The notes under the pieces were generated by a model. That model had not been told where the DNA came from, searched no databases, and saw nothing but the letters and a program-made list of their open reading frames with translations. Of a stretch of DNA of 64,000 nt, positions 1 through 64,000 are shown piece after piece (positions within the stretch are counted from its first letter, which is position 1; every line of letters begins with the position of its first letter). The position numbers and the translations under genes are program-made. This stretch comes from Lachnospiraceae bacterium. Its GTDB lineage: Bacteria > Bacillota > Clostridia > Lachnospirales > Lachnospiraceae. The stretch lies in NCBI GenBank assembly GCA_017509985.1, contig JAFWOE010000054.1:62001-126000 (forward strand). The letters are read 5' to 3'.

Positions 1-177
1 GATGCCCGTTCCGCCGGCCCGGGTACTGGCCGCCCGCCTCACGTTAATAACGCGGTCAATGTCGTAGGCTGCGCCGTCTTCCCAAATAAAACTGACAGGA
101 CTGACGATACCGTCTCTGTCAAACCGGACGGTCACATCCACATATACTTTTTCCGGATTCCGATCGGCCTCTGCCAT
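1..177 (-). CDS. partial small conserved protein (3' end beyond window)
   Basis: An open frame runs from an ATG at 177 to the window edge, 59 codons with no stop. It begins MAEADRNPEKVYVDVTVRF and continues with a short mixed strand pattern (FIWEDGAAYDIDRVINVRR). A good ribosome binding site, GGGAGAG, sits just upstream. The look is that of short DUF6504-type proteins that I associate with DNA polymerase IV-like genes in Clostridia, but this is recalled resemblance only. Upstream lies a consensus sigma-A promoter (TTGACA, 17 bp, TATACT) overlapped by a perfect 17-bp-arm inverted repeat. The same dyad is found before the XRE gene, so it is probably repressed by that regulator. Confidence 0.6.
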   Translation of the reverse strand, partial: MAEADRNPEKVYVDVTVRFDRDGIVSPVSFIWEDGAAYDIDRVINVRRAASTRAGGTGI

Positions 178-285
178 AACTCTCCCGCTTTCTGCTGTCC
201 GTACCCGGCGGCCGGAACGTGGTGCCCTTTTTCCGTGAATCGGAACGTTCCGGCCATTCCGGGTATCCCCGGGTTCTGTAACGAG

Positions 286-332
286 AGTATAGAATAACTT
301 CCGATTTTTGTCAAGCAAAAATCGGAAGTTAT
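286..332 (-). promoter_or_regulatory. sigma-A promoter with perfect dyad operator (leftmost gene)
   Basis: Arms ATAACTTCCGATTTTTG (294-310) and its exact reverse complement (316-332) flank the 5-nt spacer TCAAG. On the minus strand the spacer and arm contain -35 TTGACA (314-309), a 17-bp gap and -10 TATACT (291-286). A protein bound to the dyad would cover the promoter. The outer AACTTC/GAAGTT ends are 35 bp apart, the same as at the XRE promoter (2222-2256). Confidence 0.85.
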
Positions 333-366
333 GAGGTTTTATGTCCGGTTTTCGGAAATATCTTTT

Positions 367-2181
367 TTATTCGGCGAGCTCGGCTTCCTGCAGCTTGCCG
401 TCTGCTGCGATATACTTCAGGGTCACCGTGTCGCCCTCGTCAAGGATGACTGCCAGCGGATAATCCTTTGCATTTACAGTAAAGTATTTATCCTTTTCCT
501 GATCCAGCCGGAAGTAGTATACCGTATTGCCGCTGATGTTCGCGGAGCGGATCTCTTCGATCTTTCCGGTGATCTCTTCCTTCGCGGCTTCCTCCGGATC
601 CTCGGCAATCTCGCCGACATCCTCCTTCGCTACAATTCCGTTCTGGAGCAGCAGTTCCTTATAATTCTGCTGACATGCCGCGAGCGAAGCGCCGGTTGCT
701 ACGATCTGATACTGCTGGACGTTGACCATCGCATACTGCTTGACCAGTCCGGCCTCATCCTTCAATGCCATAAAGTAGGTAGGCTCATCCGCAATATTCA
801 GCAGCAGCGGGAAGGTTGCCCGGTAGCTGAACTGCTGGACAGCGCCTTCTGCCGAAGACATGGCCGAGGTCTCCTGCGCGCCGGCACAGGAATAATAATG
901 GGCCGTCTTGGTCCTCTGGTTGACAAGAATAAATCCGATATTGCCGCGGTCACCCGTAACGGACGTGACGCCGGTATACATCCAGACGTCATCATCCTGG
1001 GCGATATAGTTATAGCCGGAAGTGGTTTCCGTACAATCCGTCTGCCCGAAGATCGAGTTCCAGAAACCGTTGTGGTATTTTCCGTAATAGTTATACTGTT
1101 CCACGACCAGATCCGCAGAATAAACACGGTCTACCCACGTCGGAACATCCGCGGTCTTATAATACTGCGACTCGCCCGTTACGGCGTTCAACAGAACCGC
1201 GCCGACGGCGTCGGTTCCGGAAAACAGGCCGATCGTCTTCTTTACGACAGAAGCGATCCAGTAAGGCGTGCCGTCCTCGTCGATCTCAAAATTGATGTCG
1301 TCAAACAGGAAGGTCGGATACGAGAATCTCAGATGGCGCATCAGATCGCGTGAAAAGAATTCCGACGGCGAGTATTTTATACCGTCCTGCAGCCGTACGA
1401 CCGTTACTTCCTGGGACCTCATATCGATCCTCATATAGGCCGGGATACCCTGCTTTCGGTTGTTGATCCACTTGAAGAACCCGCCGTAATCCAGATAGGC
1501 CGTACGGATCGGGGCGTTCTTATAGTTGATCTGGCTCGAAGCCGTATTGACTGTGAACTGGCTGACCAGGTCGCTCAGTTCGCCCAGTTTCCGGTTGGCC
1601 AGATTGTTGGCCGAGTCCGCATCCAGCATGGGGATCCGGTCCCAGCGGATCTCATCGATATCTTCGGAAAAATCTGCCGTTTCAATTGTGATGAGCTTTG
1701 AATAGGCCCTGGAGCGAAAAATGACCAGACCTACGACCGAACCGACAATGCAGAGCACGATGATCCCGACAATGATCCAGAAAGGCACGGAAACATTCTT
1801 CTTAACATATTTGATGTAGTCTGTCGCGGTGTCTGCCCGGTACCTGTTGAATATGACCATGCAGATCGTAAAGATCACCACGCACAGCCCGACGAACCAC
1901 CAGAAGCTCGTCGTATGGATGTTCAGTGCCGGAACCCTGAAATAAAAGTAGATCGCGGCAAAGATCAGCGTGATCACCAGGCTCTTGATGATCCTTGTCG
2001 CCGGTGTGCCTTTGGGGGGCTTTGGCTCTCTGGGCTGCCTCGGTTCATTTCCCTGTGACTGCGGGCCGCCCTGTCCCATAAACTGCTCCCAGAAACTTCT
2101 GCCCTGGCTTCCGAATCCGCCGATTCCGCCGTATCCTCCGCCGAAGCCGCCGAATCCTCCGTCATTAGTGTTCATAGGCAT
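367..2181 (-). CDS. Gly-rich N-terminus, three-TM membrane protein of unknown function
   Basis: 604 residues. Residues 1-60 are a low-complexity Gly/Pro/Gln-rich tail with repeated GGFGG-type blocks, followed by three hydrophobic segments at about 65-81, 93-111 and 134-155. The remaining about 450 residues are soluble and predicted extracytoplasmic, with no family I recognise. The acidic C-terminal end (about 520-604) looks like a small all-beta domain. The ATG at 2181 is chosen because AGGAGGA lies 5-6 nt upstream; a second ATG at 2175 would be too far from it. It is divergent from the XRE gene, with about 106 bp between the starts. The overall plan, a disordered Gly/Pro tail followed by TM and an extracellular domain, resembles that of the C11 protease at 58-60.6 kb, but no homology is claimed. 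Function unknown. Confidence 0.85.
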   Translation of the reverse strand: MPMNTNDGGFGGFGGGYGGIGGFGSQGRSFWEQFMGQGGPQSQGNEPRQPREPKPPKGTPATRIIKSLVITLIFAAIYFYFRVPALNIHTTSFWWFVGLCVVIFTICMVIFNRYRADTATDYIKYVKKNVSVPFWIIVGIIVLCIVGSVVGLVIFRSRAYSKLITIETADFSEDIDEIRWDRIPMLDADSANNLANRKLGELSDLVSQFTVNTASSQINYKNAPIRTAYLDYGGFFKWINNRKQGIPAYMRIDMRSQEVTVVRLQDGIKYSPSEFFSRDLMRHLRFSYPTFLFDDINFEIDEDGTPYWIASVVKKTIGLFSGTDAVGAVLLNAVTGESQYYKTADVPTWVDRVYSADLVVEQYNYYGKYHNGFWNSIFGQTDCTETTSGYNYIAQDDDVWMYTGVTSVTGDRGNIGFILVNQRTKTAHYYSCAGAQETSAMSSAEGAVQQFSYRATFPLLLNIADEPTYFMALKDEAGLVKQYAMVNVQQYQIVATGASLAACQQNYKELLLQNGIVAKEDVGEIAEDPEEAAKEEITGKIEEIRSANISGNTVYYFRLDQEKDKYFTVNAKDYPLAVILDEGDTVTLKYIAADGKLQEAELAE

Positions 2182-2209
2182 ATTTCTTCCTCCTGATCCG
2201 TTATGATGA

Positions 2210-2256
2210 TTGACATCGTATAACTTCCGATATATAATAGCAAAAAATCAGAAGTT
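2210..2256 (+). promoter_or_regulatory. sigma-A promoter and dyad operator of the XRE-ImmA pair
   Basis: -35 TTGACA (2210-2215), 17-bp spacer and -10 TATAAT (2233-2238) are all consensus. A 35-bp imperfect dyad runs from AACTTCCGAT (2222-2231) to ATCAGAAGTT (2247-2256), overlapping spacer and -10. It matches the dyad at 296-330 in half-site sequence and overall length, implying autoregulation. Confidence 0.82.
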
Positions 2257-2287
2257 TTCAAGTTCTTCATGAAAGTGAGTCCATAAG

Positions 2288-2713
2288 ATGACATTTGGTG
2301 AAAAGCTCAAAGATCTCCGGCTGAAGCTGAACTATTCCCAGTCCGAACTGGCTTCCGTAACCGGTATCTCTGAAAGGTCATTATACACCTATGAAGCCCT
2401 CGGCGCCATCCCCAGAAAAGGCAATATTAAAAAACTCGCCGAGGCGCTCAAAGTAGACGTTTCCTACCTTACCGACGAAAGCGCCGCCGACCCGGGCGGA
2501 AGCTTCGAAGAAGAGGAATTCCTGCGCAGGGCAAAATCCCGTTACGGCGACAAAGGCCGCCGCGAAGCCGAAGCCATTCTTTCCCGCACCGGTGCTCTTT
2601 TTGCCGGAGGGGCGCTGGATGATGATGCAAAAGACGTTTTTATGGAATCCATCATGAAGATCTACATGGAATCCAAAGAAGAGGCCCGCAGGAAATTCGG
2701 CGGCAAAAAATAA
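2288..2713 (+). CDS. XRE-family HTH transcriptional regulator
   Basis: 141 residues. An XRE/Cro-type helix-turn-helix occupies about residues 5-60 (LKDLRLKLNYSQSELA, then VTGISERSLYTYEALG). The C-terminal half is charged and helical and could be the segment cleaved or sensed by the peptidase encoded next. The stop codon is followed directly by the ATG of the ImmA/IrrE-type peptidase (TAAATG), so the two are translated from one mRNA. In ImmR/ImmA and DdrO/IrrE systems the peptidase inactivates the XRE repressor after DNA damage. By analogy this protein should bind the 35-bp dyads at 296-330 and 2222-2256, controlling itself and the leftmost gene. Confidence 0.88.
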   Translation: MTFGEKLKDLRLKLNYSQSELASVTGISERSLYTYEALGAIPRKGNIKKLAEALKVDVSYLTDESAADPGGSFEEEEFLRRAKSRYGDKGRREAEAILSRTGALFAGGALDDDAKDVFMESIMKIYMESKEEARRKFGGKK

Positions 2714-3244
2714 ATGCTTACAGATTATATTATTTCCGAAGCGAACAGAATCATAAAAAAATACGGATCCAGGGATCCGTATGTGCTTTGCAGCGCCATG
2801 AAGATCCGTCTGCGCCGGATGGATCTCCGCCAGAAAATAAAGGGATACTATTTTTATCAGTCACGCATCCAGAATATCGTGATCGACGAAAACCTGCCGG
2901 ACGTTTTCTGCCGTATCCTGACCGCGCACGAACTCGGCCACGCCGTCCTTCACCGTGAAATTGCCATGATGAAGGGGTTTGCCGAGCCGGAGATCCCTCT
3001 TTCTTATGAAAAAGAGGATTCCCATGAACGCGATGCGAACCTTTTTGCGGCGGAACTTCTTCTGGACGACGAGTCTGTGATCTCTTCTCTGAAGACCAAT
3101 ACCTTTTTTGAAGCCGCAGCAGCGCTGAACGTTCCCGCCGCGCTGCTGGACTACAAATTCTATATCATGCACAAAAAAGGCTATGCCCTTGCGGACATGC
3201 AGCTTGCCAGGGCCGATTTCCTGAAAGGCCGGCCGGAGGGCTGA
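2714..3244 (+). CDS. ImmA/IrrE-family metallo-endopeptidase
   Basis: 176 residues. The zinc protease motif HELGH is at residues 72-76, with a downstream Glu-containing helix HERDANLFAAELLL (104-117) that should supply the third metal ligand, as in ImmA/IrrE (Peptidase_M78) proteins. No signal peptide, so cytosolic. Zero-gap coupling to the upstream XRE gene fits the peptidase-repressor module in which the peptidase cleaves or displaces its partner under stress. Convergent with hslO, whose stop is 13 bp away. The activating signal cannot be told from sequence. Family assignment is firm; the role in stress derepression is inferred. Confidence 0.88.
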   Translation: MLTDYIISEANRIIKKYGSRDPYVLCSAMKIRLRRMDLRQKIKGYYFYQSRIQNIVIDENLPDVFCRILTAHELGHAVLHREIAMMKGFAEPEIPLSYEKEDSHERDANLFAAELLLDDESVISSLKTNTFFEAAAALNVPAALLDYKFYIMHKKGYALADMQLARADFLKGRPEG

Positions 3245-3257
3245 AGCCGCCCGGACC

Positions 3258-4136
3258 TCAGCTTTTTGCCGCTTCCAGCATTCCCTCCAGATCTTCTATC
3301 GAAAATGTATAGCTGCTGCCGCAGAACTGACACTTCAGTTCCGCCGGCTCTTTTTCGTCGATCAGGGACTGCAGTTCTTTCTCCCCGATGCTGATCAGCG
3401 CTTTCGCCATACGGCCTCTGGAACAGTTGCACCGGTACGAAAGTTCATCCTTCTCGAGGATCACGGGCTCAAATTCTCCCAGGATATGTCGGATAATATC
3501 TTCCGGGGTCATCCCCTGCTCCAGCATCGATGTTACAGAGGTCACGAAAGCCAGTTTTTTCTCCAGTGCGTCGATCACCCTGTCCGGTGTGCCCGGCATC
3601 AGCTGAAGGATAAATCCGCCGGCCTGTTTTACGCTCCGGTCCGTATCCACCAGGACGCCGAGTCCTACGGAAGACGGGACCTGTTCACTGGAGGCAAAAT
3701 AGTAGGTCAGATCATCGCCGATCTCGCCGGATACCAGTTCCACCTGTCCGACATAGGGTTCTTTCAGCCCCAGGTCCTTGATCACCGTGAGTGTTCCTTT
3801 TCCCACGGCACCGCCGACGTCCAGCTTTCCTTTCGCCTTGAGCGGCAGAAGGACGCCGGCGACCTCCGGATATCCTTTTACATTCCCTTTTGAATCCGCC
3901 GTGACCGTAAGGCCCCGGGCGGGCCCGTCCCCGATCACGCGGATCGTAAGGATGTCCTTATCGCCCTTCATCATCAGGCCCATCATCGCTCCGGCGGTGA
4001 GAAGCCGGCCCAGGGCTGCAGTGACCACGGGCGAAGTATTATGAATCTCCCGGGCTTTTTCCGCAATCTCCTTCGTCACGGCCGCAAAAGCCCGGATATA
4101 TCCTTCTGCCGCTGTGGCCCGAACCATGTAATCCAT
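3258..4136 (-). CDS. hslO: Hsp33 redox-regulated chaperone
   Basis: 292 residues, the usual Hsp33 length. The C-terminal zinc redox switch is complete: CNC at residues 236-238 and CQFC at 269-272. Reduced, these bind zinc and keep the chaperone inactive; oxidised, they form disulfides and activate holdase function. The N-terminal domain starts MDYMVRATAAEGYIRAFA, typical of the family. The start lies 1 bp after the clpB stop, so it is almost surely the second gene of the clpB heat-shock transcript. This pairs an oxidative-stress holdase with the disaggregase that can recover its clients. Confidence 0.96.
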   Translation of the reverse strand: MDYMVRATAAEGYIRAFAAVTKEIAEKAREIHNTSPVVTAALGRLLTAGAMMGLMMKGDKDILTIRVIGDGPARGLTVTADSKGNVKGYPEVAGVLLPLKAKGKLDVGGAVGKGTLTVIKDLGLKEPYVGQVELVSGEIGDDLTYYFASSEQVPSSVGLGVLVDTDRSVKQAGGFILQLMPGTPDRVIDALEKKLAFVTSVTSMLEQGMTPEDIIRHILGEFEPVILEKDELSYRCNCSRGRMAKALISIGEKELQSLIDEKEPAELKCQFCGSSYTFSIEDLEGMLEAAKS

Positions 4137-4137
4137 C

Positions 4138-6732
4138 TTACTCTTCTTCCTTTTTTACGCTGATTGTTAAACCGTTCTCATCCGCATCGAAACGGATCAC
4201 GTCGCCTTCTCCGATATTGCCTTCCAGAATATATCTTGCGGCCATGGTCTCTACGTGCTTCTGCAGGAACCTCTTCAGCGGTCTTGCGCCGTAGACCGGA
4301 TCGTATCCGTTTTCGATCACATATTCCCGTGCAGCTTCGGAAAGTTCGATCATGATGGAGCGGTCGGCAAGCCTTCTGTTCAGCTTCTGCACTTCCAGTT
4401 CCACGATCTTTCCGATGTCTTCTTTCGAAAGCGGACGGAACATGATGATATCATCGAGCCTGTTTAAAAACTCCGGACGGAAATGCGCCTTCAGCTGCGC
4501 GTTGACCAGGTCCCTTGTCGTATCGGTGATCTCTCCGTCCTGCGAAAGGCCTTCCAGCAGGTATTCGGAGCCGATGTTGGATGTCATGATCAGTATCGTG
4601 TTCTTGAAGTCCACAGTCCGTCCCTGCGAATCCGTTACACGGCCGTCGTCCAGCACCTGAAGCAGTACATTGAAGACGTCCGGATGCGCTTTTTCGATCT
4701 CATCGAACAGCACGACGGAATAGGGCCTGCGGCGCACCGCCTCGGTAAGCTGTCCGCCTTCTTCATAGCCGACATATCCGGGAGGCGCCCCGATCAGTCT
4801 CGATACGGAGAACTTCTCCATATATTCGCTCATGTCGATCCGCACCATGTTGGCCTCGTCATCAAACAGCCGGGCGGCAAGGGTCTTCGCAAGCTCGGTC
4901 TTGCCGACACCGGTGGGTCCCAGGAACAGGAACGAACCGATCGGCCTGCCCGGATCCTTGATGCCTGCCTTGGACCGCAGGATCGCATCGGAGACCTTGT
5001 CGACCGCTTCATCCTGACCGACTACCCGCTCGTGCAGCTGGTCCGCCAGCCTTAAGATCTTCTCGCGCTCACCTTCGGTAAGCTTTGCGACCGGGATGCC
5101 CGTCCACCGGGAAACGATACCCGCGATATCATCCTCCGTGACTTTCTCCTGGACAAGCTTCTGTTCGCGCTTTTCGGCAAGCTCCTCTTCTTCGTCGAGT
5201 TTGGCCTCCAGGGCCGGCAGTTCATTATAGCGCAGTTTTGCCACGGTCTCGTAATCGTAGTTCTGCTCGGCGCTTTCGATCTGTTTTTCCAGTTCTTCCT
5301 TCTGCTTTCTCAGCTCCGAGACTCTTTCCACGCTGTTCTTTTCGTTCTCCCAGGACGCCATGGCGGATTTAAACCGGTCCTGAAGCTCCGCGAGCTCTTT
5401 TTCGATATCCGCCAGCCGTTCCCTGCTGAGCTTGTCTTCTTCTTTTTCCAGCGCGATCTTTTCGATCTCCAGCCTCGTGATCTGCCGGTTCAGCGTATCC
5501 AGCTCTTCCGGCATGGAATCCAGCTGTGTCTTGATCAGGGCGCAGGCCTCGTCCACAAGGTCGATCGCCTTGTCCGGAAGGAACCGGTCGGAAATATACC
5601 GGTCGGACATCGTCGCAGCAGCGACCAGAGCGGTATCCGTGATCTTGACTTTATGATAGTTTTCGTATCTGGATTTGATCCCCCGCAAAATAGAGATCGT
5701 GTCTTCTACCGTAGGTTCCTGGACCATGACCGGCTGGAAACGGCGCTCCAGCGCGGCATCTTTTTCTATGTATTTCCGGTATTCGTCCAAAGTCGTTGCG
5801 CCGATGCAGTGCAGTTCGCCGCGGGCCAGCATGGGCTTGAGCATATTGCCGGCATCCATTGATCCTTCCGTCTTGCCCGCGCCAACGATCAGATGCAGCT
5901 CATCGATGAAGATGATGATCCTTCCGTCGCTGCCCTTGACTTCCTCCAGCACCGCCTTGAGCCTTTCTTCGAACTCTCCCCTGTATTTCGCTCCGGCGAC
6001 CAGCGCCCCCATATCCAGGGAGAAGATCGTCTTGTCTTTCAGCGATTCCGGAACGTCCCCTGCAACGATCCGCTGCGCAAGGCCTTCGACGACAGCTGTC
6101 TTGCCGACGCCGGGCTCTCCGATCAGCACCGGGTTGTTTTTGGTCTTTCTGGAAAGGATACGGATGATATTCCGGATCTCATCGTCACGGCCGATGACCG
6201 GATCCAGCTTCTGCTCCCTTGCCCGCTCGACCAGGTCGATCCCGTATTTGTTCAGCGTATCGTAGGTCGCTTCCGGGTTGTCCGTCGTGACACGCTGGTT
6301 TCCGCGCACGGTGGAAAGCGCCATCAGGAAACGTTCTCTCGTGATCCCGTATTCATCAAACAGCTTTTTGATCGTCGGTGAAGGACGCCGCAGCATCGCA
6401 AGGAACAGGTGTTCCACGGAAACATATTCGTCGCCCATCGCCTGCGCTTCTTCTCCGGCGTTGACGAGCACCTGGTTCAGGTAGTTCCCGACGTACGGCT
6501 TCGCATTCGATACTTTGACCCTTGCTTCCAGCGCCTTCTGCACGCTGGCCGCAAAGTGATCCTTCTGGATCTCCATCTTTTCGATCATCTTTTCGATCAG
6601 GCTGTCTTCCTGATGGATCAGATTGTAGAGAAGATGTTCCTGCTCGATCTCCTGATTGCCGTAGTCATAGGCAACCTTTTCCAATTCGTTTATCGCCTCC
6701 AGAGATTTCTGGGTAAATTTTCTGATATCCAT
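4138..6732 (-). CDS. clpB: ATP-dependent disaggregase ClpB
   Basis: 864 residues from the ATG at 6732. This start is preferred over an upstream in-frame one at 6789 because AGGAGGTG lies 6-7 nt before it and [14 protein letters not shown] is the normal ClpB N-terminus. Features in order: Clp-N repeat domain, first AAA+ with Walker A GEPGVGKT, long coiled-coil middle domain ([16 protein letters not shown] onward) that separates ClpB from ClpA/ClpC, second AAA+ with GPTGVGKT, and the D2-small domain. It solubilises protein aggregates together with DnaK. Controlled by a CIRCE element overlapping the promoter; hslO follows in the operon. Confidence 0.97.
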
Positions 6733-6864
6733 TAACAGCACCTCCTTTTTAAGGACTTCCGGTCCGGCCACCCTGTTTTTCCGGAACAAATGTCCGGCCG
6801 CTTTGTCCTTTTAAGATCGATGCGGATCTTCGTCCGGACCCGCATCGTCTTCTTATCTGAGGAT

Positions 6865-6907
6865 AGAATACCACTTATTGTTAGCACTGTCAAGAGGTGA
6901 GTGCTAA
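6865..6907 (-). promoter_or_regulatory. clpB promoter with CIRCE (HrcA operator)
   Basis: TTAGCACTG (6881-6889), a 9-bp gap and GAGTGCTAA (6899-6907) match the CIRCE consensus TTAGCACTC-N9-GAGTGCTAA with one mismatch. On the minus strand the -35 TTGACA (6893-6888) lies inside it, then 17 bp to -10 TATTCT (6870-6865). HrcA bound here would block transcription of clpB-hslO until heat shock. Confidence 0.93.
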
Positions 6908-6938
6908 TTATTATTTATTCTTCTTTCCCTTCCCCGAA

Positions 6939-6995
6939 TCTTAAGAAACTCTTAAGAATTCTCCTGCTTGGTTATTAATAATACACTGCTATAAT
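6939..6995 (+). promoter_or_regulatory. response-regulator promoter with tandem 9-bp repeats
   Basis: TCTTAAGAA occurs at 6939-6947 and again at 6950-6958, 11 bp start to start, the classic layout for tandem binding by an OmpR/PhoB-type regulator. Ten bp further on come a weak -35 TTGGTT (6968-6973), 16 bp and -10 TATAAT (6990-6995). A weak -35 with upstream repeats suggests activation, likely by the regulator encoded next. Confidence 0.72.
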
Positions 6996-7144
6996 AATGG
7001 CATACCATGGAACCCGGGAGGGGCAGACGTGCCCCGAACCGCTGCAGCAATGAACCGGCTAATTAAAGCACCGGAAGGATCCTCTTTTCCGGATGTTAAG
7101 GATCCATGCAACAAATAATATCCCGTACGTGCAGGAGCAAAGTT
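6996..7144 (+). other. long 5' leader of the two-component operon
   Basis: About 140 nt without a convincing gene. It can form a hairpin GGGGCA/TGCCCC (7020-7035) and a second CCGGAA/TTCCGG (7071-7092). Neither is followed by a T tract. The leader ends in AGGAG (7133-7137), which sets the start at 7145. The whole 6733-7144 gap therefore holds two divergent promoters and this leader. Confidence 0.5.
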
Positions 7145-7843
7145 ATGACCAATATTCTTGTATGCGATGATGATAAAGAGATCGTGGAAGCGATCTCGAT
7201 CTATCTGGAATCCGCCGGATACGGCGTCTTAAAAGCCTATAACGGGGAGGAAGCGCTGGAGGTTCTGAAAGAACATGAGGTCCAGCTCGTCCTGATCGAT
7301 ATCATGATGCCGGTCATGGACGGGATCCGGGCCACGAAGAAGATCCGGGAGACCAGCAGCGTTCCGGTCATCATCCTCACGGCAAAGTCGGAAGACGCGG
7401 ATAAGATCCTGGGGCTGGATATCGGCGCAGACGATTACGTCACCAAGCCGTTCAGCCCGCTGGAGCTGATGGCCCGTGTCCGCTCCCAGATCCGCCGGTA
7501 TACCAGGCTCGGCTCAAAGGCCGAACCTTCCGGTGACGACATCCTCACAAACGGCGGCCTTGTGATCAACGACACGGCCAAAACCGTGAGCGTCGACGGC
7601 GACGAAGTGAAGCTTACGCCCATCGAATACGATATTCTTCTGTTCCTCATGAAGAATCCCGGGCGCGTCTTTTCCACTTCCCAGTTGTACGAAGCCATAT
7701 GGAAGGATGACGCCTTCGGCGCCGACAACGTGATCGCCGTTCATATCCGCCACATACGGGAAAAGATCGAGATCGATCCCAAAGACCCCCGGTATCTGAA
7801 AGTGGTCTGGGGTCAGGGCTACAAGATTGAAAAGCAGAAATAA
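7145..7843 (+). CDS. OmpR-family response regulator
   Basis: 232 residues from the ATG at 7145, which has AGGAG at 7 nt spacing; the longer reading from 7106 lacks a site. The receiver domain shows the acidic pocket (CDDDKE), the phosphorylation Asp in LIDIMMPVMDG and the conserved Lys in ILTAKSED. The C-terminal winged-helix DNA-binding domain (about 130-232) contains LTPIEYDILLFLMKNPGRVFS. It is followed 18 bp later by its histidine kinase. Tandem TCTTAAGAA repeats upstream suggest it controls its own transcription. Target genes are unknown. Confidence 0.95.
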   Translation: MTNILVCDDDKEIVEAISIYLESAGYGVLKAYNGEEALEVLKEHEVQLVLIDIMMPVMDGIRATKKIRETSSVPVIILTAKSEDADKILGLDIGADDYVTKPFSPLELMARVRSQIRRYTRLGSKAEPSGDDILTNGGLVINDTAKTVSVDGDEVKLTPIEYDILLFLMKNPGRVFSTSQLYEAIWKDDAFGADNVIAVHIRHIREKIEIDPKDPRYLKVVWGQGYKIEKQK

Positions 7844-7861
7844 TGTTTGGAGTGATTTAAA

Positions 7862-10618
7862 ATGACTGTTATTAATAGAAAAGGATTCCGCATTTTTTTG
7901 TATATTCTCGGCTATATCAGCGCCGCCGCTGTAATCGCCTTTTCCATACTTACCGCCATGCGGTATTCCATGTTCCGGAACGATATCGAAACCGCCGATA
8001 ATTTCGCGGTGACCGAATCCATGCGCCGCAGCGTCTCTGCGGGGCTTTCGAACCTGCAGGCAAAAGCAGCAGCCGAAAAGGTCTGGATCGAATCCGGTCT
8101 GGAAGACGCATCCATGACCATTCTGGACTATTCCGCAGGCACCCGCCGGGACATCGCCCTTTCCCAGCTGGCAAACGAAGCCGGCTTCACCGATGCCCGT
8201 TCCGGCCTGATCAGCGCAGACAGGCTGGACCGTGAGGACTGGGCCGGATCCTTTTCTGTCTGGGATTCGTACCGGGAAGAGGCTCTTGCCGGCAGCGATA
8301 CCGTCTGTATCCGGATCCGGAAGGAAAACTATATCCGGCTGTTTGAAGAAAACTCCGTCCTCTATTCCGAAGACCAGATGCAGAATTATATTGACCTGTA
8401 CAACGCAATGCCTGAGGAAGACTCCAACCTTTCCGAAAGCATCGCCAAGGACAGTCCCTACATGATTTATTCCCGGCTGATCGAAGGGAATTATTCCGGA
8501 TACTTAAACGACGGCGACCGGTTCATTCAGCAGGACACCCGGATCCTGACTTATTCCCCGGATGAGTACTGCATCCGGTGCCTGGCAGAAGGCGGTCTGC
8601 TTCTGTATCAGTATCCGTTATTCCAGGATCCGGAAGACACCGGGGATCTGTTCCTCGTCCTGCCGGACAGTCCGTCGCTGAAAAAAGAAGCCTTTCCGGA
8701 TGTCAGCGGCGAAACCGCCGAAGCGCTTTTGTCTTCGCCTCTCTTCCGGTCTCCGCTCGAAGTCTTCTTCCTCTCTCTGGACAGCGAACAGCAGACTGCT
8801 GTAAGAAATCTGAATTATGCTGAGTATGCTGTTTACTCCTTTGAAAATACCGCTTTCAGCTTCGGAAAAGACACGATCTCCGGTTCGGAGATCTGTGACC
8901 GCCGCGGGATCGAAGAGACCGAAAGCTTCCAGAAACTCGCTGCCATGATCCGGCAAAACGCAGACATCTATATCTCCTACGACCAGAACTCCGGAGCGCT
9001 GGAGCAATGGTACAAAGACGCTTCCGGAACGGTCCGTAACTATGAATACGTTGAAGACATAAAACGCCTGACCGACTCTGTGGACGAAAGCTTTGTGTAC
9101 GGAACAAATCTCTATCAAAGCGAATCTGAGGCGTATATAATGGAAGGCATGGCCTTTGCGGTCTGCAAAGTTCTCCCTTCTCCGGTCGTTTTCCTTGTTG
9201 TGAGCGCGGTTGTTTTCCTTCTTTGTGTGATCCTGCTTCTGATCGGCGTTCCGGCCCGGCTTCTGGCCATCGACCGGATCCCCTTCGAGATCTTTCTGGC
9301 CGGCAGCCTGATCCTTCTGTATCTGGTCGGGGGGGTTCTTCCGAAGGAATTCGGCCACAGCGTCATTATGCTCCTTCGCACGGACAAAATTGCCGCTGCC
9401 GTCATTGTGCTGCTGGTCATCCTTGCACTCTACGTGATCACGGCTGCGCTGTTCACCACCATTGTACGGCGCTGCAAATGCAAAGCCTTCCTCGAAGGGC
9501 TGCTGACGTTTAAGCTGATCCGGCTGCTCCTTCGCGGAATACGCTGGTTGTTCCGAAAGATCTCCCGGGGCTGCGAAAAGATCTCCCGCTCTTACGAGGC
9601 TGCCTTGAGCGGACATCGCCGGCTGATCATTTTTGCCTCGATCCTGTTATTCGTCAATGCCCTTGTACTGCTCATCTTCGGCCTGATGCATGAGGAAGCC
9701 GTCCTTCTCAGCCTTGTTGTCATAGCGGCAGAAGCCTTTGCTGGGTATCAGCTTCTAAAATACTCCGCCGGAGCGGAAAAGGTGCTTTCCGTCAGCCGCC
9801 GGATCGAAGCCGGTGACCTGCAGGCCAAAACAGATCCGTCCGAACTGAAATACAATATAAAAGAACTGGGCGAGAGCCTGAACCGTCTGGGAGAGGGTTT
9901 CTCCAAAGCAGTGGACTCCTCCGTCCGGGACGAACGGACCAAGGCGGAACTCATTACCAACGTCTCCCACGACATAAAAACGCCGCTGACTTCCATCATC
10001 AGCTACGTGGACCTGCTGAAAAACGAAAAGATCGAAAGCGAACGGGCACAGGAGTATATTAAAGTACTGGACCAGAAATCACAGCGGTTGAAACAGCTGA
10101 TCGAGGATCTGATCGAAGTCTCCAAGACCAATACCGGCAACATCGAGCTGGAGCGGACGAATCTTAATCTGGCAGAGCTTCTGGAACAGGCCGTCGGTGA
10201 ATACGAAGAACGGATGACCGGCTGCGGACTGGAACCGGTGGTCAGCATTCAGGCAGAAAATCCCGTTATCTATGCGGACGGCCGCAGGGTCTTCCGGATA
10301 CTGGACAACCTGCTCAATAATGCGACCAAATACGCCCAGCCCGGAACAAGAGTGTATATCGACCTGTTCGAACAAAAAGAAAACGGAAGCAGCATCGTTC
10401 TGAGCATCAAGAACGTCAGCCGCGAACGGCTGAATATCTCCGCAGAAGAACTGACCGAACGCTTTGTCCGGGGAGACCGGGCAAGACATTCCGAAGGCTC
10501 GGGACTCGGCCTGTCCATTGCCAAAAATCTTACGGAGCTGCAGGACGGAACCTTTGCTCTTCGGATCGACGGAGACCTGTTTACGGCGGAGATCACCTTC
10601 CCGGCTGTTTTACGGTAA
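7862..10618 (+). CDS. large multi-membrane sensor histidine kinase
   Basis: 918 residues. One N-terminal TM (about 12-33) is followed by an extracytoplasmic sensor region of about 400 residues and then a block of about five hydrophobic segments between roughly 435 and 645. Next come a linker, the HisKA motif NVSHDIKTPLTSI with phospho-acceptor His703, and a HATPase domain with the N box (DNLLNNATKYA) and G box (GSGLGLSIAKNL). This core is of the kind found with OmpR-type partners. The periplasmic part and six or so membrane spans are unusually large for such a pair and match no sensor domain I can name. It forms an operon with the response regulator. Signal unknown. Confidence 0.93.
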   Translation: MTVINRKGFRIFLYILGYISAAAVIAFSILTAMRYSMFRNDIETADNFAVTESMRRSVSAGLSNLQAKAAAEKVWIESGLEDASMTILDYSAGTRRDIALSQLANEAGFTDARSGLISADRLDREDWAGSFSVWDSYREEALAGSDTVCIRIRKENYIRLFEENSVLYSEDQMQNYIDLYNAMPEEDSNLSESIAKDSPYMIYSRLIEGNYSGYLNDGDRFIQQDTRILTYSPDEYCIRCLAEGGLLLYQYPLFQDPEDTGDLFLVLPDSPSLKKEAFPDVSGETAEALLSSPLFRSPLEVFFLSLDSEQQTAVRNLNYAEYAVYSFENTAFSFGKDTISGSEICDRRGIEETESFQKLAAMIRQNADIYISYDQNSGALEQWYKDASGTVRNYEYVEDIKRLTDSVDESFVYGTNLYQSESEAYIMEGMAFAVCKVLPSPVVFLVVSAVVFLLCVILLLIGVPARLLAIDRIPFEIFLAGSLILLYLVGGVLPKEFGHSVIMLLRTDKIAAAVIVLLVILALYVITAALFTTIVRRCKCKAFLEGLLTFKLIRLLLRGIRWLFRKISRGCEKISRSYEAALSGHRRLIIFASILLFVNALVLLIFGLMHEEAVLLSLVVIAAEAFAGYQLLKYSAGAEKVLSVSRRIEAGDLQAKTDPSELKYNIKELGESLNRLGEGFSKAVDSSVRDERTKAELITNVSHDIKTPLTSIISYVDLLKNEKIESERAQEYIKVLDQKSQRLKQLIEDLIEVSKTNTGNIELERTNLNLAELLEQAVGEYEERMTGCGLEPVVSIQAENPVIYADGRRVFRILDNLLNNATKYAQPGTRVYIDLFEQKENGSSIVLSIKNVSRERLNISAEELTERFVRGDRARHSEGSGLGLSIAKNLTELQDGTFALRIDGDLFTAEITFPAVLR

Positions 10619-10652
10619 AAAGTGAGTGCCGACGAATAATACTTCTTTGAAC

Positions 10653-10682
10653 CAAGAGGCACAGGATCACCTGTGCCTCTTG
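10653..10682 (+). terminator. hairpin between convergent kinase and M24 genes
   Basis: A perfect 13-bp stem (10653-10665 with 10670-10682) has loop ATCA. It lies in the 93-bp gap between converging genes and is likely a bidirectional terminator. There is no strong T run on either side, so efficiency is uncertain. Confidence 0.65.
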
Positions 10683-10711
10683 ATGAATATGAATTTTATG
10701 TAAACAGCTCA

Positions 10712-11947
10712 TTACGGGAACATACAGCCGGCAAATCCGCAGGATGTGATCTCGTCAGACGGGAACTTGGTGATGATTTCATGACCGGTTTCGGTAACGA
10801 CGATTTCTTCCTCTATACGTGCGGAACCGGTGCCGTCAGCAGCAGCGCACCATGTTTCGATGGCAAAGGTCATGCCCGGTTTAAACTCAAACGGATGCTC
10901 AAGAGAAAACAGCGGAGAAATGGCTGGTTTCTCCCAGAGTCCCAGTCCTATACCATGAGCAAACTGCAGCAGGAATGCTTCCTTTTCATCTTTGAAACCA
11001 AGGTCCTGAGCAGAGGGCCACATCCTGCATACATCAGCAGTTGTGGCACCCGGTTTGATGACAGAGATACCATCGCGGATCCATTTTAGTGCTTTCGTAT
11101 AAGCTTCTTCCTGAGCTTTAGTCGGCTTACCGCATGAAAAAGTCCTGTAGTAGCAGGTATGATAACCGTTATAAACATTGCCGATATCGAAATAAATCAG
11201 TTCGCCCGGACGGATCATACGGTTGGAAGTGGTATGACTGTGCGGGTTGCCGCGCATACCGGAAATGCAGTTGACGAATTCAACGGATTCTGAACCCATA
11301 CGGAACAGCTCGCCCTGGATAAGCGCTTCCATTTCATTTTCGGTAACGCCCGGATGCAGGTTTTTGGCAACTTTCCAGTAAGCGGCATCTACCATTGCAG
11401 CGGAGCATTTCAGAAGCTCGATCTCTTCAGGGGTCTTGATCATACGGGCATCGACCATAGGAGCCTGGCCATCACCAATGGTGATGCCGGCTTTTTCGAG
11501 CGCTTTATAAAGAGGAATGTCAACGATATCAATGCCGAGAACCTTCTGGTCTGCACCGTATTCCTTTAAGTATGAAACGATTTCTTCGGCCTCCTGCTCG
11601 ACCATACCGACTTCTGCGGGAATCGATCCGCGCATGGAGCCGACTGCAGGCATAATGTGATCAGGCGCCAGCCAGGAGACTCTTTGTCTTTTGGATGGGC
11701 AGGCCGGATCGAAAAGGAAAGGCTGATCTACTCCATCGATAAGCAGGCAGTGCCGGTTCATCTTGTTGCGGTTCCATTCGCCGACATGTGTTCCGGTGAT
11801 ATAGCGGATGTTGTCAAAATCATAGCACAGCAGAGCACCCATGCCGGAATCTTTCAAGTATTTCTTTGCCCGTTCAAGACGGTCTTTTCGCATTTTGGCA
11901 TAGTCTATAGTATCTTCAAAATCAACGCCATTGAATCCAGATCTCAT
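10712..11947 (-). CDS. M24/creatinase-fold protein (Xaa-Pro peptidase family) with an altered metal site
   Basis: 411 residues: an N-terminal creatinase-like domain (1-165) and a C-terminal pita-bread domain. Visible metal ligands are Asp254 in YFDIG, His331 in FAHGIG, Glu364 in AIETW and Glu379 in RIEEEIVV. The second canonical Asp (DxTRT) is replaced: the segment reads GYHTCYYRTF with Cys265 at that place. It may therefore not be an ordinary dimetal aminopeptidase. M24-fold proteins include creatinase and the DMSP lyase DddP, and the C-terminal GHEIITKFPSDE recalls DddP, but I cannot assign a substrate. It is the last gene of the TRAP-amidohydrolase run, so it probably acts on the imported compound. 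RBS AAAGGAT precedes the ATG. Confidence 0.75.
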   Translation of the reverse strand: MRSGFNGVDFEDTIDYAKMRKDRLERAKKYLKDSGMGALLCYDFDNIRYITGTHVGEWNRNKMNRHCLLIDGVDQPFLFDPACPSKRQRVSWLAPDHIMPAVGSMRGSIPAEVGMVEQEAEEIVSYLKEYGADQKVLGIDIVDIPLYKALEKAGITIGDGQAPMVDARMIKTPEEIELLKCSAAMVDAAYWKVAKNLHPGVTENEMEALIQGELFRMGSESVEFVNCISGMRGNPHSHTTSNRMIRPGELIYFDIGNVYNGYHTCYYRTFSCGKPTKAQEEAYTKALKWIRDGISVIKPGATTADVCRMWPSAQDLGFKDEKEAFLLQFAHGIGLGLWEKPAISPLFSLEHPFEFKPGMTFAIETWCAAADGTGSARIEEEIVVTETGHEIITKFPSDEITSCGFAGCMFP

Positions 11948-12026
11948 TATCTCGCATCCTTTCTATTTAATATTTCTGTTTTGAACCAGTATTTGCAGAA
12001 AAGTCAGTGGTACAGGGGCCGGACAA

Positions 12027-12905
12027 TCATGCTTCGCCGTGGAACTTCTCCCAGTTTTCTACGAGGTAGGAAAAGTCCAGATTGCCGTTGCCCTGACCGG
12101 AGATAGCGGCAAGATACTGTCGCGTCATTGCGCACATAGGCAATGCGATATGATCCTGTTTGCCGTAATCAAGTGCAAGGTCCAGATCTTTTTCCATCAT
12201 CGCAACGGAAAAAGCAGGGGTGTAATCGTGATTTACAACGTTATCGGTCTTATAGCCTAAAACAGGAGAACCGACGGCGCTTGTACGAATGATCGACATT
12301 GCCTGAGCACGATCGAGCCCGGCTTTATCGATCATGACCATAGCCTCGGCCAGCAGCTGCAGCTGACCGGCCAGCATAAGGTTGATCGCCAGCTTCAGAA
12401 CACGGGACTGCTCGCTGGTGCCAAGATACTGCTGATTGTTGCTGATTGCTTCAAAAACAGGGAGGACCTTGTCGAATACTTCCTTTTTACCGGAAGCAAA
12501 GACGCCGAGAGATGCGGAAGCAGCCAAAACGGTGCTTCCGGTGACAGGTGCACGAAGAAATTCCGCGCCTGCGCCCTCGATCATTTTACAGATACGGGAA
12601 GATTCACCGGGAGCAATGGTACTCATATCGACAAGGATCTTACCGGGGCTGATACCCGCAAGAATGCCGTTTTCTTCGGTAACGACAGATTCAAGGATCT
12701 TTCCGTTTGGAAGCATGGTGAAGAAACAATCTGCCTTTTCAGCTACTTCTCGGGGTGAAGATGCAAGCTTTGCGCCGGCCTCTGCCAGAGGTCTGGTGCA
12801 GGCTTCAACTGTATCATAGACGATCATTTCATAGCCCTTTTTAATGATGTTAAGGGCCATCGGGCTGCCCATTTTACCACAGCCGATCCAACCAAGTTTT
12901 TTCAT
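12027..12905 (-). CDS. 3-hydroxyisobutyrate dehydrogenase-like NAD(P) oxidoreductase
   Basis: 292 residues starting at the ATG at 12905 (MKKLGWIGCGKMG). AGGAGGA lies just upstream; the longer frame from 13019 lacks a start signal. The Rossmann motif GCGKMGSP is at the N-terminus, the substrate motif APVTGSTVLAA follows, and the catalytic Lys lies in VLKLAINLM. The family covers 3-hydroxyisobutyrate dehydrogenase, tartronate semialdehyde reductase (GarR) and relatives that oxidise or reduce beta-hydroxy acids. Placed between an amidohydrolase and the M24 protein in one transcript, it likely handles a hydroxy-acid intermediate. The exact substrate cannot be read from sequence. Confidence 0.88.
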   Translation of the reverse strand: MKKLGWIGCGKMGSPMALNIIKKGYEMIVYDTVEACTRPLAEAGAKLASSPREVAEKADCFFTMLPNGKILESVVTEENGILAGISPGKILVDMSTIAPGESSRICKMIEGAGAEFLRAPVTGSTVLAASASLGVFASGKKEVFDKVLPVFEAISNNQQYLGTSEQSRVLKLAINLMLAGQLQLLAEAMVMIDKAGLDRAQAMSIIRTSAVGSPVLGYKTDNVVNHDYTPAFSVAMMEKDLDLALDYGKQDHIALPMCAMTRQYLAAISGQGNGNLDFSYLVENWEKFHGEA

Positions 12906-12927
12906 TTTTATCCTCCTGATTGATGGT

Positions 12928-12959
12928 ACCGCCGAAAGAACCGGTGTTCTTTCGGCGGT
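12928..12959 (-). terminator. intercistronic hairpin before the dehydrogenase gene
   Basis: A perfect 14-bp GC-rich stem (12928-12941 with 12946-12959), loop CGGT, lies between the amidohydrolase stop and the next RBS. No T tract follows, so mRNA processing or stabilisation is as likely as termination. Confidence 0.5.
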
Positions 12960-13015
12960 GAATTTGTGATTCCAGTAAATGCGGCTTCTGAACCGGCATT
13001 TACGATATGGACGGA

Positions 13016-14062
13016 TCAATCCAGAAGCAGGTCAGGACGGTCGTTTGCAAAAGTGCAAAGTTCCGGAACCGGGAATTTGTATACCCTGGCTGCGTTTCCG
13101 CCGACGATAAGGTTGATCTCATCCTGCGTGCAGAGGTCGAGATCGATCAGGCGCCCGATCTGACGAATCGGCCATCCATAGAAGTCCGGCTGATAGTTCG
13201 CTTCGCGTCTTTCCGGCGTCCAGTTTCTTCTATTGTACCAGACCTTGGTAGGTTCGACATATCTGAGGCCCGGACGGGTAGCCTGCGGATACCACAGACG
13301 GCTGCCGGTATCACCGCCGCCCCAGATTAGACGTCCTGCACCCATCTGAGGATCCTTAAGCGCGATCTCATAATACTCTGCTCTCCAGTAACCTGTCTCA
13401 AGGTAGACGTTTAAGCCGCGGGATGCAAAGTCAACTGTTTCCTGAATGTCAGGAACAGTCCAGCCGCCGCCGTGAGGAACGATTACTTTTAGTTCCGGAT
13501 ATTTCTGGATAACACGGGTCATTACCTGGAATGCTGCGTGGCGATCCAGAGGAGAGGTGGGATCCTGATACTCATGGAAATAGAAGGGGATATCGTAAGC
13601 CATAGCGAGCTCTGCGATAGCAAGGTATTCATCATAACGCTGCTCGACTGTAGGCGGTTTTCGGACAGTGCCCATACAGCCCGGTGCGAACTCTCCGATA
13701 CCGGCAAAGAATCCGGGGTTGTCATCGAGAACCTTGGATATTTCATCGATGGAGTATTTAATGTTCCATTCGATTTCGCCGTGAGCAGCCCTTATGCGGG
13801 TCGTGGTGTCCATGCAGCAGGTACGGAATCTGTCGGGATGGCGTTTAACGATCTCCATATGTTTTTCATTGGTTGTACCAATGAAGCTGGGAAGAAGAAG
13901 TCCCATGTCAACTCCATAGGTATCCATGTCATAGATGATCATGTCGGAATTGTCAACAGATTCAACTTCCGCCCAGATGCCGCCGGTTTTGCTGTCCTTC
14001 TTCGCTGCGTCCTTCTTTCCGCAGTGAATATGACCATCGATTACAAAACGACCGATTTTCAT
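13016..14062 (-). CDS. amidohydrolase-2 family metal-dependent hydrolase/decarboxylase (copy 1)
   Basis: 348 residues, TIM-barrel amidohydrolase family (PF04909 type). The N-terminal metal motif GHIHCG, a Glu in GIGEFAPG, His in FYFHEY, His in VPHGGG and the late Asp in WGGGDTGS give a full set of candidate metal ligands. Members include ACMSD, gamma-resorcylate decarboxylase and lactonases of aromatic breakdown, so decarboxylation or ring hydrolysis is possible. It is a clear paralogue of the gene just upstream (shared NSDMIIYDMD and YGVDMG blocks) and more distantly of the one at 32.4 kb. AGGAGG precedes the ATG. Substrate unknown. Confidence 0.85.
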   Translation of the reverse strand: MKIGRFVIDGHIHCGKKDAAKKDSKTGGIWAEVESVDNSDMIIYDMDTYGVDMGLLLPSFIGTTNEKHMEIVKRHPDRFRTCCMDTTTRIRAAHGEIEWNIKYSIDEISKVLDDNPGFFAGIGEFAPGCMGTVRKPPTVEQRYDEYLAIAELAMAYDIPFYFHEYQDPTSPLDRHAAFQVMTRVIQKYPELKVIVPHGGGWTVPDIQETVDFASRGLNVYLETGYWRAEYYEIALKDPQMGAGRLIWGGGDTGSRLWYPQATRPGLRYVEPTKVWYNRRNWTPERREANYQPDFYGWPIRQIGRLIDLDLCTQDEINLIVGGNAARVYKFPVPELCTFANDRPDLLLD

Positions 14063-14114
14063 ACGATAAACCTCCTTAGTATTAAGATAGTTAAATAATT
14101 ATATATTATAGATA

Positions 14115-15242
14115 TTATTTATTCATTCCGAAAGTGTTCGGAATATAATCACAGTCGTCAGGCAGAGAATAACCTGTTCTGACAGCCTCCTGTTCCATCT
14201 CCGCCAAAGAAGGAACCCACAGATCGGGTCTGCCGCTGCAGAACGTGATCAGCGGATTGAGATCCAGCTTATAGAGACGGGCTGCGTTGCCGCCGATAAT
14301 GAGGTTGATTTCATCCTGAGTGCACAAATCAAGATCCTTAAGCCTGTGGATCTGATGTGTTGCCCAGCCGTAGAAGTCGGGCTGATATTCGGCTTCGCGT
14401 CTTTCCGGAGTCCAATTGTTGCGATTGTTCCAGATCTTTGTTTTTTCTACGAGAATTGCGCCTGGCTGCATAGCCTGCTGGTACCAGATACGGCTGCCGG
14501 TATCTCCTCCGCCCCAGATGAGCTTTCTTGCACCGACATGGTAGTCCTTAAGAGCATACTCATAATATTCGCTCTTCCAGTAGCCCGTCTCAAGATAAAC
14601 ATGCTCGAAGTTGGAAGCGAGGGTTACAGCCTTTTCGATTTCATAGCCCTTGTATCCGCCGCCATGTGCAATGATGACTTTCAGATTCGGGAATTTAAAG
14701 CAGACATTAGCCAGCATTGTGAAGGGCTCTTCCTGGTTGAAGCTGGCGTACTCATGGAAGTAAACGGGTACGTCGTGAGCGGTAGCAACTTCAGCGATCA
14801 TGCACCACTCACGGAAACGCTCGTAGCGCGTAGGGCGCTCGCGGACGCAGCCCATGCTGCCTGGAGCAAATTCACCGATGCCGCGGAAGATGTCAGGGTC
14901 TCTTGTAAGAACATCGTCAAGTTCCTTGCAGGCATCTTCAATGTTCCAGGGCTTTATGCCGCGGACTGCATTCAGACGCGTCGTGGTATCCATGCAGCAG
15001 GAACGGAACCGGTCGGGATGACGCTGAACAATCTTTTTATGACCTTCGTTGGTGGTTCCGGTAAAGCTGGGAAGAAGCATTCCCATGTCTACGCCGTAAG
15101 CATCCATATCATAAATGATCATATCGGAATTGTCGACTTCCTCAACTTCTGCCAAAAGGCCGCTGACTTTGCTGTCTTTTTTTGCAGAGTCTTTTTTGCC
15201 GCAGTGAATGTGACCGTCAAATACGAATCTACCAAGTTTCAT
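14115..15242 (-). CDS. amidohydrolase-2 family metal-dependent hydrolase/decarboxylase (copy 2)
   Basis: 375 residues, paralogue of the neighbouring copy along its whole length, with the same GHIHCG, GIGEFAPG, VYFHEY, IAHGGG and WGGGDTGS motifs. It has a C-terminal extension of about 25 residues (GRPDLWVPSLAEMEQEA onward). The tandem pair follows the TRAP permease genes on the same strand, so the imported acid is the most likely substrate or precursor. The two copies could form a heteromer or act on successive intermediates. Which reaction they catalyse is not visible. Confidence 0.85.
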   Translation of the reverse strand: MKLGRFVFDGHIHCGKKDSAKKDSKVSGLLAEVEEVDNSDMIIYDMDAYGVDMGMLLPSFTGTTNEGHKKIVQRHPDRFRSCCMDTTTRLNAVRGIKPWNIEDACKELDDVLTRDPDIFRGIGEFAPGSMGCVRERPTRYERFREWCMIAEVATAHDVPVYFHEYASFNQEEPFTMLANVCFKFPNLKVIIAHGGGYKGYEIEKAVTLASNFEHVYLETGYWKSEYYEYALKDYHVGARKLIWGGGDTGSRIWYQQAMQPGAILVEKTKIWNNRNNWTPERREAEYQPDFYGWATHQIHRLKDLDLCTQDEINLIIGGNAARLYKLDLNPLITFCSGRPDLWVPSLAEMEQEAVRTGYSLPDDCDYIPNTFGMNK

Positions 15243-15277
15243 AAATAAAAACCTCCTTTTTCAGTATTCATTACGGT

Positions 15278-16573
15278 TTAGAGATAGCACAGGAACGTGG
15301 CGATCTTCGGAATAAGCAGCATCAGCACGGTAACAACGCCGGTCGCAATGAAGAACGGCCAGATTCCTTTGAAAACCGTACCGACTCTGACTTTAGTAAC
15401 CCCGCTGACAACATAACACAGCAGGCCGACAGGCGGTGTAAGCATACCTGCGCTACTGACCAGAACGAACAGCGCTCCGAAGAAGAACGGATCATAGCCG
15501 AGGGTCGTGACAAGCAGCGGATAGAATACCGGGATTACGATGAGCGTCAGCGCAAGGGCTTCAATAAAGAAGCCAAGTGCATAAACGATCAGGATTACAA
15601 TAATAAGGATAACGATCGGCGCAACGTCCAAACTGCCAAGACTCTTTGCAAGGGCTTTTGCAAGGCCGGTTACACTGATGAGGCGGCTCAGGATCTGTGC
15701 ACCAAAAGTAAGGAAAATAACCATAGCAGTTGCTTTGGTCGTACTTTTCAGAGCTTTAATAAGATTTTCCAGAGTAAGACGCCTTTTGATCGCTGCAGCA
15801 ATGAGAATCGCGAGAGCGCCTAAAGCGCCGCCTTCTGTCGGGGTAAACCAGCCGACCATAAGACCGCCGAGGCAGAATGCAAAAACGACAAGAACATCCA
15901 GACATTTCAGACCGGCTTTCAGGGCTTCTTTTGCTGTATATTTCGGCCCGGCAGGAGCAAGATGAGGCTCGCGTTTGACTTTAAAGAAAATAACTACGCA
16001 GAATGCAAACGTCAGCAGAAGACCGGGACCGATACCTGAAAGAAACAGCTTTCCGATCGAGTTCTCTGTCAGGATACCGTACATGATAAATGCCAGGCTC
16101 GGCGGAATAAGAACGGAAAGGATTCCGCCTGCAGCAATACTTGCAGAAGCCAGGGTGTCATCATAATCGCATTTTTTCATTTCAGGGAAGCAGAGACTGC
16201 CCATGGTGGCGCCTGCAGCGGTAGGAGAACCGCAGATCGCACCGAAAGCGGCATTTGCCAGTGTACTGGCATATAAGAGGCCGCCCCTTTTATGTCCGAC
16301 CAGCGTGTTGAAGAATTCGAACAGATCCCCGCCAATGCGTGTATGAAAACACAGGTTACCCATAAACACGAACATCGGAACGACACTCAGAGTATAGGAC
16401 ATATAATACGTATGGAATTCTTTGCTTACTACTTCAAATGCCGCTGTAAGGCCAAGTTTAAGCCACAGTCCGATGAAACCGGACAGACCCATTGACAGGG
16501 CAACCGGCATCTTGAGGAACATAAAAACAAAGAATAACACAAATACCAGGATTGCTATAGTTGTTCCGCTCAT
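15278..16573 (-). CDS. dctM: TRAP transporter large permease (DctM type), system 1
   Basis: 431 residues, twelve or so hydrophobic segments, family-typical length and start (MSGTTIAILVFVLFFVFMF). It shows the conserved GSPTAAGATMGSL and FTPTEGGALGAL blocks of the two repeat halves. It moves a carboxylate across the membrane with sodium, using substrate delivered by DctP. Its ATG overlaps the dctQ stop by 4 nt, so the two are translationally coupled. Confidence 0.95.
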   Translation of the reverse strand: MSGTTIAILVFVLFFVFMFLKMPVALSMGLSGFIGLWLKLGLTAAFEVVSKEFHTYYMSYTLSVVPMFVFMGNLCFHTRIGGDLFEFFNTLVGHKRGGLLYASTLANAAFGAICGSPTAAGATMGSLCFPEMKKCDYDDTLASASIAAGGILSVLIPPSLAFIMYGILTENSIGKLFLSGIGPGLLLTFAFCVVIFFKVKREPHLAPAGPKYTAKEALKAGLKCLDVLVVFAFCLGGLMVGWFTPTEGGALGALAILIAAAIKRRLTLENLIKALKSTTKATAMVIFLTFGAQILSRLISVTGLAKALAKSLGSLDVAPIVILIIVILIVYALGFFIEALALTLIVIPVFYPLLVTTLGYDPFFFGALFVLVSSAGMLTPPVGLLCYVVSGVTKVRVGTVFKGIWPFFIATGVVTVLMLLIPKIATFLCYL

Positions 16574-17067
16574 ACGTTACTCTCTCCTTTCTTAAGACTG
16601 TCAGCAGCGATAATCACATTGCAGACGCAGACTAAAGTAAACAAAATAACAGAAAGTAACTCAATCAGGATGAACGGCCACACAGGTATGCTGACCGTAG
16701 AGCCGGTCAGCCCGTTATGAATGTGGTTAAGGCAACGGATCCAGAGAGATGCGGAAATCACTATGCAAAAGGCGATACTTAATATGGAAATGATGATTTC
16801 AAGCACTCGCTGGGTTTTAAACGGAAATTTGGAGGTCAGCATATCCAGCTTGGTATGACCGCCCTCAACCTCACAGTTTGCAAGCGAAGGAGCGGCGATC
16901 AGAACCAGCAAAAAGCAGGCCAGATCATAAGTCCCGTAGATCGGAAGATTAAATTTCCTGCCAATGCAGTTTGCAGCGACCAGGAACATCATCAGCATGA
17001 TGGAGATCAGTGAGACGATATCTAATTTCCTCGCGAGCTTATGAACGAATGAAACAAATGGGTTCAT
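16570..17067 (-). CDS. dctQ: TRAP transporter small permease (DctQ type), system 1
   Basis: 165 residues from the ATG at 17067, which has GAGGAGG at 5 nt spacing; a start at 17091 lacks this. Four hydrophobic segments, typical DctQ topology, with EVEGGHTKLDML near the middle. It pairs with DctM to form the membrane complex. A 12-bp hairpin (17154-17200) separates it from dctP. Confidence 0.92.
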   Translation of the reverse strand: MNPFVSFVHKLARKLDIVSLISIMLMMFLVAANCIGRKFNLPIYGTYDLACFLLVLIAAPSLANCEVEGGHTKLDMLTSKFPFKTQRVLEIIISILSIAFCIVISASLWIRCLNHIHNGLTGSTVSIPVWPFILIELLSVILFTLVCVCNVIIAADSLKKGESNV

Positions 17068-17153
17068 AAAAGCCTCCTCAGTAATACGCATTTTACTATT
17101 GTGATATAGAAATAAGTATTGTTTAAAACACTAATCGGTTTTTTGAACATCAA

Positions 17154-17200
17154 AAGCCGGAACGACTTAACTGTATATTAGAAAAGAATCGTTCCGGCTT
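17154..17200 (-). terminator. attenuator-like hairpin between dctP and dctQ
   Basis: A perfect 12-bp stem, AAGCCGGAACGA (17154-17165) with 17189-17200, has a 23-nt loop. Read on the minus strand it is followed by TTTTGATG. It is likely a leaky terminator giving more binding protein than permease. Confidence 0.68.
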
Positions 17201-17238
17201 AAAGTTAGTGTCTTCAGCAGAACGCCAAAGCAATCAGT

Positions 17239-18414
17239 TTACTTTGCTATGGAATTATAATAATCCTCATAAGACTCGGCATTCTCGTTGTACTGGGCAG
17301 CGAGTTCCTGCATCGTCTCATACCACTCTCTTGCCGGGCCTGCACTTTCACGAGCCTCGAGAGCTTTATCAACTGCGGGCTTCATCGCCTCCATCCATTT
17401 GTCGATCTCTTCATCGCTGAGGAAGTTCATGGTAGTGCCCGTTTCAACGAAGGAGTCAAGAGCCATGGTAGCTTCGTCTTCTTCACCCTGAATGAACGCC
17501 GGATTCCACTTTTCAAAGGTAGTGATAAAGGCATCCTGAACATCAGCAGGCAGATCGTTCCAAACATTCTTGTTCATAACAATAAGGAATGCTGAGCAGC
17601 CGAGCATCGGGGTGAGCGTTAAGTTATCACAGACCTCAACCAGTTTCCAGGTTGTCATAGCGCCAAGGCCGGCAAGAACACCGTCTGCAACGCCACGATA
17701 AAGAGCTTCGTAGGTTTCAGGCATGGCAACAGAAACAGGAGCAGCACCAAGTGCCGCAACACATTCACCGTTCAGACCAACGGCACGGATCTGCTTGCCT
17801 TTAAGTTCTTCCATATTTGTAATCGGCGTATTGCATGCGAGAGCGCCGGGGCCCATACAGTAAACACCAAGGACCTGAAGATTATCCAATTCTGCCGGCT
17901 GATACTTCTGGATGCAATCCCAGTAAACCTGAGAGAGAACGGTCGCATTCTTGTATACGCAGGGAAGATCAAAAATCTCAAGCATCGGGAAAATGCCGGG
18001 GCAAAGAGCCGGGGTGATAACGGTGATATCAACAACGCCGTTTACTACGCCTTCGTAAGCTTCACCGAGGGTTACAAGACTTTGTGCAGGATAGAACTCG
18101 ATCTCAACCTGACCATTGGTAGCTTCCGTCAAATCTTCAGCCCACTTTTCAAAGCGGAGATGAACGTTATGGGTCGTTGGCTTATCGTGAGCAAAAGAAA
18201 TAGTTATCTTCTCCAGAGGAGCTTCCGGCTTCTCTTCAGCCGGTGCTTCCGACTTCTCTGCTGCCGGTGCTTCCGACTTCTCTGCTGCCGGTGCTTCCGA
18301 CTTCTCTGCTGCCGGTGCTTCAGCCTTAGGCTCACTCGCAGAGCCGCATCCAGCGAAAAGTGTCATAGCAAGTGCGAAAACAAGAAGCACTGCCAAAATT
18401 TTCTTCGTTTTCAT
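17239..18414 (-). CDS. dctP: TRAP transporter substrate-binding lipoprotein (DctP type), system 1
   Basis: 391 residues from the ATG at 18414 (AAGGAG upstream). A signal peptide ends in the lipobox LFAGC, so the mature protein is anchored to the outer face of the membrane by a lipidated Cys. A repetitive linker of EAPAAEKS units, encoded by 24-bp tandem repeats, leads into the DctP domain, which starts around KITISFAHDKPTTHNVH. The Arg-containing GKQIRAVGLNGE segment matches the usual carboxylate-binding region. It is the first gene of an operon running dctP-dctQ-dctM-two amidohydrolases-dehydrogenase-M24. A LysR-type operator with a promoter lies about 100 bp upstream. Confidence 0.94.
   Translation of the reverse strand: MKTKKILAVLLVFALAMTLFAGCGSASEPKAEAPAAEKSEAPAAEKSEAPAAEKSEAPAEEKPEAPLEKITISFAHDKPTTHNVHLRFEKWAEDLTEATNGQVEIEFYPAQSLVTLGEAYEGVVNGVVDITVITPALCPGIFPMLEIFDLPCVYKNATVLSQVYWDCIQKYQPAELDNLQVLGVYCMGPGALACNTPITNMEELKGKQIRAVGLNGECVAALGAAPVSVAMPETYEALYRGVADGVLAGLGAMTTWKLVEVCDNLTLTPMLGCSAFLIVMNKNVWNDLPADVQDAFITTFEKWNPAFIQGEEDEATMALDSFVETGTTMNFLSDEEIDKWMEAMKPAVDKALEARESAGPAREWYETMQELAAQYNENAESYEDYYNSIAK
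18240..18321 (-). repeat. 24-bp tandem repeat in the dctP linker
   Basis: About 3.4 copies of a 24-bp unit encode SEAPAAEK repeats just after the lipobox. The copies are nearly identical in DNA, which suggests recent expansion by slippage. The linker probably spaces the binding domain from the membrane. Confidence 0.85.
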
Positions 18415-18497
18415 GTTTTTCTCCTTTCTTTCCAACTAGTATATAGGTTCGTTTAATAGCCGTATTAAATCTATTGGTTAACCGGTCTATAATCAAT

Positions 18498-18559
18498 ATA
18501 TTATATAAAGACTGTTCTGCTTTCAATTCAAATTCCATGTGAACATTCCAAAATGGAAT
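18498..18559 (-). promoter_or_regulatory. LysR-type operator 1 and promoter of the TRAP operon
   Basis: The palindrome ATTCC-AAAAT-GGAAT is at 18545-18559. Eleven bp away is TCAATTCAAAT (18523-18533), which overlaps a minus-strand -35 TTGAAA (18526-18521). Seventeen bp on is -10 TAATAT (18503-18498). A strong upstream palindrome and a second site at the -35 is the usual LysR activator layout. The same arrangement recurs at 25.1 and 40.7 kb. Confidence 0.78.
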
Positions 18560-18670
18560 ATTCCTACAGTTCGTTGAGAGAGGTAAATGTGAATACTCCT
18601 GATGCCGGCCAGCTGTATGCTAACCCGTATTATTCAATAAACGAACCAGAATGAATTTAAAGAATGTTCA

Positions 18671-18703
18671 AAAAGCTGCAGTCAAAGAGAGACCGCAGCT
18701 TTT
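18671..18703 (-). terminator. terminator after the lipoyl-E3 gene
   Basis: A 13-bp stem with one mismatch (18671-18683 with 18691-18703) is followed on the minus strand by a run of Ts (GCTTTTTGAAC). It lies 30 bp past the lpd stop and ends the dehydrogenase complex operon. The gap 18415-18732 thus holds this terminator and the dctP promoter. Confidence 0.82.
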
Positions 18704-18732
18704 AGACATTGCATATTGTATATCCGGCTTCG

Positions 18733-20463
18733 TTAAAGTGAATTGATGGCTTTGCCATTCCATGCAGACATAAAGGCTTCTGCCAGGGCTTCACTGACAG
18801 TGGGATGGGGATGTATGGCATGGATGACCTCCTCTGCCGTAGCCTCGGCGGCCATGGCAACGGAGATTTCGCCGATCATGTCTGTAACGTGCTTTCCATA
18901 AAGATGGACGCCAAGGATCTCGCCGGTCGCCGCCTCTGTAATGACCTTGAAGAATCCGTCAGTGTCGCCTTCCACAAGAGACTTTCCGTTTGCTGCCATA
19001 CTGAACCTGCCGATCTTTATACTGTCGCCATATTGTTCACAGGCCTGCGCTTCAGTAAGCCCGATACAGGCGATCTCCGGATCCAGATAGATGCAGGAAG
19101 GAATGCGGTCATAATTCATGGGCTCGCTGCGCCCGCAGATATCCGCAACCGCCACCATACCCTCGTGAGACGCAGTATGGGCAAGCATCGCTTTACCGTT
19201 CACATCGCCGATAGCGTAGATATTCGGAACGTTCGTGCGAAGGAACTGGTCTGTTTTAATGGCCCTGCGGTCAAATTCCAGTCCGATGCCCTCGGCATTG
19301 AGGCCCTCGGTGTTCGGTATGCGTCCCACTGCCATAAGCACTGCGTCAGCCCGGACCTCACATTCTTCGCCGTCCAGCTCATAGTATACAGTATCATCCC
19401 GGACCTTGCTGACCTTCGCGCCCAGATGAAATACAACCCCGTCTTTGGTCATACGCTTCTGTGCAAATCCGGATACTTCAGTGTCTACCATAGGAAGGAT
19501 GTGATCCATCAGTTCAAGTACTGTGACCTTGCATCCAAGTTTATTGAGAAGATAAGCAAACTCCACGCCGATAACACCGCCGCCGATGACGGCCACAGAA
19601 GCAGGAACATGATCAAGTTCCAGGGCCTCCGTACTGGTGAGCAGATGATTTTCACCTTCCTGCGCTATGAACGGGGGAATAAACACACTGGAACCGGTGG
19701 CAATTATGATGTATTCAGCCGTAATCTTTTTCTCACCCACAGTAAGAGTATGGGTATCAGCAAAGCAGGCTTTCCCCTCAATAATATCTACTTTGTTTCC
19801 ACGAAGAAGGCCTTTTACTCCGGTGACCAGAGTCTTTACCACCTTATTTTTGCGAGCCTGAAGCTTTTTCATATCCACCGTTATTTTTGAGGCATCAACA
19901 CCCTCTACGGCGAAAGCATCCGCTTCCCGGACCTCATCAAATATGTTAGCTGTTTTAATCAGGGTTTTGGTAGGGATGCAGCCGACATTAAGGCAGGTGC
20001 CGCCGAAACAAGCCTCCTCGATGATACAGGTCTTCCTGCCCATCTGCGCCGCCTTAATGGCGGTCTCGTATCCGCCTGGACCGGCACCTATTACAGCAAT
20101 CTCATAATCATACTCCGCTGACGGCTCCCCGGAAACGAGGGACGGTGCTTCGGATGCAGCTTCCTTTGCGGAAGCCGCCGCCCCTGAAGATACATTGCCC
20201 GCAAGAGCTGCACCAGGATCCTCCCCTTCAGCGCCAATAACGGCGATGGGGGTGAAAACGTCGGCAAAATCGCCTTCTTCCAGCATTAGTTTGAGAACAA
20301 CACCGTCAGATGTCGCCTCGACAGGCATGGTAGTCTTGTCGGTATTGATCTCAAAGAGAACCTCACCTTTCCGTACAGTCTCACCGACTTTTTTATGCCA
20401 TTTTACCAGCTGGCCTTCATCCATATTAAAGCCTAATTTAGGCATGATGATCACTTCTGCCAT
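18733..20463 (-). CDS. lpdA: dihydrolipoyl dehydrogenase (E3) with N-terminal lipoyl domain
   Basis: 576 residues. Residues 1-80 are a lipoyl domain with the acceptor Lys43 in INTDKTTMP. A flexible Ala/Ser linker (about 90-115) leads to the FAD/NAD disulfide oxidoreductase part, with the redox pair in GGTCLNVGCIPTK, an NAD Rossmann GGGVIGVEF and the C-terminal HPHPTVSEAL with the catalytic His. It reoxidises the dihydrolipoyl arms of the complex using NAD+. The lipoyl domain is nearly the same as that of the adjacent E2, which points to duplication. Last gene of the four-gene complex operon. Confidence 0.95.
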   Translation of the reverse strand: MAEVIIMPKLGFNMDEGQLVKWHKKVGETVRKGEVLFEINTDKTTMPVEATSDGVVLKLMLEEGDFADVFTPIAVIGAEGEDPGAALAGNVSSGAAASAKEAASEAPSLVSGEPSAEYDYEIAVIGAGPGGYETAIKAAQMGRKTCIIEEACFGGTCLNVGCIPTKTLIKTANIFDEVREADAFAVEGVDASKITVDMKKLQARKNKVVKTLVTGVKGLLRGNKVDIIEGKACFADTHTLTVGEKKITAEYIIIATGSSVFIPPFIAQEGENHLLTSTEALELDHVPASVAVIGGGVIGVEFAYLLNKLGCKVTVLELMDHILPMVDTEVSGFAQKRMTKDGVVFHLGAKVSKVRDDTVYYELDGEECEVRADAVLMAVGRIPNTEGLNAEGIGLEFDRRAIKTDQFLRTNVPNIYAIGDVNGKAMLAHTASHEGMVAVADICGRSEPMNYDRIPSCIYLDPEIACIGLTEAQACEQYGDSIKIGRFSMAANGKSLVEGDTDGFFKVITEAATGEILGVHLYGKHVTDMIGEISVAMAAEATAEEVIHAIHPHPTVSEALAEAFMSAWNGKAINSL

Positions 20464-20481
20464 GGAGTCTCTCCTTTTTGC

Positions 20482-21882
20482 TTACAGCAGTATTCTAACA
20501 GGGTTTTCAAGCAGTTCTTTCATATATTCAACGAACTGAGAAGCGAGGAGGCCATCGATAACTCGATGATCCACTGAAAGCTGGATGTTCATCATCGGAC
20601 GGATCGCTATCGTGTCTTCGCCATTTTCATCCGTAATGACTACAGGAGTCTTACGGACAGAACTTACAGAGAGAATCGCAGCCTCCGGAGCATTGATAAT
20701 CGCAGTAAAGTTGCCAATACCGAACATTCCGAGATTGGAGATGGTAAAGGTTCCTTCGCTATATTCTATTGGCTGCAGTCTGCCTTCTTTTCCCCGGGCG
20801 ATGAGATCCCTGCTCTCCTTTGCGATCTCCACAAGGCGCTTGTCCTGAACATTTTTAATTACGGGAACTACGAGTCCGTTGCTGCCGGCTACTGCAGTGC
20901 CGATGTTTATCGATTTATAGGTGATAATCCTGTCGTCCTGTATGCTTACATTTACGCCGGGGAACTTAAGGAGCGCCTTGCAAGCGGCCATTGTAAGCAG
21001 GTCGGAAACGGCAATTTTGACTTCACCTGACTCGTTGAGCTTTTTACGCAGTGCGGTAAGTTCAGTCGTATCCACTGAGTCGGTAAAATAAAGATGCGGT
21101 GCTGTAAACTTTGAACTTGCCAGCTTTTCTCCGATGATCCTGCGGATTCCCTTATATGGAGTGATCTCTGCGATCTGAAGATTCTGGTTTTCGTTTTCTG
21201 CACCCGGTGTCGACGCTGTCCCCGCTGCACCCTCAACATCTGCCTTCATGATCTTTCCGCCGAAACCTGTTCCGGAAACATCCGACAGATCAACTCCCTT
21301 TATGGCGGCAACCTTTTTAGCAAGGGGAGAAGCTTTGACGCCGGAAGCAGCAGCCGGCATTGACTCGCCAAGCTTACGGACAACTGAGGAGTTCAGAATG
21401 TCTCTGGAGCAGATGCCTCCCTGATAGCCTGTACCGACAATTCCAACCACGGACGCAGGATCAATGCCCTCATCCTTAATTAATTTCCTTGCTCTCGGAG
21501 TTAACCTGAGGTTTTTGAAATCTGCGGTTGCTGCGCTGATGTCAGCTGGCTCAACAGCAGATGTTTTCTCTGCAGGAGCAGCCTCTGCAGCGGAAGCAGC
21601 TTCTCCATTTTGAAAAGCGGAGAGCGCCGCTTCGGGATCTTCACCCGCAGAACCTATGACCGCAATGGGGGTGAAGACATCGGCAAAATCACCTTCTTCC
21701 AGCATAAGCTTGAGAACGATGCCGTCAGACGTTGCCTCGACAGGCATGGTGGTTTTATCTGTATTGATTTCAAACAGGACTTCACCTTTTTTTACAGAAT
21801 CCCCAACCTGCTTGTTCCATCGGACAAGCTGGCCTTCGTCCATGTTAAAGCCGAGTTTGGGCATAATGATTACTTCTGCCAT
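20482..21882 (-). CDS. acoC: dihydrolipoamide acyltransferase (E2) of the 2-oxoacid/acetoin dehydrogenase complex
   Basis: 466 residues. Lipoyl domain at 1-80 (Lys43), a peripheral subunit-binding domain at about 125-165 (LTPRARKLIKDEGID), apparently a second such segment at about 185-220 (ASPLAKKVAAIKGVD), and a catalytic acyltransferase domain ending in SVDHRVIDGLLASQF, whose His and Asp form the active site. It transfers the acyl group from lipoyl to CoA. The gene sits between E1 beta and E3 with very short gaps. Whether the complex cleaves acetoin, pyruvate or another oxo compound cannot be decided from this subunit, so the symbol follows the acetoin dehydrogenase layout. Confidence 0.88.
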   Translation of the reverse strand: MAEVIIMPKLGFNMDEGQLVRWNKQVGDSVKKGEVLFEINTDKTTMPVEATSDGIVLKLMLEEGDFADVFTPIAVIGSAGEDPEAALSAFQNGEAASAAEAAPAEKTSAVEPADISAATADFKNLRLTPRARKLIKDEGIDPASVVGIVGTGYQGGICSRDILNSSVVRKLGESMPAAASGVKASPLAKKVAAIKGVDLSDVSGTGFGGKIMKADVEGAAGTASTPGAENENQNLQIAEITPYKGIRRIIGEKLASSKFTAPHLYFTDSVDTTELTALRKKLNESGEVKIAVSDLLTMAACKALLKFPGVNVSIQDDRIITYKSINIGTAVAGSNGLVVPVIKNVQDKRLVEIAKESRDLIARGKEGRLQPIEYSEGTFTISNLGMFGIGNFTAIINAPEAAILSVSSVRKTPVVITDENGEDTIAIRPMMNIQLSVDHRVIDGLLASQFVEYMKELLENPVRILL

Positions 21883-21894
21883 TACGATTCCTCC

Positions 21895-22875
21895 TTAGAC
21901 CATTGCTTTGATCTTGTCAGCGATCTTTTTGTCATCGGGAATAAGCGGAAATTCCAGCGCCGGGCTGAATGGAAGGGGAACATCTGCTGTTCCCATACGC
22001 TCGATCGGTGCATCCAGATAATAGAATACGTCCGGCATAACGCGTGCGGCGATTTCGCCGGTGACGCCGTAGCTGATATGCCCTTCATCGACAATGAGCA
22101 GCTTCCCGGTCTTTTTAACGGAGTTGATGATCGTCTCAGTATCCAGCGGAACCAATGTACGCAGATCAATCACTTCTGCTTTTATTCCTTCTTTCCGGAG
22201 ATTTTCTGCGGCTTTTTCTGCATAGATCGTCATACGTGAGTTTGTCACTACGGTGATGTCGGTACCTTCTGTGACGATACGGGCCTTGCCGAACGGAATA
22301 CAGATATCCTCGCCCAGATCCGGTACATCATTAAACTTTGTAGTATAAAGCATCTTATGCTCAAAAAACATTACCGGGTTATTGTCGCGGATTGCGGTCT
22401 TCAGAAGGCCTTTGCATTCTCCCGCCGTCGAAGGAACAACAACTTTGACGCCGGGGATATGACATGCCCATGCGTGAATGGACTGGGAATGCTGTGCAGC
22501 GGAAGAACGGCCGCCGCCTAAAGGCATACGTACCACCATGGGGACATTGCACTGGCCGCCCGACATATAGGTGATCTTCGCCATCTGGTTGAACAGGCCG
22601 TCTGCCGCCACCATAAGAAAGTCTGCAAACATAAGCTCGACTACCGGACGCATCCCGGTAAGAGCAGCGCCGACGCCCATACCGACGATACCGGCCTCGG
22701 AAATCGGTGAATCTTTGCATCTCAGATCACCGTATTTATCTTTCAGGCCGACAGTACATTTGAAGTTGCCGCCGATAACACCGATATCCTCACCCATTAA
22801 ATAAACGGAGCTGTCGCGTGCCATTTCTTCATCCAATGCTTCCAGAATAGCATCTCTTACCATAAGTTCTCTCAT
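21895..22875 (-). CDS. acoB: thiamine-dependent dehydrogenase E1 beta subunit
   Basis: 326 residues, transketolase-like pyrimidine-binding domain plus C-terminal domain. The start MRELMVRDAILEALDEEMARD and the motif GEDIGV (the Glu activates TPP) are typical, as are the PISEAGIVGMGVGAA and HSQSIHAWACHIPG segments. Together with the E1 alpha gene upstream it makes the alpha2beta2 E1 that decarboxylates or cleaves the substrate and loads the lipoyl arm. Family is certain; substrate (acetoin, pyruvate or other 2-oxo compound) is open. Confidence 0.9.
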   Translation of the reverse strand: MRELMVRDAILEALDEEMARDSSVYLMGEDIGVIGGNFKCTVGLKDKYGDLRCKDSPISEAGIVGMGVGAALTGMRPVVELMFADFLMVAADGLFNQMAKITYMSGGQCNVPMVVRMPLGGGRSSAAQHSQSIHAWACHIPGVKVVVPSTAGECKGLLKTAIRDNNPVMFFEHKMLYTTKFNDVPDLGEDICIPFGKARIVTEGTDITVVTNSRMTIYAEKAAENLRKEGIKAEVIDLRTLVPLDTETIINSVKKTGKLLIVDEGHISYGVTGEIAARVMPDVFYYLDAPIERMGTADVPLPFSPALEFPLIPDDKKIADKIKAMV

Positions 22876-22910
22876 CTTATTGAACCATCCTTTCTAAAGT
22901 CGTGTCACGC

Positions 22911-23906
22911 TCAGTCTACGAATACATCGGCATAGGCTTCAGCGGCATCGGGATATTCGCTTTCTTCCGCAAACTTGCAGGCAGCAGCGATCTCAGCGTC
23001 AACGGAGGCCTTGATCTCAGCGATCTCTTTTGCCGTAAGAAGTTTCTTCTGCTCAAGAACAACAAGCGGTTCGCGCGCCTTCCACTCTGCCAGTTCTTCA
23101 GGGTCGCGGTAAACGGCAGGGTCGCCGACATGATGGCCCTGCCAGCGGTAAGTCTTGCACTCTACCAGAGTCGGTCCTTTTCCGGCACGGGCATCGTCAA
23201 CAGCCTTCTGAACGACATCGCGAACTGCAAAAACATCATTGCCGTCAACGGCAACGCCGGGCATTCCGTATGCCGCTGCACGTTTATAGAGATCATGTTC
23301 GCGAGTGACTCTGCGGATATCTACCGAAATGCCATACAGATTGTTCTCGATAACATATACACACGGAAGATCCCATGCAGCCGCCATATTCAGGCTTTCG
23401 TGGAAAGTACCTTCATTTGCGGCAGAATCACCGAAAAAGCTCAGCGCGACCTGATCGGTACCGCGCAGCTTTGCAGAATATGCTGCTCCCGTCGCGATAG
23501 CGATGCCTCCTCCGACAATACCGTTAGCGCCCAGGAAGCCCTTCGACATATCCATAATGTGCATGGAGCCTCCCTTTCCTTTGGAATAACCGGTTTTCTT
23601 TCCGAGGATCTCCGCCATCATGCGGTTAAGATCTGCGCCCCGTGCGACCATGTGGCCATGCCCGCGGTGAGTAGAACCGACATAGTCATCATCGCGCATA
23701 CAGGCGATAGCGCCTGTCGCAACGGCTTCTTCGCCCAAATACAGGTGAGCAAGACCGGGCATAAGACCGCGCTTGTAGAATTCAAAGACTTCTTCTTCGA
23801 AGCGGCGGATTCGATACATCGTTGTGTAAAATTGTTTAGCCTGTTCTTTTAACCCATCTTTACCTTCAGCAGGTACTTTAGTGGCAGTTGCTTTCTTGGT
23901 GCTCAT
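22911..23906 (-). CDS. acoA: thiamine-dependent dehydrogenase E1 alpha subunit
   Basis: 331 residues. The TPP-binding motif runs from GDSAANEGTFHESL to IENN, and the N-terminal RRFEEEVFEFYKRGLMPG-like region and HLYLGEEAV are those of acetoin and pyruvate E1 alpha proteins. The phosphorylation-loop region around RGHGHMVARG is present. First gene of E1a-E1b-E2-E3. A LysR operator palindrome lies in the shared upstream region with the divergent lysR gene. RBS GGGGGT precedes the ATG. Acetoin dehydrogenase is the favoured reading, with a pyruvate or other 2-oxoacid complex as the alternative. Confidence 0.88.
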   Translation of the reverse strand: MSTKKATATKVPAEGKDGLKEQAKQFYTTMYRIRRFEEEVFEFYKRGLMPGLAHLYLGEEAVATGAIACMRDDDYVGSTHRGHGHMVARGADLNRMMAEILGKKTGYSKGKGGSMHIMDMSKGFLGANGIVGGGIAIATGAAYSAKLRGTDQVALSFFGDSAANEGTFHESLNMAAAWDLPCVYVIENNLYGISVDIRRVTREHDLYKRAAAYGMPGVAVDGNDVFAVRDVVQKAVDDARAGKGPTLVECKTYRWQGHHVGDPAVYRDPEELAEWKAREPLVVLEQKKLLTAKEIAEIKASVDAEIAAACKFAEESEYPDAAEAYADVFVD

Positions 23907-24159
23907 TTGCTTACCCCCGTATAGTATTAATGTAGTAGTCTTTTACGTTCCTCTCCAAGAACGGCGGCAGGTCTGCCGCAACATCATGAACGCCTGTGAT
24001 TAAAAAACACTCAAATAATAATAAAAAACATCTTGACGTTTTAAGATTCTTATAATATGTTGCACATAAGAATATTCCCGTTTGGAATAAGCCCTTTGCT
24101 TTGTCATTTTTTGATCAGCAATCTCGGTTCTGCTTTAATTAGTTGGAAAGGATCATGTC
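23907..24159. promoter_or_regulatory. divergent regulatory region aco/lysR with operator 2
   Basis: 253 bp between divergent starts. The palindrome ATTCC-CGTTT-GGAAT is at 24074-24088, the same motif as sites 1, 3 and 4 but without the TCAATTCAAAT element. A short GC palindrome GCGGCAG/CTGCCGC (23964-23979) lies in the E1 alpha leader. A clear promoter could not be fixed for either direction. Confidence 0.68.
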
Positions 24160-25083
24160 ATGACAATAGTGCAAATAAAATGCCTTTGGGAAGTAACTTC
24201 CCGGGGTAATTTTTCGGAGGCTGCAGAAAATCTGTATCTGACACAGTCTTCCGTTTCAAAAAACATTATGGCGCTTGAGCGCGAACTCGGAATATCGCTT
24301 CTGGACCGCACTTCACGTCCGTATAAGCTTTCCCCGGCAGGCAGCAGATTAATGCCGTATTTTCGCGAAATACTCCTTGCGTACGAAAGGATGGAGCTTA
24401 CGCTCCATGAAATCAAGAGCCACGGCCGGACATCAAAGAACAACTGTTTCCGTCTTATGGGGATGCCTGCGCTGACATCCTTCGGAATCACATCACTGGC
24501 GTATGCTTTTGAAAAAGCACATCCTGAATACAAGGTGCTGATATCCGAAGACGATGAGGACCGTGTCATTCTTGCGCTGCAAATGGGCAATTGCGATGTT
24601 GCTTTCTGTACAAATCTGCGCCTTAACCTGCCGGAATATAATTCCCTAAAATTTCTTACGGATACAATTACTGTTTACTACTCAGACCAGAACATTCATG
24701 CCAAAACGGATTCGCCGACCCTTCGGGACTTTGCTGATCAGACCTGGGTCTTCCCTCCGCCGCAGTCTGTCCATTATCCTGTCTGTCTGGATCTGTGCCA
24801 AAAGGCAGGATTTAATCCGGATATCGTACTGGCGACAAGCCGTCCGTCCACCGGAATGGAATACTTAAATAATCACAGCACCAATTGTGTATATATAGAG
24901 CTGGCCAGTATCCTGCACAGATATACCGGGGACGAAGGTCATTTCCTTACTCAATTATCAAATACTGCAAACGTCGAATTCTATATCGTGACCAGACGCA
25001 ACGTTGCGCTGCCGCAGGCAGCAAAAGCTTTTCTGGATTATGTAGCCAGGAATTCCTGCTTTTCCAGAGACACATTGAAATAG
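24160..25083 (+). CDS. LysR-family transcriptional regulator
   Basis: 307 residues. N-terminal winged HTH (about 1-60): IKCLWEVTSRGNFSEAAENL, then TQSSVSKNIMALERELG. The LysR effector domain follows (about 90-300). AAGGA precedes the ATG. It is divergent from the dehydrogenase complex operon, with an ATTCC-N5-GGAAT palindrome between them, the usual position for a LysR operator and for autoregulation. The same palindrome stands upstream of the TRAP operon, the lplA region and the 4-hydroxybutyrate/transhydroxylase run. This protein is therefore the best candidate for the pathway regulator of the whole central block. Effector unknown. Confidence 0.92.
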   Translation: MTIVQIKCLWEVTSRGNFSEAAENLYLTQSSVSKNIMALERELGISLLDRTSRPYKLSPAGSRLMPYFREILLAYERMELTLHEIKSHGRTSKNNCFRLMGMPALTSFGITSLAYAFEKAHPEYKVLISEDDEDRVILALQMGNCDVAFCTNLRLNLPEYNSLKFLTDTITVYYSDQNIHAKTDSPTLRDFADQTWVFPPPQSVHYPVCLDLCQKAGFNPDIVLATSRPSTGMEYLNNHSTNCVYIELASILHRYTGDEGHFLTQLSNTANVEFYIVTRRNVALPQAAKAFLDYVARNSCFSRDTLK

Positions 25084-25101
25084 AGTATCCCTTTGTATAA
25101 T

Positions 25102-25163
25102 ATCGTAAAAACATTCGGAATTTATGTCAATTCAAATACGCAAAAACTATTCCGAATCGGAAT
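25102..25163 (-). promoter_or_regulatory. LysR-type operator 3, oriented toward lysR
   Basis: TCAATTCAAAT (25127-25137), 11 bp, then ATTCC-GAATC-GGAAT (25149-25163), a perfect palindrome. As at sites 1 and 4 the element overlaps a minus-strand -35 (TTGACA, 25130-25125), with a weak -10 TACGAT 17 bp on (25107-25102). That promoter would read into lysR in antisense, while lplA lies the other way. It may serve lplA, an antisense RNA, or both. Confidence 0.66.
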
Positions 25164-25298
25164 AATGATTGCCGTTTTTCCTTAAATCCGTGGAATGTCA
25201 AGCCGTTCCTCTGACCGTTTCAGGAAACAAGCCGATCCATCATTTTCAAACACTAAACGCCTGTGTCGTACGGCAACATAAAGGAAGTGCTGAATGCT

Positions 25299-26288
25299 AT
25301 GATTTATCTGGAAAGCCAGTCATATGATCCATACTATAATCTGGCATTAGAACAATATGTATTTGACCGAATGCCCCGGGAAAACAGTTATTTAATTCTC
25401 TGGCAGAATGATAATTCAATTATCGTTGGGAAACATCAGAATACTGTGGAGGAAATTAACGTTGCCTTTGCACGGGAGCATGGCATCCGCATCGCAAGAC
25501 GTCTGTCCGGAGGCGGGGCGGTATACCATGATCTCGGCAATCTGAATTACACGATTATTACAGACGCCTCCGATATGGAAAGAATAAATCTTCAGGCATT
25601 CTGCATCCCTCTTGTCAAAGTTCTTCGGCAGATCGGACTGAATGCAGAGATCACCGGACGAAACGACGTTACGATCGAGGGGGTAAAATGCTCCGGGAGT
25701 TCACAGTATATAAAGCAGGGACGCGTTATGCATCATGGATGTATCCTGTTTGACACAGATCTGTCCATGGTCGCAGGCGCACTGAATGTGCCAAAGGATA
25801 AAATTGAATCAAAGGGACTCAAATCCGTCCGCAGCAGAGTCACCAATATCCGTCCTCTATTAACCGGAAAGATGGATATTGCCCAGTTCAGGGAACTGCT
25901 GAAACAACATATGTTTAATGATGAGCTTGAGCCATATGAACTGAGCAGCGCTGACGAGATCGAAATAAACCGGCTGCGCGATGAGCAGTACAGTACATGG
26001 GACTGGAACTTCGGATTTTCCCCACAATATAAAATACGAAAAAGCAGAAGAGTTGAAAACTGCGGCCGTATCGAAATCTCCATGAATGTGGCCAGAGGCG
26101 GTGTAATAACTGCATTCTCCTGCCACGGGGATTTTTTCGGCAATGGAGATATCGAAGATATTGCCCGTGCATTGATCGGTGAAAAGCTGGAAGAAACAAC
26201 GCTGGCGGACGCTTTGGACCGTCTGTCGATAGATCATTATATTAACGGGCTGAGTAAAGGCGAGTTTATACGAATACTGATGCAGTAA
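25299..26288 (+). CDS. lplA: lipoate-protein ligase A
   Basis: 329 residues from the ATG at 25299 (MIYLESQSYDPYYNLALEQ), with AAGGAAG about 10 nt upstream; a GTG at 25263 is the longer alternative. The signature RRLSGGGAVYHDLGNLNYT is complete, a catalytic Lys lies in VEGVKCSGSSQY, and the C-terminal domain is present. It activates lipoate with ATP and attaches it to lipoyl domains. The obvious targets are Lys43 of the E2 and E3 encoded a few kb away, so a dedicated lipoylating enzyme travels with its complex. Confidence 0.95.
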   Translation: MIYLESQSYDPYYNLALEQYVFDRMPRENSYLILWQNDNSIIVGKHQNTVEEINVAFAREHGIRIARRLSGGGAVYHDLGNLNYTIITDASDMERINLQAFCIPLVKVLRQIGLNAEITGRNDVTIEGVKCSGSSQYIKQGRVMHHGCILFDTDLSMVAGALNVPKDKIESKGLKSVRSRVTNIRPLLTGKMDIAQFRELLKQHMFNDELEPYELSSADEIEINRLRDEQYSTWDWNFGFSPQYKIRKSRRVENCGRIEISMNVARGGVITAFSCHGDFFGNGDIEDIARALIGEKLEETTLADALDRLSIDHYINGLSKGEFIRILMQ

Positions 26289-26319
26289 TAATTCTTCCGG
26301 TATCGAAATCTTAGTTAAT

Positions 26320-27105
26320 TCATCCAACAGAAACAGAAAACGCCGGGCTGTCCGGCATCAATAAACGTATTGGCGGATATTGTGATCCGTAAGATACGGC
26401 ACTTCTTTTAACATGATTAAGGAACACCTGATTATCGTCTCGGGAATAAGGTATATGATAGATATAAGTCATCCTTGAATCTAATGCTTCCAGTACTTTT
26501 CGTCCGGTACGGTGCATTATGTAAAAAGGGATCATAAAGCAGTAATCAATATGCTTATCCTGCAGATATTCCAGTTGTTTACCGGCTGGAAACGCCAGAT
26601 CACCGCCAATAAAAACAGTCATATCCTGGTGCTCTAACAGGATGGAATAGTTGTGCTCCGGGTAAGAAGGCGCTGCAATGTGAGGTGTGTGTACATAGGT
26701 GACTTTAAAATCTCCCAGTTGATAAGAGCATTCTTCCCAAGGCGCGGTACATGGCTGTATGTAACGGATCGGAGGGCAGGAAGAAGCGAATAACGGAACC
26801 AGAATGTCATCTGTTCTATCCGGTTCTCCGGATCCGGGCGGAAGAACTAACGCCTTTACGTTGTGTCCGGACAGATAATGTTCTGTTTCATCCAAAGAAA
26901 AATGGTCCGGGTGACCATGCGTAAAAGCCAGATAATCGATATCGTTAAAAGGCGGTATGCCGCGGTCCAGACTATCACGGATACGTGGACTCATGCCGGA
27001 AAAATCAAGCGACCGGGTGTGAAGCCCGTCTATCAGCACCTTCGTATGCTCACTCCAGATCAACAGGCTGGAGTTGACGGTGGAAAGAACATTAAGCGAC
27101 AGCAA
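26320..27105 (-). CDS. metallo-beta-lactamase fold hydrolase
   Basis: 261 residues. The metal motif THGHPDHF (HxHxDH) is present, with later candidate ligands in HTPHIA, FIGGDLAF and the C-terminal YIYHIPYS. The arrangement resembles UlaG-like and L-ascorbate-6-phosphate lactonase-type MBL enzymes. The start is TTG at 27105 with GGAGG 9 nt upstream; no better start is seen. It is convergent with lplA and follows the transhydroxylase genes on the same strand after a 223-bp gap. A lactone or thioester hydrolase role in the pathway is possible but not shown. Confidence 0.82.
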   Translation of the reverse strand: MLSLNVLSTVNSSLLIWSEHTKVLIDGLHTRSLDFSGMSPRIRDSLDRGIPPFNDIDYLAFTHGHPDHFSLDETEHYLSGHNVKALVLPPGSGEPDRTDDILVPLFASSCPPIRYIQPCTAPWEECSYQLGDFKVTYVHTPHIAAPSYPEHNYSILLEHQDMTVFIGGDLAFPAGKQLEYLQDKHIDYCFMIPFYIMHRTGRKVLEALDSRMTYIYHIPYSRDDNQVFLNHVKRSAVSYGSQYPPIRLLMPDSPAFSVSVG

Positions 27106-27328
27106 AATGCAGCACCTCCCAAAAAGATTGTCCCATGCAGAAAATGATTAGCTGCTGCCTTCTGGAAAAGAATTATATTACCGGAAAACAGCTCTTTCAA
27201 AGTGCATACGAGCCGGACTTATCCCATGCCCGGCTCGTGCTATTTTCTGTTGCGTTCGGAAAAATATCACTGTTCGGCTCTTTATATTTGCCATGAACTG
27301 TTTTTTGATCGGAAAAACGATAAATCTT
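27106..27328 (-). terminator. gap with hairpin after the transhydroxylase operon
   Basis: The only structure seen in this gap is a 9-bp stem ACGAGCCGG/CCGGCTCGT (27208-27216 with 27230-27238), loop 13 nt. It could end the minus-strand run from 40.6 kb, but no T tract follows on that strand. No gene is seen here. Confidence 0.42.
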
Positions 27329-28234
27329 TTACGGATACAGCGTTTTTTTGCCCATTGCTACTTCTTCTTTTATCTTCTCCCATTCTTCTGCTGTCGGCAG
27401 TGATTCTTCTTCAGCCGGATCCATGGCTATGTCGCCTAAATTAACACTTTTTCCCTCTTGTGTCCGGATGCCCTCCAGCTTTTTTACCGCATAGCCTTCC
27501 GCTTCTATATAAAGATCATGTACTCCTGCCGGAAGGTCCTCAAACCAGAAATCTCCGAAAAGATCCGTTGTTGTTTCCCGTCTTCTGCCGCCGGTCAGCA
27601 GACGGCACTTTGCACCTTCGATAATCTCTTTTCGAACCGGATCATAAACAAGACCTGCGATAAACCGTCCCGGAATGTTTTTGTAATAAACGTTCGGTTT
27701 GCAGCCCTCTTCTGGTTTTAAAACAACAGCACCTTCTGTTTCCTCTGCGGATTCTTCCAAATCAATAAACTTCATAGCTTCTGTAGGGCAGGCCTCCACG
27801 CAGCGAGGCAGATCAAATCCGTTATCCAGCAGATGTGCACACCCCGTGCATTTCTGGGCTATCTTCAGTTCCTGATTCATGTAGATCGCACCGTAGGCGC
27901 AGGCCTCCGAACATTTTCCGCAGCCGCAGCACTTTTCCGGCTCTATGATCACAAAATCATGATCTTCATGTCGGGTAATCGCATGGCATTCGCAGACTGC
28001 CATGCATTTCGGGTTGTCACAATGATTGCACAGCCGGGGAATATAATGCATACGCACTTTGGGAACTGTACCCTCTGTATGTTCTTCCAGTCTGAGCCAG
28101 AAAGCTCCCAGCTCCGGCTGCGGTTTTGCATACGGTGTCCAGTCATTGCCGCAATGCTCGTCTTTGCAGGCAGTCTGACAGCTGTAACAGCCGACGCATC
28201 TCGCAACGTCAATTACAAATGCTTTCTTTCCCAT
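27329..28234 (-). CDS. transhydroxylase-like iron-sulfur (beta) subunit
   Basis: 301 residues from the ATG at 28234, with AAGGAGGG overlapping the end of the upstream gene; the longer frame from 28381 is not supported. Cys groups at 13-28, 69-83, 102-112 and 129-149 would bind three 4Fe-4S clusters, as in NrfC/DmsB-like electron carriers. Residues about 190-285 form a carboxypeptidase-regulatory-like beta sandwich (DLFGDFWFEDLPAGVHDLYIEAEGY region). Fe-S domain plus beta-barrel tail is the plan of the small subunit of Pelobacter pyrogallol-phloroglucinol transhydroxylase. It partners the large molybdenum subunit encoded 2 bp upstream. Confidence 0.85.
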   Translation of the reverse strand: MGKKAFVIDVARCVGCYSCQTACKDEHCGNDWTPYAKPQPELGAFWLRLEEHTEGTVPKVRMHYIPRLCNHCDNPKCMAVCECHAITRHEDHDFVIIEPEKCCGCGKCSEACAYGAIYMNQELKIAQKCTGCAHLLDNGFDLPRCVEACPTEAMKFIDLEESAEETEGAVVLKPEEGCKPNVYYKNIPGRFIAGLVYDPVRKEIIEGAKCRLLTGGRRRETTTDLFGDFWFEDLPAGVHDLYIEAEGYAVKKLEGIRTQEGKSVNLGDIAMDPAEEESLPTAEEWEKIKEEVAMGKKTLYP

Positions 28235-28236
28235 GG

Positions 28237-31092
28237 TTATCCCTCCTTCTGTGCTCCGGTTATCGGACTGTCTGGAATTTCGCCGGGCGCCGGCTCCTTT
28301 TCTGTCAGCCAGCCTTTCAGGCAAAGCCCCACGCCTTCGTCTACTTTCCGTGAAAACGCATCCGGATACTTCCTCTTCCATTCTTCCATTTCGGCATCGG
28401 TCACTTTCTGCACATCAACCAGAAAACCAGTAACGACCATGCCTGCACAGTGTTTTGAGGAAACATTGGGGGGTGTGATCAGGTTGATCGCGCCGCCGCG
28501 GTCGATACCGTTCGGATCGATAGGATCAAACCGAGAACCGTGGTCGATATAAGCTGCACCCGGTCTCAGACGTTCTGTGACATAGGCTCCGCACAAAACA
28601 ATACCGCGTTCGTTAAAAATCTTGACGATGTCGCCATGCTTGATTCCACGTTTTTGGGCTTCTATCGGATTCAGCCATACCGGCTCATACTGGTAGCCGT
28701 CCTTACAGCGGATCTTCATCGTCTCAACTTCGCGGTTCCATTTGATATCATCACACTGGGCATGCATTCTCCAGTGTCCGTGGTTGGACACACAAAGCAA
28801 TGGATACGTCTTCGCCCGTTCAGAAGAAATATTCTCATCATGATAGAAACCCTTTTCGATCCATTTGGGATGAACAGGTCTTTCTTTGTCATCCGGAAAA
28901 TACTTTTTCAGAGCAGTGGAAGTAAACTCGAGCTTTCCGCTCGGGGTATTAATCGGGTATTTTTCAGGGTTTACATAAAATTCGAACAGCCCTGCAGGAG
29001 TCTTTTCATAGATATCCGAACGAGGAAGGAAATGTACTCCTCCTTCATTCTCGATGAATTCCTGATAAGAATGTCCTTTTTCCGGCAGACCGGTCGCGCT
29101 GTAGAACATCTCACAGAGCTTCTCTTCGTCATTCTCCCAGACTCTGCTCTTGGTGTAGTTCTCGTAATAATCCTCCCCCAGTGCTCTGGCGACCCTGGCA
29201 ACCGCTTCAAAGTCATTCAGAGATTCTCCGACCGGATCTGCACAGGGATAGGTGCGATAGATCGCCTGGAAAGTGCCCCCTCCGTCGTCTTCACATATAT
29301 CACCCATTTCCTTTTCTGTTACGATAGGAAGAATTATGTCTGCCATAAGGCAGTCGTTTTCCAGTGTCATATGCTGGGCGACAATGCATTCGATCTCCTC
29401 GCTCTGATAGGCTTTGGCAAACTGGAAACCGTCATTCCAGCAAGTGATATTACAGGGAGCATCCGTCCAGATCATATGAATACGGGAACAATCCTTTGCA
29501 GGATAATGAAAATGCAGCCACTGCTGACTCGTCGGGCCGCAGAATGTCAGCAATCCCCACCAGTCAACGTGCCCTTCCAGAATCGCCTGTGCTACAAGGC
29601 ACCGCGGAATCGACTGGATCGGTCCATGCTCATCATATTTCATCAGTTCCATCAGGCCGGCATTGCCTCTGACGCTTGTCTTTCTGGTTGCGAAGGCTCC
29701 CAGATCGATTTCGGGCCCTTCTGTATTCTTGGCAGTGATCGGTCCCTGCAGTTTTAAAGCCTGCTCTGCAACTTCATCACTGACTTTAAAATAGGTCTGT
29801 CTCTTAAGATCAAAAGGACGAACCAGGTCAGAAAAGCCGGGCAGCCGGGTTGTAACATCAGAAACATAAGGCATCGGCCCGTATTTATCATCCAGATTCC
29901 ACTCAATCATTTTTGCCTGATGGTGTCCCGGTTTTCCAAGTCCCTGCATACCGAGCGCGATCGCCGCAAGCCGCGCCGGTTCATGACTGTACGGTCCTCG
30001 AATAAGCCCGCCGCCATTGCCGATGATCTGGCTGGTATCCAGTTTAGCCCATGCTCTGGCAAGCGCTTTGATCGTCCATTCGGAGACGCCGCATTTCCCG
30101 GATGCCCACTCCGGAGTTTTCGGCACACCATCTTCTTTCCCCAGAACATAATCAAAGAATTCCTCCTGGCCGACTACATGTGTTTTTACGTACTCCTTGT
30201 CATAGATTTCTTCATCCAGCCAAGTATAAATAATGCTCAGGTAAAGTGCTGCATCCGTACAGGGAAGCACCGGGATCCATTTATCGGCATGGACAGCAGC
30301 ACCGTAATTCAGATCCGGGCAGACGTAAACGGCTTTAATGCCAAGATCATGAAGATAGTAACAGAGCCTGCTGGCCATATATCCAGCGATCGCATTCGGC
30401 GTTGTTTCCGGGTCACACCCCCAGAAAAGCAGCATCTGCGAATGCTTTGCTATATCGGGATAGAGGTTGATCATCGGAGCCATTTCGCCTACTGCCGTAC
30501 CTCCCCACACATGCTTTGCGCCCCAGAACCAGCCTTCCCAGGAATCCTCATTTCTCATCTGCAGAGTGTATCCTCCCAAAAGGGACAGCAGTCTTGCCTG
30601 ATTGCCATGAGAACAATAAATATGCTTTCCTTCCGCATGCATATCCGCTTCTACAAGAACTGCTTCCGGTCCGTATTTTTTATTGACTCTTTTTAACTCA
30701 TCGGCGATCAGCTGCGCAGCTTCTTCCCAGGAAATACGCACATATTTGCTCTTTCCCCGGTTCTGAGGATTGCGTTCTCCATTCGGATCCCAGTCCACTC
30801 GTTTAAGAGGGTAGCGAACGCGGTTTTCCGAATACACACGTGTTTTAAACGATAACCCCATATTGGACGGAAGTGATTTTTTCGGAGGGCCGAACTCCAG
30901 CTTTTTAGCACTGATCTTCCACGGTGAAAGACTATCCATCGATCTTTTCTGGTCATATCGATATGGGCGCAGGCGTACCATCCTTCCCTTGTCAACATCC
31001 ACGCTCACGGGCGGTCCCCCGTCCATTCCCAGAAAGGATGTTCCCTTGATCCGCCGGTCAACCGACTTCACATCCAATTTAACAGCTTTCAT
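28237..31092 (-). CDS. molybdopterin oxidoreductase, pyrogallol-phloroglucinol transhydroxylase-like large subunit
   Basis: 951 residues, DMSO-reductase superfamily. There is no Tat signal and no N-terminal Fe-S Cys motif, both as in the transhydroxylase large subunit, so it is cytoplasmic. Family-like blocks include YPLKRVDWDPNGERNP (94-109), ISWEEAA and NEDSWEGWFWG (181-191). In the latter, Asp183-Ser184 should match the catalytic Asp and Mo-ligand Ser, and His152 in MHAEGKH may match the active-site His. The C-terminal molydopterin-binding domain ends with DRGGAINLITPP. By analogy it removes, adds or transfers a phenolic hydroxyl without oxygen. Whether the substrate is pyrogallol or another polyphenol is unknown. 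The alignment was done from memory of the family. Confidence 0.83.
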   Translation of the reverse strand: MKAVKLDVKSVDRRIKGTSFLGMDGGPPVSVDVDKGRMVRLRPYRYDQKRSMDSLSPWKISAKKLEFGPPKKSLPSNMGLSFKTRVYSENRVRYPLKRVDWDPNGERNPQNRGKSKYVRISWEEAAQLIADELKRVNKKYGPEAVLVEADMHAEGKHIYCSHGNQARLLSLLGGYTLQMRNEDSWEGWFWGAKHVWGGTAVGEMAPMINLYPDIAKHSQMLLFWGCDPETTPNAIAGYMASRLCYYLHDLGIKAVYVCPDLNYGAAVHADKWIPVLPCTDAALYLSIIYTWLDEEIYDKEYVKTHVVGQEEFFDYVLGKEDGVPKTPEWASGKCGVSEWTIKALARAWAKLDTSQIIGNGGGLIRGPYSHEPARLAAIALGMQGLGKPGHHQAKMIEWNLDDKYGPMPYVSDVTTRLPGFSDLVRPFDLKRQTYFKVSDEVAEQALKLQGPITAKNTEGPEIDLGAFATRKTSVRGNAGLMELMKYDEHGPIQSIPRCLVAQAILEGHVDWWGLLTFCGPTSQQWLHFHYPAKDCSRIHMIWTDAPCNITCWNDGFQFAKAYQSEEIECIVAQHMTLENDCLMADIILPIVTEKEMGDICEDDGGGTFQAIYRTYPCADPVGESLNDFEAVARVARALGEDYYENYTKSRVWENDEEKLCEMFYSATGLPEKGHSYQEFIENEGGVHFLPRSDIYEKTPAGLFEFYVNPEKYPINTPSGKLEFTSTALKKYFPDDKERPVHPKWIEKGFYHDENISSERAKTYPLLCVSNHGHWRMHAQCDDIKWNREVETMKIRCKDGYQYEPVWLNPIEAQKRGIKHGDIVKIFNERGIVLCGAYVTERLRPGAAYIDHGSRFDPIDPNGIDRGGAINLITPPNVSSKHCAGMVVTGFLVDVQKVTDAEMEEWKRKYPDAFSRKVDEGVGLCLKGWLTEKEPAPGEIPDSPITGAQKEG

Positions 31093-31112
31093 AGTTCCCT
31101 CCTAAATCTTTC

Positions 31113-32396
31113 TCAATGACAGGCTGCATTTCCGTTGATTCCATTCCCTTTAAGGGTTTCCGTACACGGAAATCCTTTCTTTCTTAACAACTTTTCAGAT
31201 ATAAGGTTTAATCCTACATTCAGGATGATCATAATAATAAACGCTGCATACGCTCCGCGGTATGAACTGGAAAAATCAACTATTCCTCCTACCAGAAACG
31301 GCGCTGCTACGGAGCCAAGCATAAAAAACAGATTCGCCGTACCCAGAATTGCCGAAAACTCCCTGTTCCCGAACATTTCCTGGATATAAGCGGAAATAAG
31401 GACCGTTCCGAACATATTTCCCAGTCCCAGTACACACATGGATACGACGACCGCCGTTTTACTGTGCAGCAAAAGGATCATCAGCATCGAAATAATCAGC
31501 AGCACACCGGCATATATAAAAGAAATCCTCGCTCCCGTTCTGTGGTACACCACACCCATGATCAGTTTTCCTACACAGCACAGAATGCTGAAGAGCGAAA
31601 GCATCAGCGCTGCAAATTCAGAGGAATACCCAAAGTCCACCTGAAGCATCGGGGCAAGGCTCTGCTGAATACCGATAACGTAGATCCCGCAGAACAGACA
31701 GGAAATACACAAAAGCCAAAGCCCCTTTAGTTTTAACGCTTCTTTCTGAGTCGGGCCATACAAAAGTGATCCTTTTGAAATCTCCGGCTCCCATCCGTAA
31801 GGATGGAGTCCCAGTACATCCGGTGCCGGCGAAATCAGCAAAAAGGCGGCAAATACGGCAGCAAATCCAGAAATACCCAACGAAACGAAACCGATCCTCC
31901 AGGAATGTGCTCTGATAAAATGATTTGCGATCTGAGAATAGATCACCGTTCCGATGCTGGTTCCCATTGTCACTATGGATACTGCAATACTTTTGTATTT
32001 CTCAAACCATGCAGAGACGACCGACACCCCAAGAAGTATACCAAAAAAAGGAATAAACAGGCTTAATAATGCCCCGACGATATAAAACTGATGGAGCCGG
32101 CTGCACCGGGCAGACAGGAAGAAAAGCAAAAGGCCAACGATGCCGGCAATCAAACAGATTACCCGTACATATTTCCGGAACCGTACCAGCAAACGCCCGA
32201 GCAACGGCTGAACAAGGATACTGGCAATTCCCATAAAGGAAACATACCCGGCAAATTCTGCTTGAGAAAAGCCCAGGTCACCCGTCACCGGCAGATAAAA
32301 CATCGATATTGCTCCGTTCATACCGCCGATCGTGTTGATCAGAAAAGCTCCGATCAGAGTCATTATGGCCTTTCGCTTTATAGTCTCCTTATTCAT
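31113..32396 (-). CDS. MFS transporter, oxalate:formate antiporter-like
   Basis: 427 residues, twelve hydrophobic segments. The start MNKETIKRKAIMTLIGAFLI and the GAISMFYLPVTGDLGFSQ region resemble the monocarboxylate/OxlT branch of the major facilitator superfamily, and a cytoplasmic loop separates TM6 and TM7. Lying between the third amidohydrolase and the transhydroxylase on the same strand, it is likely a second entry or exit route for an aromatic acid or a fermentation product. Direction and substrate cannot be inferred. Confidence 0.9.
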   Translation of the reverse strand: MNKETIKRKAIMTLIGAFLINTIGGMNGAISMFYLPVTGDLGFSQAEFAGYVSFMGIASILVQPLLGRLLVRFRKYVRVICLIAGIVGLLLFFLSARCSRLHQFYIVGALLSLFIPFFGILLGVSVVSAWFEKYKSIAVSIVTMGTSIGTVIYSQIANHFIRAHSWRIGFVSLGISGFAAVFAAFLLISPAPDVLGLHPYGWEPEISKGSLLYGPTQKEALKLKGLWLLCISCLFCGIYVIGIQQSLAPMLQVDFGYSSEFAALMLSLFSILCCVGKLIMGVVYHRTGARISFIYAGVLLIISMLMILLLHSKTAVVVSMCVLGLGNMFGTVLISAYIQEMFGNREFSAILGTANLFFMLGSVAAPFLVGGIVDFSSSYRGAYAAFIIMIILNVGLNLISEKLLRKKGFPCTETLKGNGINGNAACH

Positions 32397-32438
32397 ACTA
32401 CCGATTAATGGATGCGCTTCTGCAGTCGACCCCTGCTC

Positions 32439-33662
32439 TTACTTTTCTTCCTTTTCTTTCTTCATGCGTTCAAAATCCTTGCTGGTCGGATGGAAAACCG
32501 GCGGATTTTTGGCACGTTCTTCAAAAACTTTCTTATTTGCGGCTTTCTGATCCGGGTTTATTACCTGTTCAATCGGAACGAACGGTATGGATTCTTTCCA
32601 GTGAATGCCATTGATATCCGGCCGGCCGCAGAGGAACATCCTCTCACACGGAACAGGAAGCTTAAACAGCTTTGCTGCATTGCCGCCGAGAATCAGGTTG
32701 ATCTCATCCTGCCCGACCCATTCTTTCAGCTTCTGGATCTGAGTGGTCTCCCATCCCCACCAGTCCGACTGATAAGCCGGTGTAGCGGGCCAGCGTTTCA
32801 TAGAAGAAGACCATTGCTGGCCGCGGGCAGCATCCATGTGTAGATATTGAGGCACGTTGCCATAATCCGAACCCCACAACAGCTGTGTCGGTCCTACATT
32901 CGGATCTTCCACAGCCATACGGATTTCTTCCGCCGTCCAGGTTCCGACTTCCAGATATACGTTGGATTCAACGCCTCTGCCGGTGTATCTTCCGGCACTT
33001 TTAAGAGATTTGCGGATTTTCCAGTCGCCCAGAGCATAGTCGCCAATAGACTGGCCTCCATGGTTGACTATAATTTTAACATCCGGATATCTTCCGGACA
33101 GACGGTCCAGCAGCACCCACGGATCAAAATACAGATCGCTCCACTGTAAATCATGGTAGGCAATCGGAACCTTATATTTCCGGGCAAGATCAAAGAAGAT
33201 GCAGTACTCGGCAAACCTTTCCTCAAACGTGTAAATATGATTCGGGTCCCAGTCTCTGGGAACAAATTCCCCTATACCGATATATCGTCCTGTAGCAAGT
33301 GCCGTATCGATTTCCTCCGCTGCAGCATCGATCGTCCAGGGAGCTTCCCCTCTCTGTGCTTTCAGTTTCGTCATCTGATCGGAGCAGAACGCACGGAATT
33401 TGTCGGGGTATTTGTCCACGATTTCGAGCTGGGCTTCGTTGGTCGTGCCGATCAGGCTCGGATAAAGCAGCACCATATCGACACCATAACAGTCCATGTC
33501 CCACAAGGTCAGAGGAAGATTTTCTACATGTTCTACTTCCCCCTGTCCGGGCCTCATCGGCAGTCCGTCCCATCCTTCCGGCTGCGGATCATCACCAACG
33601 CTGTCATATAAGGTGGTAATATGCCCGTGTGTCTCTACTACAAAACGACCCATCTTACTCAT
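32439..33662 (-). CDS. amidohydrolase-2 family metal-dependent hydrolase/decarboxylase (copy 3)
   Basis: 407 residues. Divergent paralogue of the two at 13-15 kb. The metal motif is THGHI instead of GHIHC, followed by GIGEFVPR, IAYHDL, VNHGGQ and WGSDYGN, so candidate ligands remain, and YPSLIGTTNEAQ is shared. The C-terminus adds about 60 charged residues (NPDQKAANKKVFEERAKNP to the end). The location inside the 4-hydroxybutyrate/transhydroxylase run links both halves of the block to the same chemistry. M1 or M4 may be the true start. Confidence 0.83.
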   Translation of the reverse strand: MSKMGRFVVETHGHITTLYDSVGDDPQPEGWDGLPMRPGQGEVEHVENLPLTLWDMDCYGVDMVLLYPSLIGTTNEAQLEIVDKYPDKFRAFCSDQMTKLKAQRGEAPWTIDAAAEEIDTALATGRYIGIGEFVPRDWDPNHIYTFEERFAEYCIFFDLARKYKVPIAYHDLQWSDLYFDPWVLLDRLSGRYPDVKIIVNHGGQSIGDYALGDWKIRKSLKSAGRYTGRGVESNVYLEVGTWTAEEIRMAVEDPNVGPTQLLWGSDYGNVPQYLHMDAARGQQWSSSMKRWPATPAYQSDWWGWETTQIQKLKEWVGQDEINLILGGNAAKLFKLPVPCERMFLCGRPDINGIHWKESIPFVPIEQVINPDQKAANKKVFEERAKNPPVFHPTSKDFERMKKEKEEK

Positions 33663-33758
33663 AAACCAAATCTCCTTTCAGTAGTATAAAAGTAATTTTT
33701 ATTTATTATTTATTATTATTTATAATCCTACGCTGTTATGGATACTGTTTTCTGCCCT
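33663..33758. other. AT-rich spacer
   Basis: Between amidohydrolase 3 and the acyl carrier protein gene lies a TTTATTA-type low-complexity stretch (about 33699-33722). It may contain a weak minus-strand promoter, but none could be fixed. Confidence 0.4.
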
Positions 33759-34010
33759 TTAACCGGAAGGCTCTTCCATTTCTATTCCATATTTTTTCAG
33801 AACTTCTTTTCCTGCTTCGTAGCTGGAGAATTCCATTACATCAAGTCCGTTCAGGCTGATATCAAACACTTCTTCCAACGTAGAAATCAAATCCAAATGA
33901 CCGACAGAATCCCATTGCAGGATCCCCTGATATTTTAACTCAGGCAGTTCTTCCTTTTTAACTCCAAACATCCGGATAAACTCTCTGTCATATTTTTCGA
34001 GATTTGTCAC
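33759..34010 (-). CDS. acyl carrier protein
   Basis: 83 residues from a GTG at 34010 with AGGAGG at 7 nt spacing; the upstream in-frame extension to 34238 overlaps the next gene and is not used. The helix-2 motif WDSVGHLDLI places the phosphopantetheine attachment at Ser35, and LEEVFDISL follows as in ordinary ACPs. It is not in a fatty acid synthesis context: neighbours are a hotdog-domain protein and an alcohol dehydrogenase within a catabolic run. It may carry a pathway intermediate as an acyl thioester. Confidence 0.87.
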   Translation of the reverse strand: MTNLEKYDREFIRMFGVKKEELPELKYQGILQWDSVGHLDLISTLEEVFDISLNGLDVMEFSSYEAGKEVLKKYGIEMEEPSG

Positions 34011-34084
34011 GTTTTTTCCTCCTGAACTATTACAAAATGAAGCCGGCGCATTTTTAAAAAGCCATATTCCCGGTTTGTAGACCG

Positions 34085-34816
34085 TCATCGTATCATTAAG
34101 GTGATTTCCGCCGCCGCAGCAAGTTTTTCCCCGAGGAATATCTGACATCGCACCTCCGCACTGCCGAGCTCCCGCCGTTCTTTTAAAAGAGAAGCATGTA
34201 TTTCCATTTCCATCCCCGGAAGAATTGCCATCCGGCATTTAGCCTTTTTAATTTCAAAGAGCAGCGGCCGTTTTCCCTTATAATCCTCTAAAGAAAGCAT
34301 CATGATGCCTGCTGCCTGCGCCATGGCTTCAATGGACAGAACGCCCGGAAAGATCGGATCGCCCGGAAAATGACCCTGTAAAACGACATGCGCCGGATCG
34401 ACTTTATATACAGCCGTTATTTCCCGCCCTCTTATCAGCCTGGGGACAGCATCAATCAGCAGCATCGGTTCTCGATGGGGCAGGATCTGCAGAATCTGAC
34501 GGATGCTCAGGCTTTTCGCATTTTCGGAATCATCTTTCTCGCGGCAAATATCTTCGATCTTAGTTTTCGCCGGAAGAAAGTCTGCAAAGCTCAGAATATA
34601 AATCAGTCTGTCTTCGGGAACGGACAAGTCTTCCGTTCTCGCACATGCGGAAGGGCAGCCGCAGACGACAAGCACTGCCATGTAATTTGCCCTTGGGTTT
34701 ACATACTCAAACAGGATATCCGGAAACGCATCTTTTATTTTTTTTACAACCTTTTGACGGTCATAGCCGGCGTTGCATCCCCCGCAAAAACGGATACCGA
34801 TCTTTCGGTCTTTCAT
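34085..34816 (-). CDS. CGGC-type Cys domain fused to a FabZ-like hotdog domain
   Basis: 243 residues. Residues 1-90 hold RFCGGCNAGYDR and CGCPSACAR, a small Cys-rich domain likely to bind metal or sense redox. Residues 105-243 are a hotdog fold with ILPHREPMLLIDAV and GHFPGDPIFPGVLSIEAMAQAAG, the core motif of 3-hydroxyacyl-ACP dehydratase FabZ including the active-site His and Glu. Its ATG overlaps the stop of the upstream dehydrogenase (TGATG), and an ACP gene follows, so a dehydratase or thioesterase step on an ACP-bound intermediate is plausible. I know of no described function for this fusion. Confidence 0.8.
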   Translation of the reverse strand: MKDRKIGIRFCGGCNAGYDRQKVVKKIKDAFPDILFEYVNPRANYMAVLVVCGCPSACARTEDLSVPEDRLIYILSFADFLPAKTKIEDICREKDDSENAKSLSIRQILQILPHREPMLLIDAVPRLIRGREITAVYKVDPAHVVLQGHFPGDPIFPGVLSIEAMAQAAGIMMLSLEDYKGKRPLLFEIKKAKCRMAILPGMEMEIHASLLKERRELGSAEVRCQIFLGEKLAAAAEITLMIR

Positions 34817-35997
34817 CAGACGTTATCCTCCTGCATGCATGCATTTAAAACAGCAATAACATCTTCTTCCTGCAAAGACTGATATGCATTCTTAAGGTTT
34901 CCGTTCCATACTGCTTTTTTTGCGATCATCTCAAAATCCTGCCTGTGGACTTCGTCTTCTGAAAAAAGCGACGGAAGTGCAAGCTCCCTGTATAAAAAAT
35001 CCTCTGTTCGAAGAATACCCTGTCTGGCAGCATCCATCACCGGAATGTCTTCGGAAACACCGAACACCTGGCATCCAAACCTTCTGAATCGTTCCGCCGT
35101 GCTTTCATTCAAAACATATTTCATCCACTTCGGCATCAGCACCGCAAGGCCCAAACCATGCGTCATATCATAAAACGCAGACAGTTCGTGTTCGATCGGA
35201 TGACAGCTCCACACCTGTTGTTTCCCGCTGCCGATCAATCCGTTGATCGCCCATCCGGCAGTCCACATCAGATTGGCTCTTGCTTCATAATCATCCGGTT
35301 TTTCAACCGCAGCAGCGCTGTACCGCACAATGGTTTTCAGCATGCCTTCCATCATTGTATCCAGCATAAACAGTCCTGCATCCCTGCTGAAGTAGGTTTC
35401 AAGAATATGGGAGAACATATCTGCCGCACCGCAGGCAGTTTGAAACGCGTCAACGCAGAATGTATTTTCCGGGTCCAGAAAAGCGGCTTTCGGCAGTATC
35501 GCCGATGCGCTTCGACCAAGTTTATCCTTTGTTGCGGAATTGCTTATTACCCCGCTTGCATTGGTTTCTGACCCTGTTGCCGCAGTGGTCGGAACGGTGA
35601 TCACCGGCAGGGCTTTCGTGACTTGCTTCCCTCTGGAAAAGAAACGCCAGGGATCAAAATCCGCAAATGCCGATGCTGCAATCCACTTTGCTGTATCCAT
35701 AACAGAACCGCCGCCGACTCCGATTACCAGATCGATTTCATTGGTTTTGCAGAGTTCTCCGCCTTTCCGGACCAGATCGATTTCAGGATTCGCCTTTACA
35801 CACGGCAGTTCAAATACTTCAAGGTCCGCTTCCTGTAATATATCAAGGATCCTGTCATACAAGCCGCTTTTCCGAACAGACGCGCGCCCGGACACAAGAA
35901 GTACACGCCTTCCGTATAAGGCTGCCTCTTTACCGAGTTCCGTCAAATACTGTCCGAAATAGATTTTTACCGGTGTGTAATAAATAAAGCTGTTCAT
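34816..35997 (-). CDS. iron-containing alcohol dehydrogenase (butanol dehydrogenase type)
   Basis: 393 residues from the ATG at 35997 (MNSFIYYTPVKIYFG, the usual start of this subfamily); a GTG at 36018 is an alternative. The NAD(P) motif GGGSVMDTAKW and PTTAATGSETN are present. Metal ligands are expected in CGAADMFSHILE and HPIEHELSAFYDMTHG. It interconverts an alcohol and an aldehyde. The gene is coupled to the CGGC-hotdog gene and follows 4-hydroxybutyrate dehydrogenase, so a hydroxyaldehyde or diol of the same pathway is a fair guess. Confidence 0.88.
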   Translation of the reverse strand: MNSFIYYTPVKIYFGQYLTELGKEAALYGRRVLLVSGRASVRKSGLYDRILDILQEADLEVFELPCVKANPEIDLVRKGGELCKTNEIDLVIGVGGGSVMDTAKWIAASAFADFDPWRFFSRGKQVTKALPVITVPTTAATGSETNASGVISNSATKDKLGRSASAILPKAAFLDPENTFCVDAFQTACGAADMFSHILETYFSRDAGLFMLDTMMEGMLKTIVRYSAAAVEKPDDYEARANLMWTAGWAINGLIGSGKQQVWSCHPIEHELSAFYDMTHGLGLAVLMPKWMKYVLNESTAERFRRFGCQVFGVSEDIPVMDAARQGILRTEDFLYRELALPSLFSEDEVHRQDFEMIAKKAVWNGNLKNAYQSLQEEDVIAVLNACMQEDNV

Positions 35998-36054
35998 ACT
36001 CTGCCTGCTGACAATCACTTCCCCTTTCTTTATGCCGCAAGTCTGCGTAATGTA

Positions 36055-37167
36055 TTAATAGAGAGCTGCATAGATATCGCGGATCTCATCTCTGGTAAGG
36101 AAAACATAATTATTGCTTAGCAATCTTTGCTGGTTTGCAACTACACTGTCAGCAAAGCTTTCGATCTCGGCTTCCGTCATGCCGTATTCATGAAGCTTCT
36201 TACACTGAAGAATCGTGTTAAGGAGTTTTTCCAGTTCTTCATAAACAACAGCGATATCACAGCCAAGAATCCCTGCCAGACATTTGTTAAGATCAGCAAT
36301 CTTGCCGTTCGGGTCTTTTTCCATGTACTTGTTAAATACTCCTATGAGCATACAGTAGTTGGATTCTCCGTGAGCGACATGGTAAACTCCGCCGAGAGGA
36401 TAAGCCATGGCGTGAACGGCTGCACAGCCTGCGTTGCCAAAAGAAATGCCTGCATAGTTTGAAGCAATAAGGAAATCTTTAAGGAGAGGCTTTCTTGCTT
36501 CCGGACCTTCTTTCGCAATTACTTTATATCCATTAAGTATCATTTCAATCGCTTTATATCCGAACAGCTGAGTATAAACAGAAGCTTTGGGGGATAAAAC
36601 GGATTCCATAGCATGAACAAGCGCATCAATAGAGCTGGTTGCAAAGACCTTCATCGGAAGACCCATCAGGAGCTCCGGAATAAGAACCGCCTTGTCAGCA
36701 TACATCTGGTCAACCGCAAGGCCCATCTTGGTGTTTCTTTCAATGAGAGAAAAAACAGCAACGTTGGTTACTTCGGAACCGGTGCCGCAAGTAGTTGGAA
36801 CGAGTATCAGCTCCTTATCTTTTTCTATGGCATCCTTATTGTCATAAAGGTCAATTACAGGAACGGGGTTCTTAAGGGCAAGCACCTTGCAGATATCGAT
36901 AATCGTACCGCCGCCGATAGCAAAGATTCTTTTATACTCACCTTTCATATCCCCGCAGATCATTTCTGCCATATGGTTTGAAGGCTCGCCGATACCGTAC
37001 TTTTCCTGATACAGGACATCACACTCCAGGCCCAGCTGTCCGAAATACGGAGCATAGATATACTCGTTGGTAAGTATCAGGTCACCCTTACCAAGTTTAA
37101 ACTCTTCTGCAAATGCTTTGCATGTATCAAAAGCATGAAGTTCCGGTTTAATAGATAACTGTTTCAT
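36055..37167 (-). CDS. 4-hydroxybutyrate dehydrogenase (Fe-ADH family)
   Basis: 370 residues, the length of the Clostridium kluyveri-type enzyme. The N-terminus MKQLSIKPELHAFDTC, the dinucleotide motif IGGGTIIDICK, PTTCGTGSEV, metal-site blocks SIDALVHAMES and YHVAHGESNY agree with that group. It reduces succinate semialdehyde to 4-hydroxybutyrate or runs in reverse. Directly downstream of the CoA-transferase and the dehydratase, it completes the step sequence 4-hydroxybutyrate, 4-hydroxybutyryl-CoA, crotonyl-CoA. No symbol is given because names differ between species. Confidence 0.88.
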   Translation of the reverse strand: MKQLSIKPELHAFDTCKAFAEEFKLGKGDLILTNEYIYAPYFGQLGLECDVLYQEKYGIGEPSNHMAEMICGDMKGEYKRIFAIGGGTIIDICKVLALKNPVPVIDLYDNKDAIEKDKELILVPTTCGTGSEVTNVAVFSLIERNTKMGLAVDQMYADKAVLIPELLMGLPMKVFATSSIDALVHAMESVLSPKASVYTQLFGYKAIEMILNGYKVIAKEGPEARKPLLKDFLIASNYAGISFGNAGCAAVHAMAYPLGGVYHVAHGESNYCMLIGVFNKYMEKDPNGKIADLNKCLAGILGCDIAVVYEELEKLLNTILQCKKLHEYGMTEAEIESFADSVVANQQRLLSNNYVFLTRDEIRDIYAALY

Positions 37168-37198
37168 TTTTGACTCCTTTACAGAAAAATCGAATTAA

Positions 37199-38494
37199 TT
37201 ATTCCTCATATTTGCATTTAAACTTGTTTTCAAAGAACTCAATAAGCTCATCTCTGAAATCGGGATGTGCAATCTTTATAAGTCGGCGGGCTCTTTCTCT
37301 GAGAGTCTGTCCTTTAAGATCTGCTATTCCATATTCCGTTACGATATACTGAACATCGTATCTGGAAGTAGTAACAGCTGCGCCTTCATCAATTACAGGA
37401 ACGATCTTGGAGACTTTTCCTTTTACAGTGGAAGGCATGGCAAGTATGCTGCGGCCGCCCTTGGAAATAGCCGCACCGCGCACGAAGTCAACCTGTCCGC
37501 CGACACCGGATATCTGCTTATGGCCAATGCTGGTGGATACTACCTGTCCCATAAGGTCTACCTGAACACAGGAATTAATGGAAACAAGGTTATCATTCTG
37601 ACCAATAACATATGGATCGTTAACATATTCGGCAGGATACATTCCGACATCCGGATTGTGGTCTACAAAATCGTAGAGAGTCTGTGTCCCCATAAGGAAA
37701 TTTGCAATAAACTTGCCCGGATGCAGAGTCTTCTTGGAGTTGTTGATAACCCCCTCTTTAGCAAGCTGGACAACTCCTGTTGAGAACATCTCGCTGTGAA
37801 TCCCAAGATCCTTCTTATCGTGCAGAAAAGAAAGGACTGCATCCGGAATTGCACCGATACCGAGCTGAAGACAGTCTCCGTCTTTTATGAGTTCAGCGCA
37901 ATAACGGCCGATTTCCCTCTCAACCTCTCCGATGGGAGGCTCCGGCAGCTCAATAATAGGCTCATCATGCTCAACAAAGACTGATATCTCGTCAACATGT
38001 ATTCTGCTGTTGCCGTAAGTATAAGGCATACATTTGTTAACCTGAGCAATGGTTGTTTTTGCACACTTGGCGGCAGTAAGAGTATAGTCGACAGAAACGC
38101 CAAGACTGCAATAGCCATCCTCATCCGGCGGTGTTACCTGTAGCAGGCATATTTCCGGATTATATGACGCAACAAGTTCCGGTATTTTGCTGAAATAGAC
38201 AGGTGTAAAATCTCCTCTGCCTTCTTCAACAGCTTTGCGGGTGCTGGCGCCAAGGAAGAGGCCGTTATGTCTGAAGTTTTTTGCATACTCCGGCCTGCAG
38301 TACTCGGCTTTGCCCATAGCAACCATATGCACGATCTCAACATTCTCATATTCGGCAGCATTCGCTACCATTGCGTCAAGAAGATAGGTTGGTTCGCCTA
38401 CGGCATGACCTACGATAACTCTGTCTCCTGATTTGATGAGTTTGACTGCTTCATCAGCGCTCATCAGCCTGGATTTATATGTTTCTTTCCACAT
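37199..38494 (-). CDS. abfT: 4-hydroxybutyrate CoA-transferase (acetyl-CoA hydrolase/transferase family)
   Basis: 431 residues, family I CoA-transferase of the Cat2/AbfT kind. Expected features are the catalytic Glu in GIHSEMFSTG, the oxyanion loop GVGGQVDFVRGA and the C-terminal EYGIADLKGQTLRERA. It moves CoA from acetyl-CoA or a related donor to 4-hydroxybutyrate. The flanking dehydrogenase and dehydratase genes support this substrate. AGAGGT precedes the ATG. Confidence 0.9.
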   Translation of the reverse strand: MWKETYKSRLMSADEAVKLIKSGDRVIVGHAVGEPTYLLDAMVANAAEYENVEIVHMVAMGKAEYCRPEYAKNFRHNGLFLGASTRKAVEEGRGDFTPVYFSKIPELVASYNPEICLLQVTPPDEDGYCSLGVSVDYTLTAAKCAKTTIAQVNKCMPYTYGNSRIHVDEISVFVEHDEPIIELPEPPIGEVEREIGRYCAELIKDGDCLQLGIGAIPDAVLSFLHDKKDLGIHSEMFSTGVVQLAKEGVINNSKKTLHPGKFIANFLMGTQTLYDFVDHNPDVGMYPAEYVNDPYVIGQNDNLVSINSCVQVDLMGQVVSTSIGHKQISGVGGQVDFVRGAAISKGGRSILAMPSTVKGKVSKIVPVIDEGAAVTTSRYDVQYIVTEYGIADLKGQTLRERARRLIKIAHPDFRDELIEFFENKFKCKYEE

Positions 38495-38585
38495 AGCTTT
38501 TGTACCTCTTTAGTTCTTTTAAAAAAAATAGTATTGTTTCTGTCTGCGGGCAGTCTTTCTCACTGAAATAATCATAGATACTTTT

Positions 38586-38915
38586 TCATTTTTCCTCCGT
38601 TGTAATTGCGGTACTATTTCTGACAGCATCTCTTTGCTTAAGCATATCCTTTGCAACAGAAAGAAGGTCTTCACTGACTCCGCTAACAAGAATCACATCT
38701 TTAATCTCCGGGATCTCCTCTGCTATTGCCGAACAAACCAACGATTCAAGAGTCATATTTGCCGCAGGACAGTTGCTGCATCTGCCAAGAAAACGAACCT
38801 TTAAAATGTCGTCTTTGATTTCAACAATCTCAATATCGCCCTGATGCTCTCCCATCTGCGGGCGAACACTTACCTCTATAACCTTTTCGATGCGTTTTCT
38901 CAGATCTTGCGTCAT
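38586..38915 (-). CDS. NifU C-terminal domain-like iron-sulfur scaffold
   Basis: 109 residues. The single NifU/Nfu-like domain has the cluster-binding pair in GRCSNCPAANMTLE. It would deliver a 4Fe-4S cluster. Placed between the CoA-transferase and the 4-hydroxybutyryl-CoA dehydratase, whose active site is a 4Fe-4S cluster with an unusual His ligand, it is probably dedicated to maturing that enzyme. The 3' tail of about 25 residues is not conserved. Confidence 0.85.
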   Translation of the reverse strand: MTQDLRKRIEKVIEVSVRPQMGEHQGDIEIVEIKDDILKVRFLGRCSNCPAANMTLESLVCSAIAEEIPEIKDVILVSGVSEDLLSVAKDMLKQRDAVRNSTAITTEEK

Positions 38916-39005
38916 CGTTTCTCTCCCATAAAAAAGGATCCTTTAACTCGTCAGATAATTCTGATTATAACGATTCCGGTTGCCCTCCATTAAAGTATTT
39001 CCAAC

Positions 39006-39046
39006 TTCAAACAAGGTGATTGGTTCTCCCAATCACCTTGCTTGAA
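39006..39046 (-). terminator. hairpin between the dehydratase and NifU-like genes
   Basis: A perfect 12-bp core, CAAGGTGATTGG (39012-39023) with 39029-39040, is extended by TTCAA/TTGAA across a one-base mismatch. No T run follows on the minus strand. It probably reduces read-through or protects the abfD mRNA. Confidence 0.6.
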
Positions 39047-39137
39047 CCCTTTAATGCTCAGGCTGCACGAAATGGTGCCTTTAATGTTTCGTCCATAAAC
39101 TTCCACATATATGAAGTATCTGGTCAGCTATGCCGTC

Positions 39138-40586
39138 TCATTCTTCGATATGAGCGATCTTCTTCGCAAGTTCTTTCTTTTGGGCAAGGTTTCCCTGCCT
39201 TGAAATCATGATACGCTGTGCCTGGGGGGAACCGGCGCCATGCATGGACTCGGTTCTGTAACCGACAGCCGCTGTTCCTAAAGAGAGGTTCTCGATAAGT
39301 CTCAGGATCTTCAGACGGTTTTCTGTGGTAGTGGAATCAACGCCGCGGAGATACTTCTCTATATATGGGCCAAGCTTCGGATCTCTGAAATCCTTTTCAG
39401 AAGGAGCCGTAACCATAAGTCCACCGGCTATGTCTTCGGCAAGCCGCACGATCTCATACGGAAATCTGGTAACATTCTGCTTACAGACATTGGCAAGCAG
39501 CAGGTCAATCAGATAGGCACCGGATTCCGTCGGACGGCCTTCTGCAGAGCAGGCAATACCGCAGGCATACAGAGTTTCGTTAAGATGTATCATTTCAATG
39601 AGTTTATCCTTGATGTGGGATGCCTTGGCCGCACCGTTATAATCAGCAGCAACAGCAGCTGCTCCGATAAGAACATCTCCTACGCCAACTTTGCAGCCAC
39701 CGTAGCTCTGACGATGATACCCTGCAAATCTCTCAACAAGAACGCCGGCAAATTCGAACTCTCCATTAAGGAAAATGCGGTCATTCGGTACAAATACGTT
39801 GTCAAAAATAACAAGTGCTTCTACCCCGCCGAATTCCTGGTTGCCGACATCCATTTTGGAACCTTCAAGTTTTCTTGTATCGCAGGACTGACGGCCGATA
39901 ATCATGAAGAGCCCCGGTGTGTCGAGCGGAACAGCAAAGGAAATAGCGTAATCCTTATCGTCTGGCCCCATAGACTGGGTCGGCATTACAATTACCTCGT
40001 GGGAGTTAAGGATACCGGTCTGGTGGGCTTTAGCACCGCGTATGACCACACCATCCGGACGGCGTTCTACAACATGGAGAAAAAGATCCGGATCAGCCTG
40101 CATGTGGGGTGCTAAGCTGCGGTCGCCTTTCGGGTCTGTCATTGCGCCATCAACAGTGAGATCCTTATCCTGAACATATTTCAGGAATTTCTTAAAGTTC
40201 TCATAATAATTGGTCCCGTACTTCTTATCAATTTCATAGGTAGTACTGTACAAAGCATTGAAAGCATCCATACCTACACAACGCTGGAAACATGCAGCGG
40301 TCTTCTGGCCGCAAAGCCTCTGCATCTTAACCTTTTTAATAAGGTCCTCTGTGTTTCTATGGATATTGGAAAATCGATTGATTTTGCTTCCATCTTCAAG
40401 CGTGACAGTCATGATGTCTTCATACTCTGGCATCTGCGCCAGATCATAGGTCATTCTGACAGAATTGAGAGCAGGGCGAAGAATAGGATCATCTACCGGG
40501 CTTTCGATTTTCTTACCGAACATATAGACTTCCATTTTGATATTTCGGATACTCTCGATATACTGTTCACCAGTCATAAGTCCCAT
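39138..40586 (-). CDS. abfD: 4-hydroxybutyryl-CoA dehydratase/vinylacetyl-CoA isomerase
   Basis: 482 residues, HpaB/AbfD flavoprotein family. All four cluster ligands known from the Clostridium aminobutyricum enzyme are here: Cys99 and Cys103 (CFQRC), His291 and Cys298 (HRQSYGGC). This distinguishes it from oxygen-dependent HpaB hydroxylases. With FAD and a 4Fe-4S cluster it dehydrates 4-hydroxybutyryl-CoA by a radical mechanism and yields crotonyl-CoA. It is the first gene of the long run down to 27.3 kb, behind LysR operator 4 and a promoter. Confidence 0.94.
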   Translation of the reverse strand: MGLMTGEQYIESIRNIKMEVYMFGKKIESPVDDPILRPALNSVRMTYDLAQMPEYEDIMTVTLEDGSKINRFSNIHRNTEDLIKKVKMQRLCGQKTAACFQRCVGMDAFNALYSTTYEIDKKYGTNYYENFKKFLKYVQDKDLTVDGAMTDPKGDRSLAPHMQADPDLFLHVVERRPDGVVIRGAKAHQTGILNSHEVIVMPTQSMGPDDKDYAISFAVPLDTPGLFMIIGRQSCDTRKLEGSKMDVGNQEFGGVEALVIFDNVFVPNDRIFLNGEFEFAGVLVERFAGYHRQSYGGCKVGVGDVLIGAAAVAADYNGAAKASHIKDKLIEMIHLNETLYACGIACSAEGRPTESGAYLIDLLLANVCKQNVTRFPYEIVRLAEDIAGGLMVTAPSEKDFRDPKLGPYIEKYLRGVDSTTTENRLKILRLIENLSLGTAAVGYRTESMHGAGSPQAQRIMISRQGNLAQKKELAKKIAHIEE

Positions 40587-40653
40587 AATATTCTTTTCCT
40601 TTCAATAGTTTTAAAATAATCATCTGGTTATGCAGTGCTATAATTTATTTATT

Positions 40654-40715
40654 ATGTTAAAACATGAATATTATGCTTTCAATTCAAATTCCGGAGTAAG
40701 ATTCCAAATTGGAAT
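40654..40715 (-). promoter_or_regulatory. LysR-type operator 4 and promoter of the abfD run
   Basis: ATTCC-AAATT-GGAAT (40701-40715) and TCAATTCAAAT (40679-40689) are 11 bp apart, exactly as at sites 1 and 3. Minus-strand -35 TTGAAA (40682-40677), 17 bp, -10 TAACAT (40659-40654). Bases TTTCAATTCAAATTCC are identical to site 1, far beyond chance. Confidence 0.8.
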
Positions 40716-40731
40716 ATTGCAAAGCTGCACA

Positions 40732-41988
40732 TCATTTCTTTCCATAGGTTTTCACTGTATCCATCAAAGCTTCCACATTCTCCGGCTTCGCATCGTTCAG
40801 GCTGCAGTCAAGGTCAAAGATATACCCGCCGCCGGGGGCGCAAATATCAATAAAGCGTTTTACTTCATCAATGACAGCTTCCTTCGTTCCAAAGTTCAGC
40901 AGATTGTTGGGAAAGCCTCCGGAAATGCAAGCTACATCACCCAGCTCCCGTTTAGCTGCTTCGATATCGATCTTTTCAAAACGATACAGCACTTTTCCTT
41001 TCGGTACCTCTTTCAGGAATCCAAGACGGGAGTTGTAAGACCCCTCGCAGAACAAATACGGCGTTAAACCAACGTCAACCATCGCACAGATGATCTTTTG
41101 CAGATAGCTCCAGTAGTATTGCTGATAGTGTTCCGAATTCATAAAGGAATCAAACCCTTTATGCAGTGCCATGAATACGTGTTTATGCTTGCCCTTATGC
41201 CGTTCGCCTAAGGCACGGATGTTATCCAGGACATGAACGATCTCTTCTTCATTAAAACGTTCGATCTCCTCAGGACGCATATAGAGGTCCTCCATGCCCT
41301 CGATCGTACCGCGCAGGAAGTCGCTGTAAGAATCAAACGGCACGGCGGCCTGTCCTCCGACCAGGATCGGATAACCCAGATCGTAAATCGTCTGATCAAC
41401 TGCTGCAAGACGTTCATTCCGGGCTTTCAGCAATTCATCGATCTCCCAAAGTGTGCGGATCATTTCCCTGGCTTCCGGCCTGCCGAAAAACCCTGCCAAA
41501 GCCAGATAGGGAACCGGCAGGCTTTCGATCGTTACCCTGAAATCCTTAAAGCTCTCCAGCACCTTGGCTACTTTTGGAAAACACATGCTCAGGAGCCATC
41601 CGGTTCTGTCCGTATTGAACATCTCGAATTCGTCTTCATCCAGAACAGGAAACTCAATATACTGCTGGACCGAATTATCATCAATGGATTTCTGTGGCGA
41701 TCCGGCCCAGCGAAAGTTTTTAGGAGCCGCCCTGTCAAGAATCGGGCCCATGCCGACAAAAGCATTGGAGTAACCGCCGGCTGCATCCGGGTCATAGGTC
41801 TCCAGATACTTCACCATTGCCTCCTCGGTCTTGTCCAGATCATAGACACACTGCGCAACAGTAAAACCATTCTGCGTGAAAGGGAAAGTTTGGATAGAAG
41901 GACATAAGGGAACGCGATCCGGTTCCTTTAAAGAGATAGCATCAATAATGCGCGCTTCCTTCTCGCTTCGTTTTTCTTCCGCTGTCAT
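40732..41988 (-). CDS. uroporphyrinogen decarboxylase family protein
   Basis: 418 residues, URO-D-like TIM barrel. It starts MTAEEKRSEKEARIIDAISLKEPDRVPL, the pattern of MtaA/MtbA-like and other catabolic members rather than heme-pathway HemE. In anaerobes such proteins often transfer methyl groups between corrinoid proteins and cofactors, for example in O-demethylation. No corrinoid protein or reactivating enzyme is encoded here, so a methyltransferase role would need partners elsewhere. It follows the second TRAP permease on the same strand. Confidence 0.82.
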   Translation of the reverse strand: MTAEEKRSEKEARIIDAISLKEPDRVPLCPSIQTFPFTQNGFTVAQCVYDLDKTEEAMVKYLETYDPDAAGGYSNAFVGMGPILDRAAPKNFRWAGSPQKSIDDNSVQQYIEFPVLDEDEFEMFNTDRTGWLLSMCFPKVAKVLESFKDFRVTIESLPVPYLALAGFFGRPEAREMIRTLWEIDELLKARNERLAAVDQTIYDLGYPILVGGQAAVPFDSYSDFLRGTIEGMEDLYMRPEEIERFNEEEIVHVLDNIRALGERHKGKHKHVFMALHKGFDSFMNSEHYQQYYWSYLQKIICAMVDVGLTPYLFCEGSYNSRLGFLKEVPKGKVLYRFEKIDIEAAKRELGDVACISGGFPNNLLNFGTKEAVIDEVKRFIDICAPGGGYIFDLDCSLNDAKPENVEALMDTVKTYGKK

Positions 41989-42066
41989 AATGAATTCTCC
42001 TTAAAGCACTGTCATAATAAGAGGTAGCTGTATGCCGATAAATGGATGTTTTTGTATGGTTCCTGC

Positions 42067-43386
42067 TCACCCGAGAATCATATTGGGAAGTCCGATTGCA
42101 AGATTCGGGAAAAGGATCAGCAGTACAACACAGACCGCAATCGCGACCAGGAACGGCCATACACCAGAAAAGATATCGGAAAGAGAAACATCCGGATCCT
42201 TAATGCATCCCTTGACCATAAACACTCCCATTCCTACAGGCGGAGTCAGGCCTCCGATTGCGATGACAAGAATAACAAGGACTCCGAACCAGACTTTATC
42301 ATATCCGTAAATTCCTACAAGGATCGGAAGGAATACCGGAATTGTTAGCAGGATAATAGACAAAACCTCAGTAAGCATGCCCGCAATGACATAGAAAACC
42401 AGGATTACCGTGAGAACCATCCAGCCCTGGAGATTCCAGCTTCGAATCTTATTTGCGATCGCCGTAGAGATGGTCGACACCGCAATAAACCTGGAAAAGA
42501 TCGATGCACAGCTCAGAAGGATAAAGACCATGGCTGTCAGCTTTCCGGTATCGATCAGTGCTTTAAACAGTTTTTTGATCGTCAGAGAACGCCGAATGAA
42601 ACAAATGACGATCATGCCTGCCGAGCCGATAGCTCCTGCCTCTGTCGCTGTAAACCACCCGGCGAAAAGGCCGCCGATCGAAAGGCAGAACACGATCGCA
42701 ATTTCAAGCAGTCCGCCGTCCCGAATGCTTTTCCAGCGCTTTGCCCATGACGATTTCTCACTCTTGGGGCAGGAACTCGGGTCGAGCCAGCCATGGATCT
42801 TTACCGCGAGGCAGGTCAGGACAACCATTATGATGCCGGGAACGATACCCGCCATAAACAAACGCCCTATGGATGCTTCACAGGCATTGCCGTACATGAC
42901 AAAGGTAATGCTCGGCGGGATCATGACTGCAATACAGGATCCTACCGCAATCGTATTGCAGGATACCTTCGGATGATATCCGGCTTTTTTCATCTCCGGG
43001 TAGGCAACCGCACTCATTGTTCCAATCGTTGCGGGAGTAGAACCGCAGATAGCGCCGAATATGCCGCAGGCAACGGTTGTTGACATAGCCATCCCGCCTC
43101 TGTAGTGACCGAAACAGGTCTCACATGCGGTGAACAGCTTTCCTCCCACTCCTGACTCATAGGCGACAAAGCCCATCAGTATGAACATCGGCGCAACGCT
43201 GAGAGTATAACTGGAAAAGTTCTTGGTTATTTCCGAAATTGCCATCTGTATTGCTGCATCCGGTGTCCGGATAATTGCAAAGCCAACCAGTCCTGCAACA
43301 CCCATGGCGATTGGAATAGGCAGGCCAAGAACCATTAATACTACAAAGATAACAAATCCAATGATTCCAATTGTCAGCGGACTCAT
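42067..43386 (-). CDS. dctM: TRAP transporter large permease (DctM type), system 2
   Basis: 439 residues, multi-pass membrane protein of the usual DctM length. Conserved blocks GSTPATIGTMSAVAYPEM and GWFTATEAGAIGSAG mark the two repeats. The ATG overlaps the dctQ stop by 4 nt. The paralogous system 1 has the same gene order P-Q-M but differs clearly in sequence, so the two probably take up different acids. Confidence 0.95.
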   Translation of the reverse strand: MSPLTIGIIGFVIFVVLMVLGLPIPIAMGVAGLVGFAIIRTPDAAIQMAISEITKNFSSYTLSVAPMFILMGFVAYESGVGGKLFTACETCFGHYRGGMAMSTTVACGIFGAICGSTPATIGTMSAVAYPEMKKAGYHPKVSCNTIAVGSCIAVMIPPSITFVMYGNACEASIGRLFMAGIVPGIIMVVLTCLAVKIHGWLDPSSCPKSEKSSWAKRWKSIRDGGLLEIAIVFCLSIGGLFAGWFTATEAGAIGSAGMIVICFIRRSLTIKKLFKALIDTGKLTAMVFILLSCASIFSRFIAVSTISTAIANKIRSWNLQGWMVLTVILVFYVIAGMLTEVLSIILLTIPVFLPILVGIYGYDKVWFGVLVILVIAIGGLTPPVGMGVFMVKGCIKDPDVSLSDIFSGVWPFLVAIAVCVVLLILFPNLAIGLPNMILG

Positions 43387-43910
43387 GCTTCTACACCCCC
43401 GTTCTCCTCTTCACCGCCGGCTGCAATAAACGCAACATCGCGGCCTATCTTCACAAGCAGCGCCAAAAAAGCAAATAAAAATCCGACTGTCATTATGGCG
43501 TTGATCACATAATAATGAAGTCCCAGTGTGGAGGTATGCGTACCGCTTTTCAAAGTGATCTGCACCTCTAATATATATCGATAAGTGATTACTGCGTACA
43601 ATACTGCAGCAATCGACGTCATAATCGCATCCAGAGCTTTCTTTGTCTTAGGTTTCAGTGAATCTATAAAAAGGGTCATTGTGACATTGCCATCGCAAAG
43701 CTCGTTCATAGCCAATGCCATTGCACCAAGGGTCATTCCAAAATAACCGACAAGCTCAACAGTACCCAGAATCGGCTTATCGAACATAGATCTGGTGATG
43801 ACATTCAGAACGGACAATACCATCATCAGAAAACACATCACTCCGGCAATGATAACCAGAACGTGGGCAATCTTTTCAAAAGTATGATCGATTTTGTTAA
43901 ACGTTTTCAC
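43383..43910 (-). CDS. dctQ: TRAP transporter small permease (DctQ type), system 2
   Basis: 175 residues, four hydrophobic segments, starting with GTG at 43910 (AAAGGA about 10 nt upstream). NELCDGNVTMTLF and the long third TM fit DctQ. It forms the membrane complex with DctM. A strong GC hairpin separates it from dctP. Confidence 0.9.
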   Translation of the reverse strand: MKTFNKIDHTFEKIAHVLVIIAGVMCFLMMVLSVLNVITRSMFDKPILGTVELVGYFGMTLGAMALAMNELCDGNVTMTLFIDSLKPKTKKALDAIMTSIAAVLYAVITYRYILEVQITLKSGTHTSTLGLHYYVINAIMTVGFLFAFLALLVKIGRDVAFIAAGGEEENGGVEA

Positions 43911-43998
43911 AACCGCAATCCTTTCTGATACTGAATATCCGATAAAAAGCCTTCTTCCAAAAGCTTCCTGAACAAACAGCAGTAAATACTCCTGATCA

Positions 43999-44030
43999 GG
44001 GGTCGGGGCGGGATGCTCCGCCCCGGCCCC
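43999..44030 (-). terminator. GC-rich hairpin between dctP and dctQ, system 2
   Basis: A 13-bp stem with one mismatch (43999-44011 with 44018-44030), loop GATGCT. No T run follows. It lies at the same place in the operon as the hairpin in TRAP system 1, consistent with graded expression of binding protein over permease. Confidence 0.6.
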
Positions 44031-44066
44031 GAAAACTCAGCCGTCAGATTTTCTTTGACGAATTCT

Positions 44067-45356
44067 TTAATAATCCAATGTGAACGGGAAGTCGCTTTCA
44101 ACGTACTGGAAACGCTCACCGGTATTCGGGTTGATCGTTACATAATAATCAGGATCATCCTCATTCTTGGAAGGATATTCAGCATTCCATTTTTCTGCCA
44201 GATCTTTCCAGCGCTGAAGGATCTCATCGCCATTATCAATAGTTGCAGCATAACCATTAACGATACCGGAAATACGGTCGTTGAACAGCATTTTTTCATC
44301 CTCTGTAGGATAATAGTATTCCTTGAAGTCTGTCTGGAAATGAGTTGCAATGACTTCCAGATACAGGTCATTCATGAAATTCTTATAACCAATGTCATAA
44401 GCATCTCTGAACGCTGAAGACAGAGCTTCCTGCTGATTCGGTGTAAGCTTGTCCCATGCTGCCTGATTCATGCAATACAGGAATCCATTTACATAGAACG
44501 GATAGTCGATACCATAATCCAGAACTTCATAAAGCATACCGTTCAGAACGCCGTTACGGATCGTCATGATTCCGTCTACAACGCCCTGACGAAGTCCTTC
44601 ATAGCAGTCTGCAAAAGCCAGGTCGTTGGGTACAGCTCCCAGTGCGCTGATAACCTCGGCATTAGGACCTGTAGCACGAATCGTCTGGTTCGCCAGGTCA
44701 TCCGGTGTATGGATGGGGCCTTTGTTTGAACAGATGCAGCCCTTAGTGCCATAACCTGCCATCAGGAAATGAAGTCCTTCCATTTCAGCAGGCTGATAAG
44801 TCTCAATATATTCTGTGACAGCTTCGCTGATAGAAGGTCCGCTTGCGAAATAAATACCGGGTTTCTCAACCATGGAGAGTTCCGGGAAAGCAGAAGCGTT
44901 ATCCGCAACAGAGAACATACCGATATCGGTTACGCCGTTTTTAATACCGTCCAGCATATCGGGCTGACCGCAAAGAGTTCCGCCGGGATAGTAAGCAATT
45001 TTGATCGTACCGCCGGAACGCTTATACGCTTCGTTGCAGATATACTGAAGAAGCGGTTCGTGGGCATTTCCCGCATTAACATAGATAGCCAGAGAAAGGT
45101 TTACCTCCGGATCATCAGATGCCGGGACTTCCGCTTCCGGAGCTGCAGATTCTGCACTCGACGCTTCAGCAGCAGGCTGGCTGGACTCTGCAGCAGCGGG
45201 CTGGCTGGATGCTGCGGCAGCGGGCTGGCTGGATGCTGCGGCTGCCGGCTTGGCGGAATCCGCATTAGCCGCAGGCGCAGATGCATTCGATCCTCCGCAG
45301 GCACACAGCGAAAACAGCATAGTAAGAGCAATGATCAGAGCAATTGTTTTTTTCAT
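44067..45356 (-). CDS. dctP: TRAP transporter substrate-binding lipoprotein (DctP type), system 2
   Basis: 429 residues. Signal peptide with lipobox LCAC, then an Ala/Ser/Gln-rich repetitive linker (about 25-75, repeated PAAAASSQ units), then the DctP domain from about residue 85. The Arg-containing TIRATGPNAE segment corresponds to the usual carboxylate-clamping region. The binding domain is only distantly like that of system 1. It follows the flavoprotein and ferredoxin genes on the same strand. Confidence 0.93.
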   Translation of the reverse strand: MKKTIALIIALTMLFSLCACGGSNASAPAANADSAKPAAAASSQPAAAASSQPAAAESSQPAAEASSAESAAPEAEVPASDDPEVNLSLAIYVNAGNAHEPLLQYICNEAYKRSGGTIKIAYYPGGTLCGQPDMLDGIKNGVTDIGMFSVADNASAFPELSMVEKPGIYFASGPSISEAVTEYIETYQPAEMEGLHFLMAGYGTKGCICSNKGPIHTPDDLANQTIRATGPNAEVISALGAVPNDLAFADCYEGLRQGVVDGIMTIRNGVLNGMLYEVLDYGIDYPFYVNGFLYCMNQAAWDKLTPNQQEALSSAFRDAYDIGYKNFMNDLYLEVIATHFQTDFKEYYYPTEDEKMLFNDRISGIVNGYAATIDNGDEILQRWKDLAEKWNAEYPSKNEDDPDYYVTINPNTGERFQYVESDFPFTLDY

Positions 45357-45424
45357 CGTTTCTCTCCTTACTTTTTTAATATTTACTATGGTTAACAGTT
45401 TATAATCAGACAGCTCCCGTCGAA

Positions 45425-45721
45425 TTAATTCAACTGATGAAGCTCTCCGGTTTCCTTATTTCTCCAACGTGGTTTTAACGGAAGCGGATAATTAAACCGG
45501 ATCGCACCGGGCGTCGGGCAATCCGTCGCACAGCATCCGCAGTACCAGCACTCTTCCGGATGAAGGATAATGGGTGGTTCTCCTTTATGAGGATTCGGTA
45601 TGAATACATCGATCTGGCAGATCTGAACACAGGTGTTGCATCCGATGCATTTTTCCGGATCTACTATAACCGGAACGTTCGGTGTCTGAACATTCGGAAG
45701 AGCAAACACTTTTTCCTCCAT
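45425..45721 (-). CDS. 2x[4Fe-4S] ferredoxin, AprB-like
   Basis: 98 residues. Cluster motifs CIGCNTCVQIC and CWYCGCCATDC bind two 4Fe-4S clusters, and the Trp between them resembles the beta subunit of adenylylsulfate reductase, although the long AprB C-terminal tail is missing. The gene starts 2 bp after the flavoprotein stop. It would pass electrons to or from the FAD of its partner. Confidence 0.88.
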   Translation of the reverse strand: MEEKVFALPNVQTPNVPVIVDPEKCIGCNTCVQICQIDVFIPNPHKGEPPIILHPEECWYCGCCATDCPTPGAIRFNYPLPLKPRWRNKETGELHQLN

Positions 45722-45723
45722 TG

Positions 45724-47697
45724 TTATCCCTTCCTTTCTTCGTTTTCAGGTTTATATACGCCGGTGTAATCCGCATTATGTGCTTCGTACTGTTCCTTCA
45801 TATTCCCCCAGAACCGTATCGGTATACGGTCAAACTCAACTTTTCCATCCACCAGACGGAGGGTAAGATACTTATCCTTCTCCTCTTTCGGTGCTTCAGG
45901 ATAGTCCAGGCGGTCAAAATTCAGTTCCGGAAGAGAAGCTTTGCGTTCCTTCATTGCCGTCAGCATGATCCTGGCATACTGGATCAGGCTCAAATCCTCA
46001 ACTGAGCGCATCAGTTTATGCGGATCCAAAGCATACAGCTGCGGTACATACTCTTTTTCCAGTCGCTCGATCTCTTCCAGCGCAATATTAAGCGTTGTTT
46101 CTGTCTTGAATTCACCGGCGAAATACTGCATTATCCTGCAAAGGCCATTATGAAGTTCTTTCCACTCGATTCCCTCTTCCCGTCTGACCGGTGCATAGAT
46201 GCGGTCTTTTTCAGCATCGATCTGCCCGCGGCAGACTGCACCCTGCTCCACACTTTTTATATATGCGGCGGCTTTTCTTCCCGCATAACGTCCTGTTGCT
46301 GCGGCAAATGAATGATCTTCCGGAGAAAACATCGAAGTACCGGCCGCATAAAGGCCATCAAGAGTCGTCTTAAGATCCCAGTCGACCATGATCCCTCCGC
46401 CCCGGGCAGCATCGCGGTATTGCTGGGACGGCTGAAACTCCATATATGTATAGTTCATAATCTGATCGCGGGTCGGATCAAAACCGCCTTCTGTCATAGA
46501 CTGAACCATGGCTCTGGTGGTCGATTCTTCGGAAAGCATCAGATTCCAGGTAGCCTTGCTCTCTTCCGGCTTCATTCCGGCAAAATCGCCATAGAACGGC
46601 AGCTCATACCGGCCTTTTTTGATTCCTTCCCGGATTTCTGCAACGATGTCCGCTGCGAGAGAAAACATAGCCCCGCCGTCCTTCCATCCCTGAGTCGGCG
46701 CCGGCAGTTTTTTATTGTTATTATCGACCAGCTGCACATTTTCATAACTGGCATCACAGCCGCCGGTATACCATTTATGTTTTAATCCGGAAGCAATCCG
46801 ATACGGCACAGATCCCTCCATCATTGTGAGTACGGCTCCGGCCCTCCAGGCCATCGCTGTTCCGTCTCCGCACTCGTTACGGGAATACATCGTCGAATGT
46901 CCGCCATGTTCCATATCCAGATTCCACATCTGCCCGGATCCGGCGGTGGAAATGATAACGGCCCTGGATTTAACGATCATAAATTCTCCGGTGCGGACGT
47001 TGAAGCCCATTGCCCCAACCACTCGGGCACCCTGTTTTCCATTCTCATTCAGCAGACCGGTAGCCATAACACGGTCTAACACTTCTACGCCCAACCGTCT
47101 GCATTCTTTTTTCAGTACTGGTTTAAAAGTGCTTCCCCAGATACGAAGTACAACGTTATTCCGCTCTTCCGGCGGATTGAAACCAGGCTTTTGCCAGTCA
47201 GGATGCGGATAATTGACAGGTGTTACCCCATAACGCGGAGAAAGCATGAATTTTGTTTTTTCATCCCGTCCTTCAGCTCCGACAAATTCGTCATCCGTAT
47301 CGCGGATCTTCCCGCCCATCTGCTCCATTTCGAGCAGGGTATCATAGTCTTCCCGACATTGGATCTCTATTCCGATCCCGTTGCTGTAAGGACCTTCCGC
47401 CTCCATCATTCTGAGCGCCCATTCATCCGGATCGACCCGGGAAAGCGGATTGGCTGGAACATTGCACCAGTGATCGCAGCCCGGACCCCCGGCGCCGCTT
47501 CGGCTGACATCTCCTTTTTCCATCAGAATGACCTTTGCTCCCTGACGCGCCGCGCTGATCGCCGCCCAGCAGCCGGCAATCCCTCCGCCGAGTACCAAAA
47601 CATCCGTTTCAAGTTCTGTCTCTTTCTCATATCTGATCGGGTACGGCCACTCCGGAGGGGTTCCTTCTGATTTTAGAAAATCATGCCATGTTGCCAT
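45724..47697 (-). CDS. FAD-dependent oxidoreductase, fumarate reductase/AprA-like
   Basis: 657 residues. The FAD motif VLGGGIAGCWAAISAARQGAKVILMEKG is at about 33-60, a SGAGGPGCDHW loop follows, and the later GLYAAGTSMFSPEDHSFAAATGRYAGR closes the FAD site. The layout is that of the fumarate reductase/AprA superfamily. With the ferredoxin gene 2 bp downstream it makes an AprAB-like pair, but no ATP sulfurylase or sulfite reductase genes are near. It more likely oxidises or reduces an organic substrate delivered by TRAP system 2. AAGGGAG precedes the ATG. Confidence 0.87.
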   Translation of the reverse strand: MATWHDFLKSEGTPPEWPYPIRYEKETELETDVLVLGGGIAGCWAAISAARQGAKVILMEKGDVSRSGAGGPGCDHWCNVPANPLSRVDPDEWALRMMEAEGPYSNGIGIEIQCREDYDTLLEMEQMGGKIRDTDDEFVGAEGRDEKTKFMLSPRYGVTPVNYPHPDWQKPGFNPPEERNNVVLRIWGSTFKPVLKKECRRLGVEVLDRVMATGLLNENGKQGARVVGAMGFNVRTGEFMIVKSRAVIISTAGSGQMWNLDMEHGGHSTMYSRNECGDGTAMAWRAGAVLTMMEGSVPYRIASGLKHKWYTGGCDASYENVQLVDNNNKKLPAPTQGWKDGGAMFSLAADIVAEIREGIKKGRYELPFYGDFAGMKPEESKATWNLMLSEESTTRAMVQSMTEGGFDPTRDQIMNYTYMEFQPSQQYRDAARGGGIMVDWDLKTTLDGLYAAGTSMFSPEDHSFAAATGRYAGRKAAAYIKSVEQGAVCRGQIDAEKDRIYAPVRREEGIEWKELHNGLCRIMQYFAGEFKTETTLNIALEEIERLEKEYVPQLYALDPHKLMRSVEDLSLIQYARIMLTAMKERKASLPELNFDRLDYPEAPKEEKDKYLTLRLVDGKVEFDRIPIRFWGNMKEQYEAHNADYTGVYKPENEERKG

Positions 47698-47975
47698 TTT
47701 TTCTCCCTTAAACCTTTAATCCTTAATCCTGATTTAACTGTCCCGCCACACTTGATTGTATAATATGCATCAAGTATCGATTCTTAATTGTTTAATTTAA
47801 ACCAATGATATATGCATTTATGTATGAATTATATGAATCACTTTTGTACAATAATGTGCAGTTTAATGCAACACAAAAAGAAGCCGCTGCATTCAGAAGA
47901 TTTTTAACTCTTCGTCCTGTGCGGCGTCTTTTTCAGGTGGCGATGTTATTTGCAGCTGCTGAAAGCCGGCCTGGC
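47698..47975 (-). terminator. gap with terminator of the XRE gene and a palindrome before the flavoprotein
   Basis: Terminator: 13-bp stem with one mismatch (47875-47887 with 47921-47933), an inner GAAGA/TCTTC stem and TTTTT on the minus strand; it ends the XRE transcript. Palindrome: CTTGAT (47751-47756) and ATCAAG (47769-47774) flank an AT-rich centre that could be a -10 for the flavoprotein operon; it may be a regulator site. Confidence 0.7.
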
Positions 47976-49424
47976 TTAAGTTATTTCCAGCCAGGCTATA
48001 GCGTTATTGATATAGTTTAACAATTCCTGTCCCTTCAGGCAGTAGGCTTCCGGAAGGTCATACAATGCTTCCATATAATTCCAGAATGCATTAATGATGT
48101 CGAGATCGTTAGCAAGGAATGAAACAGTATCATGCTTCAAACTGCTGCAGATTGCATGGGCCGTTCTTTCCGTGAGAAACAGGGAACAGGACAGCTCACT
48201 GTAATTCAGCAACGGGTTGTTGTCCGTCAGGATTGCCAGCCGAAAGTCCGGATTCTCACTTACAGTCTTAGAGAGCTGCTTCAGATGTCTGACCCGTTCC
48301 TCCGGACTCAGTATATGAATCACTCCCAAAAATACAATCTGTCCATAATAAAGGTAATCAAGAAATGCGGATTTGAATAGGACCACTGTCTTTTTTCTTG
48401 CCTGGCACATCCTCAATCCGAAAAACAGGTCCATTTCCCCTATACCGTCATCCTTGTACTTCTCAAAAAGCTCCCTGTAGAAATCCGGCTCCATATACAG
48501 AGGATGCATAATGCTCAAAATATCTCCGTAACGGTCCTGCATCAGATAATTCAGATGCTGACGGCTTTTGGTAGCATGAAACGTGATCTGCTCCAGAGCC
48601 GGATTGGCATCTTTTATGGATTCTTTGAAAGCCAGTACTGCGTTAGCGATCAGCCAGTCGTCACGTGACACAAGCAGATACGGATGCGGAACAAAATAAT
48701 CAAATATCCTGCGCAGATATACCTCGCCTTTAAGAACGGTAAGCTGAGTCTGGCAAAGCGAGGGATTGTCGGAAATAAACACATCATACCGCAGGCCATC
48801 ACAGACACTTAAAACGTGAATCAGCCCCCGGCAGCAGGTATTGACATTCTGAAGGGCACTGCGGTCAATAATATGATATACATGAATAGCGCAGTCCTTG
48901 TTGGCAACTTCACGCAGCACAGCAATCAGATCTCTTCCCTGCTGCGGAGAATAATCGATCCTTTCCGTTGTAAGGATTTCTGCCGTATCATGCGGATCGT
49001 TTATTGCAGAATAAACACTCTCTGCAATTAAAGAATAAAACGCTTCTCCTGTCGATTCTTTGGTAACGATTCCGTTTTCATTGACCTGTACGGCACGATT
49101 ATATTTGTTCCGGATACCCCTTTGCCTGAAATAACTGTCCTGCAGTATCTTCTCAAATACAGTCAGAAATTCCTCTTTGGTTTCCGGGATGCGCTGAAGA
49201 TTCAATTCTACTGCAATTGCTCTCAGTTCCGTTTCGCCCGCGTTATTTACTATGAAATCTGATATCTTTCTGAACAGCTGTTCTTTATTCTTATTAGAAG
49301 GGAGCTTGTCACCGGTTAGCCATCGACTGATATAGGATGTATCATAGCCAAGAGCAGCAGCAAGCTGGTTGCCCTTGATCCCGGAAAGCGTAAGCATCAG
49401 TTTCAATATTTCATCAAAATTCAT
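47976..49424 (-). CDS. orphan XRE-family regulator with large C-terminal domain
   Basis: 482 residues from the ATG at 49424 (MNFDEILKLML, AAGGAT upstream); an in-frame ATG at 49439 has no site. The N-terminal HTH (about 1-60) is XRE-like: IKGNQLAAALGYDTSYISRWLTGDK. The remaining about 420 residues match nothing I can name and show no TM segments or enzyme motif. It sits alone at the end of the catabolic block with its own promoter and terminator. It could control the neighbouring flavoprotein-TRAP operon, but its targets are not visible. Confidence 0.85.
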   Translation of the reverse strand: MNFDEILKLMLTLSGIKGNQLAAALGYDTSYISRWLTGDKLPSNKNKEQLFRKISDFIVNNAGETELRAIAVELNLQRIPETKEEFLTVFEKILQDSYFRQRGIRNKYNRAVQVNENGIVTKESTGEAFYSLIAESVYSAINDPHDTAEILTTERIDYSPQQGRDLIAVLREVANKDCAIHVYHIIDRSALQNVNTCCRGLIHVLSVCDGLRYDVFISDNPSLCQTQLTVLKGEVYLRRIFDYFVPHPYLLVSRDDWLIANAVLAFKESIKDANPALEQITFHATKSRQHLNYLMQDRYGDILSIMHPLYMEPDFYRELFEKYKDDGIGEMDLFFGLRMCQARKKTVVLFKSAFLDYLYYGQIVFLGVIHILSPEERVRHLKQLSKTVSENPDFRLAILTDNNPLLNYSELSCSLFLTERTAHAICSSLKHDTVSFLANDLDIINAFWNYMEALYDLPEAYCLKGQELLNYINNAIAWLEIT

Positions 49425-49775
49425 AGCTGTATCCTTCATTCATTGGTAAAAAACAATCGATTGAAAAGCAAAAGGATTTGATAGTAATTTGAAACTCCTA
49501 TCACTTATAAACACACTTTAATGTATTTTGTTTCTTGTTTTTTGTCAATTTTCTTCTAAATGCTAACGATTGATAATAACGCAATGAAATAGTATCATGA
49601 GTTACAGGATCTGTGCTTTCTGCCTGTTTCCGACCCTGAAAGGCAACAGTAAACCAACAGAGAAAAAGAGCATACACTGCTCCGGATTCCGGTTGGGAAG
49701 GCCGAAGTATATGGAATGCATCATGATACTCTCTTTCGGTCTGCTGGCGAAATGAATTATTTAAGGATACTGCCT
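49425..49775. promoter_or_regulatory. divergent promoters XRE / MocR-type gene
   Basis: Minus-strand promoter for the XRE gene: TTGACA (49548-49543), 17 bp, TACATT (49525-49520). Plus-strand promoter for the MocR-type gene: TTGATA (49570-49575), 17 bp, TATCAT (49593-49598). A leader of about 170 nt follows on the plus strand; no known riboswitch was recognised in it. Confidence 0.68.
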
Positions 49776-50882
49776 GTGCTTACATATAAAATGGAAAACC
49801 GCGGCGGGAAGACAAAAACGATCTTCCTGTACGAACAGATCAAGAACGATATCATTTCCGGTACACTGCGTGCCGGAGATAAACTGCCTTCCAAAAGAGA
49901 ACTGGCGGGACATCTTTCGATCAGTGTCATCACCGTCGAAAATGCCTACATCCTGCTCGAAGAGGAAGGCTATATCAAAGCCGAGCCCAAAAAAGGCTTT
50001 TATGTGAGAAAGCTGAGCCTGCCGGGCAAAAATGCCGCGCCGAAAGAAAAGATACAGTACATTTCGGACGAAGTCCCTTCGGTTCCCTTATCCGGAGCGC
50101 GTCTTGCGTATTTCCCGGGCATGGCAAAAATCTACCGGAAGATCCTTAGCGAACAGCCGGAGATCCTGCAGGCCAAGCCCCCGCATCTCGGATGCGCGGT
50201 GCTTCGGAACGCCATCGCGGACTATCTCCGCCGCTACCGTAATATGGATGCGCACCCTTCGAACATCATCATCGGATCCGGATCGGAGTACCTTTACGGA
50301 ATGATCGTCCAGTTTTTCGGCACGAATCAGCAGTATGGTATCGAGGATCCTTCTTATGAAAAGATCCGCCGTGTATACGAAGCCAGCGGCGCCGCTATTG
50401 ACCTTCTCAAAATGGGGGATGAAGGGATCGTTTCCTCGGAACTGGAAAGGACCGGTGCAAAGGTGCTGCATATCACGCCCTACCACTCGTTCCCGACAGG
50501 GGTCACCGCGGATGCCGAAAAGCGCTATGAGTATCTGAACTGGGCGCACAGGCGGGGCGGTTATATCATCGAAGATGATTTTGATTCCGAGTACGCTTTC
50601 TACCGGAAACCGATCGATACGCTTTACGCCATGGACGATTCCGGCCGCGTGATCTACATGAACACTTTTACCAAAAGCCTTTCACCGGCGATCCGTACGG
50701 CCTATATGATCCTGCCGGATGAACTGCTGGAAAAGTACAATGAAAAACTGGGCTTTTATTCCTGCCCCGTCCCGGTACTGGATCAGTACGTGCTGGCGTC
50801 GTTTATCGAAAGCGGCGCTTTTGAAAGGCACCTGAGCAGGATCCGGAGATCTGCCGCTAAGGAAGAAAGCACCGGATCATGA
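49776..50882 (+). CDS. MocR-type GntR/aminotransferase-fold regulator, C-terminally short
   Basis: 368 residues from the GTG at 49776, where VLTYKMENRGGKT gives the usual N-terminus and AAGGA lies 8 nt before; ATGs at 49752 and 49716 are longer options. A GntR winged helix occupies about 1-75 (LPSKRELAGHLSISVITVENAY). The fold-type I aminotransferase domain follows, with the PLP Lys in NTFTKSLSPAIR. Full proteins of this family are about 460-480 residues. This one stops right after FERHLSRIRR, losing the last about 90 residues, and its stop overlaps that of the convergent DUF362 gene. It may be a truncated remnant or a short active form. Confidence 0.82.
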   Translation: MLTYKMENRGGKTKTIFLYEQIKNDIISGTLRAGDKLPSKRELAGHLSISVITVENAYILLEEEGYIKAEPKKGFYVRKLSLPGKNAAPKEKIQYISDEVPSVPLSGARLAYFPGMAKIYRKILSEQPEILQAKPPHLGCAVLRNAIADYLRRYRNMDAHPSNIIIGSGSEYLYGMIVQFFGTNQQYGIEDPSYEKIRRVYEASGAAIDLLKMGDEGIVSSELERTGAKVLHITPYHSFPTGVTADAEKRYEYLNWAHRRGGYIIEDDFDSEYAFYRKPIDTLYAMDDSGRVIYMNTFTKSLSPAIRTAYMILPDELLEKYNEKLGFYSCPVPVLDQYVLASFIESGAFERHLSRIRRSAAKEESTGS

Positions 50883-51977
50883 TCCGATGCTTTCGATATA
50901 CTCTTTCAGTCCGTTGTAAATGTCCTCTTCGTCCGGCGGACAGCCTTTAATGTTGTATTCAAATCCGGACGTGCACTTCCCGACGCCGAGCTTTCCGGTC
51001 TTTCCCTGATGCCCCTGGCCGATCCCTATTCTGCAGACCAGCCTGTCCAGAAGGCCTTCTTCTTTCAGTCTTGTCAGTGCCGGCACCAGCGACGCATAGC
51101 AGGCACTGCAGGAATCGACTTCGTCCACAGCATAGCTGACATCCAGCGGGGTTTCCCTGAACACTTCATCTTCTGCAGGATCCCCTTCCAGTGTCGTCAG
51201 CTTCAGTCCGGAAAGGTCCGCCGAGCCGACGCCGAGTTCCTGCGCCAGCCCGATGTACGGAACCGCTTCCGGGTCCACCCCCAGCAGCGCGCAGGCAAAC
51301 GCGTCTACAAGGACCGGATCCTTTGCCGCCATAATACAGTTGCGCACAAGCGGATTGCCGCCCTCTTCAAAGTCCGGGTCACCGCAGATATGATCGGCTA
51401 CGATAAAGTCCGGACGGATGCAGGTGTTCAGATACGCGATCGGCTTATGCAGCCCCATGCGGTGGAACCGGCGTTTTTCATGATCCGGGATCAGCCCCTT
51501 CATGTTTTTGAGGGCACAGGTCACGCGCGTCTGGCAGTGGCCCTTGACGACCGGAACGTTGATCAGGTAATCAAAATCGTTCACACAGCTGCACACGTCC
51601 AGTTCCGTTCCGGATACGGTGACCTGTGTATAACTGTCTTTTTTCGTATCTGTGATCCGGACTCCGTATTCGGAAGCCAGGGCGTTGTAGCCGCAGTATT
51701 CGAAGGCATCCGATGTTTTGTCCCCGACCCAGGAGCCTTCTGCGATCGTAATATTATAAAAGCCCCTTTCCTGCAGATACTCGATGATCCCCGCCACGAT
51801 CTCCGGATGCGTCGTCGCGCCGTAAGAAGCCGGTGTCGGGGTCACCAGATTCGGCTTTATGCCGATATACGCCTCTTTCCCGGGAATATCGTCTGCCGGG
51901 TCCGCTGCGGCAAGGAGACGTTTCGTCATCTCCTTATATTCTGTTCCGTAGGATCGGATGATCTCGTTGATTTTCAT
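50877..51977 (-). CDS. DUF362 domain protein
   Basis: 366 residues, DUF362 family: KPNLVTPTPASYGATTHPEIV near the N-terminus, VPVVKGHCQTRVTCALKNMKGL and the following PDFIVADHICG block. Unlike many relatives it has no ferredoxin domain at the C-terminus, only scattered Cys (SCSACYASLV, KCTSGFEYNIKGCP). The biochemical role of the family is poorly known. It is separated from the ACT-paaK genes by a terminator and overlaps the stop of the MocR-type gene by 6 nt. Confidence 0.87.
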   Translation of the reverse strand: MKINEIIRSYGTEYKEMTKRLLAAADPADDIPGKEAYIGIKPNLVTPTPASYGATTHPEIVAGIIEYLQERGFYNITIAEGSWVGDKTSDAFEYCGYNALASEYGVRITDTKKDSYTQVTVSGTELDVCSCVNDFDYLINVPVVKGHCQTRVTCALKNMKGLIPDHEKRRFHRMGLHKPIAYLNTCIRPDFIVADHICGDPDFEEGGNPLVRNCIMAAKDPVLVDAFACALLGVDPEAVPYIGLAQELGVGSADLSGLKLTTLEGDPAEDEVFRETPLDVSYAVDEVDSCSACYASLVPALTRLKEEGLLDRLVCRIGIGQGHQGKTGKLGVGKCTSGFEYNIKGCPPDEEDIYNGLKEYIESIGS

Positions 51978-52001
51978 GTCTGCCGCTCCGATTCGGTAAA
52001 A

Positions 52002-52025
52002 CAGGCTGCCGCATCCGGCAGCCTG
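52002..52025 (-). terminator. intrinsic terminator after the ACT-domain gene
   Basis: A perfect 10-bp stem CAGGCTGCCG (52002-52011) with 52016-52025, loop CATC in plus-strand sense, is followed on the minus strand by TTTTACC. It ends the paaK-ACT transcript 18 bp past the stop and insulates DUF362. Confidence 0.82.
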
Positions 52026-52043
52026 CTGTGTTGCATATATCTG

Positions 52044-52445
52044 TTAAAAAACTCCTTTTGCGGCAAGCGCCTTCTCCAGCGCTTCCGGGTCGGCGGTCTT
52101 GAAGATCATGTATGCCAGGCCGTCCTTCTGACGGATCATGGAATACATGTATTCGATATTGATGTCCGCGGCGCTGATGATCTTTGCGACCGCATCGAGC
52201 CCGCCCGGTTTATCGGAAACGCCTACAGAAGTCACTTTGGACACGGTTGCGAGAAAGCCGTTTTCCTGAAGTACGCTCATGGCCTTGTCGGTATCGTCTA
52301 CAATGATGCGGATCAGTCCGTATTCGCTGGCCTCCGCAATGTTCAGTGCAAAAATGTTGATCTCGGCCTCGGTCAGTTCCTCCGTGATCTCAGCCAGCTG
52401 GCCCGGTCTGTTTTCAAGGAAAATAGAAATCTGATTCAGTGTCAT
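52044..52445 (-). CDS. tandem ACT-domain protein, PaaK partner
   Basis: 133 residues with two ACT repeats: ISIFLENRPGQLAEITEELTE (the Gly-x-Leu ligand loop) and, from about 70, a second one (SDKPGGLDAVAKIISAADINIE). Such proteins are commonly encoded beside anaerobic phenylacetate-CoA ligases and are thought to bind an aromatic amino acid or acid as an allosteric ligand. The start lies 14 bp after the paaK stop, in the same transcript. Confidence 0.9.
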   Translation of the reverse strand: MTLNQISIFLENRPGQLAEITEELTEAEINIFALNIAEASEYGLIRIIVDDTDKAMSVLQENGFLATVSKVTSVGVSDKPGGLDAVAKIISAADINIEYMYSMIRQKDGLAYMIFKTADPEALEKALAAKGVF

Positions 52446-52459
52446 AATGATTCCCTCCT

Positions 52460-53758
52460 TTAGATCTTTCTCTTATCGATAACGCGGACGGCTTTTCCTT
52501 CGGATCTTGTGATCGACTTCGGGGCAACCAGATGGACTTTTACATAGATGCCGAGCATTGCCTTCAGTGCGGCAACAAGGCTCTTTTCCATCTCGGCGAT
52601 CCTGCCGAGGTTGTCGGAGATGCGTTCCGGGCTCATCTCAACGTTGACGTCGATCGTATCGCTGTTGTTTACGCGGTCTACGATGATCTGATAGTTCGGT
52701 GAGTATCCCTGGTCGATCAGGACGGTCTCGATCTGGGACGGGAATACGTTGACGCCCTTGACGATCATCATGTCATCGCTTCTGCCCATCGGCTTCGCCA
52801 TACGGATATGAGTACGTCCGCAGGAGCAGGGCGCATCGTTCAGTACGCAGATATCTCTGGTGCGGTAGCGGATGACCGGGAAGGCCTGATGTGTCAGGTT
52901 GGTAAATACCAGTTCGCCCTGGGTCCCGTTCGGAAGCTGTTCCAGTGTCTTCGGATTGATGATCTCGGCGATGTAATGATCTTCGTTGACATGCATGCCC
53001 TTCTGCTCTTCGCATTCGAAGGAAACGCCGGGGCCGCCGAGTTCCGTAAGGCCGTAAATATCGTACGCTTTGATCCCGATCTTGCTCTCGATATCATGAC
53101 GCATCTCTTCGCTCCAGGCTTCCGCGCCGAAGATGCCCGCTTTTAATCTGATCTTGTCACGATAGCCACGCTCTACGATACACTCGGATAGATAGGCGGC
53201 GTAGGACGGTGTACAGCAGAGGATCGTTGCTCCCAGATCGGTCATGAACTGGATCTGCCGGTCGGTATTGCCGGAAGACATCGGAAGCGTAAGCGCTCCG
53301 ACTTTGTGGCTTCCGCCGTCCAGTCCTGCTCCGCCGGTGAAAAGGCCGTAGCCGTAGCAGACCTGAACGATATCATTCTCATCGCCCCCGGCAGCCACGA
53401 TCGCCCTGGCGCAGCATTCGCTCCAGCAGTCAATATCCTCCTGGGTATAGTACTTAACGACCCTTTTTCCGGTCGTGCCGGATGTGGAATGGATCCGTAC
53501 TGCCTGATTCTTCGGTACGGCGAGCATGCCGTCCGGATAGGTTTCTCTCAAGTCTTCCTTGGAAGTGAACGGCAGTTTATGCAGGTCATCCAGTCCTTTG
53601 ATGTCATCCGGTGTGACGCCTGCAGCCTCCATTTTCGCCTTGTAATAAGGCACATTGTCCCATACATGCTTTACGATGCGGACCAGTCGCTCTCCCTGGA
53701 GCTTACGGATCTCTTCTCTGGGCATGCATTCCGTTTCCTGTTGATAGAATTTTCCCAT
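52460..53758 (-). CDS. paaK: phenylacetate-CoA ligase
   Basis: 432 residues, the size of anaerobic PaaK proteins. The AMP-binding loop IHSTSGTTGKRVV, then YGLTELGGPGVSFECE, YRTRDIC and the C-terminal ALKAMLGIYVKVHLV with the catalytic Lys in SEGKAVRVIDKRK are all visible. It forms aryl-acetyl-CoA from the acid, CoA and ATP, or runs toward ATP when coupled to IOR. The neighbours iorBA produce aryl-acetyl-CoA from aromatic 2-oxo acids, so the set can ferment aromatic amino acids. Confidence 0.94.
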   Translation of the reverse strand: MGKFYQQETECMPREEIRKLQGERLVRIVKHVWDNVPYYKAKMEAAGVTPDDIKGLDDLHKLPFTSKEDLRETYPDGMLAVPKNQAVRIHSTSGTTGKRVVKYYTQEDIDCWSECCARAIVAAGGDENDIVQVCYGYGLFTGGAGLDGGSHKVGALTLPMSSGNTDRQIQFMTDLGATILCCTPSYAAYLSECIVERGYRDKIRLKAGIFGAEAWSEEMRHDIESKIGIKAYDIYGLTELGGPGVSFECEEQKGMHVNEDHYIAEIINPKTLEQLPNGTQGELVFTNLTHQAFPVIRYRTRDICVLNDAPCSCGRTHIRMAKPMGRSDDMMIVKGVNVFPSQIETVLIDQGYSPNYQIIVDRVNNSDTIDVNVEMSPERISDNLGRIAEMEKSLVAALKAMLGIYVKVHLVAPKSITRSEGKAVRVIDKRKI

Positions 53759-53851
53759 TACGGCCCTCCTGAAATATGATTTTATTTTTACCGGGCCGAA
53801 ACAGAATCTTCTTCACTGTTATCAATATCTCCCGGATGCATTCTGTAAATA

Positions 53852-54427
53852 TTATTTGTATTCTCTTCCCAGCTTAAACGCCTTTTTATTCATTTCCACG
53901 AACTTTGCCGGCACGCCTTCTTCTATCGCCTTGATCCACTCTTCTTCGCCGAAATCAAAATAGTTGGAAAGCCTTCCGAGCAGCACCAGGTTCACGGCCT
54001 TGGAAGTTCCGGCTTCCTCCGCAAGGGAGAGGCAGTCAAAGGCATCGACCTTTACGCCTTTGGCCCTGATCTTCCCGATCAGGTCTTCCGGATATTCAGC
54101 CAGCCCTGCGATGACCGGCATCGGGTCGATCTGCTGCGTATTGGTGATGATCGTTCCGTCTTCTTTTAAGTATTCAAGCCATCTGGCGGCTTCCAGTGCC
54201 TCGAAAGAAAGGATCAGGTCGGCCCCGCCCCTGTCCACGACCGGTGAATACACTTTATCGCCGTAGCGGACATAAGTAACAACGCTTCCGCCCCTCTGGC
54301 TCATCCCGTGTACTTCGGAGACTTTTACGTCATATCCGGCCTTGAGAAGCATGTTTCCGAGCAGTTTGCTGGCGAGGAGCGTCCCCTGACCGCCTACGCC
54401 TACGATCATAATGTTTTTCGTATCCAT
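53852..54427 (-). CDS. iorB: indolepyruvate:ferredoxin oxidoreductase beta subunit
   Basis: 191 residues from the ATG at 54427, with AAAGGAGG upstream; the longer frame from 54505 runs inside iorA. The gamma-type domain of 2-oxoacid oxidoreductases is recognised by IMIVGVGGQGTLLASKLLGN and HGMSQRGGSVVTYVRYG. It works with IorA in the oxidative decarboxylation of indolepyruvate, phenylpyruvate and 4-hydroxyphenylpyruvate. Confidence 0.95.
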   Translation of the reverse strand: MDTKNIMIVGVGGQGTLLASKLLGNMLLKAGYDVKVSEVHGMSQRGGSVVTYVRYGDKVYSPVVDRGGADLILSFEALEAARWLEYLKEDGTIITNTQQIDPMPVIAGLAEYPEDLIGKIRAKGVKVDAFDCLSLAEEAGTSKAVNLVLLGRLSNYFDFGEEEWIKAIEEGVPAKFVEMNKKAFKLGREYK

Positions 54428-54441
54428 AATGCGGCCTCCTT

Positions 54442-56175
54442 TCAGTCCTCTGCGCCTAAGGCGCCGAATTTGCAGAGCTGGGCGCAGATCCTGCAGCCCA
54501 CGCACATCGTATTGTCTATCATGGCTTTCCCGTCCTTCATGACAAGGGCCGGGCAGCCGGCTTTCATGCAGGCCTTACAGCCCACACATTTATCCGGATC
54601 GTTTTTGATCGGTCCCGGATGCTTTACATATTTAAGAAGGGCGCAGGGACGCCTTGCGATGATAACGCTCGGCTCTTCCGCCGCGAGTTCTTCTTTTATT
54701 GCTTTTTCGGTCTCCTCCAGGTCGTACGGGTCTGTTACCCTTACCCTGTTGATGCCTGCCGCGCGGCAGAGGCTTTCCAGATCGATCTTCGTGCAGGGAT
54801 CGCCTTTTAAATTGAAGCCTGTGCACGGATTCTGCTGGTGGCCGGTCATTCCGGTGATGGAATTATCCAGAATGATAACGGTCGCATTGGACTCATTGTA
54901 TGCAATGTTTACCAGTCCGGTGATGCCGGAATGCATAAACGTGGAATCTCCGATGACAGCCACCGTCTTTTTGGCCTGCTCCGGATCCGCCTTTACAAAG
55001 CCGTGCGTTCCGGAAACAGACGCGCCCATGCAGATGGTATAGTCTATTGCGGAAAGCGGCGGTACCGCTCCGAGCGTATAGCAGCCGATATCGGCCAGCA
55101 CGTTCAGCTTCATCTTCTTAAGCAGGTAAAAGACGCCCCTGTGCGGGCAGCCTGCGCAGAGTGCCGGCGGACGTCCGGGAAGCTCTTCTTCCAGTTTTAT
55201 GCCTTCAAACGGAGCCTGTCCGAGTCCTTTTGCCACGATATTCTGGCTGAACTCGCCGAGGCAGGTAAAGACTTCCTTTCCCGTGACGTCAAGGCCCATG
55301 GCCCTGCAGTGCGTTTCGATCACACCGTCCAGTTCTTCCACGATGACTACTTTTTCGACGGATGCCGCAAAGTCTTTTATTTTTTTCACCGGCAGGGGGT
55401 TGATCATGCCCAGTTTAAGGACCGGATACTTCTCCCCGACCGCTTCCTTAACATACTGATAGCTCGTCGAAGAAGAAATGATGCCCATAGAGCGGTCTGC
55501 TCCTTCATCGATCCTGTTTACAGGAGAAGTCTCCGCATACTCCGTAAGGAGCCTTGTGCGTTCCTCCACGATGGGGTGCCTTTTCAGGGCGTTGCCGGGC
55601 ATCATGATATACTTCTGCGGCTGTTTCTCATACGGCACCTGCTCCGGGCAGACCCGTTCTCCTGTATGTACGATACTCTGGGAGTGCGCGACCCTGGTGC
55701 ACATCTTTAGAAATACCGGCGTGTCATACTCCTCGGATATTTCATACGCCAGTTTGGCGAAGTCGTAGGCTTCCTGCGAATCCGAAGGCTCGAGCATCGG
55801 GATCTTGGCCGCAATGGCGTAATGCCTGGAATCCTGCTCATTCTGGGAGCTGTGCATTCCCGGATCATCCGCCACACAGATGACCATTCCCGCGTTAACG
55901 CCGGTATAAGAAATGGTGAACACCGGATCGGCCGCGACATTAAGACCCACATGCTTCATGCCGGCAAAGCTTCTCTTTCCGGCAAAGCTGGCGCCGAAAG
56001 CGGATTCCACGGCAACCTTCTCATTGGGCGCCCACTCCGCATAAACCTCCGTGAACTTTGCGATCTCTTCCGTGATCTCGGTACTGGGCGTACCGGGATA
56101 ACTTGATACAAAACTGCAGCCGGCTTCGTAAAGTCCTCTCGCCGCCGCTTTATTTCCCAACATGAGTTCGTTCAT
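54442..56175 (-). CDS. iorA: indolepyruvate:ferredoxin oxidoreductase alpha subunit
   Basis: 577 residues. Pyrimidine-binding domain first (LGNKAAARGLYEAGCSFVSSYPGTPSTE), then the TPP domain with GDSTFMHSGITGL and NSITGMTGHQ, and at the C-terminus two 4Fe-4S motifs, CVGCKACMKAGC and CVGCRICAQLC. It oxidises aromatic 2-oxo acids to aryl-acetyl-CoA and reduces ferredoxin, so it is oxygen-sensitive. iorB follows 14 bp later. Length is slightly under the usual about 600, but all domains are present. Confidence 0.96.
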   Translation of the reverse strand: MNELMLGNKAAARGLYEAGCSFVSSYPGTPSTEITEEIAKFTEVYAEWAPNEKVAVESAFGASFAGKRSFAGMKHVGLNVAADPVFTISYTGVNAGMVICVADDPGMHSSQNEQDSRHYAIAAKIPMLEPSDSQEAYDFAKLAYEISEEYDTPVFLKMCTRVAHSQSIVHTGERVCPEQVPYEKQPQKYIMMPGNALKRHPIVEERTRLLTEYAETSPVNRIDEGADRSMGIISSSTSYQYVKEAVGEKYPVLKLGMINPLPVKKIKDFAASVEKVVIVEELDGVIETHCRAMGLDVTGKEVFTCLGEFSQNIVAKGLGQAPFEGIKLEEELPGRPPALCAGCPHRGVFYLLKKMKLNVLADIGCYTLGAVPPLSAIDYTICMGASVSGTHGFVKADPEQAKKTVAVIGDSTFMHSGITGLVNIAYNESNATVIILDNSITGMTGHQQNPCTGFNLKGDPCTKIDLESLCRAAGINRVRVTDPYDLEETEKAIKEELAAEEPSVIIARRPCALLKYVKHPGPIKNDPDKCVGCKACMKAGCPALVMKDGKAMIDNTMCVGCRICAQLCKFGALGAED

Positions 56176-56227
56176 GTTATCCTGCCTTTCCTGTGTGCCT
56201 CGCCGCTCGTTCGCGCAGGCCTGCTTT

Positions 56228-57865
56228 TTATCCCTCGATCTGTTCCTCTACCAGTCTTCCGCCGCAGTAACGCTCGCGAAGGACAGGTTTCTCTATCTTT
56301 CCGGTCGGATTCCTCGGAATATCCGCAAAGATGATCTTCCTCGGTCTCTTGTACCGGGGCATGCCGAGACAGAATTCGTTGATCTCTTCTTCGGTGCAGG
56401 TATAGCCTTCCTTGACTTCGACGATCGCTGCGGCGATCTCTCCGAGCCGGCTGTCCGGCATTCCGATAACGGCGACATCCTTGATCTTGTCAAAGGCGCG
56501 CATGAAATCTTCGATCTCGACCGGATACAGGTTCTCGCCGCCGGAGATGACGACGTCTTTCTTCCGGTCGACCAGATAAATAAAACCGTCTTCATCCGCC
56601 CTGGCCATATCGCCGGTCATCAGCCATTCGCCCTTCAGTACTTCGTTCGTGGCTTCCGGGTTCTTGTAATAGCAGATCATGACGCCGGGGCCTTTGACGG
56701 CCAGCTCACCGACAGCGCCCGGTTCGACTTCTTTGCCTTCTTCATCGACAATTTTGGTCTCCCAGAGATACCCGGCCTTGCCGATCGCGCCAACTTTGTC
56801 GATATTTTCCACGCCGAGATGCACGCAGCCCGGTCCCAGTGATTCCGAAAGGCCGTAGTTTGTATCATACTCATGCCACGGGAACTGTTTTTTCCACCGG
56901 GTGATAAGGCTCTTCGGCACCGGCTGGGCACCGATATGCATCAGGCGCCACTGGTCGAAAAGATACTTGCTCACGTCGATCTTTCCCGCGTCGATATCAT
57001 CCAGGATATCCTGGGCCCACGGAACCAGCAGCCAGACGATCGTACAGCGTTCTTCCGTAACGGTACGCAGGATCCACTCCGGCTTTACGCCGCGAAGCAG
57101 CACGGCTTTGCTCGCCGAATACAGGCTGCCGAACCAGTGCATCTTTGCACCGGTATGATACAGCGGCGGGATGCATAGGAAAACGTCGTCATGCTTCTGA
57201 CCGTGGTGAGCGGCCTCGGTCCGCGCGGAATTGATCAGTGCGCGGTGCTTGTGAAGGATAGCCTTCGGGAAGCCGGTCGTGCCGGATGAAAAATAGATCG
57301 CGGCATAGTCGTCCTCGCTCAGTTCCACCGGAGGAAGAGATGAGGAACAGAAGCCCATGAGTTTCCAGACCTCTTCCGTATAAGCAGGGCCGTCTTTTCC
57401 GACAAAGAAAATATATTTAAGGATCGTAAGATCCTCTACGATCGAATCGATACGTTCAATGAATTCCGGACCGAATACCAGCACTTCCACGTCGGCCAGT
57501 TCCACACAGTATTTGATCTCGGGTGCGGAGTAACGGAAATTCATCGGGACCGCGATGCAGCCGGCCTTGAGTGCCCCGAAATACAGCGGAAGCCATTCCA
57601 GGCAGTTCAGCAGAAGGATGCCTACCTTGGTCCCTCTTTTTACGCCGCGGCTTAAAAGCAGGTTGGCAAAGCGGTTGGCGCTCCGGTCAAGATCTTTCCA
57701 GTTCATCTCGCGTCGGAGGGGCGTTCCCTTCGATGCGCTTTCGATCAGCGAAGCCTCCCTCCAGGTTACGGCTTTGTCGCGGTCCTCCGAAGGATTGACT
57801 TCGACGAGGGCGATCTCTCCGCCGTAAAGTCTGGCGTTTCTTTCAAGCAGATCTGTAATAATCAT
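56228..57865 (-). CDS. AMP-dependent acyl-CoA synthetase
   Basis: 545 residues, ANL superfamily. The P-loop YFSSGTTGFPKAILHKHRA, adenine region YDTNYGLSESLGPG, MTGDMARADEDGFIYLVDRKKD and the C-terminal PRNPTGKIEKPVLRE with the catalytic Lys are intact. The family makes acyl-CoA from medium-chain, aromatic or branched acids. Lying 50 bp before iorA on the same strand, it may serve the aryl acids made or imported by this set. Substrate is not predictable from sequence alone. Confidence 0.9.
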   Translation of the reverse strand: MIITDLLERNARLYGGEIALVEVNPSEDRDKAVTWREASLIESASKGTPLRREMNWKDLDRSANRFANLLLSRGVKRGTKVGILLLNCLEWLPLYFGALKAGCIAVPMNFRYSAPEIKYCVELADVEVLVFGPEFIERIDSIVEDLTILKYIFFVGKDGPAYTEEVWKLMGFCSSSLPPVELSEDDYAAIYFSSGTTGFPKAILHKHRALINSARTEAAHHGQKHDDVFLCIPPLYHTGAKMHWFGSLYSASKAVLLRGVKPEWILRTVTEERCTIVWLLVPWAQDILDDIDAGKIDVSKYLFDQWRLMHIGAQPVPKSLITRWKKQFPWHEYDTNYGLSESLGPGCVHLGVENIDKVGAIGKAGYLWETKIVDEEGKEVEPGAVGELAVKGPGVMICYYKNPEATNEVLKGEWLMTGDMARADEDGFIYLVDRKKDVVISGGENLYPVEIEDFMRAFDKIKDVAVIGMPDSRLGEIAAAIVEVKEGYTCTEEEINEFCLGMPRYKRPRKIIFADIPRNPTGKIEKPVLRERYCGGRLVEEQIEG

Positions 57866-57970
57866 AATCTTTCTTCTCCCGTATTGGTCTGCAGATTGAA
57901 ATCGGCCTTTTCAGGCCGGTGTGTACATTTTAGCGCTTTCAAGTGATGAAGTCAACCCTGCAAACCGCAG

Positions 57971-57998
57971 GCTGCCCCGCGTAAAAACGCAGGGCAGC
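57971..57998 (-). terminator. hairpin after the C11 protease gene
   Basis: GCTGCCC (57971-57977) and GCGT pair with ACGC and GGGCAGC (57987-57998), with one mismatch and loop AAAA in plus-strand sense. It lies 34 bp past the stop; no T tract follows. Possible terminator. Confidence 0.5.
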
Positions 57999-58031
57999 AG
58001 GCTTGAATATTCCTTTAATGACCGATGGTCC

Positions 58032-60599
58032 TTACCCTACCGTTACCGGCTCTGTCCAGTATTCGGCAGCGTAAATATCGGTAAGCATATAAGTTACGAC
58101 CGCTTCGCCTCCGACATAGGTATCGCTGACGATCCAGTCCGGAGAATAGATCATGGTCTCATCTCCCAGGTAATAGCTGTCCAGATATTCTCCGTTGAAG
58201 CTGTAGAAGTCACAGATGAAATCGATCTGATCGCCTTCGGCCAGTTCGGTCAGTGCTTTCGGGACCGTCTCGGTCTCCTGTCCTGCGTAATCATAGGACG
58301 CGCCGGCGATATAACCGTAATTATCATCTTCAAATACGATGATCAGGTTGACCCTTTCTCCGTTCAGGTACGCCGGAACTCTTCCGGTGATCGTCCTTAC
58401 GCCGTTCTCGATGATCGTAGATTCATAGTAATAGGCTACCGGCTGGCCGTCGATCGAGACCCAGGTGCCTTCGGTATCCGCCTTGAGATAACCGTCGTCG
58501 GTGAATTCGTAAATATTGTCCAGGCCGAGATCGATATATCCTTCATCTGTTTTATAGAACATATTCATCTGCAGCGACTGGATCAGGTCCCACTTGTCCG
58601 GGGTGATCTGAAGCAGATAATCTCCGGATGCATCCTGCTTCCATTCCAGCGCGGTCGGATCGAACTGGTTTGCCGCGATATAATCTGCAGCCGATTCGTA
58701 ATCGAATGAGGAGGAATCGGTCATGTAGCCGGCATCAGAAAGGCTGATGTCACCGACGGGTCTTCCGCCGCCCAGGAAGGCAGCCAGCAGGCTTCCGATC
58801 GCATCGGATCCGACCGTCATCCCGTCCCCGTAAGAACCGTAGGAACCGCCGAGGATCGAGCTGATCGGCGAATAGGCGCCGCCGCTGCTGATCTGGCCGC
58901 CGGTCTCGATGCCGGCAAAGGATTTGATGCAGCGCGCGTATTCTTCATCCATTCCGATCTCCTGATAAATGCTGGCTACGGAGTCCACTTTTGACGCCCG
59001 GTTGTACGGGAAGTAAATGGACAGGCCATAGGAGTTGGTCATATTCGAAGAAGTACGGTTGTATTTGATCGCTCCGAGAAGCGCATCGCAGAGCTCTTTT
59101 GCGGGATCCGTACCGACAGCGTCCGCGAAGTCGACCAGGTCGATCTGGTCGATCCGGTTCGATGCCGCAAATTCCCGGGCTCCTGCTCTCGCGTTTGAGA
59201 CCGTCTTATAATTGTCGCTGCGGATCAGTTCGGCTGTGTTCTCGGAAAAAGCGCTGAGCTTTTCGGGAACCGTCATCTGGAGTTCGGAAAGGTCCGTCAG
59301 GGAAAGCGTGGCTTTCTGGCCGCTGCACTGTCTCGCGCACTGATCCACGAATCCGTCGACGATATTCTTGCCGGTCGTGACGGTCGGCTGCGACGTATCG
59401 TTCGAAAGGGAGGTCAGCCATTCGGTATAATACCAGCCAATCCCCGGCTCGGTCTCTTCGGAAGCCACCATATAATCCGCGTATTTCGAGCAAAGCAGGG
59501 CATTCTCCAGGGTCGCCATCAGGCAGGTGTCAAAGCCGATAAAGTCATAGGTGACCCCGGCATTCGCAAGCGCCTTGTTGATCCCCGCGAGCGTCATGGA
59601 ACCGGCGTATGTATTCTTTTCATCATAGCCGTAGCCGCTGATGGAGCCGCCGCCGTGATCCCAGAAGATCAGGTCGTTCCGGTTGGCCGGGTAGTTTTGC
59701 GCGCACCACTGGATAAAGGCCGTCAGTGTATTCGGGTCCGTCATGGCCCCGCTGCCGGCGTCGGCGACAAGCTGTCTTAAACTGCCTCTTTCGGCTTTAT
59801 AGATCTGGTTGACCGAGTTGCTGATCCCGTTGATCTTCCAGCTTTTGCAGCCGCCGGTAAAGATGATCACATTTACATTATCCGAAAGATCCGCCGAACA
59901 GATCTCCTGGATGTCTTTGGACGCCATCCCGGATTTGGACTCCAGGTCGGTTCCGCACATGTAAACCATGATCGTAACGGTATCCTGCCCGTTCCCGAGG
60001 ATCTGCGTCCTCTTCTCCCGTGCCTCCGCCGCGACTTCGGTGTTCAGGCTCGCTGTATTGGCCTGGTTCATGCTCCATCCTTCAGACACGTTGTTGCCTG
60101 AAAAGCCGAGCAGGCTGTAAAGATCCGAGTTCGAATAACCGGTGTTCGCCGTCTGTGCCGGTGCCGGCGTTGCCGCCTGCTGTGTCGGCTGAACGGGCGC
60201 AGCCGTCTGTGTCGTCTGGGCAGGCTGGACAGGCTGGTACTGCGCCGAAGAACCGGAATCTCCCGATTTTCCGTAGAAACAGCTGCGAAGCGCGACCAGC
60301 AGGATGATCACTACAATGACCGCAAGGATCATTCTCGGACTGAAGCCCATGCCTCCGGAGGATCTCTGTCCTCCGCCCTGCGGCGGACGCTCACCGTGCG
60401 GACGTTCTCCCTGGGACGGACGCGGACTGCTGCCCGGACGATACCCTCCCTGCGGACCCGTCTGTCCGCCTGAAGATCCGGTCCTTCCGGCATACCCGTC
60501 ACTCCGGCCTACCGGCCCGGTACCGAGACCGCTGCCCCGCTTGGAAACGCCTTTGCCGTTACCCGTAACATTTTTCTTTCTTCCGCTGTTAGGATCCAT
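58032..60599 (-). CDS. membrane-anchored C11 (clostripain-like) cysteine peptidase
   Basis: 855 residues from the ATG at 60599 (GGAG upstream). Residues 1-85 are a basic Gly/Pro/Ser-rich cytoplasmic tail, residues 89-108 are one TM, and a Gln/Pro/Thr-rich linker (about 120-155) follows. The C11 domain has the catalytic His315 in FWDHGGGSISGYG and Cys359 in GFDTCLMA. No typical signal peptide, so it is an N-in, C-out anchored surface protease. The C-terminal about 250 residues (from DGMTVGSD) form an additional beta-rich domain I cannot name. C11 enzymes usually cut after Arg or Lys and mature by self-cleavage. Confidence 0.9.
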   Translation of the reverse strand: MDPNSGRKKNVTGNGKGVSKRGSGLGTGPVGRSDGYAGRTGSSGGQTGPQGGYRPGSSPRPSQGERPHGERPPQGGGQRSSGGMGFSPRMILAVIVVIILLVALRSCFYGKSGDSGSSAQYQPVQPAQTTQTAAPVQPTQQAATPAPAQTANTGYSNSDLYSLLGFSGNNVSEGWSMNQANTASLNTEVAAEAREKRTQILGNGQDTVTIMVYMCGTDLESKSGMASKDIQEICSADLSDNVNVIIFTGGCKSWKINGISNSVNQIYKAERGSLRQLVADAGSGAMTDPNTLTAFIQWCAQNYPANRNDLIFWDHGGGSISGYGYDEKNTYAGSMTLAGINKALANAGVTYDFIGFDTCLMATLENALLCSKYADYMVASEETEPGIGWYYTEWLTSLSNDTSQPTVTTGKNIVDGFVDQCARQCSGQKATLSLTDLSELQMTVPEKLSAFSENTAELIRSDNYKTVSNARAGAREFAASNRIDQIDLVDFADAVGTDPAKELCDALLGAIKYNRTSSNMTNSYGLSIYFPYNRASKVDSVASIYQEIGMDEEYARCIKSFAGIETGGQISSGGAYSPISSILGGSYGSYGDGMTVGSDAIGSLLAAFLGGGRPVGDISLSDAGYMTDSSSFDYESAADYIAANQFDPTALEWKQDASGDYLLQITPDKWDLIQSLQMNMFYKTDEGYIDLGLDNIYEFTDDGYLKADTEGTWVSIDGQPVAYYYESTIIENGVRTITGRVPAYLNGERVNLIIVFEDDNYGYIAGASYDYAGQETETVPKALTELAEGDQIDFICDFYSFNGEYLDSYYLGDETMIYSPDWIVSDTYVGGEAVVTYMLTDIYAAEYWTEPVTVG

Positions 60600-60774
60600 T
60601 GTTTTCTCCGTTCCTTTATAAAAATAATGCAACCTGCGGCAGCTAACCGCCGCAGAACTGATCCATGTGCCTCATCGTATGACTCTATACGGGTATTCTA
60701 ACACATAATTACTGCGGTATTCTTGTCTTTTTTTTATTATTTATGTAAAATACCCTTGTTATTTGGAGGAAATC

Positions 60775-61059
60775 ATGCCGTCAGCCAACAATTTATCCTT
60801 AACATCGTTTATATTCGGCATCGTATCGCTGTTCTGCATCATACTGGGGTTCTCGATCCCGGTAGGCGCTCTCGGTACGATCACCGGCCTGCTTTCCCGC
60901 GGAAGGGCAGGCCTGGACCAGCGTGCAAAGATCGGCATAGCGCTTTCTCTTGCCGGCATTGCCGCCGGCGTATGCCTGATCATCTGGTCGTTCAATACGA
61001 TCAGCGTGGAAGAACTCCGGCAGCTGATCCTCCAGTATCAGGACATTCAGGGAGCATAG
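60775..61059 (+). CDS. small two-TM membrane protein (DUF4190-like)
   Basis: 94 residues from the ATG at 60775 with GGAGGA upstream. Two hydrophobic segments flank GRAGLDQRAKIGIALSLAG, a pattern seen in small DUF4190-type membrane proteins whose function is unknown. Followed after 11 bp by a second membrane protein gene with its own AGGAGG overlapping this stop, so the two form an operon. Confidence 0.8.
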   Translation: MPSANNLSLTSFIFGIVSLFCIILGFSIPVGALGTITGLLSRGRAGLDQRAKIGIALSLAGIAAGVCLIIWSFNTISVEELRQLILQYQDIQGA

Positions 61060-61070
61060 GAGGATCGAAG

Positions 61071-61775
61071 ATGACCAGAATGATTTCGGAAATCAAAACC
61101 GACTCCCGCGAATTTATGCTGGATAAATACATGCCGTTTCTTCCTCTGCTGCTTGTTTTTTTCCTTCTGGATATTGCCTCATCCGTTCTTCCGGATATGG
61201 TTTTCTCCACAGAAGGACTCTATAACGAGATCGCACGCTTCGGCACCGGCTTTATCCTCAATGTGCTCTTCGGCCTGACCGGCGTCGGCCTGATCAAGGC
61301 CGCCCTGGATACGCTCCGGGGCGTCCCGCTGAAGGTCGGTACGCTGTTTTTCGCATTCCAGAACCGCTCGAACCGTTTTATCCTGGTCCAGATCCTGTTC
61401 ACAGCCATCAAGACCGCGCTGGTGCTGCCGCTGATCCCGCTGAATGAGTACGCGGTCCGGACCGAAATGTCTACACTGAAGTACTACGCCTTTTACACCG
61501 GGATCCAGCTTCTTGCGCTGTTCATCACCATGCTGGCAACGCTTCGCCTGATCTGGGCAAATTATTTCATGCTGGACGATCTTTCGCTTGACGCGGGGCC
61601 GGCACTCAAAAAGAGCCTCGCCTTTTCCAAAGGCAAGACTCTTCAGATCCTTTATATGAAGCTGAGTTTCGCGGGGCTGTATATCCTTTCCTACTGCAGC
61701 CTGATGGTCGGCTTCCTCTATGTGCGTCCGTACGCGGAAGTGACCTACGCAAATTATTATCTTTCCAGGAAATAA
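61071..61775 (+). CDS. integral membrane protein, DUF975-like
   Basis: 234 residues from the ATG at 61071 (AGGAGG at 7 nt spacing); the frame is open far upstream but overlaps the previous gene. Five or six TM segments. The C-terminal stretch SLAFSKGKTLQILYMKLSF to YVRPYAEVTYANYYL has the typical DUF975 ending. Function unknown. Its 3' end overlaps the convergent apgM by 19 nt, so there is no room for a separate terminator on either transcript. Confidence 0.82.
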   Translation: MTRMISEIKTDSREFMLDKYMPFLPLLLVFFLLDIASSVLPDMVFSTEGLYNEIARFGTGFILNVLFGLTGVGLIKAALDTLRGVPLKVGTLFFAFQNRSNRFILVQILFTAIKTALVLPLIPLNEYAVRTEMSTLKYYAFYTGIQLLALFITMLATLRLIWANYFMLDDLSLDAGPALKKSLAFSKGKTLQILYMKLSFAGLYILSYCSLMVGFLYVRPYAEVTYANYYLSRK

Positions 61776-62953
61776 TCCATCATCTCCCAGCCTTTGCTGA
61801 TCCTGCAGCCGCTCTTTGCCGCTTCGCGCTCGTTATAGTGCCAGCTTTGCTGCTGCTCTTTCGTGCTGTCGTAGATCATGTACGGCACCGGGTAGGCGAC
61901 ATGCGTACGCAGGCGTACCGGCGTGGGATGATCCGGAAGAACGATGATCCGGTAATCTGTCCCTTCCATCTTTTCCCTGATCCGGGCAAGCATCTTCGAA
62001 TCCATGTTCTCAATGGAAAGGACCTTGCGCTCCGCACTGCCCTGATGGCCCATCTCATCCGGCGCTTCCAGATGAATATACGCCAGATCATAACCCTTGT
62101 TGAGCAGGGCGTCGATCGCCGCTTCGGCCTTCCCTTCGTAATTGGTGTTCAGTCCGCCGTTCGCGCCCTCAACATTGACCGTATCCATGCCGATCCCGAC
62201 CGCGATGCCCTTGAGCAGGTCTACCGCGGAGATCATAAGGCCCTTCTTATGATAGCGCTCTTCAAAGGACGTCAGTGAAGGCTTTGTTCCGGCGCCCCAG
62301 AACCAGAGGGAGTTCGCCGGGTTCAGACCGGCTTTTTTCCTTTCGATATTCAGCGGATGATCCACCAGGATCTCATAGCTCTTTTTCATCATTTCCCGGA
62401 GTTTTTCATCCACGGGAAGATAGGGGCCGATCTTCTGTCCGAGCACATCGTGCGGCGGGATCAGTTCCATGACCTTGCCGTTGGCCCGGATCAGGCAGTG
62501 CCGGTAGCTCGTACCGGTGTAAAACGAATGCTCATCATCGGCAAGCACGTCCGAGCAGGCTTTTAAAAGTACGGCCGCGTCTTTCGTATCGATCTCGCTC
62601 GAGCTGTGATCGATGATCGTCCGGTCCTCGTACTCGGTCTCGTCTTCCGAAAGGGTGACCAGATTGGCGCGCAGCGCGATATCCGTGTCCTTCATCGGAA
62701 CGCCGATGGAAAGGGCCTCCAGGGGCGACCTGCCGGTATAGTAATCTCTCGGATTGTATCCGATCACGGAAAGATTCGCGGTGTCGCTTCCGGGTGCCAT
62801 TCCTTCCGGAATGGTGGCGACCATGCCGATCTCTCCCCTTTCCGAATACCAGTCCAGAGTGGGTGTCTTCGCTGCCTCCAGGGGTGTCCTGCCCCCGAGG
62901 GATTCAATGGGTTCGTCTGCCGCGCCGTCCGCAAGCATTACAATATATTTCAT
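61757..62953 (-). CDS. apgM: ApgM-type cofactor-independent phosphoglycerate mutase (or homoserine kinase analogue)
   Basis: 398 residues, archaeal-type iPGM of the alkaline phosphatase superfamily: MKYIVMLADGAADEP with the metal Asp, PGSDTANLSVIGYNP with the catalytic Ser region, and HLEAPDEMGHQG and LPDHPTPV with further metal ligands. It would interconvert 3- and 2-phosphoglycerate. In Clostridia and others, relatives next to homoserine dehydrogenase have been proposed to replace homoserine kinase; the hom gene directly upstream makes that a serious alternative. AGGAG precedes the ATG. Confidence 0.9.
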   Translation of the reverse strand: MKYIVMLADGAADEPIESLGGRTPLEAAKTPTLDWYSERGEIGMVATIPEGMAPGSDTANLSVIGYNPRDYYTGRSPLEALSIGVPMKDTDIALRANLVTLSEDETEYEDRTIIDHSSSEIDTKDAAVLLKACSDVLADDEHSFYTGTSYRHCLIRANGKVMELIPPHDVLGQKIGPYLPVDEKLREMMKKSYEILVDHPLNIERKKAGLNPANSLWFWGAGTKPSLTSFEERYHKKGLMISAVDLLKGIAVGIGMDTVNVEGANGGLNTNYEGKAEAAIDALLNKGYDLAYIHLEAPDEMGHQGSAERKVLSIENMDSKMLARIREKMEGTDYRIIVLPDHPTPVRLRTHVAYPVPYMIYDSTKEQQQSWHYNEREAAKSGCRISKGWEMMDYFLER

Positions 62954-63009
62954 TCTTTCTTTTCTCCTGTCCGTACAGAAACTGCGCTTTATTTTTGTTT
63001 TTAAAGCAT

Positions 63010-63034
63010 AAAAGACGGTTTACTGCCGTCTTTT
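63010..63034 (-). terminator. intrinsic terminator between hom and apgM
   Basis: A perfect 9-bp stem AAAAGACGG (63010-63018) with 63026-63034, loop 7 nt, is followed on the minus strand by TTTTATGC. It ends the hom transcript, or attenuates read-through into apgM, for which no separate promoter was seen. Confidence 0.75.
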
Positions 63035-63069
63035 ATACTTTGATAAGACCGGTTTCCCTGTACTGCTGA

Positions 63070-64000
63070 TTATTTTTTTACCCTGATGAAACTCCGAACC
63101 GGAACCTTTTCGAGTCCTGCGGCAAATGCGCCTTCCTTCATCACGCCGGTGAGAACGGCCGCTTCGCCTTCTATTACGCCTTCAATGACCTTTTCGCAGC
63201 CGAAGACTTTCTTTGCCTCTTCCAGATTCTCCGTACCGACACGTACAAAGAAACTGTTTTCAATCTCTTCGAACGGTACCAGCGGGAGTTTTTCTTTCTC
63301 CCAGATCTTCATGATATTCCGGCCGCTGTTCCTGGCAAGGTCCACAACATCGCCGACCACAGCGCTTGCGGTCGGAAGGCTTCCGGCACCGCTTCCGTAG
63401 AACATGGCATCACCCAGCATGTTGCCTTTGACAAAGACCGCGTTGAACACGCCTTTGACCGCATACAGCGGGCTGTCCTGACTGACAATATACGGGGAGA
63501 CCATCATCTCGCAGCCGTTTTCTTTTTTGACGCTGCTTGCCAGAAGCTTGATCGCGCTGCCGAGTTCGGCAGCATAACGGATGTCTTCCGTCTGGATCTT
63601 TGTAATGCCTTCACAATGGAGATCGTTATAATCTACCGCTTTTCCATAGGCGATCTCGGAAAGTATGGAGATTTTCCGGCAGGGGTCGTATCCTTCGATA
63701 TCCGCTTCGGGATGAAGCTCCGCGAAACCCTTTGCCTGGGCATCTTTCAGCGCCTCGTCGAAACCGGTCCCGTTCTCGGTCATCTGGGTCATGATGTAGT
63801 TTGTCGTACCGTTTAAAATGCCCGTGATCTCAAGGATCTCGTCGCCGGTAAGGCTGTTCATGAGCGCGCGGATGATGGGGATCCCTCCGCCGCAGCTGGC
63901 TTCGAAGAGATAATTTACGCCGTGCTCTTTTGCGGTCTGAAGCAGTTCAAGGCCATACTCCGCCACCAGCTCCTTGTTGGAAGTGCAGGCGCTCTTTCCG
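63070..64000 (-). CDS. hom: homoserine dehydrogenase (N-terminus beyond window)
   Basis: The open frame runs to the window edge; the visible part is about 309 residues and starts inside the NAD domain (TSNKELVAEYGLELL). The catalytic region FEASCGGGIPIIRALMNSLTGDEI with GILNGTTNYIMTQM is complete. The C-terminal about 85 residues form an ACT domain (SFFVRVGTENLEEAKKVFG onward) for threonine feedback. It reduces aspartate semialdehyde to homoserine. About 90-100 N-terminal residues are missing because of the window end, not because of mutation. Confidence 0.94.
   Translation of the reverse strand, partial: GKSACTSNKELVAEYGLELLQTAKEHGVNYLFEASCGGGIPIIRALMNSLTGDEILEITGILNGTTNYIMTQMTENGTGFDEALKDAQAKGFAELHPEADIEGYDPCRKISILSEIAYGKAVDYNDLHCEGITKIQTEDIRYAAELGSAIKLLASSVKKENGCEMMVSPYIVSQDSPLYAVKGVFNAVFVKGNMLGDAMFYGSGAGSLPTASAVVGDVVDLARNSGRNIMKIWEKEKLPLVPFEEIENSFFVRVGTENLEEAKKVFGCEKVIEGVIEGEAAVLTGVMKEGAFAAGLEKVPVRSFIRVKK

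Follow-up and report, generated by a model that had tools for sequence, protein, structure and literature searches.

Bacterial regulators of non-oxidative hydroxyaryl-acid decarboxylases include TanR, which is of the LysR type, and BsdA, the regulator found with bsdBCD in Bacillus subtilis; the ring-cleavage genes of Azoarcus anaerobius resemble 2-oxoacid dehydrogenases. TanR goes with gallate decarboxylase in Lactobacillus plantarum (PMC8004764, partial text), and anaerobic phenolic pathways include a pyrogallol-phloroglucinol transhydroxylase and the breakdown of resorcinol via hydroxyhydroquinone (PMC10470551, partial text). LysR activators such as PnpR/PnpM use a recognition site of the form T-N11-A near -65 and an activation site near -35, and the accessible part of the same paper states that no conserved activation-site motif is known for LysR proteins (PMC5603801). 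ThnR is another LysR-type activator with recognition and activation sites (PMC4834489, partial text). The locus analyzed here lies in a stretch of 64,000 nucleotides (the window) from a Lachnospiraceae bacterium and encodes a 307-aa LysR protein (24160..25083, plus strand) with HTH_1 and LysR_substrate domains, both above the Pfam cut-offs. Our best explanation, which we regard as likely from the sequence comparisons below, is that four palindromes in the window are recognition sites for this LysR, two of which would drive a TRAP operon and a set of 4-hydroxybutyrate genes.

As a first-pass annotation had noted, the window contains four exact copies of ATTCC-N5-GGAAT and no others, at 18545..18559 (site 1), 24074..24088 (site 2, no strand assigned), 25149..25163 (site 3), and 40701..40715 (site 4), all between genes as read. 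At sites 1, 3, and 4, assigned to the minus strand, an element, ATTTGAATTGA, stands 11 bp from the palindrome (18523..18533, 25127..25137, and 40679..40689) and overlaps the -35 box of a promoter with a 17-bp gap to its -10, the boxes being as previously described: TTGAAA-17-TAATAT (18498..18526), toward the TRAP operon; TTGACA-17-TACGAT (25102..25130); and TTGAAA-17-TAACAT (40654..40682), toward the 4-hydroxybutyrate genes. All three composites are oriented leftward, with their boxes on the minus strand, and site 3, which had been placed before lplA, therefore points away from lplA and reads antisense into the 3′ end of lysR. With the start site estimated at 7 bp past the -10, these three sites fit the layout of a LysR-type activated promoter, a T-N11-A palindrome near -65 and a second element near -35. 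As in PnpR/PnpM and ThnR, the window palindrome holds T-N11-A, its center at an estimated -61, with the second element at -35; lysR lies near its putative targets, and several operons would form one aromatic regulon. Unlike the LysR activators in the accessible text of PMC5603801, the -35 element of the window's clade has a conserved core, GAATTG, and unlike PnpR/PnpM and ThnR, one of the window's sites faces into lysR. The sequence supports reading sites 1, 3, and 4 as LysR recognition plus activation sites, with inducer-dependent activation predicted.

Shuffled windows contained 0.15 exact palindromes on average and at least four in none of 100 shuffles. With two mismatches tolerated, the window held 48 against 42.9 expected, which is chance level, so only the exact palindrome is informative. 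Genome-wide it occurs at 11 places in 2,223,391 bases (each listed on both strands), where our own scaling-up of the window shuffle rate gives an expectation of ~5; of the seven beyond the window, six fall within open frames 240 nt or longer, the exception being the one on contig C40. The view that an ATTCC palindrome alone identifies a target was dropped because of the two-mismatch numbers and these six sites within open frames. The fourth palindrome falls in a 145-aa frame on the plus strand (40630-41067), one that is unconvincing. The window has three copies of the element TCAATTCAAAT and no more (18523, 25127, and 40679), each 11 bp from a palindrome, and a genome-wide scan, one of the checks that the first-pass annotation had proposed, found TCAATTCAAAT-N11-palindrome three times in 2.22 Mb at up to three mismatches, all perfect and with no near-miss, the reversed-pattern control giving none. 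A chance origin of the motif was rejected on the window shuffles, this genome scan, and the expectation and shuffles at homologue loci; recent duplication of one promoter segment was rejected as well, sites 1, 3, and 4 differing outside the motif by eye.

Phylogenetic footprinting, a second check proposed at the outset, found a palindrome with at most one mismatch followed 13-19 bp later by GAATTG at 16 of 29 loci of LysR homologues, in other genera. In the first 10 loci, picked by protein similarity only, the exact palindrome was present at four (0.13 expected) and the composite at six. The next 22 loci, from the best 30 matches of a LysR profile that matched at threshold in 184 of 397 genomes, yielded seven exact palindromes and 10 composites, the profile having been built from seven homologues kept for having the motif or a near form, with three of the first 10 omitted (L009, L014, and L015, in which the motif or its second half is missing; the same two genomic regions, returned as L084 and L085, count as misses among the 29). 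Among the controls, the composite was found beside none of this genome's 19 other LysR genes (exact palindrome at one), beside one of 26 LysR genes outside the family (exact palindrome at none), and at none of the homologue loci after shuffling in two-base blocks. The signal is present beside LysR genes of the clade, at the 16 loci given above, and absent, or nearly so, beside other LysR genes, which bears out the recognition-plus-activation layout originally proposed. A TA...T box, for which there was no selection, lies 16-18 bp past the -35 at 14 of the 16 composite sites outside the window, and at exactly 17 bp in 11 of the 16, no other single spacing between 8 and 30 accounting for more than two. 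The putative clade operator can be written as ATTCCATTNTGGAAT, with GAATTG 15-18 bp later merging into the -35 and a -10 box 17 bp on. The bare pattern is not diagnostic: it occurs at 40 places in 397 family genomes, and of the 30 inspected, 14 lay in frames of at least 150 codons and seven had a clade LysR within the locus. Among six same-genus genomes the composite was found in one (L095, within open frames), and the reversed control also gave one. A literature search at listing level returned no published description of this operator among the matches listed.

That the palindromes are instead RNA hairpins terminating the preceding genes is hardly credible. Sites 1, 3, and 4 do come after gene ends, and the scan included site 3 among its minus-strand terminator-like hairpins, but sites 1, 2, and 4 are missing from the terminator lists, and the palindromes at homologue loci lie mostly upstream of lysR, between divergent genes and tied to -35/-10 boxes.

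The window's LysR scored below the curated NCBIfam cut-offs of the named LysR equivalogs (GltC, CidR, BenM, and others) in the 25 of 50 families listed, the best scores among the matches listed being ~94 bits against cut-offs of 250-350. A search of 41 relatives for a close orthologue matched only its own genome; in 397 family genomes the best other match was 31%, and the 10 partial matches from a contig scan, at 30-36%, included no orthologue. In the LysR tree, the fork uniting the 30 clade rows has support of only 80/89, and the sister of the window's LysR (support 100/98) is that of genome G364, which carries, in front of dctQ-dctM-dctP-UbiD, a composite spaced by N15 as in the window and, on the same contig, a second composite in front of a CoA-transferase gene. 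The composite is patchy within the clade, missing at 13 of the 29 loci; mapped on the tree it requires 10 changes, compared with a shuffled mean of 14.2, and only 6 of 500 shuffles were as low. That the composite follows the clade of the window's LysR across genera is one reason why we think it improbable that another regulator (the LysR of contig C40, an HTH protein at 47976-49439, or a GntR-type protein at 49716-50882) acts on the sites. The C40 palindrome is exact, with the C40 lysR on one side and a URO-D/TRAP operon on the other, and the genes for the HTH and GntR-type proteins lie in the same low-GC island; against this, the C40 LysR falls outside the clade and its site lacks GAATTG, and site 2 adjoins the window's own lysR. 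The two URO-D proteins were also considered as homologous parts of one regulon, a proposal rejected after comparison revealed no significant similarity.

The predicted targets are defined by Pfam matches. The TRAP/amidohydrolase operon (10712..18435, minus strand; extent inferred from spacing) begins with dctP (17239-18435), followed by dctQ and dctM, and includes two Amidohydro_2 proteins (14115-15242 and 13016-14062), a 3-hydroxyisobutyrate-dehydrogenase-family protein (12027-13019), and an M24 peptidase-family protein (10712-11947). The earlier label "decarboxylase-like" is, for the Amidohydro_2 proteins, a Pfam-level reading; comparison of two of them with solved structures gave no match. 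The genes downstream of site 4 (34085..40586, minus strand), typed by Pfam and solved relatives, encode proteins of the 4-hydroxybutyryl-CoA dehydratase (39138-40586), NifU-like (38586-38915), 4-hydroxybutyrate CoA-transferase (37199-38494), 4-hydroxybutyrate dehydrogenase (36055-37167), second Fe-ADH (34816-36018), and FabZ-like (34085-34816) types. Further genes on the same strand (27329..33662) may belong to one transcript with them: an Amidohydro_2 protein (32439-33662), an MFS transporter (31113-32396), and a pyrogallol-hydroxytransferase-like Mo enzyme (large subunit 28237-31092, small subunit 27329-28381). The run proposed for the 40701 site is supported for the 4-hydroxybutyrate genes; those for the transhydroxylase, separated from the promoter by 8 kb that includes gaps of 223 and 423 bp, are only possible members. 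A 2-oxoacid-dehydrogenase-type complex with lipoyl domains (E1 alpha, E1 beta, E2, and E3; 18733..23906, minus strand), whose E1 alpha has pyruvate dehydrogenase E1 alpha as its nearest solved relatives, and an lplA-like lipoate-protein ligase (25263..26288, plus strand) complete the block. In gene content, the window resembles anaerobic phenolic pathways in bringing together a transhydroxylase-like Mo enzyme, a lipoate-type dehydrogenase complex, and Amidohydro_2 proteins; unlike those pathways, it adds 4-hydroxybutyrate genes. UbiD/UbiX genes adjoin lysR in 13 of the 29 homologue loci (searched within ~1.5 kb of each lysR), recalling TanR and BsdA. Unlike in those systems, there is no UbiD among the window's own putative targets, the genome's single UbiD match (C53:1423-2058) lying outside the window.

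The suggestion that all four sites form one regulon is upheld for the TRAP (18545) and 4-hydroxybutyrate (40701) operons, whose promoters face the genes and whose control by LysR is well supported at the level of sequence, and not for the dehydrogenase operon and lplA. Site 2, between lysR and the E1 gene, lacks the GAATTG of an activated promoter near -35, and its nearest promoter match is weak: the candidate E1 promoter, TTAAAA-18-TATTAT (24015..24044, minus strand), lies 11 bp farther from the palindrome, by reading, than the promoters of sites 1, 3, and 4. Both this match and a candidate lysR promoter just upstream of the site, TTGACG-17-TATGTT (24033..24061, plus strand), are by themselves at chance level. 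Because site 2 is without the activation half, control of the dehydrogenase operon is uncertain; the site is probably autoregulatory for lysR. A narrower alternative, to which we give somewhat less than even weight, is that LysR governs only sites 1 and 4, together with its own gene via site 2, that the dehydrogenase operon and lplA lie outside the regulon, and that site 3 is a silent antisense promoter or a relic, left for example when lysR came to separate the E1 gene from an old promoter. It draws on the observations that the full composite faces a gene start at sites 1 and 4 only, that GAATTG is missing at site 2, and that site 3 faces lysR, whereas the composites at homologue loci point away from it in all 16 cases (strands entered by hand). 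Yet at site 3 the palindrome, the 11-bp gap, and the element have no letter out of place, a state hard to maintain in an unused site, and site 2 has retained a perfect palindrome. The antisense promoter at site 3 is an odd feature of an otherwise known kind of system. It could conceivably, though we think it rather unlikely, create an excludon-like feedback in which inducer-bound LysR fires site 3 and the resulting RNA is antisense to all of lysR and then continues as the E1-E2-E3 messenger; a scan of the minus strand from 25102 to 23906 gave no terminator-like match. If this is true, then turning on the oxidative complex lowers its activator, LysR.

In the favored reading, in which LysR recognizes all four palindromes, a LysR tetramer would sit on the palindrome at sites 1 and 4, centered near -61 if the start is 7 bp past the -10, and with inducer present would also contact the -35 GAATTG element, bringing RNA polymerase to two sets of genes, the TRAP/amidohydrolase operon and the 4-hydroxybutyrate genes of the AbfD-AbfT-Hbd type. 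The role proposed for site 2 is repression of lysR itself, and site 3 would be a complete activation-type promoter reading antisense into lysR. The habitual neighbors of the clade, UbiD/UbiX decarboxylases and TRAP carriers, suggest that the inducer is probably a phenolic or hydroxyaryl acid. Since the two-part signal lies near lysR, ahead of transporter and fermentation operons, and beside related regulators elsewhere, it is very probably the regulator's switch for anaerobic use of plant-type phenolic acids. The predicted response joins 4-hydroxybutyrate fermentation with uptake and with chemistry of the aromatic type. For this LysR clade from anaerobes, the results supply a searchable, testable operator with a conserved activation element, and this operator provides a handle for finding the phenolic acids that these bacteria sense.

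The palindrome ATTCC-N5-GGAAT occurs exactly four times in the window, at the positions reported by the first-pass annotation (18545-18559, 24074-24088, 25149-25163 and 40701-40715; sites 1-4) and nowhere else, where 0.15 copies are expected and none of 100 shuffles reaches four. With two mismatches allowed the count falls to chance level (48 vs 42.9 expected). Genome-wide, the exact palindrome is found at 11 places; six of the seven outside the window lie within open frames, and the seventh is on another contig, C40. The genome-wide scan that the annotation had proposed for the composite of palindrome and activation element, TCAATTCAAAT-N11-ATTCC-N5-GGAAT, run with up to three mismatches, returned three copies, each of them a perfect match inside the window. 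The bare pattern is not diagnostic on its own: across 397 genomes of the family it occurs at 40 places (reversed control, one), falling inside genes at 14 of the 30 places examined.

Read on the minus strand, each composite consists of the palindrome, an 11-bp gap and ATTTGAATTGA; the -35 hexamer begins inside this last element. The candidate promoters, all on that strand, are TTGAAA-17-TAATAT at site 1, directed toward dctP; TTGACA-17-TACGAT at site 3; and TTGAAA-17-TAACAT at site 4, directed toward the 4-hydroxybutyryl-CoA dehydratase gene. Because promoter-like matches alone are near chance (16 vs 13.2 expected in one scanned region, 23 vs 16.2 in another), the promoter argument rests on the fixed position of the boxes relative to the motif. 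The proposed LysR layout of recognition and activation sites holds for these three composites, with their -35 overlap and 17-bp gap, but not for site 2, which is a palindrome only. According to PMC5603801, LysR-type regulators have a recognition site around -65 and an activation site around -35, and the paper states that for the latter no conserved motif was known; PMC4834489 describes a similar geometry.

Two of the four site assignments needed correction. The site 3 promoter, previously placed before the lplA-like gene (25263-26288, plus strand), faces the 3′ end of lysR, away from lplA. Site 3 may be a relic, or may block a promoter that could serve lplA (25075-25103, plus strand), itself a chance-level match. 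A third reading, of low probability, is an excludon-like promoter whose RNA would first cover lysR in antisense and then act as the sense transcript of E1-E3, the divergent 2-oxoacid-dehydrogenase-type operon (18733-23906, minus strand); from 25102 to 23906 the minus strand has no terminator-like hit. At the other end of lysR (24160-25083), a candidate promoter ends 12 bp ahead of site 2, which would restrain the gene. A terminator-like hairpin in its first codons (24184-24206, plus strand; 10 pairs, then TAATTTTT) could attenuate it.

Protein similarity was the sole criterion for choosing homologues of the window's LysR in other genera. The 10 loci found first (E ≤1e-25 in the 397 genomes) hold the exact palindrome in four, with 0.13 expected, and a composite, here a palindrome with at most one mismatch followed by GAATTG 13-19 bp on, in six. 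A profile of the window's LysR and seven of these homologues, excluding three without the motif or second half, was searched against the same genomes; the 22 new loci examined yielded seven exact palindromes and 10 composites. Altogether the composite is present in 16 of 29 homologue loci and absent from 13. Shuffled loci gave none in 40 rounds, and 26 LysR loci found outside the family with the same profile gave one composite and no exact palindrome.

Nineteen other LysR loci of the same genome contain no composite and one exact palindrome, that on C40 (L037, 5239-5253), which has a lysR on one side and a URO-D/TRAP operon on the other. Its adjoining LysR lies outside the clade, which counts against the proposed reading. 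That another regulator, such as the C40 LysR, binds sites 1-4 seems very improbable to us. The C40 site lacks GAATTG and has a rightward TTGACA-17-TATAAT, with its -35 box 18 bp after the palindrome, the same distance as at sites 1, 3 and 4.

A TA...T box, which played no part in choosing sites, lies 16-18 bp past the -35 at 14 of the 16 composites outside the window (exactly 17 bp at 11); within the 8-30 bp range, no other single spacing accounts for more than two. Palindrome and GAATTG are 15 bp apart in the window and in genome G364, whose value the remaining 15 composites exceed at 17-18 bp. All 16 composites beside homologues point away from lysR (strands entered by hand), unlike site 3. 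The tree pairs the window's LysR with the G364 protein as sisters (support 100/98, starred), and the fork holding all 30 clade rows has support 80/89. On this tree the composite requires 10 changes of state, compared with 14.2 after shuffling, where 6 of 500 rounds needed as few; its distribution is clustered yet patchy, and gains or losses must have occurred.

Thirteen of the 29 homologue loci, and none of the 19 controls, contain UbiD or UbiX decarboxylase genes; Pfam assigned the six neighbour proteins tested to UbiD (three), flavoprotein (two, UbiX-like) and UGSC (one, at L008). At L008 and at L013, where the UGSC-type neighbour was recognized by eye, the sites face a gene whose product carries a UGSC-family domain at its N terminus. 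Also by eye, neighbours include a chorismate-synthase-like gene (L092), transporters (L093, L094) and a membrane protein (L091). The G364 composite faces dctQ-dctM-dctP-UbiD, and a second one on the same contig, C87, faces a CoA-transferase gene. The nearest LysR relative there (L126, L127) sits among TRAP, two UbiD, CoA-transferase, BadF-type ATPase and HgdD-type genes, and C87 probably carries a second regulon of this kind.

Collectively, these comparisons establish, at the level of sequence, the motif, its geometry, its tie to the window's LysR clade and its position ahead of two target gene sets. A LysR tetramer on the palindrome and GAATTG would recruit polymerase once a hydroxyaryl acid is bound. 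The predicted regulon is of an ordinary kind, with support unusually good for a sequence-based prediction.

Window proteins have solved relatives of 4-hydroxybutyryl-CoA dehydratase type (1u8v, 2.7e-234), 4-hydroxybutyrate CoA-transferase (3eh7, 5.4e-162), one named Cvir-Hbd2 (2.3e-137), pyrogallol hydroxytransferase large subunit (4v4c, 4.9e-123) and pyruvate dehydrogenase E1 alpha (2ozl, 3.5e-67); the Amidohydro_2 proteins match in Pfam only, the two tried having no solved-structure relatives. A second transhydroxylase-like gene stands at a contig end of the same genome (L019 and L041; C54 8327-10522), and G004, of the same genus, has six such matches (L017, L018, L020-L023; 53-61% identity, some partial); the genus seems to have an expanded set of these enzymes. 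The window's LysR was not found in six same-genus genomes at E 1e-20. Since the block at ~10.7-50 kb has a G+C of 0.43-0.51 (2-kb steps) vs 0.52-0.55 on either side, its composition suggests acquired DNA. Overall, the features resemble those of an acquired island that handles an aromatic or phenolic acid, the presumed substrate, with 4-hydroxybutyrate as an intermediate or electron sink.

Follow-up and report, generated by a model that had tools for sequence, protein, structure and literature searches.

A sister clade of TthL-type transhydroxylases, represented by a molybdoenzyme in a Lachnospiraceae genome that also carries phloroglucinol-type pathway genes

The window, a stretch of 64,000 nucleotides from the genome of a gut-type Lachnospiraceae anaerobe, carries on its reverse strand the genes of a large molybdopterin protein (P0001) and a small Fe-S protein (P0002). 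They close a run of nine co-directional genes that opens with a CoA-transferase gene at 38494 and finishes with the small subunit at 27329; neighbors in the run are spaced by -1 to 96 bases (Table 1). The true start of P0002 is the ATG at 28234, behind GGAGGGATAACC; the mechanical ORF start had been 28381. No membrane anchor gene is adjacent to the pair.

Table 1. Genes, motifs and residues of the molybdoenzyme and its probable operon partners
Feature	Coordinates	Strand	Remarks
Small Fe-S subunit P0002	27329..28234	(-)	301 aa; start 2 bases past the stop codon of the large subunit
C-terminal beta domain, PF13620 (carboxypeptidase-regulatory-like), residues 192-271	27422..27661	(-)	Common to TthB
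Cys motif IV: C129, C132, C145, C149	27788..27850	(-)	Small-subunit alignment
Cys motif III: C102, C105, C108, C112	27899..27931	(-)	C102, C105, C108 missing in clade A
Cys motif II: C69, C72, C77, C81	27992..28030	(-)	C81 missing in clade A
Cys motif I: C13, C16, C19, C23	28166..28198	(-)	Small-subunit alignment
Large molybdopterin subunit P0001	28237..31092	(-)	951 aa; clade B
DRGGAINLITPP block, residues 864-875	28468..28503	(-)	Sequence
Phe420 in place of TthL Tyr404	29833..29835	(-)	PGF-S-D vs PGY-A-E
DSWEGW, residues 183-188	30529..30546	(-)	Asp183 = TthL Asp174; Ser184 = TthL Ser175, Mo ligand; Trp185
His152 = TthL His144	30637..30639	(-)	Alignment
MFS transporter, probable operon partner	31113..32396	(-)	20-base gap to the large subunit
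Amidohydrolase_2 protein, probable operon partner	32439..33662	(-)	42-base gap to the MFS gene

The first cysteine of P0001 occurs only at residue 160, so the protein lacks the N-terminal Fe-S cysteines, and no signal peptide is evident in its sequence (the arginines at positions 13-14 have no hydrophobic stretch behind them). A preliminary description of this DNA, made from its letters, had noted both features along with the DSWEGW and DRGGAINLITPP blocks, all of which are indeed present. Its assignment of the enzyme to a transhydroxylase-like family also holds. The best PDB match of P0001 is TthL, the large subunit of the transhydroxylase of Pelobacter acidigallici (4v4c_A, E 4.9e-123), while acetylene hydratase reaches only 1.4e-12 in the PDB sequence search. 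The structural comparison with the Pelobacter enzyme that had been suggested agrees: 4v4c_A ranks first among Foldseek matches to the predicted model (TM 0.76/0.82; about 30% identity in structural alignment), and acetylene hydratase ranks 28th. Given how much better TthL scores both in sequence and in fold rank, P0001 does not belong to the branch of dehydroxylases and acetylene hydratase. Sequence, fold and the NCBIfam cut-offs likewise rule out other DMSO-reductase families. The DMSO and TMAO reductases (DmsA, DorA, TorA) share with P0001 the Ser ligand and, in DmsB, a similar four-cluster small subunit, and they provide the second-best fold matches; however, P0001 falls well below their curated cut-offs (304 bits against 1017 for TIGR00509, 276 against 778 for dmsA), has neither signal peptide nor adjacent anchor gene and carries the conserved DSWEGW.

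The best PDB match of P0002 is TthB (4v4c_B, E 5.3e-47). The beta-sandwich tail previously ascribed to the small subunit corresponds to the PF13620 domain, but the count of three 4Fe-4S motifs has to be amended: in the alignment P0002 has 16 ligand cysteines, making four [4Fe-4S] sites, whereas TthB has 12, making three. The Lachnospiraceae and Pelobacter (TthLS/PgtL) enzymes thus have in common their fold and domain order, the Ser ligand of molybdenum, Asp174 and His144, the absence of an N-terminal Fe-S site and an Fe-S small subunit with a C-terminal beta domain. MoaA and MoeA, looked for as molybdenum cofactor genes, are present in the genome. P0001 and P0002 make up a molybdoenzyme heterodimer, which would be cytoplasmic and of the bis-MGD type in the explanation favored below, the whole of which we rate somewhat under an even chance.

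In a large-subunit tree with 74 clade-B and 30 clade-A rows (RhL not among them), P0001 falls within clade B, on a long branch (0.97), and outside the clade that holds TthL. Besides TthL, clade A includes two enzymes that the Lachnospiraceae genome encodes on contigs C34 and C20, a difference from the Pelobacter system. The two clades are sisters, each with SH-aLRT support of 100. Judged from its sequences, clade B is a deep sister group of the TthL-type transhydroxylases and apparently uncharacterised; we know of no characterised member and of no activity data for any.

The Asp and Ser of DSWEGW are found in all 73 clade-B rows with a residue at these positions, the Ser in all 30 rows of clade A too, and His occupies the His144 position in every row of either clade with a residue there. 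Since Ser184, Asp183, His152 and Trp185 of P0001 are conserved in the alignment, the molybdenum chemistry of clade B is probably related to that of clade A. The pocket differs: TthL Tyr404, Tyr152, Trp354 and Phe468, which line it in the structure, are replaced in P0001 by Phe420, Cys160, Gly360 and Thr516. Tyr404 and Tyr152 are Tyr in all 30 clade-A rows, and Trp354 is Phe or Glu in part of that clade; clade B has lost Tyr404, along with further pocket residues whose conservation marks clade A. Around Phe420 the predicted model is only moderately confident (mean 73 for residues 411-420, 59 for 421-430).

Clade-A small subunits lack exactly C81, C102, C105 and C108, which, if paired as is usual in DmsB-type proteins, together hold a single cluster. 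All 16 cysteines are kept in most clade-B small subunits and in the DmsB outgroup, but the same cluster is missing from several of clade B (L133, which lies on contig C54 of this genome, L142, L143, L060, L065, L107, L108 and L119). From the branches involved, it was likely lost repeatedly within clade B, and the four-cluster wire accordingly carries less weight as a demonstration of redox chemistry. The tree, the altered pocket and the Fe-S cysteines together exclude P0001 as a canonical TthL orthologue. The earlier comparison to pyrogallol-phloroglucinol transhydroxylase therefore stands for family and fold but not for the sister-clade position, the altered pocket or the four Fe-S sites. In a sense that it left unsaid, the description was right to see something different here: P0001 differs from the pyrogallol transhydroxylase proper.

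The genes of phloroglucinol degradation, said to be absent, are absent from the window, but not from the genome, which has this gene set in common with the Pelobacter system. On contig C31, a TAL-like BKACE and a PGR-like SDR adjoin each other, and thiolase, TfD and CtfAB are encoded there as well; a DPGC-like cyclase lies on C15. These genes, whose assignments come from family membership and from orthology with clustered sets rather than from assayed enzymes, are 73-81% identical to the set of locus L048, which directly adjoins a clade-B homologue in another bacterium. The genome also encodes a UbiD/VdcC-like hydroxyarylic-acid decarboxylase. An absence of the phloroglucinol pathway is thereby ruled out, and with the matching genes on C31 and C15 the proposal of a non-canonical route is not supported.

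Six-frame or tblastn searches of the loci show how often the two clades and the pathway meet. Phloroglucinol-type genes at least 50% identical to the L048 set occur in 18 of 80 named loci, with PGR, DPGC, TfD, TAL and thiolase all present in five (L048, L052, L058, L078, L079), and a clade-A gene lies in 17 of 78 clade-B loci as well. Among genomes, a clade-A enzyme accompanies clade B in 26 of 29, and in 20 of the 23 chosen without a clade-A gene in the fetched locus, compared with 4 of 98 relatives. Clade A occurs without clade B in G027 and, within the tree, at L122 and L124. Such co-occurrence and adjacency point to one common pathway but do not tell which way the reaction runs. P0001 itself adjoins neither a clade-A gene nor pathway genes; since its genome has clade-A relatives and a normal downstream pathway, it probably gives plant phenols an additional way in rather than belonging to a wholly different route. 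Perhaps, given its isolation from these genes and its long branch, it has changed substrate.

The explanation we favor, with confidence just short of even, is that P0001/P0002 acts ahead of the phloroglucinol pathway and changes the ring hydroxyls of a plant phenol, most likely by hydroxylating it with water. Mo(VI) of P0001 would transfer an OH taken from water to a benzene ring already bearing two or three hydroxyls, two electrons would leave through the four [4Fe-4S] clusters of P0002, and the product would pass to the clade-A transhydroxylases encoded on C34 and C20, then to phloroglucinol and the PGR-, DPGC-, TfD- and TAL-like enzymes. The position upstream of clade A, the net redox change, its direction toward hydroxylation and the substrate are all our inference. 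The sister-clade tree, the kept molybdenum residues, the four-cluster wire, the pathway linkage and the co-occurrence of A and B were counted in favor; the cluster missing from several small subunits weakens the argument from the wire. There is a precedent in resorcinol hydroxylase: RhL has been grouped with PgtL in one Ser-ligated RhL/PgtL family (PMC10100899). The chemistry proposed here is of the same kind as that of RhLS of Azoarcus anaerobius, an enzyme known from a denitrifier, with a ring OH added and electrons released.

Extended to the whole of clade B, as anaerobic water-dependent phenol hydroxylases of fermenting Clostridia of gut, rumen and termites that feed clade A, with phloroglucinol reductase using the released electrons, the idea is rather doubtful. 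Clade B might instead be a further transhydroxylase, likewise non-redox, that prefers a different isomer (e.g., hydroxyhydroquinone or a substituted trihydroxybenzene); phloroglucinol could then be reached from pyrogallol and from other isomers alike. The nearest characterised relative is after all a transhydroxylase, its Ser, Asp174 and His144 persist, A and B adjoin in pathway clusters, and repeated loss of a cluster would suit such an enzyme; but the loss of Tyr404, Tyr152 and Trp354, and a full wire in most clade-B small subunits where clade A has lost it, make this unlikely. Distinctly unlikely is that clade B reductively dehydroxylates catechol- or pyrogallol-type compounds as an electron sink, in function like the actinobacterial catechol dehydroxylases (Dadh, Hcdh, Cadh) but of independent origin. 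Those too are bis-MGD enzymes of gut anaerobes that act on phenolic OH and form multi-copy families, much as clade B has several copies in one genome (G004) and many in another (G468), and the wire and the occurrence of clade B in gut, rumen and termite MAGs would fit. Known catechol dehydroxylases, however, cluster nearest acetylene hydratase, in another branch of the superfamily away from pyrogallol hydroxytransferase (PMC7028382), and P0001 is far closer to TthL; linkage to clade A and to ring-cleaving genes also fits a catabolic entry better than an electron sink.

A different polyphenol route, running through the amidohydrolase, ACP and 4-hydroxybutyrate enzymes of the operon, is most improbable. 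The close spacing of the nine genes speaks for it, and the 4-hydroxybutyrate genes reported nearby are real: the HpaB-family protein resembles 4-hydroxybutyryl-CoA dehydratase (1u8v, E 2.7e-234), and the neighboring CoA-transferase is of the 4-hydroxybutyrate type. But 4-hydroxybutyrate modules also serve GABA and succinate fermentation, the genome has phloroglucinol-type genes, and among 392 genomes of the order the amidohydrolase is confined to the present one. No orthologue of the amidohydrolase, ACP, FabZ-like, Fe-ADH or 4-hydroxybutyrate genes lies beside any fetched relative, so these neighbors give a linked route weak support.

To our knowledge, only one transhydroxylase of the TthL kind, whose reaction moves a hydroxyl from 1,2,3,5-tetrahydroxybenzene to pyrogallol, has a solved structure. 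Beside it now stands a second, larger and apparently uncharacterised clade, common in Clostridia of rumen, termite and digester, that almost always accompanies clade A. If clade B contributes an upstream hydroxylating (or dehydroxylating) step, fermenting anaerobes would have a wider range of plant phenols open to them, with neither oxygen nor benzoyl-CoA chemistry. Were it a hydroxylase, it would turn di- and trihydroxybenzenes (e.g., catechol from vanillate, other lignin phenols) into clade-A substrates, which would explain ring cleavage of phenols derived from vanillate and syringate by organisms such as Sporobacter termitidis. That bacterium grows on syringate and vanillate via O-demethylation and ring cleavage (PMC4585845). 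Its type strain, DSM 10068 (L106), carries A, B, PGR-like and thiolase genes together and so offers a concrete clade-B candidate in culture.

As for the amidohydrolase of the operon, which is possibly a decarboxylase or hydrolase, it has no PDB or NCBIfam match and a poor predicted model (pLDDT 49.5); the single relative on a plasmid is haloarchaeal and sits in what looks like an aromatic/C1 gene cluster.

The preliminary description had assigned the molybdoenzyme of the window to a transhydroxylase-like family, and the call is sound, because phmmer searches of the PDB and the fold of the modeled large subunit both lead to the pyrogallol-phloroglucinol transhydroxylase of Pelobacter acidigallici. 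That enzyme was the top match for the large subunit (P0001; E 4.9e-123) and for the small subunit (P0002; E 5.3e-47), and an AlphaFold2 model of P0001 (mean pLDDT 85.5) best matched 4v4c_A (TM 0.76/0.82), with DMSO/TMAO reductases ranking lower. The blocks reported earlier, DSWEGW and DRGGAINLITPP, lie where they had been placed. The first Cys of P0001 is residue 160, so an N-terminal Fe-S site is lacking, and its sequence shows no evident signal peptide. Its stop codon is 2 bases from the start codon of P0002, which is preceded by a GGAGG-type ribosome site. The catechol-dehydroxylase branch was ruled out for P0001; those enzymes cluster away from pyrogallol hydroxytransferase (PMC7028382).

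Genes of the window surrounding the molybdoenzyme
Feature	Coordinates	Strand	Position
Large subunit, molybdopterin enzyme, 951 aa	28237-31092	minus	
Small subunit, Fe-S protein, 301 aa	27329-28234	minus	
MFS transporter		minus	upstream of large subunit, 20-base gap
Amidohydrolase_2 protein		minus	upstream of MFS transporter, 42-base gap
ACP, FabZ-like, two Fe-ADH, 4-hydroxybutyrate CoA-transferase			further upstream, same direction, gaps -1 to 96 bases
Amidohydrolase_2 paralogues (three, the third being the gene next to the MFS transporter)	13016-14062, 14115-15242, 32439-33662		

A quick maximum likelihood tree of 106 sequences divides the family into two clades (SH-aLRT 100 each). Clade A holds the Pelobacter large subunit (TthL), close relatives in two genomes of the window's family (G056 and G027), enzymes from proteobacterial plasmids, and two that the window's own genome encodes (contigs C34 and C20). 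The 74 rows of clade B comprise P0001, on a long end branch (0.97), its paralogue on contig C54, and about 70 further sequences; these come from Oscillospiraceae, Peptococcaceae, Lachnospiraceae, Synergistaceae, and other groups, largely from gut, rumen, termite, and digester MAGs. P0001 is 55-64% identical to clade B but only 31-37% to clade A, and orthology to TthL was rejected on its placement in the sister clade, its pocket residues, and the Fe-S Cys of its small subunit. To our knowledge, no member of clade B has been characterized. The C54 paralogue (L133), cut by the contig end, appears to share an operon with genes for a small subunit and for SDR-like, URO-D-like, metallo-beta-lactamase-fold, and enoate-reductase-like proteins. 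In termite-type Oscillospiraceae MAGs (L053, L057, L063, L083, L097, L118), the clade-B gene directly follows an RNase Y-looking gene and has no adjacent small subunit; one small subunit may serve several clade-B paralogues there.

Both clades keep the Mo-ligand Ser throughout, along with the residues at TthL His144, Asp174, and Trp176. At Tyr404, Tyr152, Trp354, and Phe468, clade B has other residues (Phe, Cys, Gly, and Thr in P0001), and its pocket appears changed relative to TthL; the two can plausibly be aligned around Tyr404 (PGF-S-D versus PGY-A-E), with the model only moderately confident there. The three 4Fe-4S motifs first counted in the small subunit must be corrected to four: all 16 Cys are present, as in most clade-B small subunits and the DmsB outgroup. 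Clade-A small subunits, including that of Pelobacter, lack Cys81, 102, 105, and 108 (window numbering), four residues that under the usual DmsB-type pairing would together ligate one cluster. The full set suggests that clade B exchanges electrons, but it falls short of proof, since eight small subunits associated with clade B, that of the C54 paralogue among them, lack the same cluster, which the small-subunit tree implies was lost repeatedly within the clade. The plasmid-borne clade-A enzymes (L161-L165) have small subunits that retain just 8-9 of the 16 Cys and so probably no more than two clusters, as if the Fe-S wire had been lost stepwise across the family.

Phloroglucinol-pathway genes had been reported absent and a different route proposed. 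The absence holds within the window but not within the genome (MAG-like, 2.22 Mb, 97.7% complete, of the same genus as G004), and the proposed route is not borne out. Contig C31 carries a TAL-like BKACE (77% identity to its counterpart in locus L048) adjoining a PGR-like SDR (76%) and, elsewhere, cupin-thiolase-TfD-CtfAB (thiolase 73%, TfD 75%), while C15 carries a DPGC-like cyclase (81%). In L048, the counterparts of the BKACE, SDR, thiolase, TfD, and cyclase genes directly adjoin a clade-B gene that shares 57% identity with P0001. The proven phloroglucinol cluster of Clostridium scatologenes (PMC10470551) is the set of PGR, cyclase, 3-hydroxyacyl-CoA dehydrogenase, and BKACE; our matches were made by family and gene order, not against the assayed sequences themselves. 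A search for Mo-cofactor genes, proposed earlier, found moaA and moeA some 3-5 kb away from the clade-A gene of C34. Contig C3 (L153, 38.6-44.5 kb) has a further, diverged set (SDR, 3-hydroxyacyl-CoA dehydrogenase, cyclase, BKACE), after which comes a 652-aa protein that by eye is acyl-CoA synthetase-like; an 818-aa FAD protein is encoded close by. The set has the look of a paralogous pathway that cleaves a ring or C-C bond in a different substrate.

Phloroglucinol-type genes occur in 18 of 80 named loci, and a clade-A gene is also present in 17 of 78 clade-B loci. By genome, 26 of 29 with clade B have a clade-A enzyme, as do 20 of the 23 picked because their fetched locus contained no A gene; of the three that do not, two are small MAGs (1.4-1.5 Mb). 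Among 98 relatives of the window's genome, four have A and three have B, all three B genomes also having A. A without B is found in G027 and in archaeal and Zixibacteria loci. Read most simply, B supplies A or the pathway that follows it.

Clade B, then, would act on ring hydroxyls upstream of A. Because the wire is mostly complete, the pocket is changed, and resorcinol hydroxylase, of the same RhL/PgtL family (PMC10100899), sets a precedent, we tentatively favor water-dependent hydroxylation of phenols, though at somewhat less than even odds. That clade B is a transhydroxylase of other specificity seems unlikely, and that it is a reductive dehydroxylase slightly more so. Sporobacter termitidis, whose A and B genes are neighbors (L106), can use vanillate and syringate for growth via O-demethylation and ring cleavage (PMC4585845); a hydroxylating step would provide what vanillate degradation requires. 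For P0001 itself, the linked MFS transporter and amidohydrolase, both putative in function, suggest an imported aromatic acid.

The 4-hydroxybutyrate genes noted earlier are real (4-hydroxybutyryl-CoA dehydratase, 1u8v, E 2.7e-234, and a CoA-transferase). Near the fetched relatives there are no orthologues of these, the ACP/FabZ-like, or the amidohydrolase genes, and the neighbors may either owe a shared transcript to how they happen to be arranged or have been added in this lineage specifically. Of 392 sampled genomes of the order, only the window's own has the amidohydrolase family, with its three paralogues; their nearest plasmid relative, in Halobellus limi, lies among methyltransferase, VOC, and adenylate-forming genes. 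Between the ACP gene and the two iron-type alcohol dehydrogenases, the gene at 34085-34816 encodes a FabZ-like domain preceded by an N-terminal stretch of 100 aa that contains a CGGCN motif.
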